Source of the DNA: Lachnospiraceae bacterium
GTDB taxonomy: Bacteria > Bacillota > Clostridia > Lachnospirales > Lachnospiraceae
Direction of reading: 5' to 3'
NCBI GenBank assembly: GCA_015057615.1
Contig: SVEA01000169.1
Coordinates: 1-32,444 of the forward strand
Length of the DNA stretch: 32,444 nt
How positions within the stretch are numbered: position 1 is the first letter of the stretch; every line of letters begins with the position of its first letter. Below, in pieces: positions 1 to 32,444 of this stretch. Position numbers and translations under genes: made by a program. The notes beneath the pieces are model-generated. The model did no database searches. It had not been told where the DNA came from and saw only the letters and a list, made by a program, of their open reading frames with translations.

Positions 1-27
1 AAAAAGCTTCATAGGGGGGGATTGTTG

Positions 28-55
28 CGTCTTTTTGCTAACAAAGAGACGTTTT
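28..55 (+). terminator. Candidate intrinsic terminator at window edge
   Basis: A 10-bp stem (28-37 with 42-51, one G-T pair, loop CTAA) is followed by TTTT. It would end a plus-strand gene lying before the window. The T-tract is short, so it could be only a hairpin. Confidence 0.5.
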
Positions 56-59
56 CATA

Positions 60-334
60 ATAAAAGCTGATTTATATTATTAACTTCATCAATTTGCATA
101 ATTTATGCATTGATAAGTAATAGGAAATATATTTCATTCGCAACACGTTGTTCACTAAAGCATTGCAAAAAACGCAATACTTGGATTGAAGTACATAATG
201 GTAAGACCACAAAACACGTGGTCTAAATGCCAACGACTTCAAACAGTTGCTTATTAAAATATTGCTTCCTATTATTCCGGTTGTTCCTTGATTTGTGCAA
301 GTCGATGAAGACTATTTGTTAGGAAGGCTTTTGA
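60..334 (-). repeat. Family 1 structured repeat, copy 1
   Basis: About 275 bp, homologous along its length to 3764-4052 and, inverted, to 29965-30236. The right end GGCTTTTGA is the inverted counterpart of the left end (AAAAGC, degraded here). The core has nested stems: TTGAAGT (186-192) with ACTTCAA (236-242), and AGACCAC (204-210) with GTGGTCT (218-224). A further hairpin (GCATTGC / GCAATAC) lies just left of the core. The sense strand is inferred as minus because the imperfect pairs are G-U only on that strand. It sits just before the GerM lipoprotein gene, and I see no protein-coding potential. Confidence 0.85.
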
Positions 335-414
335 AACTCATATCAAGATTAGGTGCGTAAGCGTCTTCTTTCATTAAATTTTGGGCCGTCATTGGCGGCG
401 GAATGCGAGGATGT

Positions 415-1542
415 ATGAAAAAATATATTTTAACAGTATGTCTTATGATGTCATTTTTATTATTGACTGGCTGCGGAAGGAAGAAAAATACGAATCCGCT
501 GGTATCTCCGACACCACAGCCGACTGCTCCTATAGAGTCGGAGCAGCCAAGTCCTACGATAGCAGAGACAGAGGATGGGACCAATGCCGACAGAAAGGAT
601 ACATGGACCATTGCAGATTTTTATCCTGCCTTAGAAGATATGGAATATGTCTATAAAGGGGTTGGAATGGAGTATGCGTCCTTTACCGTATTCATGGACT
701 ATTTTGATAAGGATACGAACCGTTATCAGACACGAACCGATAATGGCGGTACGGTAACTGCTAAGGTTATGGAGATAAAGGACGGTAAGCTGTCTGTAAT
801 TAAATCCGTCGGGGAAGCTTATTACAGAGATAATTTACTGGATACCGAAGCAGAGAAGGATGTCGAGGTTCTATTGATGGAACCCTTGGTGCGAGGAACC
901 CGTTGGACTTTGCCGGATGGAAGTGAACGGTATATTTCGAATATCAATGTGAAGGTTGAGACGGATTTAGGAACCTATGATGCGATTGAGGTAAAAACAG
1001 AAGGAACGGATTCCACAACGAAAGATTACTATTCACCCGGAGTGGGCTTGATTAAATCTATATTTCGTTCCGAAGAGTATGAGGTTTCATCTACTTTAAG
1101 TGAAATTAAGACGAATACGCCATATAAACTGGCAGTGGATTTTTACTATCCGGAACAGGATGAGAAGATCCATGTCGTTCAAAAAGAAATCACGTTCCAT
1201 ACCAATGATGTAACCAGGCTGGTATTAGAAAAGGCTGTGAAAGAGAAGGTTCTTAATAATAATTATGTACCGCTGATTAGCACCAATACGAAGATTAACT
1301 CGATGTATCTTGGCAAAGATCATATCGTCTATGTGGATTTTTCGAAAGAATTAATTGAGGAAATGGAAGCAGGATCCGGCTTTGAGCAATTGATATTGCA
1401 GAGCATTACGAACACCTTAGGTAGCTACTATGGTGTAAAGGAAGTCTGTATTACCGTGGACCAGAAACCATATGAATCGGGACATATCCTATTAAAGGAA
1501 GGGGAAACCCTTAAGGTCAATATGGATTTGGTTGTGCGATAA
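415..1542 (+). CDS. GerM-domain lipoprotein (spore germination/sporulation type)
   Basis: A 375-residue protein read from ATG 415, which follows a GAGGAT Shine-Dalgarno; an in-frame ATG at 403 has no good ribosome site. The N-terminus is a lipoprotein signal, KKYILT then a hydrophobic run and LTGC, so Cys of LTGC would be lipidated and the protein anchored outside the membrane. A Ser/Thr/Pro-rich linker follows. The C-terminal half (about residues 240-375) fits a GerMN domain: YVDFSKEL, then GSGFEQ, SITNTL and a final V-x-V-x-VDQKP block. GerM-type proteins act in sporulation and germination of Bacillus and relatives; the role here is inferred from the domain. It is monocistronic, lies downstream of repeat copy 1, and faces the reductase gene convergently across a shared hairpin. 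No convincing promoter was seen. Confidence 0.8.
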   Translation: MKKYILTVCLMMSFLLLTGCGRKKNTNPLVSPTPQPTAPIESEQPSPTIAETEDGTNADRKDTWTIADFYPALEDMEYVYKGVGMEYASFTVFMDYFDKDTNRYQTRTDNGGTVTAKVMEIKDGKLSVIKSVGEAYYRDNLLDTEAEKDVEVLLMEPLVRGTRWTLPDGSERYISNINVKVETDLGTYDAIEVKTEGTDSTTKDYYSPGVGLIKSIFRSEEYEVSSTLSEIKTNTPYKLAVDFYYPEQDEKIHVVQKEITFHTNDVTRLVLEKAVKEKVLNNNYVPLISTNTKINSMYLGKDHIVYVDFSKELIEEMEAGSGFEQLILQSITNTLGSYYGVKEVCITVDQKPYESGHILLKEGETLKVNMDLVVR

Positions 1543-1585
1543 GAAGGATGCTTCCGAAATAAGAGTTTATCATAGAAGGTTCTAC

Positions 1586-1632
1586 CATAAAATGAGGGTC
1601 TGTGATTTTTTATCACAGACCCTCATTTTATG
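1586..1632. terminator. Bidirectional terminator between convergent genes
   Basis: A near-perfect inverted repeat of about 21 bp (CATAAAATGAGGGTCTGTGA and its complement) around a T-rich loop. The AT-rich stem base lets it serve both the GerM gene (+) and the flavoprotein reductase (-). Confidence 0.85.
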
Positions 1633-1721
1633 ATTGGCGTGCGTTATAGCGCAGCCTATATTCATTTTTCATGAGAAGTATATTCTTCTGTTAAGAATTT
1701 GTTTCCCGGTCAATTATCAAA

Positions 1722-3494
1722 TTATTTGAGATAATCGATTGCGGAAGCAGCGGCAATACGTCCGAATACTACGATATCTGCAACTGCATTTCCACCGATA
1801 CGGTTTCCGCCGTGGATACCTCCGGTAACTTCGCCAGCTGCGAATAATCCGGAAATTACATTGCCCTCTGTATTCATAACCTCAGCCTGAGTATCAATTT
1901 CAAGACCGCCCATGGTATGGTGAACACCGGGAGCAATTTTAATTGCGTAATATGGTCCGGTTGTAAGGTCATAATCCATACCGGTAGTTCTATCGAACTC
2001 GGCATCCTTTTTGGCTTCTACCGCTTTATTCCAAGTAGAAAGTGTTTCAGCAAGTGTTGCACTATCTACATTAATTAATCCGGCTAATTCTTCGATGGTA
2101 TCTGCCTGAACAGTAATACCATTTTCAACATAGCTATCAATTGCACTTAAACGATCACGTAATGCTTGGTCGAAAACGATGTATGCATAGTTTCCTTCCT
2201 GCTTTACAATCGCATCGGATACAACATCACGGGTTAATAATTCATCGGTAAAACGCTTACCGGATTGATTTACAAGAATCGCACCTTCACCACGAACACC
2301 TTCGGTTATCATAATACTGGTTGTCTGTTCTACGGTCGGGTGAGTCTGAATCTGTTCCATATCTACAAGATTAGCACCAACGGCTTCTGCCATAACAATA
2401 CCGTCACCGGTTGCACCGGGAGCGTTCGTTGTTACATAGCCAGCTAATTCCGGTCTGTATTTGGTATATAATTCTTCATTGGCACCAAATCCACCGGTTG
2501 CTAAAATAACGGCTTTTGCATTAATCGTATAATCCGTGCTGTCGGATTCTGCTTTTACACCAACGGCTTTACCATTATCCATCATAAGTTCTGTTGCTTT
2601 TGTATTCAACATTACGTCGATATCTAATTTATCCAGATCCTTGGAGAATACATCAACCAGATAAGAACCAACTGCAGCGCCGCCTTCCGGTCTATGGCAG
2701 CGTTTATTGGTAGCACCGCCGGAGAATGTAACCTCGGAAAGCGGAGCGCCGATGGACTCAAGCCAATCAATAGCATCTGCTGAATTTTCAGCTAAAGTTC
2801 TAACCAGATCAATGTTATTCAGGTTATGTCCGCCTGTCATGGTATCTTGAACAAATTGCTCTACGCTATCTTTAATGCCCAGTTTTTCCTGTACTTTGGT
2901 TTCGGCAGCATTCATACCACCGGTTGCTTTTACTGAGTTACCGCCAAGCATAGGCATTTTCTCAAGGATTACTACATTTAAACCGGCATTTTTTAATTCG
3001 ATCGCAGATGTCATACCGGCACCGCCGCCACCAATTACGACAACATCATAATCTAAGGTTTCCTCTGTTTTCGCGGTTTCTGCTTCCTCTGCTTCTGCCG
3101 GAACTAATGCAGATACATCTACACCGGCACTCTCTAATGCATTGGTAACAGCAGCCTTAACAGCATCGCTGGATACGGTGGCACCGGATACGCCATCTAC
3201 ATCAACGGTTTGTTTTTGCACCATTAATGCCGGCAGAGTTTCAACAGCAACCGATCCAATGTTCTCTGTTTCGCTATCACCGACAACGGTGATATCTTCG
3301 ATTTTATCATCGGATAATTTTACTGTAGCAACGATGTCGCCGCCAAAGCCCTTAGCAGTACCTTCATAGGTTCCGGCTTTGAACTTAGCATTCGTTGTCT
3401 CAGGATTTGTCGTGGTTTCATCTTTTGTTTTCCCGCATGCAGCAAGTGATAAAGTCATTACTGCAATCATCAACAAAGCAAATATTTTCTTCAT
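1722..3494 (-). CDS. Secreted FMN/FAD flavoprotein reductase (fumarate/urocanate reductase family)
   Basis: 590 residues. The signal peptide ends in the lipobox LAAC (Cys20), so this is probably an extracellular lipoprotein. Residues about 38-125 are an FMN_bind domain with the ApbE target motif DGVSGAT (Thr106 would carry FMN). Residues about 147-590 are an FAD-binding succinate dehydrogenase/fumarate reductase domain: VVIGGGGAG dinucleotide motif, KRCHRPEGG, EGVRGEGA, HHTMGG and HGGNRIGGNA. These match the substrate-binding His/Arg and catalytic Arg positions of soluble fumarate reductases. No heme motif is present, so electrons must come from another carrier. The substrate (fumarate, urocanate, cinnamate-type or other) cannot be fixed from motifs. 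Known relatives use extracellular acceptors and depend on ApbE, which is encoded at 8415-9503. The ATG at 3494 follows a perfect AGGAGG in a duplicated leader. Confidence 0.87.
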   Translation of the reverse strand: MKKIFALLMIAVMTLSLAACGKTKDETTTNPETTNAKFKAGTYEGTAKGFGGDIVATVKLSDDKIEDITVVGDSETENIGSVAVETLPALMVQKQTVDVDGVSGATVSSDAVKAAVTNALESAGVDVSALVPAEAEEAETAKTEETLDYDVVVIGGGGAGMTSAIELKNAGLNVVILEKMPMLGGNSVKATGGMNAAETKVQEKLGIKDSVEQFVQDTMTGGHNLNNIDLVRTLAENSADAIDWLESIGAPLSEVTFSGGATNKRCHRPEGGAAVGSYLVDVFSKDLDKLDIDVMLNTKATELMMDNGKAVGVKAESDSTDYTINAKAVILATGGFGANEELYTKYRPELAGYVTTNAPGATGDGIVMAEAVGANLVDMEQIQTHPTVEQTTSIMITEGVRGEGAILVNQSGKRFTDELLTRDVVSDAIVKQEGNYAYIVFDQALRDRLSAIDSYVENGITVQADTIEELAGLINVDSATLAETLSTWNKAVEAKKDAEFDRTTGMDYDLTTGPYYAIKIAPGVHHTMGGLEIDTQAEVMNTEGNVISGLFAAGEVTGGIHGGNRIGGNAVADIVVFGRIAAASAIDYLK

Positions 3495-3545
3495 TTTGTC
3501 CTCCTAATATGCAATTTATTTTTGTCCTCCTAATATGCAATTTAT
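3494..3545 (-). repeat. Perfect 26-bp tandem duplication of the reductase ribosome-binding region
   Basis: 3494-3519 is repeated exactly at 3520-3545; the match runs one base further. Each unit contains AGGAGGAC on the minus strand, so the mRNA carries two Shine-Dalgarno sequences. Only the proximal one is correctly placed before the ATG at 3494. The distal one could start a tiny TTG reading frame whose TGA overlaps the ATG. Confidence 0.95.
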
Positions 3546-3557
3546 TATTACTAGGTG

Positions 3558-3586
3558 AATATAACATCTAGTTAAAAAAATATCAA
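3558..3586 (-). promoter_or_regulatory. Sigma-A promoter of the flavoprotein reductase
   Basis: On the minus strand: -35 TTGATA (3581-3586), 17-bp spacer, -10 TATATT (3558-3563). The block GTTATATTCACCT is almost identical to that at the promoter of the lipoprotein gene (10679-10707). Confidence 0.85.
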
Positions 3587-3701
3587 GTTTTTTTCAGACG
3601 AAACATTAACAAAGATGCATATGAAATGATTGTATTTTTAGACATGTTATATTGTGGTAAATGATATTTTTCGATAAAAAAAACTTTTATGACAAAGGAT
3701 A

Positions 3702-3730
3702 TTTACAAAAGTGTAAGAATATTATATAAT
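3702..3730 (+). promoter_or_regulatory. Sigma-A promoter upstream of the hydEGF leader
   Basis: -35 TTTACA (3702-3707), 17-bp spacer, -10 TATAAT (3725-3730). It directs transcription rightward through repeat copy 2 and a strong terminator (4251-4286) before hydE, giving a leader of roughly 730 nt. It may instead drive a short non-coding RNA ending at the terminator. Confidence 0.75.
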
Positions 3731-3763
3731 ATATGTGAAATTATTAACGAGTGATTTTAAGTA

Positions 3764-4052
3764 TCAAAAGCCGATTTTTAAAATAAACTTCATCAATTTG
3801 CACAATGTATGCATTGATGAATAATTTGAAACATATTTCATTCGCAACATGCAGTTCCGCAAAGCATTGCAAAAAACGCAATACTTGGATTGAAGTACGT
3901 AATGGTACATAAGACCGCAAAACACGTGGTCTAAATACCAACAACTTCAAACAGTTGGGCAAACAGTTACGCATAAAAATACGTTGTAAATTACTAGGTT
4001 TTTCTTTGATTTGTTCAATTTGAAGAAGACGATTTGTTAGGAAGGCTTTTGA
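3764..4052 (-). repeat. Family 1 structured repeat, copy 2 (most complete termini)
   Basis: 289 bp bounded by TCAAAAGCC and its inverse GGCTTTTGA; the two ends remain similar inward for about 40 bp. Stems: AAGCATTGC (3862-3870) with GCAATACTT (3878-3886); TTGAAGT (3890-3896) with ACTTCAA (3944-3950); and inside that TGGTAC with ATACCA and the AAGACC/GGTCT hairpin. Imperfect pairs are G-U if the minus strand is transcribed. No obvious target duplication was found. It lies within the transcribed leader of hydE, in antisense orientation. Confidence 0.9.
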
Positions 4053-4250
4053 CAAATCACGAATATAAGTCGTGCTGACTACAAGGGTGCGCCCGAGTAA
4101 GAAGGCGAGAGAATATTACGGAATACTCCTAGCTTCATTGTATGTGACAGGATTGCAAAGAACCGTTTTGTTTTTATACTAGGCGGACGCTTCTTCACTT
4201 TCTGACGTGTACCAATGGAGGATTGATTTTTATAAAAGAGCTATGCCGAT
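4053..4250. other. Leader segment of unknown function before hydE
   Basis: No credible gene. A small hairpin CACGA/TCGTG lies at 4057-4073. The rest matches no riboswitch I recognise. A short open stretch ending near 4200 lacks a start and a ribosome site. It may be the body of a non-coding RNA that starts at about 3737 and ends at the 4251-4286 terminator. Confidence 0.3.
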
Positions 4251-4286
4251 TCCCTATGCCTTTTTACTACGCATAGGGATTTTTTT
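4251..4286 (+). terminator. Strong intrinsic terminator upstream of hydE
   Basis: A perfect 9-bp stem TCCCTATGC (4251-4259) / GCATAGGGA (4271-4279) is followed by seven T (4280-4286). It lies between the 3702-3730 promoter and hydE, so it either ends a separate small transcript or works as an attenuator of the hyd operon. Confidence 0.85.
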
Positions 4287-4433
4287 ATCGTATAAAAATT
4301 GCGTCCTATACGATGAAAAAACTCCATGCGAACATAGTTCGCATTGGGATGACGCACTCGCACGTATTGTATTTTGCCAGCGATGCTGGCCGCGCTCGGC
4401 GCGAGAGTTTCGCAAGCGAAACTCTTTCTTGCT
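4287..4433 (+). repeat. Family 2 structured element, copy A
   Basis: Starts exactly at the end of a terminator T-tract. Stems in order: ATCGTATA (4287-4294) with TATACGAT (4307-4314); ATGCGAAC (4326-4333) with GTTCGCAT (4337-4344), unique to this copy; a conserved box GCACTCGCACGTA; GCCAGC (4376-4381) with GCTGGC (4385-4390); AGAGTTTCGC (4404-4413) with GCGAAACTCT (4416-4425); then TTCTTGCT. Related copies lie at 13607-13737 (-) and 32192-32325 (+). Confidence 0.88.
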
Positions 4434-4466
4434 GATCTGATTAATAAGAGAAAGTGAGTTACCCAT

Positions 4467-5513
4467 ATGGCAGAATTGAGACCGCTGATTGACCGGTTAG
4501 AATCGCAGCAAATGCTGTCAAAGAAAGAATTTGTTACCTTACTGACAGGGATTTCTGCAGAGGATACCAAGTATCTTCGGGAAAAAGCCCGAAGGGCAGC
4601 AAGGAAACACTTTGGCAATCGAATTTATACCAGAGGATTGATTGAATTTACGAACTATTGCAGAAATGACTGCTATTACTGTGGCATTCGCAGGAGTAAT
4701 ACCAGGGCTTGCCGGTATCGACTTAGTAAGGAGGCGATATTAGATTGCTGTAAAGCCGGATATGCATTAGGATTTCGTACCTTTGTCCTGCAGGGTGGGG
4801 AAGATGCAAAATATTCGGATGATCTTATGGTGGATCTGATTAAAGAGATTAAAAAGAGTTACCCCGATTGTGCCTTGACCTTATCTATCGGAGAGAAAAG
4901 CTATGAAAGTTATCTTAAGTTTTATAAAGCAGGCGCTGACCGGTACCTGCTAAGGCATGAGACCGCAAATAAAGCCCATTATAGCATGCTCCATCCGCCG
5001 GAGCTTAAGGCGGAGAACAGAAAGCGCTGCCTGTTTGAACTGAAGGAGATCGGCTATCAGGTCGGCGCCGGTTTCATGGTGGGAGCTCCTTACCAGACGG
5101 CAGAGGATATAGCGGAGGATCTTCTTTTTCTAAAAGAGCTCTCTCCCCATATGATCGGAATCGGACCTTTTATTCCCCATCATCAGACACCCTTTGCCGA
5201 TCGAGCTCCCGGGACGATGAAGCAGACCCTGCTGGTGCTTGGCATCCTCAGGCTAATGTTTCCCAAGGTACTTCTACCGGCAACGACGGCGCTCGGGACA
5301 ATTCATCCCTTAGGACGTGAGAAAGGTATCCTATCCGGTGCCAATGTTCTTATGCCCAATCTTTCACCGACAACGGTTCGTAAGAAATATGAGCTTTATG
5401 ATAATAAGATCTGTACCGGAGACGAAGCGGCAGAATGCAGATCCTGCCTTGCACGAAGAATGCAGGAGATCGGTTATGAATTAGCCGTTGACCGGGGAGA
5501 TTACAAACCCTGA
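4467..5513 (+). CDS. hydE: FeFe hydrogenase H-cluster radical SAM maturase HydE
   Basis: 348 residues, the usual length for HydE. The radical-SAM cluster motif CRNDCYYC has Cys65, Cys69 and Cys72 in the CxxxCxxC spacing, preceded by RGLIEFTNYC as in HydE/BioB-like enzymes. The block LQGGEDAKYSDD and the segment GAGFMVGAPYQT are typical of the TIM barrel. HydE acts in the cytoplasm in building the two-iron subcluster of FeFe hydrogenase with HydG and HydF, both encoded directly downstream. The start ATG 4467 has only a weak purine-rich site (GAAAGTGAG), which could mean low translation or dependence on the upstream structured leader. No hydrogenase structural gene is in the window. The symbol rests on motif and operon context. 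Confidence 0.93.
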   Translation: MAELRPLIDRLESQQMLSKKEFVTLLTGISAEDTKYLREKARRAARKHFGNRIYTRGLIEFTNYCRNDCYYCGIRRSNTRACRYRLSKEAILDCCKAGYALGFRTFVLQGGEDAKYSDDLMVDLIKEIKKSYPDCALTLSIGEKSYESYLKFYKAGADRYLLRHETANKAHYSMLHPPELKAENRKRCLFELKEIGYQVGAGFMVGAPYQTAEDIAEDLLFLKELSPHMIGIGPFIPHHQTPFADRAPGTMKQTLLVLGILRLMFPKVLLPATTALGTIHPLGREKGILSGANVLMPNLSPTTVRKKYELYDNKICTGDEAAECRSCLARRMQEIGYELAVDRGDYKP

Positions 5514-5566
5514 TAGAAAAAAGAAGCAGGGAAGATTGAAGTATATATGAAAAAGAATGTATAAAA

Positions 5567-5635
5567 AGTTTGTGTCTGCATGGGATTCACAAACTCTGTT
5601 ATGCGCAAAAAGCCGCGCAGAAAGGACGAAAAATT
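5567..5635 (+). promoter_or_regulatory. Family 3 stem-loop leader, copy X (before hydG)
   Basis: AGTTTGTG (5567-5574) pairs with CACAAACT (5588-5595). A second small hairpin TGCGC/GCGCA follows, then the ribosome site GAAAGGA and ATG 5636. The whole block aligns with 30434-30503 before the xylosidase gene, including a shared CCGCG[CT]AGAAA stretch. Located inside the hyd operon between hydE and hydG. Confidence 0.7.
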
Positions 5636-7054
5636 ATGTATGATATCAAATCAAAGAAAGCGGAAGAGTTTATTAATCATGAGGAAATCTTGGACACATT
5701 GGAATATGCCGTTGCCAATAAGAACAACCGTGCGCTGATTGACAGCATTCTAAAGAAAGCGGAGGAGATGAAAGGAATCTCCCATAGGGAAGCTGCGGTA
5801 TTATTGGAGTGTGACTTAGAGGACGAGGTGCAGAGGATGGAGCTGCTTGCTAAGAAAATTAAGCAGCGCTTCTATGGGAACCGTATCGTTATGTTTGCCC
5901 CTCTTTATCTATCCAATTATTGTGTCAATGGCTGCTTGTATTGTCCCTATCATTATGTAAATAAGCATATTCCCCGTAAGAAGCTGACCCAGGAGGAAAT
6001 CAAAAGAGAAGTGATCGCTCTTCAGGATCTGGGGCATAAGCGGCTTGCACTGGAAGCCGGGGAAGATCCGGTAAATAATCCGATTGAATACATATTGGAT
6101 AGTATTCATACCATTTACTCGATCAAGCATAAGAACGGTTCCATCCGCAGAGTGAATGTGAATATCGCTGCCACGACCGTTGAGAATTACCGAAGGTTAA
6201 AGGAGGCTGGAATCGGAACCTATATTCTTTTCCAGGAAACCTATCATAAAGAAAATTATGAAAAGCTGCATCCGACCGGTCCGAAGCATAACTATGCCTA
6301 CCATACGGAAGCGATGGACCGTGCGATGGAAGGCGGGATTGATGATGTTGGGTTAGGTGTCCTATTCGGATTAAATATGTATCGGTACGATTTTGCAGGA
6401 ATCCTGATGCATGCGGAGCATTTGGAGAGTGCATTGGGCGTGGGACCACATACCATAAGCGTTCCCCGAATCCGAACGGCGGATGATATTGATCCATCCA
6501 CATTTAAGGATGCAATATCGGACGATATCTTTGCGAAGATTGTAACGGTTCTAAGAATTGCAGTACCCTACACGGGTCTTATTGTATCGACAAGGGAATC
6601 TCAAAAAAGCAGGAGACGGGTTCTCGACCTTGGTGTGACGCAAATCAGTGGTGGCTCCAAAACCAGCGTTGGGGGATATGACCAGCCGGAATTGGAGGAG
6701 GAAAGCTCGGCGCAGTTTGATCTGGCGGACCGAAGGACCTTGGATGAGATCGTGAACTGGCTGTTAACACTGGGGTATATTCCGAGCTTCTGCACCGCCT
6801 GCTACCGGGAGGGAAGAACGGGTGACCGCTTTATGCGTCTTGTGAAATCCGGCCAGATCGTCAACTGCTGTCAGCCGAATGCGTTGATGACGTTAAAGGA
6901 ATATTTGGAGGATTATGCTTCTCCAGACACAATTAAAAAAGGAGAAGCACTTATTGAGGAAGAGCTGTTAAAAGTACCGAATGATAAGGTGCGGACTCTG
7001 GCAAAGGAGAACTTAATCCGTATCCAGCAGGGGCAGCGGGATTTCCGGTTCTAA
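5636..7054 (+). CDS. hydG: FeFe hydrogenase H-cluster radical SAM maturase HydG (tyrosine lyase)
   Basis: 472 residues from ATG 5636, chosen because it follows GAAAGGA and matches the usual HydG start; an upstream in-frame start at 5570 would run through a conserved leader hairpin. The radical-SAM motif is C96-x3-C100-x2-C103 (YCVNGCLYC). The C-terminal auxiliary cluster motif is seen as CTACYREGRTGDRFM followed by CCQPNA. HydG cleaves tyrosine to supply the CO and cyanide ligands of the H-cluster via an Fe(CO)(CN) synthon; this is known for the family. It lies 122 bp downstream of hydE and 38 bp upstream of hydF on the same strand, so one operon is likely. Confidence 0.95.
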   Translation: MYDIKSKKAEEFINHEEILDTLEYAVANKNNRALIDSILKKAEEMKGISHREAAVLLECDLEDEVQRMELLAKKIKQRFYGNRIVMFAPLYLSNYCVNGCLYCPYHYVNKHIPRKKLTQEEIKREVIALQDLGHKRLALEAGEDPVNNPIEYILDSIHTIYSIKHKNGSIRRVNVNIAATTVENYRRLKEAGIGTYILFQETYHKENYEKLHPTGPKHNYAYHTEAMDRAMEGGIDDVGLGVLFGLNMYRYDFAGILMHAEHLESALGVGPHTISVPRIRTADDIDPSTFKDAISDDIFAKIVTVLRIAVPYTGLIVSTRESQKSRRRVLDLGVTQISGGSKTSVGGYDQPELEEESSAQFDLADRRTLDEIVNWLLTLGYIPSFCTACYREGRTGDRFMRLVKSGQIVNCCQPNALMTLKEYLEDYASPDTIKKGEALIEEELLKVPNDKVRTLAKENLIRIQQGQRDFRF

Positions 7055-7092
7055 AAATCGGGAAAGAAAAGAAAGAGGGAACGGAGAGGTAT

Positions 7093-8289
7093 ATGAGTAT
7101 AAATGATACACCGAGAGCGAATCGTCTGCATATCGGTATCTTTGGAAAACGAAACAGCGGGAAATCAACGCTTATTAATGCTTTGACCGGACATAATACG
7201 GCGCTGGTTTCGGAGATTGCCGGTACGACAACTGATCCGGTATATAAGACAATTGAAATCTATGGAATCGGACCCTGTGTGCTGATTGATACGGCAGGAT
7301 TTGATGATACAGGATATCTGGGGCAGATGAGAGTGGAGAAGACCAGGACAGCGATGGAGAAAACAGATATTGCTCTGATCGTATGCTGCGATGAGAATAT
7401 CGACCAGGAACAGGAATGGATCCATGCGTTTCAGGTAAGAAACACGCCGGTGATTGCAATCATTAATAAAATAGATCAGTTGCAAACTACCGATAGAATA
7501 CGGAATAAGCTTTATGAGATCTGCAAAGAGGAGCCGGTTAAGATCAGTGCAGCCTCGAAAACCGGTATCGATAAGATCCGGGAGGAAATCATCCGGAAGC
7601 TGCCGGACGATTATGATACAAGGAGTATTACAGGAGAGCTGGCAGCAGAAAATGACCGGGTTCTCCTTGTAATGCCACAGGATATCCAGGCACCGAAGGG
7701 CAGACTGATCCTTCCCCAGGTGCAGGTTCTACGGGAGCTGCTGGATAAGAAATGTATCGTGTCAAGCTGTACCGCGGACCGGCTGGATCAGGCTCTTGTG
7801 AGCTTTGTAGAGCCGCCGAAGCTGATTATAACAGATTCGCAGGTATTTTCTATGGTATACGAAAAGAAGCCGGCAGAAAGTCTCCTGACCTCCTTCTCGA
7901 TATTATTTGCTGCATACAAAGGGGACATTGACTATTTTGTAGGGAGCGCGGCGGTAATCGGACGCTTGACCGAGAAATCGAAGGTACTGATCGCGGAAGC
8001 CTGTACCCATGTTCCGCTAAAAGAAGATATCGGCAGGGATAAACTGCCGAGGATGCTAAGAAAGAAAATCGGAGAAGGATTGACCATCGTAAACGTCAGC
8101 GGAAATGACTTTCCGGAGGATCTATCGGGTTATGACCTTATCCTTCAATGCGGCGCCTGCATGTTTAACCGGAAGTATGTGATAAACCGGGCTGCGAAGG
8201 CGAAGGCGCAGAATGTGCCGATGACGAATTATGGTGTGGCGATCGCTTATCTGTCCGGAATATTGGATAAAATAACATTTCCAGGGTAA
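7093..8289 (+). CDS. hydF: FeFe hydrogenase H-cluster maturation GTPase HydF
   Basis: 398 residues. N-terminal Ras-like GTPase domain: P-loop GKRNSGKS (18-25), switch region GTTTDP, DTAG, and NKID. A middle dimerisation domain and C-terminal iron-sulfur scaffold follow. The cluster ligands of the family motif CxHx(n)HCxxC appear as Cys304, His306, Cys353 and Cys356, but the His before the CxxC is Gln352 (QCGACM). HydF is the scaffold on which the two-iron subcluster is assembled before transfer to the hydrogenase. It follows hydG closely and the operon ends at the 8296-8348 terminator. Confidence 0.94.
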   Translation: MSINDTPRANRLHIGIFGKRNSGKSTLINALTGHNTALVSEIAGTTTDPVYKTIEIYGIGPCVLIDTAGFDDTGYLGQMRVEKTRTAMEKTDIALIVCCDENIDQEQEWIHAFQVRNTPVIAIINKIDQLQTTDRIRNKLYEICKEEPVKISAASKTGIDKIREEIIRKLPDDYDTRSITGELAAENDRVLLVMPQDIQAPKGRLILPQVQVLRELLDKKCIVSSCTADRLDQALVSFVEPPKLIITDSQVFSMVYEKKPAESLLTSFSILFAAYKGDIDYFVGSAAVIGRLTEKSKVLIAEACTHVPLKEDIGRDKLPRMLRKKIGEGLTIVNVSGNDFPEDLSGYDLILQCGACMFNRKYVINRAAKAKAQNVPMTNYGVAIAYLSGILDKITFPG

Positions 8290-8295
8290 TAAAGC

Positions 8296-8348
8296 AAGAG
8301 GATAACGAAAAGCTTGAATCAGGTACTTTTCGTTATCCTCTTATTTTT
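8296..8348 (+). terminator. Terminator of the hydEGF operon
   Basis: A perfect 17-bp stem, AAGAGGATAACGAAAAG with its complement, ends at 8342 and is followed by ATTTTTC. Confidence 0.92.
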
Positions 8349-8384
8349 CATTATTTTTGCTCTATGTTATTCTTGCTATGAGTG

Positions 8385-8445
8385 TCAAAAAGCCTTCTTA
8401 ACAAATCGTCTTCATCAAATCGCAAAAAGCAAGGGAAAACTTAAG
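8385..8445 (+). repeat. Family 1 terminal remnant overlapping the apbE 3' end
   Basis: TCAAAA-AGCC at 8385 and the next 60 bases match the left end of copy 3 (29965 onward), including CTTCATCAA and AAAACTTAAG. The rest of the repeat is missing. The stop codon and last codons of apbE lie inside it. Confidence 0.75.
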
Positions 8446-9503
8446 TATCCTTCCTCCAATTTCTCTTTGATATAATCAGGAAAGTGTTCGCTGTATCGGA
8501 TTTCCCCATCCGGCAGGATCCACATAGCTTCCGCATCAGGAAGACTTTCAATAAAAGCCTTTCCTTTTTTGAAGGGCATATTATAGATCGCCGTCGATAA
8601 GGCATCCGCCCTGCCGGAATCCTCGCAAAGTATGGATACTGCGGTAAAATATTCGGAGGGCATTAAGGTCTTCGGATCAATGATATGATGATATATTTTA
8701 CCATCGACAGTATAATAGCGTTCATAATTACCACTTGCCACCAGAGACATATCAGTTAATCCCATCGTATGGATACTTGTCTGTTCCGAGGTTTTATCAG
8801 GATTCTGGATGCCAACGCTCCAAAGCTCTTTATCCTCTCCTTTCGTACCTGCTGCGCGGGTATTCCCGCCAACACTAAGAAGAAAGTCGGAATATCCCTG
8901 CTCCATTGCTATACGGGCAACCTGCTCTGTTGCGTAGCCCTTTGCAATTGCACCGACATCCAGGCTCATATGTTCCTCCGGTAGATAGACGCTGGAGTTC
9001 TCTTCATCAATTATGAGCTTATCGATGTCCGTATAAGCATCTGCCTTTATTAAATCCTCCATCGGAGGAAGCTTTGCATTCGCGGGATCATCAATTCCGG
9101 CGGTACGGTAATCATGCCAGATCTCCAATACGGGACCGAGGGCAATATTCACGGTGCCATCCGTAAGCTGATACATTTCCTTTGAAAAGAGCAGCAGATC
9201 AAGAATCCGTTGATCCACCTTTACAGGAGCGATACCGGCATTATCATTAATGGTCTTGATATTATTAACCCCTTCATAGAGGTCATATTTATCATATAAT
9301 TCATGGTACTCTTTCAGATTATCGTAGATCAGCTGGGAAAATTCTTTAAAGTCCTCTTCACTGTCCGAGTACGCAACAATTTCCGTTACGGTATTAAACA
9401 GAATGAGAAAGCTTGCCTGGTATTTTTTTGGCTTATGCATACCACAGGAAGTCACACTCAGCATAGTAAGGATCGTAATAATAGTAAGTATTCGTCTTTT
9501 CAT
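8415..9503 (-). CDS. apbE: FAD:protein FMN transferase ApbE (flavinyltransferase lipoprotein)
   Basis: 362 residues. Lipoprotein signal MKRRILTIITILTMLS with lipobox VTSC (Cys20), so it faces the cell exterior. Family landmarks: TDGTVNIALGPVLEIW, the conserved DVGAIAKGYA, SVGGNTRAAG, the HHIIDPKT block and GRADALSTA near the metal site. ApbE moves FMN from FAD onto a Thr in the target motif, in substrates such as FMN_bind domains. Two candidate substrates are nearby: the reductase at 1722-3494 (DGVSGAT) and the lipoprotein just upstream (two DLKSSVT motifs). The usual Gly after DPxT is Leu here (DPKTLMP). About the last ten codons and the stop lie within a family 1 repeat remnant, so the native C-terminus may have been replaced. 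The ATG follows AGGAGTTGATAAAGA. Confidence 0.93.
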   Translation of the reverse strand: MKRRILTIITILTMLSVTSCGMHKPKKYQASFLILFNTVTEIVAYSDSEEDFKEFSQLIYDNLKEYHELYDKYDLYEGVNNIKTINDNAGIAPVKVDQRILDLLLFSKEMYQLTDGTVNIALGPVLEIWHDYRTAGIDDPANAKLPPMEDLIKADAYTDIDKLIIDEENSSVYLPEEHMSLDVGAIAKGYATEQVARIAMEQGYSDFLLSVGGNTRAAGTKGEDKELWSVGIQNPDKTSEQTSIHTMGLTDMSLVASGNYERYYTVDGKIYHHIIDPKTLMPSEYFTAVSILCEDSGRADALSTAIYNMPFKKGKAFIESLPDAEAMWILPDGEIRYSEHFPDYIKEKLEEGYLSFPLLFAI

Positions 9504-9544
9504 TCTTTATCAACTCCTGTATTCGATGTCGTAGTGCCGTAGGA

Positions 9545-9586
9545 AGTAAGAAAGAGGCCGTGCAAAAGTAAATTTGCAACAGCCTC
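9545..9586 (-). terminator. Terminator between the two-repeat lipoprotein gene and apbE
   Basis: On the minus strand GAGGC, then TGCAA/TTGCA, then GCCTC form a stem with a small bulge, followed by TTTCTTACTT. As no separate apbE promoter was seen, partial read-through may set a low enzyme-to-substrate ratio. Confidence 0.75.
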
Positions 9587-9620
9587 TCATCTATGCAATA
9601 CAATTCGTTCGATTTATTCC

Positions 9621-10628
9621 TTATTTTGCAGCTAAGCCGGCTCTGTCGACTACAGTTAAGAATTCACCAATTGCTATCGTTACGGAACTCTTAAGATCAT
9701 CGCTTGTTGCTTTGCCTGAGTCGTCTAAAGCGATACCCTTTACATCAGCAACGGTCTTGCCTTTAATGTAATCCGTAAATGCTTTCGCCTGCTCATACCA
9801 CTCTTTACCGATCGAGGAAGCTTTCTTCATATCATAAGCATCGCCCAATTCTGTCTTTGTTTTAAAATCAGCGCCTGATAAATCAGAGGTAATGATACCT
9901 TCGGCAGAGAATTTTACATCTGACTGAGATGCATCAATGATACTGCTGGTGATTTTGCCGCTCTTATTTAAGGTAACAACGCCGTAGTGTGTATAAGCCT
10001 GTGCGAAACCTTCTGCATCAGCCGTTGCATTTACACTGTGGCTGCCAATTCCAGAGAAGATACCTAAACCAAGCTTATCATCTGCCTGGGCGCCTAAGTC
10101 CTGTGCGTTGTTAACAGCTTTTTCAATTGCACTGACCATAGTATCAACACTCATGGTTACAGAGCTCTTTAAATCTTCCTCTGCGGGATAGCCTTCTTCT
10201 AAAGCAATCCCCTTTACTTCTGCCACGGTCTTACCTTTTACATAGTCAGCAAAAGCATTTGCCTGCTCAAACCATTCCTTACCGATTGAGGAAGCTTTTT
10301 TCATATCATAAGCATTACCAAGTACTTGTTTGGAATCGAAAGTAGCTGCAAGATCCGTTGTGATTTCACCAGCGTTATTGAAATTGATCATTGTCTGTAC
10401 TACATCGATTGCGCAGTTTTTGATAACACCCTTTGCGTCAACAAGAACGGCTACAGCAGTAGAATCAACCTGTGCCAGTCCGTCTGTGTCCCCCGCATCT
10501 TTCGAACTGTGATCTGCGGATGAAATTACTGCTAAACCTGTTTTAACTGTTTCTGATTTCGAGCTACATGCTGTAAATGAACTCATAACAAGGGCAACAC
10601 TTATAACCAAAGCAAAAATTTTCTTCAT
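9621..10628 (-). CDS. Lipoprotein with two FMN_bind-like repeats, probable ApbE substrate
   Basis: 335 residues. Signal peptide with lipobox FTAC (Cys21). Two homologous repeats, about residues 31-175 and 190-330, share blocks such as AYDMKKASSIGKEW, then a GKTVA-EVKGIAL segment. Each ends in DLKSSVT (152-158 and 311-317), which aligns position by position with the flavinylation motif DGVSGAT of the neighbouring reductase: Asp, two residues, Ser, small, small, Thr. The inference is that Thr158 and Thr317 carry FMN, making a surface electron shuttle like two-domain FMN lipoproteins of Gram-positive extracellular electron transfer. The missing Gly-Ala makes this uncertain. apbE follows on the same strand and the promoter resembles that of the reductase. 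Alternative: a non-flavin lipoprotein of unknown role. Confidence 0.72.
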   Translation of the reverse strand: MKKIFALVISVALVMSSFTACSSKSETVKTGLAVISSADHSSKDAGDTDGLAQVDSTAVAVLVDAKGVIKNCAIDVVQTMINFNNAGEITTDLAATFDSKQVLGNAYDMKKASSIGKEWFEQANAFADYVKGKTVAEVKGIALEEGYPAEEDLKSSVTMSVDTMVSAIEKAVNNAQDLGAQADDKLGLGIFSGIGSHSVNATADAEGFAQAYTHYGVVTLNKSGKITSSIIDASQSDVKFSAEGIITSDLSGADFKTKTELGDAYDMKKASSIGKEWYEQAKAFTDYIKGKTVADVKGIALDDSGKATSDDLKSSVTIAIGEFLTVVDRAGLAAK

Positions 10629-10678
10629 AAATATTCTCCTTAATTATTAAAAAATTTCGTTAAAGTTTTTTTAAGGTG

Positions 10679-10707
10679 ATTATAACTTTACGTTATGTTT
10701 TTGTCAA
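10679..10707 (-). promoter_or_regulatory. Consensus sigma-A promoter of the two-repeat lipoprotein gene
   Basis: On the minus strand -35 TTGACA (10702-10707), 17-bp spacer, -10 TATAAT (10679-10684): both hexamers are perfect. The block GTTATAATCACCT is shared, one base apart, with the reductase promoter at 3558-3586. Confidence 0.93.
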
Positions 10708-10744
10708 TGCATATTTTTTACGGGTTACAATATGAAACATTAAT

Positions 10745-10802
10745 TACAAAAAAATGCTATAAGTCCAGCCATGAAAATGGCTGTTTATAGCAGTTTTTTT
10801 GT
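10745..10802. terminator. Bidirectional terminator after the coat protein gene
   Basis: GCTATAA...CAGCCAT with ATGGCTG...TTATAGC form a long stem around a GAAA loop, flanked by seven A and seven T. It ends the minus-strand CotF-like gene and separates it from the next promoter. Confidence 0.9.
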
Positions 10803-10833
10803 GCGGAATGAACGCTTCATAACCCAGCAGAGG

Positions 10834-11448
10834 CTATTTTAAGGTGTACATTCCTTTGCTGATCATATAGCTGGAAATTGCTTCCCCATGCTGCTGTTCT
10901 TCCTTCTGAATGTGGTTTAATACATCCCGGATCTGGGAATCCTTAAATTCAAATATTGCGGTATCATAGGCACCGGAGACATATTTCTCGGTAGAAAGCA
11001 TATCCATACACATATCTTTGTCGGAAAGATTACCTCCTGAGGATGAGGAACCGGTACCTGCCTGGGTGCTTCCAGATTGCCCTGCTTTCTGCTGCATTGA
11101 CTGCTGCTGCCCTCCAGATTGCTGCATGGATTGTTGTTGTCCGCCAGATTGCTGACTGCTGGATTGCTGTTGTCCACCGGATTGCTGACTGCTGGATTGC
11201 TGTTGTCCACCGGATTGCTGACCGCCGCTCATGGAAGGTACTTTACCACTCATCAGCTGATTAATCGTTTGCAGATGCTCCTGCTCCGTTTGTCCGTTAC
11301 TGCGGAAGATGGATTTTAATTGCGGGTCGCTTACTTGGTTTTGATAATGATCATATTTAAGAATACATTGTTCTTCATGACTTTTCATATCCTCCAGTAA
11401 AAACTTTTCTTTTGTGGTTAAGTTTACATTGCTTATCATATTAAACAC
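10834..11448 (-). CDS. CotF-like (ferritin-like) spore coat protein with Gln/Ser-rich insert
   Basis: 204 residues. Residues about 10-65 (EEQCILKYDHYQNQ, TEQEHLQTINQLM) and about 145-204 (STEKYVSGAYDTAIFEF, IQKEEQQHGEAISSYM) form two halves of a helical coat protein of the CotF / ferritin-like family, as in many clostridial spore coat proteins. Between them lies a low-complexity linker of about 70 residues built from repeats of SGGQQQSSSQQ. The linker DNA is itself tandemly repeated (about 11100-11225) and so is a likely length-variable site. No signal peptide. The ATG at 11448 follows GCGGAGGTG. A role in the spore coat is known for the family and inferred here. It lies 67 bp after mutS2 on the same strand. 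Confidence 0.8.
   Translation of the reverse strand: MFNMISNVNLTTKEKFLLEDMKSHEEQCILKYDHYQNQVSDPQLKSIFRSNGQTEQEHLQTINQLMSGKVPSMSGGQQSGGQQQSSSQQSGGQQQSSSQQSGGQQQSMQQSGGQQQSMQQKAGQSGSTQAGTGSSSSGGNLSDKDMCMDMLSTEKYVSGAYDTAIFEFKDSQIRDVLNHIQKEEQQHGEAISSYMISKGMYTLK
11100..11225. repeat. Tandem coding repeats in the coat protein gene
   Basis: A degenerate repeat of about 30-36 bp containing GGATTGCTG(T/A)TGTCC-type units, four to five times. It encodes the SGGQQQSSSQQ linker. Slippage here would change the linker length without a frameshift when whole units are lost or gained. Confidence 0.8.
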
Positions 11449-11515
11449 CTCCGCTATTATTATTTACAGAAATGTAAAATATATCCGATATAACTTAACA
11501 TTTGCCAGGCTTTTC

Positions 11516-13465
11516 TTACGGTTCCTTTTCATAAACGATAGTAAGATCCGGCTGATGAGCTTTTTTCATCTTGTGCCTTGCCTTTCGGTTTGCTACACTG
11601 TCAAAGATAATAGAGAAGTCGTAATCCTCCGGATACATTTTTGAGGCAGAAACCTTTAATTTTAGGCGTTTATGGTTAATCATCTCTTTCTTCTTCTGAA
11701 TTTGAACACCAACCTCACCCTTTTCATTTGCCGTGCGGTATACAATGCCGATCTTTTTCTGCGGATATACGATGACACTGTCACCGACATGAAAGCGCTG
11801 GCTCCTGGTATTTGCCGGCTTTACCACCTCTTCCTTTACTAATCTGGGTAACGCGGAGTGGGGCGGCTTGGTGCCAGGGGAATCCTGCGGGGACATGTCT
11901 GCAAAGGAAGCATTTGGTATGCTTTGTTCGGCGTGGTGCTTCTTCCTGCCGTATGCCTCCTGGTAGGCACGTTCCAGCATATGATCTGGCAGACCAAGGC
12001 GTTTGGCAATCGAAAGAGCGCAGCTTTCCCCGGCTTCTCCGATCTCTAAACGGTATAAGGGCTTTAAGCTTTCCTTATCAAAGGTCATTCTGGCGTTTCT
12101 CATACCTTCCGTTTGGTCGGCATAGTCCTTTACCTCAGGATAATGGGTGGTTGCAACAAAGAGACAGTCCTTCTGCTTTAGCTCCTCTAAAATGGCAATT
12201 GCGATTCCCATGCCCTCGGCTGGGTCTGTCCCGGAACCTAACTCATCCAGAAGAATCAGACTATCCCGGTCAGATTGGCTTAAAATGTTGATAATATTCG
12301 TGATGTGGGAGGAGAACGTGGATAGATTTTCTGTAATACTCTGCCCGTCCCCGATATCGCACAGCACGGTATTATGCATGGTAAGTACAGCTCCTTCACA
12401 TGGGATATGCAGACCGCTTTGTGCCATAAGCTGTAGTAAACCCACGGTCTTTAATGCAACCGTCTTGCCGCCGGTATTCGGTCCGGTGATCACAATGCCA
12501 TGAATGCCAACTTCCATCGCAAAGTCCAAAGGGACGCACACAGAGGCATCCAGGAGAGGGTGTCTGCCCTTTGCAATCGTTATTCTCCGGTCCATGTGAA
12601 TTTCGGCAGGAATGGCTTTCATAGAAAGACTAAGCTTCGCCTTTGCAAAAATGAAGTCCAGTGTTTCCATTGCTTCCATATTGATCTGAAGCGGATATTG
12701 ATACATATTCACCAGGGCGGTCAGCTGATAGAGGATTTTTCGCTCTTCGTTGTTTTCCGCTATTTCTAGGAGGGATAATTCCTCTTTCAGCTTAGCTACG
12801 GAATGCGGCTCTATAAAATAGGTAGAGCCGGAGGCGGAAATATCCAGAACGGAGCCGCCCATCCGGTTTTTATATTCTTTTTTTACCGGGAGTACAAAAC
12901 GATTATTCCGAATCGATACATAGTTCTCGGTAAACCATTCCTTCCTGCTGCGCAGCAGGTTTTCCAGCTTTCCTTTGATCTCGGCATGGATCGAAGCGAT
13001 TTCTCTTCGAATTGTTTTAAGCTCCCGGGAAGCCGCATCATCAACGGCATAATTGCGAATTGAAATTTCGATTGCCTCATGAAGCTCGGACAGAACATGA
13101 AAGGAATCTCCGTAGCTTGCAATATTTAATTCCAGGGACTGCGCTCTTGTAAGAAAGCTCTGCATACGCCTGCAGGCGGTGATAAAGGCGTTGATTTCGG
13201 TTAGCTGCTCTGGTGTCAGCATGGAACCGGTATCCGAAAGCTTAAGGTACTTATTCAGGTCCTTCATTGTTGCAAAAGGAGGCGTACCGATACGCTCCAG
13301 GATCTCTTTCGCCTCCGTGGTATCTGATGTTTTAGCCTTTACCTCGGTTTCACTCAAATACGGCCGTAAGCCAAGAAGCTTTTCTTTTGCCGAATCCGAT
13401 ACGGCGTAATCACTCAGCATAGCCAGTATTTTATCAAATTCTAATGCAGTCATAGATTTATTCAT
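11516..13465 (-). CDS. MutS2-family ATPase lacking the Smr nuclease domain
   Basis: 649 residues from ATG 13465, which follows AAGGAGTGTG and gives the usual start MNKSMTALEFDKIL; an open extension upstream to 13552 overlaps the promoter. MutS core and clamp regions are followed by the ABC-type ATPase: Walker A GPNTGGKT (about 328-335), Walker B LILLDELGSGTDP and the TTHYPEVKDYA switch, then the dimer helix-turn-helix LGLPDHMLERA. After it there is a KOW-like GDSVIVYPQKKIG segment and a short tail. Standard MutS2 is about 780 residues with a coiled coil and a C-terminal Smr endonuclease; both are missing or shortened. The protein could suppress recombination or rescue ribosomes as reported for MutS2, but without nuclease activity. 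Confidence 0.85.
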   Translation of the reverse strand: MNKSMTALEFDKILAMLSDYAVSDSAKEKLLGLRPYLSETEVKAKTSDTTEAKEILERIGTPPFATMKDLNKYLKLSDTGSMLTPEQLTEINAFITACRRMQSFLTRAQSLELNIASYGDSFHVLSELHEAIEISIRNYAVDDAASRELKTIRREIASIHAEIKGKLENLLRSRKEWFTENYVSIRNNRFVLPVKKEYKNRMGGSVLDISASGSTYFIEPHSVAKLKEELSLLEIAENNEERKILYQLTALVNMYQYPLQINMEAMETLDFIFAKAKLSLSMKAIPAEIHMDRRITIAKGRHPLLDASVCVPLDFAMEVGIHGIVITGPNTGGKTVALKTVGLLQLMAQSGLHIPCEGAVLTMHNTVLCDIGDGQSITENLSTFSSHITNIINILSQSDRDSLILLDELGSGTDPAEGMGIAIAILEELKQKDCLFVATTHYPEVKDYADQTEGMRNARMTFDKESLKPLYRLEIGEAGESCALSIAKRLGLPDHMLERAYQEAYGRKKHHAEQSIPNASFADMSPQDSPGTKPPHSALPRLVKEEVVKPANTRSQRFHVGDSVIVYPQKKIGIVYRTANEKGEVGVQIQKKKEMINHKRLKLKVSASKMYPEDYDFSIIFDSVANRKARHKMKKAHQPDLTIVYEKEP

Positions 13466-13487
13466 TATTTTCACACTCCTTCGATAA

Positions 13488-13516
13488 ATTAAAAGCCCAC
13501 ATAAAAGCACTACCAA
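13488..13516 (-). promoter_or_regulatory. Probable promoter of mutS2-like gene
   Basis: On the minus strand -35 TTGGTA (13511-13516), 17-bp spacer, -10 TTTAAT (13488-13493). An inverted repeat GCCCAC/GTGGGC brackets the region (13495-13552). Confidence 0.5.
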
Positions 13517-13606
13517 TACAGCTGATTGAATACTCTCCGTGGGCGTAAGCATCTTAGGAAACCTTGCGTTTTGTAATAAATTTTAGCAAAAGCGGACATG
13601 GCGAAT

Positions 13607-13737
13607 GTAACAAAGAGTTTACCTTGGCAAACTCTCTTGCCGAGCGCGTTCTGCCGCAGGCAGATAAATACCTTACGTGCGAGTGCGCATCCTTAGCGGA
13701 GCTTTTTTGCCGTATAGGCCGCAATTTCATTATACGT
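13607..13737 (-). repeat. Family 2 structured element, copy C (inverted)
   Basis: Read on the minus strand it starts at the T-tract of the 13738-13773 terminator. CGTATA/TATACG (13731-13736 with 13711-13716) is followed by the conserved GCGCACTCGCACGTA box. TCTGCC/GGCAGA (13664-13650) replaces GCCAGC/GCTGGC of the other copies. AGAGTTTGCC/GGTAAACTCT (13635-13614) replaces AGAGTTTCGC/GCGAAACTCT. Pairing is kept while the sequence changes. Confidence 0.85.
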
Positions 13738-13773
13738 CAAAAAAGGCATAACAGGATAACCCTATTATGCCTT
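13738..13773 (-). terminator. Intrinsic terminator of the minus-strand unit
   Basis: On the minus strand AAGGCATAATAGG pairs with CCTGTTATGCCTT (one G-U pair), followed by seven T. It is oriented to end transcription from the promoter at 14093-14121. Confidence 0.88.
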
Positions 13774-13971
13774 GCGCTATAATCGATATTATTACACCAG
13801 TCAAAAAGACCTACCGATGATAACGGGTAAGCGGGACTGGAAATCAAGGTTGAACAAGACAGTTTATGAGTATTACTGTAAAGGCAGAAAAGTAGGGTAC
13901 AACAATAAAATGAATTGTCACTCCAATTCACATTTAATAAAAAGTACATACCCTGCATATTTAGTTAAATG
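13774..13971 (-). pseudogene. Body of a broken or non-coding minus-strand transcript
   Basis: No credible protein on the minus strand. Hairpins include AATTGgagtgaCAATT near 13918-13933 and CCAGTC/GACTGG near 13797-13840. The plus strand has an open stretch ending near 13975 with a DWKSRLNKTVYEYY-like segment but no start signal. Bounded by a good promoter and terminator, this is either the remains of a deleted gene or a structured RNA of about 350 nt. Confidence 0.45.
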
Positions 13972-14010
13972 CTAGTTAGCACAAACCTCTTTTACAGTTA
14001 ATACCGACAT
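13972..14010 (-). CDS. 12-codon ORF MSVLTVKEVCAN (truncated gene start or leader peptide)
   Basis: ATG 14010 follows GAAAGGATGG at good spacing and ends at TAG 13972. The first residues resemble the starts of ABC-transporter ATPase subunits (MS-x-LTVK-x-V), so it may be the stump of a deleted transporter gene. It could also be a leader peptide. It sits under a strong promoter and operator. Too short for a firm call. Confidence 0.4.
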   Translation of the reverse strand: MSVLTVKEVCAN

Positions 14011-14052
14011 CAAAACCATCCTTTCAAAATTGTTTTATGGATAAGGGAATCG

Positions 14053-14068
14053 GCAGAGTATCCTCTGC
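14053..14068. promoter_or_regulatory. Perfect hairpin in the 5' leader of the minus-strand unit
   Basis: GCAGAG-TATC-CTCTGC: a 6-bp stem with a 4-nt loop between the promoter and the 12-codon ORF. It could be a regulator site or an mRNA structure. Confidence 0.5.
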
Positions 14069-14080
14069 AAATTCACCTTG

Positions 14081-14121
14081 TTCCTTATATGAATTTTAAC
14101 ATAAGGAATGATTGCTGTCAA
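14081..14121 (-). promoter_or_regulatory. Consensus promoter with overlapping palindromic operator
   Basis: On the minus strand -35 TTGACA (14116-14121), 17-bp spacer, -10 TAAAAT (14093-14098). TTCCTTAT (14081-14088) and ATAAGGAA (14101-14108) are inverted around the -10, a typical repressor-site layout. No intact gene follows. Confidence 0.85.
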
Positions 14122-14159
14122 AAGAAATATCTTTGATCTTGATCGCCATCATTGACTTG

Positions 14160-14361
14160 GTTACTGTTCACACCCCATGTATACCATGCTATGATTTCGT
14201 CAAATGTATCCGAATCGGTGACGCTTCCGCTTAGTTGCATTACGTAGCGGTACATAAGGCTCCAAAATACGGAGCCAAAGTACCAACGAATGCAAATACT
14301 CCTTATCGGATATCATTTGTCGAAATCATATTATAGACTTTGCCCATGTGTGAACAGTAAC
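14160..14361. mobile_element. 202-bp MITE with 14-bp perfect terminal repeats and 8-bp target duplication
   Basis: Ends GTTACTGTTCACAC (14160-14173) and GTGTGAACAGTAAC (14348-14361) are perfect inverted repeats. The identical 8-mer TTGACTTG flanks it at 14152-14159 and 14362-14369. The interior is an imperfect palindrome (ATGATTTCG...CAAATG arms near 14187-14213 and 14308-14333). The centre holds nested stems TTGCATT/AATGCAA (14235-14241, 14289-14295), GGTAC/GTACC (14249-14253, 14280-14284) and GGCTCC/GGAGCC (14258-14263, 14271-14276). This matches the family 1 core plan. It carries no transposase. The 8-bp duplication fits several IS families, so the donor cannot be named. Confidence 0.9.
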
Positions 14362-14443
14362 TTGACTTGTTCTCCATCCCGTATCCATACTGTAAAATGG
14401 GGTAAGGAGGTGAACTGACAGCACGGTATGGCAAACTTTTACA

Positions 14444-14472
14444 TTTTAGGTTGCTAGTATTTGTGGTATAAT
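14444..14472 (+). promoter_or_regulatory. Possible promoter of the galactitol regulator gene
   Basis: -10 TATAAT (14467-14472) is perfect, but the -35 at 17 bp (TTTTAG) is poor. A small GAGGA/TCCTC hairpin followed by T-rich sequence lies at 14482-14508. Confidence 0.5.
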
Positions 14473-14573
14473 TACACATAAGGAGGAGCTTTCCTCTCTT
14501 TTTATTTGGTAAAGTTTTGAATTTGAGAAATATAGATGCTGTTGAAAACTAATATAAATGAGGAGGAGAGGGA

Positions 14574-16664
14574 TTGAATAAAAGAACCATATCAATTATC
14601 CAGGAACTATGTAAATTAGAAAAAAGTATTAATATTTCTGAATTGTCAGAGCAATTCCAGGTTTCTGAAAGAACCATTCGGAATGATTTAAATGCAATAA
14701 ATGAAATTCTAAAAGAACATAGTATGGCGGAACTAGCCTTAAAAAAGGGCGGACAAATTGCCAGAAGTAATGAATTTGGTAATATTCTTACTCTTATTTC
14801 CCAAAAAGATTATGACTATTATAATTATAAACTTTCCAAAGAGGAACGAAAGAAGATTGCATCAGTACTGCTTGTAAGTACATCAGAATATATTACGTTA
14901 TCCACCATTGCTGATAACTTATTTGTCAGCCGAGCCACAATTATTAACGATTTGGACGATATTAAAATGTTTATTAAGAAGGGTAAATTGGAAGTAAAAT
15001 CACATCCGAACAAAGGACTTCGGGTGGAGGGGAAAGAAAGCGATAAAAGATTGTTCCTCATGAGGATTGCCAGACCTAATGCGGGTATGGCAGAGCAGGA
15101 TGTGGTGACGAGACATATAAGCGTACAAGCGGGAAACAGGATTGCCATTCAGAAAATTGTTTATGAACAGGAGCATGTGTATAAAAGTTTCTTGACAGAT
15201 GATTCCTTTCAGAAAATTCTGCTGTACCTGGGAATTATGGTAAATCGTAATAAGAAGGGAGAGTATGTTGAGCCCAGGAAAAAAAAGAATAATAGTAAGT
15301 TTTTAATGGCACAGGATATTTTAAGATATATTTCGCAGTATTGCCATATTAACACAACGGAGGATGAAGTTTATTTTTTGAGCGAAATACTTACAATGGC
15401 CCGGTATATGAAGCAAAAGTATTCCGAGAAGAGTGCTATTAAAATTCAGCTTATTACCCGACAATTTATAGAGCGCATTTCAGAAGAATTAGGAACGAAC
15501 CTAAACGGAGATTATGATTTTTTTGAAAACCTGTCAAATCATTTAGAGTCTGTATTCAAAGAAGCACCTGCGGCCTATCCGGATAATCCGGTTATTAACG
15601 AGGTACTAGAAGAGAATCAGGAAGTAGTAAGAGTTGTAAAGAAAGAATTGCCGGTAATTAAACAATATGTGAAAAGGGAGATTACTGAAATTGAGATCGG
15701 ATATATTGCGGTACACGTATGTGCGGCAATAGAGAGGAAAAAGAATAAAGAAATTGCCTTCCATGTTATTGTTGTCTGCCATGCAGGTATTGGAACATCC
15801 CAACTACTTTTGGAAAAATTAAAAAAACATTTTAGCTTTCAGATTGTTGATATTATTTCATCTCATGAAGCAAAGAATCTGGAATCAGGCAGAGCAGACT
15901 TTATTATATCAACGGTTCCGTTAAATGGGTGTAAGCTGGATTATGTGATTGTCTCTCCATTATTAAATGATGAAGATTATATCCGTGTAGGAAATAAGAT
16001 AGATACGTTACGTAACAGCAGACATCTTCCCTCTCGTGTAGAAGATAAAGAAGTGACGGCAAAGGGATTGTTGGATATCATTACTCCGGTGGTATATGAT
16101 ACGGTGCCGGAGGAAGCCCGGATATTAATGAAAAAATTAAGAAAGATAGTACGGGATTATTTCAAACAGTCGATAGAAGCCGATGCTGAAATATTTTCAC
16201 CGTATCTGCACCATTTACTGCCCGGTACACACATACAATTAGACGTGGAATGTACAGACTGGCATCAGGCGGTATATAAATCTGCCGAGAAGCTTTTGGA
16301 GCTGGGATACATCGAAGAGCGCTATATAGATGCAATGATTAAGAATATTGAGGAAAACGGACCCTATATTGTGTTATCCAAAGGGTTTGCGGTTCCCCAT
16401 GAAGGATTGGAACAGGGAAGCGTTAAGGTGGGGATGAATTTGATCCGGCTGAAAACGCCGGTACCATTTGGAGAGGAAGAATTAGACCCGGTAGAATTTG
16501 TATGCTGCCTGAGTGCAGTGGATCATAAAACCCATTTGAAAGCATTTTTTAATCTGGTTAATATGCTTAAAAATGAAGATTTTAAGCGGCAGCTGCATGA
16601 GTGTGTAACGCCTGAAGAAGCAGCAGAGATTATTGAAAAATATGAATATGAGGTTGTAGGATAA
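14574..16664 (+). CDS. MtlR/LicR-type PTS-controlled transcription activator
   Basis: 696 residues, TTG start 14574 behind GAGGAGGAGAGG. Domain order: N-terminal HTH_11 (about 1-60, SELSEQFQVSERTIRNDL), second Mga-like HTH (about 85-150), PRD1 (about 185-300), PRD2 (about 305-390, ending IAVHVCAAIER), a EIIB-galactitol-like domain with Cys402 (VVCHAGIGTSQ), and a C-terminal EIIA domain with His609 (FAVPHEG). Such regulators bind DNA directly and are switched by phosphorylation at PRD histidines, the EIIB Cys and the EIIA His. In PRD1 the usual His of the second helix seems replaced (EVYFLSEILTMAR), so control may rest mainly on PRD2 and the EII domains. It precedes the galactitol PTS genes on the same strand, separated by a strong terminator, and probably activates them. 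Confidence 0.9.
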   Translation: MNKRTISIIQELCKLEKSINISELSEQFQVSERTIRNDLNAINEILKEHSMAELALKKGGQIARSNEFGNILTLISQKDYDYYNYKLSKEERKKIASVLLVSTSEYITLSTIADNLFVSRATIINDLDDIKMFIKKGKLEVKSHPNKGLRVEGKESDKRLFLMRIARPNAGMAEQDVVTRHISVQAGNRIAIQKIVYEQEHVYKSFLTDDSFQKILLYLGIMVNRNKKGEYVEPRKKKNNSKFLMAQDILRYISQYCHINTTEDEVYFLSEILTMARYMKQKYSEKSAIKIQLITRQFIERISEELGTNLNGDYDFFENLSNHLESVFKEAPAAYPDNPVINEVLEENQEVVRVVKKELPVIKQYVKREITEIEIGYIAVHVCAAIERKKNKEIAFHVIVVCHAGIGTSQLLLEKLKKHFSFQIVDIISSHEAKNLESGRADFIISTVPLNGCKLDYVIVSPLLNDEDYIRVGNKIDTLRNSRHLPSRVEDKEVTAKGLLDIITPVVYDTVPEEARILMKKLRKIVRDYFKQSIEADAEIFSPYLHHLLPGTHIQLDVECTDWHQAVYKSAEKLLELGYIEERYIDAMIKNIEENGPYIVLSKGFAVPHEGLEQGSVKVGMNLIRLKTPVPFGEEELDPVEFVCCLSAVDHKTHLKAFFNLVNMLKNEDFKRQLHECVTPEEAAEIIEKYEYEVVG

Positions 16665-16668
16665 GTAA

Positions 16669-16726
16669 AATGGTCAAATTCATTTCCCTATCTTCGGAAA
16701 TGAATTTGACCATTCTATTTTTTTTC
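16669..16726 (+). terminator. Terminator after the regulator gene
   Basis: A perfect 19-bp stem (16669-16687 with 16696-16714) with a loop of 8 nt, then CTATTTTTTTTC. It isolates the regulator from the structural operon. Confidence 0.95.
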
Positions 16727-16744
16727 AAAAAACCGGAAAGACCT

Positions 16745-16841
16745 TTGACTGTTTTTTAGCATAAGGCCATGTTAGGATAAAGTCAAGGAAAGATAAGGTC
16801 GACTGGCAATCAACCATATATGAAATGTAGGAGGAAATGAA
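16745..16841 (+). promoter_or_regulatory. Upstream region of the galactitol operon, weak promoter
   Basis: TTGACT (16745-16750) at 17 bp from CATGTT is a poor -10 match, as expected for an activator-dependent promoter. Just downstream (about 16780-16830) is an in-frame stretch reading DWQSTIYEM then stop, resembling DWKSRLNKTVYEYY near 13830; its meaning is unknown. The ribosome site GTAGGAGG precedes ATG 16842. Confidence 0.35.
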
Positions 16842-17309
16842 ATGATTTGGGAAGAACTGAAAGAATCAATTATTATCACCGGGCTGGATGCAGCATCTTA
16901 TGAAGATGTTATGCATCAAATCGGCGGGAGGTTGGTTCAGGAAGGATATGCGAAGGAATCCTACGTAGATGCCTTAATTGCAAGGGAAAAGGAATTTCCT
17001 ACAGGGCTTGATGTGGATGGAGTGGGAGTATCGATTCCTCATACGGATGTAAGCCATGTTAATAGGGAAGGGATTGCCATAGGGGTTCTGAATCAGCCGG
17101 TTACCTTTGTTCAGATGGGAACAGATGATGAAACCGTAGAAGTAAGGCTGATATTTATGTTGGCTGTTGTCAATCCAAGTGAGCATATTGATCAGTTACA
17201 GAGAATTATAACTATTATTCAGGATAAGGATTTCCTGAACAGGTTGTTGGAAGTGAAAAATGCAAAACAGATTATTAAAATCATTAAAGAAAAGGAGAAA
17301 TCGTTATGA
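16842..17309 (+). CDS. gatA: PTS galactitol transporter subunit IIA
   Basis: 155 residues, a single fructose/mannitol-type EIIA domain. The active His67 lies in GVSIPHTD, the form typical of GatA. It accepts phosphate from HPr and passes it to the Cys of IIB, in the cytoplasm. Its stop overlaps the start of the IIB gene by four bases (ATGA), so translation is coupled. First gene of the structural operon. Confidence 0.92.
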   Translation: MIWEELKESIIITGLDAASYEDVMHQIGGRLVQEGYAKESYVDALIAREKEFPTGLDVDGVGVSIPHTDVSHVNREGIAIGVLNQPVTFVQMGTDDETVEVRLIFMLAVVNPSEHIDQLQRIITIIQDKDFLNRLLEVKNAKQIIKIIKEKEKSL

Positions 17310-17584
17310 AGAAAAAAGTAATCGTAGCATGCGGTGGAGCAGTGGCAACATCAACAATTGCCGCAAACAAGATAGTTGAATTATGTAAAAAGAACGGAAT
17401 TGAAGTGGAGATCTGTCAGGTAAGAATTTCTGAAATCGAGTCAAACCTTTCGCAAACAGATTTGATTGTGACAACATCCAAGGTAAAAAGGGACTATGGG
17501 GTGCCACTTATCACTGGCATGCCATTTATCTCAGGGGTAGGTGTAGAAAAGACCGAGGAAGCTATTTTAAAGGTGCTTCAGTAA
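17306..17584 (+). CDS. gatB: PTS galactitol transporter subunit IIB
   Basis: 92 residues. VIVACGGAVATST carries the phospho-accepting Cys9 near the N-terminus, and the blocks ITGMPFISGVG and TTSKVKRDYG match GatB closely. It hands phosphate from IIA-His to incoming galactitol at IIC. Overlaps gatA by ATGA; a structured 167-bp gap separates it from gatC. Confidence 0.94.
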   Translation: MKKKVIVACGGAVATSTIAANKIVELCKKNGIEVEICQVRISEIESNLSQTDLIVTTSKVKRDYGVPLITGMPFISGVGVEKTEEAILKVLQ

Positions 17585-17603
17585 TAAAACAGTCTTAACA
17601 GGT

Positions 17604-17670
17604 AAAATCGCCCCCAAGCGGAAAATATGCTTATTTATCAAGGGCTTTTTTGAAAAAAGCGGGGGATTTT
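17604..17670 (+). promoter_or_regulatory. Stem-loop structures in the gatB-gatC gap
   Basis: AAAATC-G-CCCCC (17604-17615) pairs with GGGGGATTTT (17661-17670) with a one-base bulge. Inside are AAGC/GCTT (17616-17632) and the palindrome GCTTTTTT-G-AAAAAAGC (17644-17660). It could be a processing site, an mRNA stabiliser or a weak terminator that sets the IIB:IIC ratio. Confidence 0.6.
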
Positions 17671-17751
17671 ATAAAAAACGGAATCAGAAACCCTTATAAG
17701 TAAGAGTTGGAGATTCCGGGAAATCATTCATTCTAAAGGAGGATAAGATAT

Positions 17752-19113
17752 ATGTTGAAGGTATTTTCAGATGCAATCCAATATGTGGTTGATATGGGGG
17801 CTTCGGTTATGCTTCCAATCGTAATTGCAATTATCAGTATCTGCATCGGTGTAAAAGTGGGGAAAGCAATTCGTTCTGGTTTGATGATTGGGGTTGGATT
17901 TGTAGGCTTAGGTTTGATTGTTGATATGATGAATGCAGAACTGGGACCTGCCGCACAGGCAATGTCTGAGAAATTCGGCTTGTCATTAAGTGTAGTCGAT
18001 ATTGGCTGGCCGGGAGCATCGCCCATGACATGGGCATCCAATATCGCTATTGTGGCGATTCCCGTTGCCATCTTGGTAAATGTCGTGATGCTTTTGCTGA
18101 AACTGACTAAGACTGTAAATATTGACATATGGAATATTTGGCATATGACTTTTACAGGTGCGATTGCCTATGCTATGACAGGTAATTACTGGATTGGCAT
18201 TCTGGGTGTGGTAGTTCATGCTGCAATTGCCTATAAGCTGGGAGATCTCTGGGCACCTTTTATGTCAGATTATTTTGAACTGGATGGACTTACTGTTCCT
18301 CACGGAACGTCAGCCTATATGGGACCCATTGCTTGCGTGGTAGATGCGGTTCTGGATAAAATTCCAGGTATCAAAAATATTGATATTACGGCAGATTCCT
18401 TACAGGAAAAAGTAGGGGTTTTGGGCGAACCTATTGTAATCGGTGGATTTTTAGGAACTATAGTAGGATTTATTGCGGGATATGGCCCCCAGGAAGCACT
18501 GCCTTTGGGAATAAAAATGTCGGCAGTTATGGTTCTGATGCCCAAAATTGTAAAGTGTATTATGGAAGGCTTAATGCCCTTATCGGAACGTGCAAAAGAA
18601 ATTTTGACAAAAAAATTCGGCAATTCGGAATTTTATATTGGATTAGACCCGGCAATTCTTCTGGGCGATGCACAGGTAGTGACAACAGGACTGATTTTTA
18701 TTCCCCTTACTTTATTGATTGCAGTTATTATACCAGGAAACAAGGTTCTGCCGTTTGGTGATCTGGCAACCATTGGCTTCTTTATTGCAATTGCGGTAGC
18801 AGTGCATAAGGGAAATATTTTCAGAACTCTTTTCTCAGGAGTTGCCATTATGTATATGACTATTTGGATTGCCAACGAGACAATTCCATGGATGACCGCA
18901 TTGGCTACGACAACAGGTTCCACAGACGGTTCCAATCTGGTGGCAGCACTGGATCAGGGAGGATCTCCGATTACCTATATATTCACACAGCTCTTTATCA
19001 GAGAAAATCTTTTAGGGACAGGAATTATTGCTGCTATCTATGTGGTGTGCTTATTGTTTACGATTCATTCTTCCAAAAAGAGATCTGCAGCGTTAAAGAA
19101 AGTAGAAGAGTAG
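17752..19113 (+). CDS. gatC: PTS galactitol transporter subunit IIC
   Basis: 453 residues, strongly hydrophobic with about ten or more membrane spans. It matches GatC landmarks: VDIGWPGASPMTWAS, NIWHMTFTGA, the loop VPHGTSAYMGPI, GLDPAILLG, PGNKVLPFGDLATIGFF and DQGGSPITYIF. It forms the membrane channel that carries galactitol in and releases galactitol-1-phosphate. ATG 17752 follows AAAGGAGG. The sugar assignment rests on resemblance to GatC together with the dehydrogenase and tagatose-pathway enzymes encoded downstream. Confidence 0.94.
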   Translation: MLKVFSDAIQYVVDMGASVMLPIVIAIISICIGVKVGKAIRSGLMIGVGFVGLGLIVDMMNAELGPAAQAMSEKFGLSLSVVDIGWPGASPMTWASNIAIVAIPVAILVNVVMLLLKLTKTVNIDIWNIWHMTFTGAIAYAMTGNYWIGILGVVVHAAIAYKLGDLWAPFMSDYFELDGLTVPHGTSAYMGPIACVVDAVLDKIPGIKNIDITADSLQEKVGVLGEPIVIGGFLGTIVGFIAGYGPQEALPLGIKMSAVMVLMPKIVKCIMEGLMPLSERAKEILTKKFGNSEFYIGLDPAILLGDAQVVTTGLIFIPLTLLIAVIIPGNKVLPFGDLATIGFFIAIAVAVHKGNIFRTLFSGVAIMYMTIWIANETIPWMTALATTTGSTDGSNLVAALDQGGSPITYIFTQLFIRENLLGTGIIAAIYVVCLLFTIHSSKKRSAALKKVEE

Positions 19114-19145
19114 GACGAACGATTTATTAATGAAGGAGAATTGAG

Positions 19146-20195
19146 ATGAAAGCAGGAGTTGTACATGCGAAGGAAGATATCCGGTATGAGGATATCAAGA
19201 CACCAGTGCCTGAAGAAGGCCAGGTACTGATAAAAGTAAAATATACAGGAATATGTGGTTCTGATGTGCCGAGAGTCAACGGTGATGCCTGTCATTTTTT
19301 TCCCAATGTGTTGGGACATGAATTTTCCGGTACAGTAGTACAGGTAGGTGAAAACGTTACCACCGTGAGCAAAGGTGACCGGGTGGCCGGTGTCCCGCTG
19401 GTTCCATGTATGGAATGTGAAGATTGCCAGAAAGGGGACTATTCTCTGTGTAAACATTACAGTTTTATAGGTTCCCGAGAATTCGGCAGTTTTGCGGAAT
19501 ATGTGGTAGTTCCAGAAAAAAATGCGGTGCCGTTTGAAGATTGCGTTTCTTTTGAACAGGGAGCTTTTTTTGAACCGGCAACCGTAGCGCTTCACGGACT
19601 TTGGCGGGTTCCCTATGAAGGCGGTAAGACAGTAGCCATCTTAGGAGGCGGTACCATCGGCATGTTTTTGATGCAGTGGGCAAAAGTTTTCGGGGCCAGA
19701 GAAGCTGTAGTATTTGATATTGCAGAGGAAAGGCTGGAACTTGGCAAACGGCTGGGTGCCACTGCAGGAATTAATACTCTGGATGAAAATTTCATGGCAA
19801 AAGCCATGGAATTAACAGGAGGCAGAGGATTTGACTATGTTTTTGAAACCGCAGGAAATACGATTACCATGAAAATGGCCTTTGAGTTAGCTGCCAATAA
19901 AGCCCATGTATGCTTTGTGGGAACACCTACAAAAGATCTGAGTTTTTCAGTGAAAGAATGGGAAAATATAAACCGAAAAGAATTTACTTTGACAGGTTCC
20001 TGGATGTCCTATAGTACTCCTTTCCCAGGCAAAGAGTGGGAATTAGTGGCACATTATTTTAAAACGGGTGATTTAAAGTTTGATGATTCCTTTATTTTTA
20101 AGAAGGTTCCTCTAAGTAGGATTGCGGATGCCTTTGAAATGTATAAGGTACCGGGTACGGTAAAGGGAAAGATATTGATTGACAGCGAAAGTTAG
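19146..20195 (+). CDS. gatD: Galactitol-1-phosphate 5-dehydrogenase (zinc MDR family)
   Basis: 349 residues. Zinc-dependent medium-chain dehydrogenase: GICGSDVPR and GHEFSG give catalytic zinc ligands, and CMECEDCQKGDYSLC gives the four-Cys structural zinc site. The nucleotide-binding motif is GGGTIG within VAILGGGTIGMF. The C-terminal block TGSWMSYSTPFPGKEWE resembles GatD. It would oxidise galactitol-1-P to tagatose-6-P with NAD. It follows gatC by 32 bp and almost abuts the kinase gene. Confidence 0.88.
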   Translation: MKAGVVHAKEDIRYEDIKTPVPEEGQVLIKVKYTGICGSDVPRVNGDACHFFPNVLGHEFSGTVVQVGENVTTVSKGDRVAGVPLVPCMECEDCQKGDYSLCKHYSFIGSREFGSFAEYVVVPEKNAVPFEDCVSFEQGAFFEPATVALHGLWRVPYEGGKTVAILGGGTIGMFLMQWAKVFGAREAVVFDIAEERLELGKRLGATAGINTLDENFMAKAMELTGGRGFDYVFETAGNTITMKMAFELAANKAHVCFVGTPTKDLSFSVKEWENINRKEFTLTGSWMSYSTPFPGKEWELVAHYFKTGDLKFDDSFIFKKVPLSRIADAFEMYKVPGTVKGKILIDSES

Positions 20196-20204
20196 GTGGT
20201 TTAT

Positions 20205-21134
20205 ATGATAACAACAGTAACGCTGAACGCATCCATTGATAAGGCTTATTATATGGAGGGAACGATTGAAAATGGTACGGTTATGCGGGTTGCTTCCTGC
20301 AGGAATTCTGCGGGAGGCAAAGGGCTAAATGTTGCCAGAATCGTGAGGCTGTGCGGTTCGGAAGTAAAAACCACGGGTTTTGTGGGAGGATTCAATGGAA
20401 ATTATCTAAAAAGTTTGCTGGATAAAGACGGTGTACCAAATGATTTTTGCCAGGTAGCAGGAGAAACCAGAAGCTGTATTAATATCCTGGATAAAAAATA
20501 CGGTTCTACAGAATACCTGGAGCCTGGCTGTGAAATCAAACCGGAAGAAGAAAAACAGTTTATGGAAATGTTTCCGGATATTATAAGGGAAAGCAGTGTA
20601 GTTACCATTTCGGGAAGTGTTCCCAAGGGCGTCAGACAGGACATTTATGGGCGAATGATTGCCATTGCAAAAGAAATGGGGAAACAGGTGATTTTAGATA
20701 CCAGTGGCGAACTCTTAAAAAGTGGAATCCGCTCTTGCCCAACGATGGTAAAGCCAAACCAGGATGAGATAGAAATGCTCTTTGGGATTAAAATTAAGGG
20801 CATAGAAGATGTAATAACTTACGCAAGGCGGATATATGAAACTGGAATTCCTTATGTGGTCATCTCCCTGGGCGGAGATGGCGCACTGCTGGTATGCGAA
20901 GAAGGAATATTTCAGGGAAGGCCTCCGAAAGTAGAAGTGGTTAATACCGTAGGATGCGGAGATTCCATGGTAGGTGCATTTGCTGTTGCCCTGGAAAGAA
21001 AGGATGCTCCTACGGAGGCTTTAAAATATGCGGTTGCGGTTGCTACGGCTAACGCAATGTCTCCCAATACAGGAGCTTTTGATACGGATAAATGTAAGAA
21101 ACTGATTGATGCCGTGAAAATTGAAAAATTGTAG
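20205..21134 (+). CDS. Tagatose-6-phosphate kinase / 1-phosphofructokinase family (PfkB)
   Basis: 309 residues from ATG 20205, preceded by TTAGGTGG that overlaps the stop of gatD; a GTG three codons earlier is less likely. PfkB ribokinase fold: N-terminal TVTLNASIDKAY, sugar-binding GGKGLNVAR, and the ATP/anion-hole signature NTVGCGDSMVGAF with the catalytic Asp. The family contains FruK, LacC and AgaZ-type enzymes. Operon context argues for tagatose-6-P to tagatose-1,6-bisP; fructose-1-P kinase activity cannot be excluded. Confidence 0.87.
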   Translation: MITTVTLNASIDKAYYMEGTIENGTVMRVASCRNSAGGKGLNVARIVRLCGSEVKTTGFVGGFNGNYLKSLLDKDGVPNDFCQVAGETRSCINILDKKYGSTEYLEPGCEIKPEEEKQFMEMFPDIIRESSVVTISGSVPKGVRQDIYGRMIAIAKEMGKQVILDTSGELLKSGIRSCPTMVKPNQDEIEMLFGIKIKGIEDVITYARRIYETGIPYVVISLGGDGALLVCEEGIFQGRPPKVEVVNTVGCGDSMVGAFAVALERKDAPTEALKYAVAVATANAMSPNTGAFDTDKCKKLIDAVKIEKL

Positions 21135-21149
21135 AAAAGAGGTAGTATA

Positions 21150-22001
21150 ATGCCACTAGTAACGACAAAACAAATGTTACTCGATGCCCAAAAAGGCTCT
21201 TATGCAATAGGTGCTTTTAATGTAGAAAATATGGAAATGGTACAGGCCGTAGTAGCTGCGGCAGAGGAACTTAAGTCACCGGTCATCATACAGACCACGC
21301 CATCTACGATTAAATATGCAAGTTTGGCATGTTTTTATGCTAATGTCAGGACGGCAGCAGAGAACGCCAGTGTTCCGGTTGCCATGCACCTGGATCATGG
21401 CAACAGCTTTGAACTTGCCATGCAGGCTTTGCGTACTGGTTATACGTCTATCATGATTGACGGCTCTCATGGAACTTATGAGGAAAACATAGCAGTCAGC
21501 AAGGCAGTAGTGGATGCCTGCCATCCTTCAGGAGTACCGGTAGAGGCTGAACTGGGAAAAGTCGGCGGCAAAGAAGACGACCTGGAAGGAGGAGAAGGAA
21601 ATCCTTATACGGATCCACAGGAAGCAAAGGTTTTTGTAGAAAAAACCGGTGTCGATTCCCTGGCGGTTGCAATTGGTACGGCCCATGGTGTTTATAAAGG
21701 AACCCCTAAACTGGATGTAGACCGATTAAGTAAAATTAGAGAGGTCGTTTCTATTCCGCTGGTACTTCATGGTACTTCCGGTGTTCCGGACGAAGCAGTT
21801 AAGGAGTGTATCCGCAGAGGAATCTGCAAGGTAAACTATGCCACGGATTTAAGAATCGCCTTTTCCAAGGGTGTCTGCTTAGTACTGCATGACAATCCCG
21901 ATACAATTGATCCGAAGAAGTATAATGCACAGGGAAGAGAAGAAGTAAAACAGTATGTAATGAGCAAAATCAAAGTATGTGGAAGCGCTGGGCAAGCATA
22001 A
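21150..22001 (+). CDS. Class II tagatose/fructose-1,6-bisphosphate aldolase
   Basis: 283 residues. Zinc class II aldolase: YAIGAFNVENMEMVQA at the N-terminus, metal ligand His in MHLDHGN, the SHGTYEENI and VEAELGKVGG blocks, AIGTAHGVYKG, LVLHGTSGVPDE, and KVNYATDLR. The type is GatY/KbaY/FbaA. It would split tagatose-1,6-bisP into DHAP and glyceraldehyde-3-P. No GatZ/KbaZ-like partner is encoded in the operon, which fits an aldolase that works alone. Confidence 0.9.
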   Translation: MPLVTTKQMLLDAQKGSYAIGAFNVENMEMVQAVVAAAEELKSPVIIQTTPSTIKYASLACFYANVRTAAENASVPVAMHLDHGNSFELAMQALRTGYTSIMIDGSHGTYEENIAVSKAVVDACHPSGVPVEAELGKVGGKEDDLEGGEGNPYTDPQEAKVFVEKTGVDSLAVAIGTAHGVYKGTPKLDVDRLSKIREVVSIPLVLHGTSGVPDEAVKECIRRGICKVNYATDLRIAFSKGVCLVLHDNPDTIDPKKYNAQGREEVKQYVMSKIKVCGSAGQA

Positions 22002-22014
22002 TAGGAGCGGGATT

Positions 22015-22896
22015 ATGAAATATGTTTTGGAAAATGAATATCTGACCGTTACATTTCAATCTTTAGGAGGAGCACTCAGTTCCATTCAAAATAAAGAAGG
22101 ACTGGAATATTTGTGGCAGGGAGATAAAACTTACTGGGGCGGCCAAGCCCCGGTTCTTTTCCCTATATGCGGTAGTCTTAAGAATGACAGGGCAAAAATA
22201 GGTACTAATCAAGTTACGGAGATGCCTAGACACGGCATTGTAAGAAAAAAGGAATTTTCATGCATAGAACAGGATAGCGATAGCATTTTATTTTGCATAG
22301 AAAGCGATGAAGAAGCGTATCAGCAATTTCCCTATCATTTTAAACTTGGAATTCGGTATACGCTTATTAAAAATACTATTAGGACAAAATACATTGTAGA
22401 AAATCAGGGTAAGGAAAAAATGCCATTCTTTATCGGAGGACATCCGGGGTTCAACTGCCCATTATTTCCCGAAGAAAGCTATGAGGACTATTGGCTTGAG
22501 TTCCCTGTACAGGAAACGTGCAGCGTACCGAATCCGATTACGGAAACAGGGCTGATTGATATGCAGCATAGAACTGAATTTTTAAAGAAGCAGGAGAAGC
22601 TACGTCTAAGTCATGACCTGTTTACGAAAGATGCAGTGATTTTGGATGAAATAAAATCCAGAAGTGTAAAGCTTGTCTCTTCTAATCACGATAGAAGTGT
22701 AGAATTGGAATTTCCTGATTTCCCTTATCTTATTTTATGGTCAAGTGCCAATAAGGGACCATTTGTAGCTCTGGAACCATGGCTGGGGTTATCTACCTGC
22801 AGTGATGAAAGTGATGTATTTGAGCAAAAGAGAAATGTTCAGATAGTAAACAGCAAAGAAACTAAGACTTATTACTTTGATATTAAGATTTTTTAG
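22015..22896 (+). CDS. Aldose 1-epimerase family protein (LacX-like)
   Basis: 293 residues from ATG 22015, behind AGGAGCGGG; an earlier in-frame start at 21979 lies inside the aldolase gene. Galactose-mutarotase fold: WQGDKTYWGGQAPVLFP, then MPRHGIVRK, a GGHPGFNCP block with a catalytic-type His, and FPYLILWSS near the end. LacX proteins occur next to tagatose-pathway genes in lactococci. The substrate is not known; it may interconvert anomers of a sugar or sugar phosphate entering the pathway. Confidence 0.8.
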   Translation: MKYVLENEYLTVTFQSLGGALSSIQNKEGLEYLWQGDKTYWGGQAPVLFPICGSLKNDRAKIGTNQVTEMPRHGIVRKKEFSCIEQDSDSILFCIESDEEAYQQFPYHFKLGIRYTLIKNTIRTKYIVENQGKEKMPFFIGGHPGFNCPLFPEESYEDYWLEFPVQETCSVPNPITETGLIDMQHRTEFLKKQEKLRLSHDLFTKDAVILDEIKSRSVKLVSSNHDRSVELEFPDFPYLILWSSANKGPFVALEPWLGLSTCSDESDVFEQKRNVQIVNSKETKTYYFDIKIF

Positions 22897-22911
22897 AGAG
22901 GAAGAACCTGC

Positions 22912-23169
22912 ATGAAGGAATTTACTTATACTATAAAAGACGAGTTGGGAATCCATGCAAGACCGGCAGGTATGCTTGTAAAATGTGCAAAAGCCTGTGA
23001 AAGCAGTATCTATATTACGAAAGGTGATAAAACGTCGAAGGCCACACTTCTCATGGCAATTATGGGAATGGCGGTAAAGCAGGGCGAGACGGTGAAAGTT
23101 AAGGTAGAAGGTGAAAACGAAGAAGAAGATTTTCTGACCATTAAGAAATTTTTTGAAGAAAACTTATAA
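22912..23169 (+). CDS. HPr-like phosphocarrier with Leu at regulatory Ser46
   Basis: 85 residues, the full length of HPr. The phospho-accepting His15 is in GIHARPAG, exactly the canonical place. The region normally KSIMGVMSLG aligns with TLLMAIMGMA, which puts Leu at position 46 instead of the Ser phosphorylated by HPr kinase in Firmicutes. Thr45 is next to it and its status is unknown. The protein should carry phosphate from EI to EIIA but probably cannot form P-Ser-HPr for CcpA-dependent repression. It sits between the LacX-like gene and the gene for Enzyme I, so it is probably a carrier made on demand for this PTS. Confidence 0.92.
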   Translation: MKEFTYTIKDELGIHARPAGMLVKCAKACESSIYITKGDKTSKATLLMAIMGMAVKQGETVKVKVEGENEEEDFLTIKKFFEENL

Positions 23170-23186
23170 TCTTAAGGAGAAAAGGT

Positions 23187-24797
23187 ATGGAATGTTTATC
23201 TGGCCAGGCAGCCTTTCAGGGGATTGCCATTGGAAAAATCGTTGAGGTTAAAAAGGAAGACCGTTTAATCAGACGGGAACATATTGAGGATGTAGAAAAA
23301 GAAAAGCAGCGTTTTTTTAACGCGCAGAAAGAAGCCTCTACTCAATTAGGTGCATTGTATGAGAAAGCGGCAAGAGAGGTTGGCGAAGCAAACGCTGCCA
23401 TCTTTGAAGTACATCAGATGATGCTTGAAGATGATGATTATGTAGATTCTGTTTTAAATATTATTGAAACACAGTCCATTAATGCCGAATACGCCATAGC
23501 TGCAACGGGTGATAATTTTTCACAAATGTTTGCATCTATGGATGATGCTTACATGAAAGAGCGGGCAGCCGATGTAAAGGATATATCAGAACGCCTGATA
23601 AAGATTTTGGATAACAAAGAGCAGAAGAATGAGAATTTTAGCGAGAATACAATTATTGTGGCAGACGATTTGGCACCTAGTGAAACCGTGCAGTTGGACA
23701 AAGAAAAAGTAATTGCTTTTGTGACACGTCATGGTTCTACTAATTCGCATACAGCTATTCTGGCCAGAACTATGAATATACCAGCCATTGTTAATGTTCC
23801 TGTTCCCGAAGGAATAGATAGCAGGCCCGCAGTGGTTAACGGATACGATGGAACTGTCGTGATTGATCCAGATGAGAATATACTTAAGCTGGCAGGGAAG
23901 CTAAAGGAAAAAGAAATAGAAAAAAGAAATCTTCTGGCTGAATATAAAGGAAAGCCAACGGTTACCAAGTCAGGACGTGAAATCAAATTATACGCTAATA
24001 TCGGAGGATTAGATGACATAGGAGCCGTGAAGCAAAATGATGCTGCCGGGATTGGATTGTTCCGAAGTGAATTTCTATATTTACAGGAAAAAGATTATCC
24101 ATCAGAAGAAAAACAGTTTCGGGCATATAAGCAGGTGGCTGAAATGATGGCCGGAAAAAAAGTAATCATCCGGACTTTGGATATTGGCGCCGATAAGCAG
24201 ATTGATTATTTTAATTTGGAGAAAGAGGAAAATCCGGCATTGGGATATCGTGCTGTCCGCATTTGTCTGACAAGGGAAGAAATTTTTAAAGTACAGTTAC
24301 GAGCCTTATATCGAGCAAGTGTGTTCGGAAACATTTCCATTATGGTTCCTATGATTATTTCACTTTGGGAAGTTGAGAAGGTAAAGGAAATCATTAAAGA
24401 GGTCCAGGAGGAATTAGCATCTGACGGAATTCCTTTTAAAGAGGTCGAATTTGGTATTATGATTGAGACACCGGCTGCAGTTATGATTGCAGATGAGTTA
24501 GCAAAGAATGTTGACTTTTTCAGTATCGGAACGAACGATTTAACGCAATATACGTTAGCAATAGATAGACAAAACCCAAATCTGACCATGTTTAATGACA
24601 CCCACCATCCGGCTTTATTAAAGATGATCCAGCAGGTAATAGATGCCGCACACGAAGGCGGAATCTGGGCAGGAATCTGTGGTGAATTAGGAGCGGATAT
24701 GGAGTTGACAGAGCGATTTATTGAGATGGGGATCGATGAATTGTCCGTCTCGCCGGCAATGATATTACCGCTAAGAAAACGGATATGTGAAATATAA
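23187..24797 (+). CDS. PTS Enzyme I (phosphoenolpyruvate-protein phosphotransferase)
   Basis: 536 residues. N-terminal HPr-binding helical part, swivelling phosphohistidine domain with His188 in RHGSTNSHTAILAR (usually GGxTSHAAI), and C-terminal PEP-binding barrel: GIGLFRSEFLY, LDIGADKQ, GYRAVRICL, GIMIETPAAV, SIGTNDLTQY and the catalytic-Cys loop AGICGELGAD. It ends at LRKRICEI, lacking the roughly 30-residue tail found after this point in many housekeeping EI proteins. It follows the HPr gene by 17 bp, completing an autonomous phosphorelay. A housekeeping ptsHI pair probably exists elsewhere. Confidence 0.94.
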   Translation: MECLSGQAAFQGIAIGKIVEVKKEDRLIRREHIEDVEKEKQRFFNAQKEASTQLGALYEKAAREVGEANAAIFEVHQMMLEDDDYVDSVLNIIETQSINAEYAIAATGDNFSQMFASMDDAYMKERAADVKDISERLIKILDNKEQKNENFSENTIIVADDLAPSETVQLDKEKVIAFVTRHGSTNSHTAILARTMNIPAIVNVPVPEGIDSRPAVVNGYDGTVVIDPDENILKLAGKLKEKEIEKRNLLAEYKGKPTVTKSGREIKLYANIGGLDDIGAVKQNDAAGIGLFRSEFLYLQEKDYPSEEKQFRAYKQVAEMMAGKKVIIRTLDIGADKQIDYFNLEKEENPALGYRAVRICLTREEIFKVQLRALYRASVFGNISIMVPMIISLWEVEKVKEIIKEVQEELASDGIPFKEVEFGIMIETPAAVMIADELAKNVDFFSIGTNDLTQYTLAIDRQNPNLTMFNDTHHPALLKMIQQVIDAAHEGGIWAGICGELGADMELTERFIEMGIDELSVSPAMILPLRKRICEI

Positions 24798-24900
24798 CAA
24801 AGGCTGTAATACTATAGCTGCTAGTACAATCATCCGAATTGACAATGAAGATGTATTTATTACGCATTAGCTACATTGCTGAAATGTCTTGCAGTGATAT

Positions 24901-24938
24901 GCTTTTAAACTACTCTCATTCCTTGTTTAAAAGCTTTT
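24901..24938 (+). terminator. Terminator of the galactitol operon, overlapping the hydrolase 3' end
   Basis: A perfect 10-bp stem GCTTTTAAAC (24901-24910) / GTTTAAAAGC (24925-24934) followed by TTTT. The right arm lies within the last codons of the convergent hydrolase gene. Confidence 0.75.
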
Positions 24939-25971
24939 CACAGGCAGATATAAATATATCTGGATTCTCTAGGTGAATGTCATGCCCGGATTTTATACCG
25001 ATTCTTTCACAACTACTAATTAAACTCTGAACTTTATTTGCATCATCATCAGTATTGGCTGCATATAAAACCCCATCCTTACCATATTGCGTATTTGCCT
25101 TTAAGTAAATGACAGGACATATGATATTTTTAAGCATGTTATCCTGATCTATATCTTTCATCCATGAACCGTCGTAAAAAGCGTTTCCGAATTTCGGATC
25201 ATAATTATCCATATAGAGAAGAGTGCGTAACCATGCATGTGGAATCCAAGCAATTTGGATAGGATGATCAGGGTTTTCTTGCCTAAACTTCACTGCTGAC
25301 TGAACAATTTTATCCTGCAGCCCACCAAAAAGGGAAAGAAGGTAACTGTGTTCCAGGTAATAAAGGGAAAAATCAGTTTCATCTTTTTGACTGATATAAT
25401 TATGAGTAACAGTGTATGCATCGTACCAAGCAAAAGCACCTTTATCTTCCTGTATTTCTTCTGGTGTAACCCGGAAAAGAGGGGGATCTTCTAGTACAAG
25501 ACCGCTAATCTGTTCAGGCGCGTTAGCCGCAATCCAAGCTGCTAAAATACCCCCGGAAGAATGCCCGGATAAATAACAGTTTTCTTTAATGACATTGTTC
25601 ATAAACCAAATAAAGGCTTCTCCGTTAGCCTTGCAGGAATATAAGCTCATTTCATGGCTTGACTCACCATGTCCATAACAATCTACGGCATAGACATGGA
25701 AGAATTTTGACAGTTCAGGCAATACTTTGTCATAGTCTTCCCACGCCACAGTCTGCCCATGAATTAGAAGCAATGCTGGACCATTACTGGGGCCTTCTCC
25801 ATAGCTAATAATGGAGCCATCAGGTAGTTTTACTTGTTTGTTATAAAACCCGGCTTGGTTTACCTTACTCATCAAAGCCTCGTCATAATGGATATTGTTA
25901 TAAAGATATCTTCCTATCAAAACTACCAAGCAGATTAAAATGACCCCGATTACTCCCAATATAATTGGCAT
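24916..25971 (-). CDS. Membrane-anchored alpha/beta hydrolase
   Basis: 351 residues. One N-terminal membrane segment (about 3-24, LGVIGVILICLVVLIG) should anchor the domain. The fold is supported by LLLIHGQTVAWEDYD (oxyanion region), nucleophile elbow GHSSGG with Ser138, AVDCYGHGES, VLEDPPLF, and a late His in GHDIHLENPD that fits the triad. The family covers esterases, lipases, peroxidases and others; no substrate can be inferred. ATG 25971 follows GAAGGTGAG. It lies 20 bp after the XRE-AbrB regulator gene, so the two form an operon and the regulator probably controls both. Confidence 0.83.
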   Translation of the reverse strand: MPIILGVIGVILICLVVLIGRYLYNNIHYDEALMSKVNQAGFYNKQVKLPDGSIISYGEGPSNGPALLLIHGQTVAWEDYDKVLPELSKFFHVYAVDCYGHGESSHEMSLYSCKANGEAFIWFMNNVIKENCYLSGHSSGGILAAWIAANAPEQISGLVLEDPPLFRVTPEEIQEDKGAFAWYDAYTVTHNYISQKDETDFSLYYLEHSYLLSLFGGLQDKIVQSAVKFRQENPDHPIQIAWIPHAWLRTLLYMDNYDPKFGNAFYDGSWMKDIDQDNMLKNIICPVIYLKANTQYGKDGVLYAANTDDDANKVQSLISSCERIGIKSGHDIHLENPDIFISACEKLLNKE

Positions 25972-25991
25972 TTCTCACCTTCTTTAATTTC

Positions 25992-26450
25992 CTATTCATT
26001 TTTAACTTCTCCTTCGTTTTTAGCCGGGCAGTGAATGGCATCCATGAGAGGTTCAATATTGCGTAAAAAAAGCTCTGTCTTTAATATTGCAATGCCTCCA
26101 AGTACCTCATCCCCAAGTATCATTAAACTATCGCCAGGGTTAAATTGAAATATATCTCGCGCCTTCTTGGGGATAACGATTTGCCCTCTTTCGCCCACAG
26201 TGACTGTCCCGAAAACATGTTTCCCCTTGGGAGGAATTATTGGAGCAACGGATTCTTCTCCGTCATTAACCAAATTATCCAAGGTTACATCATATAATTT
26301 GGCTAATGCAATACAATTATCGATATCGGGAAGGCTATCGCCATTTTCCCATTTGGCTACCGCTTGACGGGAGACATTTATTTTTTCTGCAACTTCTTCC
26401 TGTGTGTATTTGTTTATTTTTCTAAGCATTTGCAAATTTGTACTTATCAT
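25992..26450 (-). CDS. XRE-family HTH regulator with C-terminal SpoVT-AbrB domain
   Basis: 152 residues from the ATG at 26450, behind GGAGGTGTG; a TTG 11 codons earlier falls inside the -10 of the promoter and is rejected. Residues about 5-58 are an XRE helix-turn-helix (YTQEEVAEKINVSRQAVAKWENG, trimmed here to the recognition region). Residues about 80-130 are a swapped-hairpin AbrB domain (TVTVGERGQIVIPKKARD, FNPGDSLMIL). Both halves are DNA-binding types. It probably represses its own operon with the hydrolase gene. No palindrome clearly assignable to it was identified at the promoter. Confidence 0.88.
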   Translation of the reverse strand: MISTNLQMLRKINKYTQEEVAEKINVSRQAVAKWENGDSLPDIDNCIALAKLYDVTLDNLVNDGEESVAPIIPPKGKHVFGTVTVGERGQIVIPKKARDIFQFNPGDSLMILGDEVLGGIAILKTELFLRNIEPLMDAIHCPAKNEGEVKNE

Positions 26451-26484
26451 ACTTTTCACACCTCCAATGATTAATATTATCAAT

Positions 26485-26513
26485 ATTTTAACTTACCTTA
26501 ATTGTCTTATCAA
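26485..26513 (-). promoter_or_regulatory. Promoter of the XRE-AbrB / hydrolase operon
   Basis: On the minus strand -35 TTGATA (26508-26513), 17-bp spacer, -10 TAAAAT (26485-26490). Confidence 0.88.
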
Positions 26514-26584
26514 GCAAGTAACGGCAACATTTAATTATAAATCATGTTAACGTCAGTTGCTTAAAGTTGTTTCGTCTTATGTAT

Positions 26585-26619
26585 AAAAGAGCTGTTTATT
26601 TTTGACAACAGCTCTTTTT
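26585..26619. terminator. Orphan terminator hairpin
   Basis: AAAAGAGCTGTT pairs with AACAGCTCTTTT (26607-26618), with T or A runs on both sides. No intact gene ends here; it may belong to lost flanking sequence. Confidence 0.7.
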
Positions 26620-26632
26620 AGTTTCTTCTGTT

Positions 26633-26894
26633 CTAAGTCCAACTTATCAAACAGATGCCATATATAGGACAGCATGTGTTTTATTCGACGAATTATGGGA
26701 TGGAAGCCCAATTCTCAATCTGGGAATCCGGACTTCTAAATTAGTATCCAATGACACGGCTCGCCAAATTAATCTTTTTAGTATGGAGACTGATGAAAAA
26801 AAAGGATATGCTGGATCGCGCCATTGATAAAATTCTGGATCATTATGGTTCTACTGCAATTCAAAGAGCCAGCTTGGTAAAACCGCAGAAATAA
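26633..26894 (+). pseudogene. dinB/umuC-type Y-family DNA polymerase, 3' remnant
   Basis: The plus strand reads YQTDAIYRTACVLFDELW, then SPILNLGIRTSKLVSND, QINLFSMETDE, and after a shift in a run of eight A near 26798-26805 continues as DMLDRAIDKILDHYG and STAIQRASLVKPQK before TAA at 26892. This is the C-terminal little-finger part of a Y-family polymerase (QxxLF, then the AIDKI..YG..AIQRA ending). The catalytic N-terminal two thirds are missing and no start is present. The one-base shift is a homopolymer slip, or possibly a sequencing error, but the truncation makes it non-functional regardless. Confidence 0.8.
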
Positions 26895-26924
26895 GAAGAA
26901 GGAAAAATAGCAAAATAAGAATCG

Positions 26925-26968
26925 AGTGGGAGAAAGTTTTCTTAAGTAAATGAAAATTTCCTCCCACT
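26925..26968 (-). terminator. Hairpin after the ccdA-tlpA gene
   Basis: AGTGGGAG-x-AA-x-TTTTC pairs with GAAAATTTCCTCCCACT. On the minus strand it is followed by a loose T-rich stretch (CGATTCTTATTTTG), so it probably ends the CcdA-TlpA transcript. Confidence 0.65.
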
Positions 26969-26987
26969 GCTAATTAGTCTTGAATTT

Positions 26988-28286
26988 TTATTCCGTCGCT
27001 GCCAGAGCCTGCTCAATGGCACGATATATCTGAGATTTTGTCATAATTCCGGTGGCATATCCAAAGAAGTTACCTTCCTTATCAATCAAAAAGGTAGTGG
27101 GGAATGCCGAAACAAAATAATTCTGTAAGATTTCTCCAGTTTCGTCAAAGACGGTCGGGAAGGTATATTTGTTCTTCTCAAGATATGCGATGACCGATTC
27201 CTTTGATTCATCGGCATTATTCGGATAATCTGTACTGGAGGGATTCGAAACCCCAAGGATGATGACATCCCCCTGGTTGCTGTCAAGTTTTTTATAGACC
27301 TCTTCAATATTCGGCATTTCCTTCTGACATGGCGGACACCAGGTCGACCAGAAGTTTAGAAATACAACCTTTCCCTTGTAATCCGAGAGCGTATGCTCGT
27401 TACCGAATTGATCTGTAAGGGTAAAATCAAAGGCTTTTGTCTTCGGCTTCTCATTCTCTTTACTGTCCCCGGTATTGCCGGCTTCGGAAGCGGTATGGTT
27501 ATCCTCCGGCTTCTCAGGCTGTAGATCCTCTTCCTCTCTGGTTACCGTCGGGGGAGATAATATACTTAAGTATTTGGTAACGCCGTTCATCCAGCCGGTA
27601 AATGTCATGATTCCAATTATAATCAGAAGAATGCCGCCAGCCTTCACAGTATATTTTAGCAGCTTTTTATATACATTTAAGAAATTAAGTACCTGGGTTG
27701 TAAAAAGCCCGAGGAGCAGGAAGGGGATAACAAAACCTAGGGAGTAAACCAGCACCAGCAAATTACCCGTTAAGGAACTGCCGGTTCCGGATGCCAGAAT
27801 GAGTACGGAGGAGAGGGCAGGACCTACGCAGGGAGTCCAGGCAAAGCTAAAAGTAAATCCCATAGCAAATGCAAGCAAAGGATTCGCTTCCCGATCACCG
27901 AGGGGAATTTGAAATTTTCTTTCCCGCTGTAGAAAATTTATATCCAATAATCCGACCTGATACAGTCCCAGGATAAGAATCAGGATGCCTCCGATTCGAG
28001 AAAATAGCAATTGGTTGCTTTTAAAAAAAGTGCCCAGGGCAGTAAAGGACATACCTAGAATAAAAAAGGCAAAAGAAATCCCAAGGACAAAGCATAAGGT
28101 ATGGAAAAAGACTTTCTTTCTTTGAAATATAATGGTACCGTCTTCCTTTACCTGTTTCGCATTCCCGGACAGATAGCTGATATAGATGGGAATTAAGGGG
28201 ATAACACAGGGCGAGAAGAAGGACAGTAACCCTTCTAAAAATACGAGGATAAAGCTGATACTTTCTGAGGGTGTAAGCCCTTGCAT
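26988..28286 (-). CDS. CcdA-TlpA fusion: membrane thiol reductase with extracytoplasmic thioredoxin domain
   Basis: 432 residues. N-terminal half (about 5-225) is CcdA/DsbD-beta-like with six or so membrane spans and the conserved FFSPCVIPLIPIY and FAWTPCVGP, each with one redox Cys. A Glu/Asp-rich linker (about 235-275) leads to a TlpA/ResA-type thioredoxin domain with WCPPC (in FWSTWCPPCQKEMPNIEE) and a cis-Pro region FPTTFLID. The membrane half passes electrons from cytoplasmic thioredoxin to the outer domain, which keeps extracellular cysteines reduced. Usually these are two proteins; the fusion is a known arrangement in clostridia. Start ATG 28286 behind AAGGAGGTC. Confidence 0.9.
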   Translation of the reverse strand: MQGLTPSESISFILVFLEGLLSFFSPCVIPLIPIYISYLSGNAKQVKEDGTIIFQRKKVFFHTLCFVLGISFAFFILGMSFTALGTFFKSNQLLFSRIGGILILILGLYQVGLLDINFLQRERKFQIPLGDREANPLLAFAMGFTFSFAWTPCVGPALSSVLILASGTGSSLTGNLLVLVYSLGFVIPFLLLGLFTTQVLNFLNVYKKLLKYTVKAGGILLIIIGIMTFTGWMNGVTKYLSILSPPTVTREEEDLQPEKPEDNHTASEAGNTGDSKENEKPKTKAFDFTLTDQFGNEHTLSDYKGKVVFLNFWSTWCPPCQKEMPNIEEVYKKLDSNQGDVIILGVSNPSSTDYPNNADESKESVIAYLEKNKYTFPTVFDETGEILQNYFVSAFPTTFLIDKEGNFFGYATGIMTKSQIYRAIEQALAATE

Positions 28287-28317
28287 ATGGTTGACCTCCT
28301 TATATTGGGGTATAAAA

Positions 28318-28346
28318 ATAGTATAATAGTAATCTTATTTTAGCAA
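28318..28346 (-). promoter_or_regulatory. Promoter of the ccdA-tlpA gene
   Basis: On the minus strand -35 TTGCTA (28341-28346), 17-bp spacer, -10 TACTAT (28318-28323). The rest of the gap up to about 28510 shows nothing I can assign. Confidence 0.7.
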
Positions 28347-28519
28347 GTAATTTTATATTTAATGTAACATTGTCACACGGTATAAAATATTCATACGAAT
28401 CATCTTTATACCTATTCTGGAAAATTCGTGCCCGCTGGGGGGTATTTAAAAGCGGCCTTGTCCATGCTTTTTACGATTCATTCTATCCGGTACAAGTTAC
28501 GTAAGTGCTTCAAAATGGT

Positions 28520-28548
28520 TTGACAATCAAAGGAAAGGATGTTAAAAT
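28520..28548 (+). promoter_or_regulatory. Consensus promoter of the marR-type gene
   Basis: -35 TTGACA (28520-28525), 17-bp spacer, -10 TAAAAT (28543-28548). Confidence 0.9.
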
Positions 28549-28550
28549 GG

Positions 28551-28579
28551 TTAAAAATATTTAATTAAAATATTTTAAG
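28551..28579. promoter_or_regulatory. AT-rich palindrome, probable MarR operator
   Basis: TTAAAAATATTTAAT and its near-inverse AAAATATTTTAA lie directly after the -10, where autoregulatory MarR sites usually sit. Confidence 0.55.
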
Positions 28580-28598
28580 TAATTGAGGAGGGAGAACA

Positions 28599-29015
28599 GT
28601 GCTGGAGAATGAGTTTGAAAAATTATATCTGAAATTTCGGTATAATTATTGTAAAAATCTTTTTTCTGAGGTGAATGAAAGCTTGAATCCAACGGAAGCC
28701 TATTGCTTGGAAGCAATTTTTTTGCTTGATCGGCCTACCGTACGTGAATTTGCGGAATATATTCATATTTCCCAACCAAATGCAACGTATCGAATTAATA
28801 ACCTGATTAAGAAAGGCTGTATTCGAAAGGTCTTATCCCCGGATGATAAAAGAGAATACCACCTGGAAGTAACGGATAAATTTCTTAAGGCTTATGGTGC
28901 AAATGCATCTTTTAATGCACAGCTAATGAAGGGAATTCGAGAAAAATTTAGTAAAGAAGAAATTGAATTATTAGAAAATATGCTACACAAAATAGTGGAA
29001 GAGATCATGATATAG
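28599..29015 (+). CDS. MarR-family winged-helix regulator
   Basis: 138 residues, GTG start 28599 after GAGGAGGGAG. Winged-helix core: LDRPTVREFAEYIHISQPNATYRINNL (recognition helix region; trimmed reading) followed by the wing KVLSPDDKREYHLEVTDK. N- and C-terminal helices (1-30, 105-138) form the dimer interface. Most likely an autorepressor acting at the palindrome under its promoter. The effector and other targets are unknown; degV lies 103 bp downstream and may be co-transcribed. Confidence 0.87.
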   Translation: MLENEFEKLYLKFRYNYCKNLFSEVNESLNPTEAYCLEAIFLLDRPTVREFAEYIHISQPNATYRINNLIKKGCIRKVLSPDDKREYHLEVTDKFLKAYGANASFNAQLMKGIREKFSKEEIELLENMLHKIVEEIMI

Positions 29016-29070
29016 TAAAAACGGAACGGGGAAATGCAAGCTTGCTTGCAATGTGCAATCGGAGCCAAAG

Positions 29071-29095
29071 ATTATGAGTGCTCTTTACTCATGAT
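29071..29095 (+). promoter_or_regulatory. Hairpin between the marR and degV genes
   Basis: TTATGAGT pairs with ACTCATGA-type sequence around GCTCTTT. No T-tract follows, so it is not a standard terminator; it sits in the degV leader. Confidence 0.4.
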
Positions 29096-29118
29096 AGAAT
29101 AATAGGAAGGAAAAGAAT

Positions 29119-29961
29119 ATGGCGATTCAGATTATTACGGATTCGACTTCGGACATTGGTCGTGAAGAAGCGGAAAAAATGGGAGTTACAATTGTCCCGT
29201 TAAAAGTATTATTTGGTGAGAAAGAGTACCGCGAGGGAATTGAAATTACAATGGATGACTTTTATCAAAAGCTCGCCCGGGCAGAGAAGCTTCCTACAAC
29301 ATCCCAGCCTGCCCCGGATGATTTTTTAGGGCATTTTCAGAAGGCAAAGGAAGTAGGGGATAGTGTAATTGTACTTCTCATCGCAGGTAAATTCAGCGGT
29401 ACGACACAGAGTGCGGTGATTGCAAAGGAAATTGCGGAATACGATGCGATTTATATTATTGACAGCTTGACTGCGATAACCGGATTACGCCTTCTGGTGG
29501 AGCATGCAGTAAAACTTAGAGAACAACATTGGGAGGCAGAGAAGATCGTAGCTGCCTTGGAAAAATCAAAGGATAGAATTGTTTTGATGGCAATGGTAGA
29601 TACGCTAGAATACTTACACAAGGGCGGAAGGTTATCAAAATCATCCGCAGTTCTTGGATCTCTATTAAGATTCAAGCCCATACTTTCTGTAAAGGATGGA
29701 GTTATTGGAGTGGTAGGGAAAGCGAGAGGAACGAATAAAGGAATTGCCAGAATGCTGGAAATCATGGAGGAGATGGGAGAGATCGATCCTGCCTATCCGG
29801 TTACCTTCGGATACACAGCAGAGGACAGTAAAGGGCTCCTTTTAAAGGAAAAAGTAACGGAAAAATATAATTTGGGCGAAACGGCAATCTATCCCGTTGG
29901 ATGCGTTGTCGGTACCCATGTGGGACCCGGCGCCTGTGTCATTACCTATATAAGAAAATGA
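29119..29961 (+). CDS. DegV-family fatty-acid-binding protein
   Basis: 280 residues, typical length. DegV landmarks: IITDSTSDIG at the N-terminus, TTSQPAPDDF, the LIAGKFSGTTQSA loop, the DTLEYLHKGGRLS segment and RFKPILSVKDG. DegV proteins bind a fatty acid and act with fatty-acid kinase (FakA-like) in phospholipid metabolism in Firmicutes; which acyl chain is used is unknown. A repeat of family 1 starts four bases after its stop codon, so its natural 3' end and terminator may have been altered. Confidence 0.92.
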   Translation: MAIQIITDSTSDIGREEAEKMGVTIVPLKVLFGEKEYREGIEITMDDFYQKLARAEKLPTTSQPAPDDFLGHFQKAKEVGDSVIVLLIAGKFSGTTQSAVIAKEIAEYDAIYIIDSLTAITGLRLLVEHAVKLREQHWEAEKIVAALEKSKDRIVLMAMVDTLEYLHKGGRLSKSSAVLGSLLRFKPILSVKDGVIGVVGKARGTNKGIARMLEIMEEMGEIDPAYPVTFGYTAEDSKGLLLKEKVTEKYNLGETAIYPVGCVVGTHVGPGACVITYIRK

Positions 29962-29964
29962 GAG

Positions 29965-30236
29965 TCAAAAGCCATCCTAACAAATAATCTTCATCAATTT
30001 GTACAAATTAAGCAAAAACTTAAGTAATAGGAAACTGTATTTTAATGCGCAACTGTTTGAAGTCGTTGGTACTTAGATTACGTATTTTGTGGTCTTATGT
30101 ACCATTACGTACTTCAATCCAAGTACTGCGTTTTTTTGCAGTGCTTTGGGAGCAATGTGTTACGAATAAAATATATTTTCTATTACTTATCTATGTATAA
30201 GTTATGCAAATTAATAAAGTTGATTTTATGAACTAA
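29965..30236 (+). repeat. Family 1 structured repeat, copy 3 (opposite orientation)
   Basis: Starts with TCAAAAGCC directly after degV; its right terminus is degraded. Plus-strand stems: TTGAAGT (30057-30063) / ACTTCAA (30111-30117); TGGTAC (30067-30072) / GTACCA (30099-30104); AGATTAC (30075-30081) / GTGGTCT (30089-30095) with two G-U pairs and loop GTATTTT; AAGTACTGC (30121-30129) / GCAGTGCTT (30138-30146). The arms outside (TAAGTAATAGGAAA-like) are inverted copies of each other, so the whole element can fold back. Confidence 0.9.
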
Positions 30237-30433
30237 CTTATGCATCCATAGATCCTATTTCTTCTTTTCAGGTTAATAATTTTAAAATGGAGTGTAGAGA
30301 AACTGCCATAATTATGGTAAGATGTAATTATAAAAGCGACAAAAAGCCTAGAAGTAGGAATATAGCGGATAAATTTACTTACAGGCTTACCAAAAAGATG
30401 AATTGGCAGGCCAATTCGATTGTCATGTTTTAC
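30237..30433 (+). other. Upstream region of the xylosidase gene
   Basis: No gene. It contains the palindrome CCATAATTATGG (30307-30318), a possible operator, an AAGCCT/AGGCTT inverted repeat (30344-30388) and GAATTGG/CCAATTC (30400-30417). I could not fix a promoter with confidence. Confidence 0.35.
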
Positions 30434-30503
30434 AGAGTTTGTGCCTGCGCGGCCGCCGCAGACTCTATGATGAACACAATGCCGCGTAGAAATGAGGAAA
30501 ATT
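30434..30503 (+). promoter_or_regulatory. Family 3 stem-loop leader, copy Y (before the xylosidase gene)
   Basis: AGAGTTTGTG (30434-30443) pairs with CGCAGACTCT (30457-30466), a 10-bp stem with two G-U pairs. The conserved CCGCGTAGAAA, the GAGGAAAATT ribosome site and ATG 30504 follow. It aligns over about 70 bp with 5567-5635 upstream of hydG. Confidence 0.7.
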
Positions 30504-32072
30504 ATGAGCGAAAGAGTTCAAAATCCAATATTACCTGGATTTTATCCCGATCCATCCATTTGCAGAGTCGGAGAAGATTATTATTTGGTTACGTCAACCT
30601 TTGCTTACTTTCCGGGAGTACCCATTTTCCATAGCAAAGATTTAATTCATTGGGAGCAGATAGGCAATATTCTTGATCGGGAGGAGCAGCTTGATTTAAC
30701 AGGTGCTAAGCAGTCCTGGGGAATTTATGCGCCCACGATTCGGTATCATAACAACACCTTTTATATGATCACGACGAATGTAAGTAACGGCGGGAATTTC
30801 ATCGTCACCGCCACAGATACTGCAGGTCCCTGGTCAGATCCATATTTTCTCAAAGGCGCAGACGGCATTGATCCATCCCTGTTCTTTGATGATGACGGTA
30901 AGTGCTATTATACTGGAACATCGGATCGCAGAGAGGGATCTAAGTATTTCGGAGATAATGAGATATGGGTGCAGGAGCTGGATCTTGAGACCATGAAGCT
31001 GACCGGAGAGTCCTACGTACTCTGGCATGGTGCGCTTCATGATGTAGTGTGGGCGGAAGCACCGCATCTGTATAAGAAGGATGGCAAATATTATCTTATG
31101 ATTGCGGAAGCAGGCACCGGACATGAGCATGCCGTAACGATTGCTACCGGTACAAACTTAAAGGAACCATTTGAGGGATACCGATGCAATCCGATTCTCA
31201 CTCACAGACATCTGGGGAAAAACTACCCTATCGTAAATGTCGGCCATGCGGATTTGGTTGAGACGCAGAACGGGGAATGGTATATGGTTGCATTGGCTTC
31301 CCGTCCTTACGGCGGATATTACCGTAATATGGGCAGAGAGACCTTCCTGGTACCGCTTATTTGGGAGGATGGATGGCCTCTTATCAATCCGGGGAAAGGA
31401 ATTGTCGAGGATACGGTAGAAGAACCGGATCTTCCGCCTTTTACAGCAGAAGTGGTACCGGAAAAGGAGGATTTTGAAGATGATAAGCTTCCGTTCCGTT
31501 TTCTGTATCTGAGAAATCCAAAAACAGATAACTACAGTCTAAGCGATCGAAAAGGCTTTCTTCGTATGAAACTGGCACCGGTAAAGATGACGGATCTGGA
31601 TAGTCCAAGCTATGTCGGCTTACGGCAGACCGGAATGAGCTTTCTATTCGAGACGAAGATGGAGTTTACGCCGCATACGATTAATGAAGAGGCAGGAATT
31701 GTATTATTACAGAGCAATGAATTTCATTATCGCTTTGTTGTTACTATGCGGGACGGCCTTCCAGTTTTGCAGCTGATCAAATGCTTTGAGGGTAAGGAAG
31801 AAATATTGGAGCAGATGCTGATCGAAGAACTAACGAAGAACGATAACAGCATTCGTTTACGTGTTACAGCGGAGGGACAGGATCTTAAATTCGCGATTAG
31901 CTATGACGGCAAGAGTTATCACATCGTAAAGTCCGGCGTGGATGCCAGGATACTTAGTACCGATGTGGCAGGAGGATTCACAGGAACCACCATGGGAATC
32001 TATTGCTCCGGAAATCATACGGAAACAGATAATTACGCGGACTTTGACTGGATTACATATAAGAATCTGTAG
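30504..32072 (+). CDS. GH43 beta-xylosidase (XynB-type)
   Basis: 522 residues from ATG 30504, behind GAGGAAAATT; an ATG four codons earlier overlaps that ribosome site. N-terminal five-bladed beta-propeller of GH43 with catalytic base Asp16 (GFYPDPS), pKa-tuning Asp123 (GIDPS) and general acid Glu185 (WAEAPH). A C-terminal beta-sandwich (about 320-522) closes the active site, as in GH43 subfamily 11 beta-xylosidases; total length fits. No signal peptide, so it should hydrolyse xylo-oligosaccharides in the cytoplasm. Arabinofuranosidase side activity is common in the family. It stands alone: no xylose transporter or isomerase is in the window. Confidence 0.93.
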   Translation: MSERVQNPILPGFYPDPSICRVGEDYYLVTSTFAYFPGVPIFHSKDLIHWEQIGNILDREEQLDLTGAKQSWGIYAPTIRYHNNTFYMITTNVSNGGNFIVTATDTAGPWSDPYFLKGADGIDPSLFFDDDGKCYYTGTSDRREGSKYFGDNEIWVQELDLETMKLTGESYVLWHGALHDVVWAEAPHLYKKDGKYYLMIAEAGTGHEHAVTIATGTNLKEPFEGYRCNPILTHRHLGKNYPIVNVGHADLVETQNGEWYMVALASRPYGGYYRNMGRETFLVPLIWEDGWPLINPGKGIVEDTVEEPDLPPFTAEVVPEKEDFEDDKLPFRFLYLRNPKTDNYSLSDRKGFLRMKLAPVKMTDLDSPSYVGLRQTGMSFLFETKMEFTPHTINEEAGIVLLQSNEFHYRFVVTMRDGLPVLQLIKCFEGKEEILEQMLIEELTKNDNSIRLRVTAEGQDLKFAISYDGKSYHIVKSGVDARILSTDVAGGFTGTTMGIYCSGNHTETDNYADFDWITYKNL

Positions 32073-32138
32073 TAATTGCCGCCACCAATCAACGGAACTG
32101 GCAGAGACGGCAGCAGACGAATACATAGGATACAAAGG

Positions 32139-32191
32139 GTCAATGATATATCCTTCAATTTTTGTGGGAAGGAAGATCATTGATCTTTTTT
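32139..32191 (+). terminator. Terminator of the xylosidase gene
   Basis: A long stem, GTCAATGAT...CCTTC with GAAGG...ATCATTGATC, followed by seven T (32185-32191). Confidence 0.88.
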
Positions 32192-32325
32192 TATCGTATA
32201 GGAAATTACGTCCTATTACGATAAAAAACGCTCCGCTAAGGATGCGCACTCGCACGTATTGTATTTTGCCAGCGATGCTGGCCGCGCTCGGCGCTAGAGT
32301 TTCGCAAGCGAAACTCTTTCTTGCT
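32192..32325 (+). repeat. Family 2 structured element, copy B
   Basis: Again begins at the end of a terminator T-tract. TATCGTATAGGA pairs with TCCTATTACGATA (one bulge), extended by flanking T and A runs. Then comes the GCGCACTCGCACGTA box, GCCAGC/GCTGGC (32268-32273, 32277-32282) and AGAGTTTCGC/GCGAAACTCT (32296-32305, 32308-32317), ending TTCTTGCT. Nearly identical to copy A from the box onward. Confidence 0.88.
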
Positions 32326-32444
32326 TTATAGGAAATTGCTCCGTAAGGAGCAACTCAGTATTAAAAATGCCTGCACAAAGGCAGGCATAAGAAATAGACG
32401 ATTGCAGATTAGAAGATATAAAAACCTTCTTCACCGAAATCATC
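32326..32444. other. Further hairpins at the window end, no gene
   Basis: TTGCTCC/GGAGCAA (about 32336-32353) and ATGCCTG/CAGGCAT (about 32368-32389) are small hairpins after copy B. The region is cut by the window end. Confidence 0.5.

Follow-up and report, generated by a model that had tools for sequence, protein, structure and literature searches.

The elements described here are best read, at a probability of roughly 0.55, as an old superfamily of non-autonomous TIR elements of the Lachnospiraceae, in which a folded core would be needed and is most likely a minus-strand RNA. The window, that is, the whole stretch of 32,444 nucleotides that was analysed, is contig 157 of the 4.07 Mb draft genome of a Lachnospiraceae bacterium, and contains family A as three elements and a right-end fragment, and family B as a single element (Table 1). 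A single covarying core without an Rfam match is common to elements whose ends are unrelated and whose duplications differ in length. It spans several genera of mostly gut bacteria, one genome having some two hundred copies, and the selected part (the core) is separable from its vehicle (the ends).

Table 1. Coordinates of the elements in the window and of the flanking target-site duplications.
Feature	Position	Strand	Details
Family A copy 1	61..344	+	Right TIR 326-344; left TIR lost, other repeat from ~22
Family A copy 2	3753..4060	+	Left TIR 3753-3772; core P3 3888-3950; degenerate right edge placed approximately
Family A right-end fragment	8388..8447	-	Overlaps 3' end of ApbE gene and includes the gene's stop codon
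Family B target-site duplication TTGACTTG, left	14152..14159	.	Exact repeat at both flanks
Family B element	14160..14361	+	TIR GTTACTGTTCACAC at 14160-14173 and 14348-14361; P3 with different stem sequences
Family B target-site duplication TTGACTTG, right	14362..14369	.	Exact repeat at both flanks
Family A copy 3, inverted	29958..30256	-	Core P3 30057-30119; edges approximate

The original prediction had placed three full copies of a dispersed element in the window, and these were recovered as direct repeats D1, D4 and D7 together with inverted repeats I1-I3; the TIRs, the right-end fragment, the family B element with the same core and the loss of the left TIR of copy 1 had gone unnoticed. Since the copies are mobile TIR elements, their repetition is explained by transposition. 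Family A carries the TIR GATTTGAGTGTCAAAAGCC and measures 296-310 bp in the copies measured; family B is 202 bp long in the window and 202-205 bp overall. When the central hairpins of the two families are aligned, which requires no gap, the loops and the bulge are common to both and the stems differ with both sides changed. Copy 3 sits directly behind a DegV gene (Pfam), the stop codon of which lies at the element edge.

Several further features were seen in the window. Directly against a family A end lies a different repeat, TTGCGTCTTTTTGCTAACAAAGAGACG (window 22-60; also L006, L022 and L289); the four distinct loci are near contig ends, and the arrangement looks like insertion of another element into the family A TIR. 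A second repeat family occurs at 4353-4433 and 32245-32325 (99% identical over 81 bp), with a partial inverted copy at 13666-13708, and carries the palindrome GAGTTTCGCAAGCGAAACTC. Within the family B TIR, a promoter-like pair directed into the element was spotted by eye (TTCACA-17-TATGAT, 14168-14196). The open reading frame at 9621-10628 contains a 132 bp internal duplication (80% identical), and three consecutive genes at 4467-8289, two of the radical SAM type and one with HydF domains, resemble [FeFe]-hydrogenase maturation genes, among which the names HydE and HydG presumably apply.

The core, described in the plus-strand orientation of copy 1, has the form of a three-way junction of a long palindromic stem, P1 (median 46 aligned positions in the 105 of 122 cores that were measurable), a tiny hairpin, P2, and a hairpin with recurring loops, P3. 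P2 is a mini-hairpin of two pairs. Its motif, which fixes the first and last loop letters and requires purine-pyrimidine pairs, is present in 162 of 209 cores and absent from 47; both pairs are Watson-Crick in 155 of the 162 matches, and in 161 the minus strand reads GNRA at the loop. With the loop left free, a mini-hairpin is found at P2 in 91 of 112 dereplicated cores, 73 of these having a GNRA-type loop. In P3, helices are interrupted by a bulge (A then purine, 182/210) and an ATAA/TAA internal loop, and the commonest heptaloop is AAAATAC (81 of 210 cores). The loops belong to the pattern by which most loci were picked, and their constancy is therefore partly a matter of choice; they were also seen again in loci that only the covariance model had picked up.

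In family A of the source genome, P2 bears an inserted hairpin; an insert of this type is missing from some copies (L069, L070). This is the site of a pair switch described in the original prediction, and in minus sense the hairpin does read AAGTATTGC/GCAATGCTT in copies 1 and 2 and AAGTACTGC/GCAGTGCTT in copy 3. Among 31 of the 32 prepared copies of the source genome (L011, which carries an insertion, was omitted), the switching pair is U-A in 14, C-G in 14 and something else in three.

A search of the source genome with the shared-hairpin pattern, allowing up to three mismatches, returned 211 matches against 0 for the reversed pattern, and all 150 covariance-model candidates scored in that genome match (at least 150 copies). 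The covariance model R1, built from 34 distinct family A and B copies, has matches in 18 of 61 relatives, the source genome included, and in 31 of 392 sampled genomes of the order, every one in the Lachnospiraceae. Two of 398 sampled genomes of the phylum match, namely the source genome and another member of its family. Scanning named genomes for the exact pattern gave at least 116 loci, and the matches listed are mostly titled Lachnospiraceae or Mobilitalea, Anaerocolumna, Anaerobium, Coprococcus catus, Butyribacter or Mediterraneibacter. Others listed are titled just Clostridiales or bacterium, with a few MAGs titled Gastranaerophilales or Muribaculaceae, in which we suspect wrong binning. 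Plasmids searched with the family B copy and phages searched with family A copy 2 gave no match, and a search of viral contigs gave two matching stretches.

These elements have the features of MITEs: a length of 50-500 bp without a transposase gene, TIRs, target duplications, dispersed copies and an empty site. The duplications were assessed for families A, B and C. Family A flanks carry exact duplications of at least 6 bp in nine of 20 cases, compared with one of 380 cross-pairs; for family B, exact 8 bp duplications occur in four of eight flanks (at least 6 bp in 1/56 cross-pairs), and for family C, the core-bearing members of which are 211-215 bp long, exact duplications of at least 10 bp occur in eight of 12 (at least 6 bp in 2/132 cross-pairs). 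Duplication lengths are thus 6-9 bp in A, 8 bp in B and 10-14 bp, mostly 11-12, in C, and such a range suggests different transposases. The empty-site comparison covers one site, that of copy 3. The DegV gene that precedes it was found in six of 12 relatives searched, and no core match lies behind DegV in any of the six loci fetched. In two of them, L293 and L295, the gene order is the same, with a DegV-GH43 junction that lacks the element (the next gene being judged by its first bases); with the same next gene and no core match, the place that copy 3 occupies in the window is vacant there. In a third, L294, the same place behind DegV has a long palindrome in which the core is not matched, possibly another element or one without the core.

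The ends to which the core is joined are of several types. Among 193 cores outside the source genome, both ends could be typed in 45 (A 10, B 5, C 24, D 6), one end matches in 26 and neither end matches types A-D in 122; within the source genome both ends were found for 19 of 44 cores. Random places give a background of 28-75 per 20000 for each type, true elements counted in. Type A occurs in genomes titled Anaerobium and Anaerocolumna, B in Mobilitalea, C in Butyribacter and D in Mediterraneibacter, and types A and B coexist in the source genome and in G031. For the 49 cores typed at both ends, a tree accounts for the four labels with three changes, the minimum, compared with 22.8 when labels are shuffled, and each type forms nearly one clade. 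Core and ends have therefore been inherited together, which indicates that ends were exchanged rarely and long ago.

A search of the fetched loci for an autonomous partner returned seven TIR pairs 700-3500 bp apart with a long open reading frame, none of them transposase-like by eye. Six core-less elements of 66-89 bp, fetched from Butyribacter intestini (G062), have the same TIRs as core-bearing ones and look like deletions within the hairpin. In the genome G006 (L245, 930900-932700; also L209 and L062), elements form a loose tandem array with nesting of one inside another, and many have a further P3-like hairpin behind them, outside P1; Tandem Repeats Finder reported no repeats in this array.

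The genes beside the core were compared by clustering 734 open reading frames from 116 loci. The search for a linked gene left a largest cluster of 17 loci, at scattered distances and with no shared family of note; the largest clusters are, by eye, common families such as ABC transporters, and no transposase family is found repeatedly beside the cores. The nearest upstream frame is on the same strand in 59 cases and on the opposite strand in 46, and 39 of the 59 same-strand frames end 64-125 nt before the core motif. For want of a clear orientation bias, the core was not taken to act in cis on a neighbouring gene.

The fold of the core is preserved by something. In alignment A3 (117 matches, 115 distinct, drawn from 100 of the 146 loci L051-L196), 94.9% of cells pair, compared with 68.8% after shuffling, and 20 of 21 pairs have double changes, which total 634 cells where the shuffled control has 179 (sd 16). 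The covariation score is 0.618; shuffling brings it to 0.167, and slid pairings reach 0.105 at the highest. The pattern behind the choice of most of these loci fixes helix 2, and fitting to the structure shaped the alignment, with helices 1 and 3 left free; the short helix 3 beside the loop covaries too. The original prediction of a folded element under selection has thus stood as regards the fold, which is kept with covariation far above both controls, and the covariation it expected in a larger alignment is there. Its further step, from wobble changes to RNA, has not. Copy 3 does show, in the inner stem, the C-G to U-G changes that were pointed out, but in alignment A2 (34 distinct copies of the source genome, 714 cells) G-T cells number 26 and the mirror class A-C 28, a balance expected from plain decay after insertion.

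The strongest rival is that the fold is selected as DNA, with a single-stranded core hairpin or cruciform being bound by a host or transposon protein and helping any transposase. Covariation is nearly pure Watson-Crick: in helix 3 of 210 cores outside the source genome, 1010 of 1050 cells are Watson-Crick, 10 are G-T, 11 are A-C and 19 are other, so that wobbles make up about 2% of cells without strand bias, compared with 7% in 21 tRNAs of the fetched loci (322 Watson-Crick, 24 G-U, 0 A-C). The P1 arms of 105 cores are likewise balanced (G-T 157, A-C 141). A DNA fold would also suit a core that serves elements with unrelated TIRs and has no clear orientation bias relative to genes. Two other counts lean to the plus strand and so speak against a minus-strand RNA: the P1 arms of G006 (G-T 32, A-C 18) and helix 2 (G-T 39, A-C 11), although one such pair in helix 2 is allowed for in the pattern.

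Against a DNA fold, the P2 loops obey the RNA rule for GNRA, including the purine at position 3, and the recognising protein is hypothetical. A coarser count, which includes unpaired bases and covers 83 dereplicated copies, leans towards minus-strand wobbles (40 versus 22 in P3, 76 versus 59 in P1); because 30 6S RNAs counted by the same method lean to their own strand by 70 to 42, the pure-DNA reading of the wobble count is softened. In 85 of 112 cores it is the minus strand that has the lower folding energy. Judged from sequence, minus-strand RNA is somewhat more likely than DNA for the core, being favoured by the GNRA-type loops of P2 together with the more stable folding of that strand, and selection as DNA appears rather doubtful.

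The compensatory changes could also be largely mutational, if one arm is overwritten by a copy of the other through template switching at quasipalindromes, without structural selection. Footprints of template switching have been reported in RNA genes (excerpt of PMC8794818), and such copying would fit the P1 arms of G006, which diverge strongly yet remain complementary (636 Watson-Crick, 32 G-T, 18 A-C and 48 other cells in the 13 of 14 copies that were measurable), as well as the lack of a wobble excess in P1 of the 105 cores. For the P1 arms it may well hold in part. As an account of the whole core it is improbable, since changes in settled copies are left uncorrected (62 of 714 A2 cells are non-Watson-Crick), the short helix 3 covaries, and the GNRA loops and recurring junction motifs are left unexplained. 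Least probable is that these are ordinary MITEs with a hairpin that serves as a terminator or RNase site in neighbouring mRNAs, as for Correia and ERIC: many do lie just behind a stop codon, as the 39 of 59 upstream frames illustrate, and MITE transcripts in other bacteria are cleaved by RNase III (excerpt of PMC10969869), but the 59 to 46 split of strands, and recurring internal loops and a GNRA mini-hairpin that neither a terminator nor a double-stranded RNA site would need, speak against it.

In the preferred reading, that of a superfamily with a needed fold and a minus-strand RNA core, the elements would move by cut and paste through different transposases supplied from other elements. Settled copies would gather mutations, whereas the source copies that spread would retain the fold, from which we infer that the folded core is needed for the success of the element. 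The core would work as a folded RNA from the minus strand, with a GNRA-capped P2 and a three-way junction, and probably as an independent transcript and not as part of a neighbouring gene's message. A more specific version can be offered only tentatively: this RNA, whether selfish or useful to the host, may have persisted in the Lachnospiraceae inside transposable elements by changing its vehicles, of which there are at least four TIR types with probably different transposases, and may act in trans, with the GNRA loop possibly docking into its own P3.

The core elements are a natural test of RNA versus DNA folding in mobile elements, and a caution that covariation by itself is no proof of RNA. 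They are like the structured RNAs of Rfam in having covarying helices, recurring loops, a GNRA-type tetraloop and a three-way junction, and unlike them in being mobile and high-copy, with very few wobble pairs. Rfam 15 at the gathering score gave no match in the window or in L001-L004. A lenient search of window positions 1-400 gave five sub-cut-off matches, all with E of 0.72 or worse, and the same kind of search in ten relatives gave none to the core, the sole match being 6S RNA in L077 (1212-1390), beside the core. No Rfam match to the core thus reaches its cut-off, in keeping with the first impression of an unrecognised family, and the open-licence literature on MITEs, structured RNAs of the Lachnospiraceae and transposon-derived stem-loops yielded nothing recognised as these elements.

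MITEs that fold have been described before, their palindromic ends being the usual explanation. Integron attC sites and the end hairpins of IS200/IS605 keep their shape while the sequence varies, with conserved unpaired bases. The core resembles them in its kept shape and variable sequence; in contrast to them, its elements have TIRs with several duplication lengths and no gene family recurs beside it.

Correia (NEMIS), ERIC, BOX and RUP elements are short, most are described as TIR elements, and their transcripts fold and can affect neighbours (excerpt of PMC10969869). They live in other hosts, and a common covarying core across different TIRs is not described in that excerpt. Among the systems compared, bcr1 and the other repeats of the Bacillus cereus group are alike in size, copy number, mobility, host restriction and fold: in the excerpts cited, they are 100-400 bp long, mostly chromosomal, have mobile features and belong to one bacterial group, with bcr1 high-copy (PMC6542083) and listed with a conserved fold (PMC2267715). 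The mobility of bcr, as these excerpts present it, involves TTTAT motifs and is recombination-like, whereas the core elements have TIRs and duplications of 6-9, 8 and 10-14 bp, and a core common to several TIR types.
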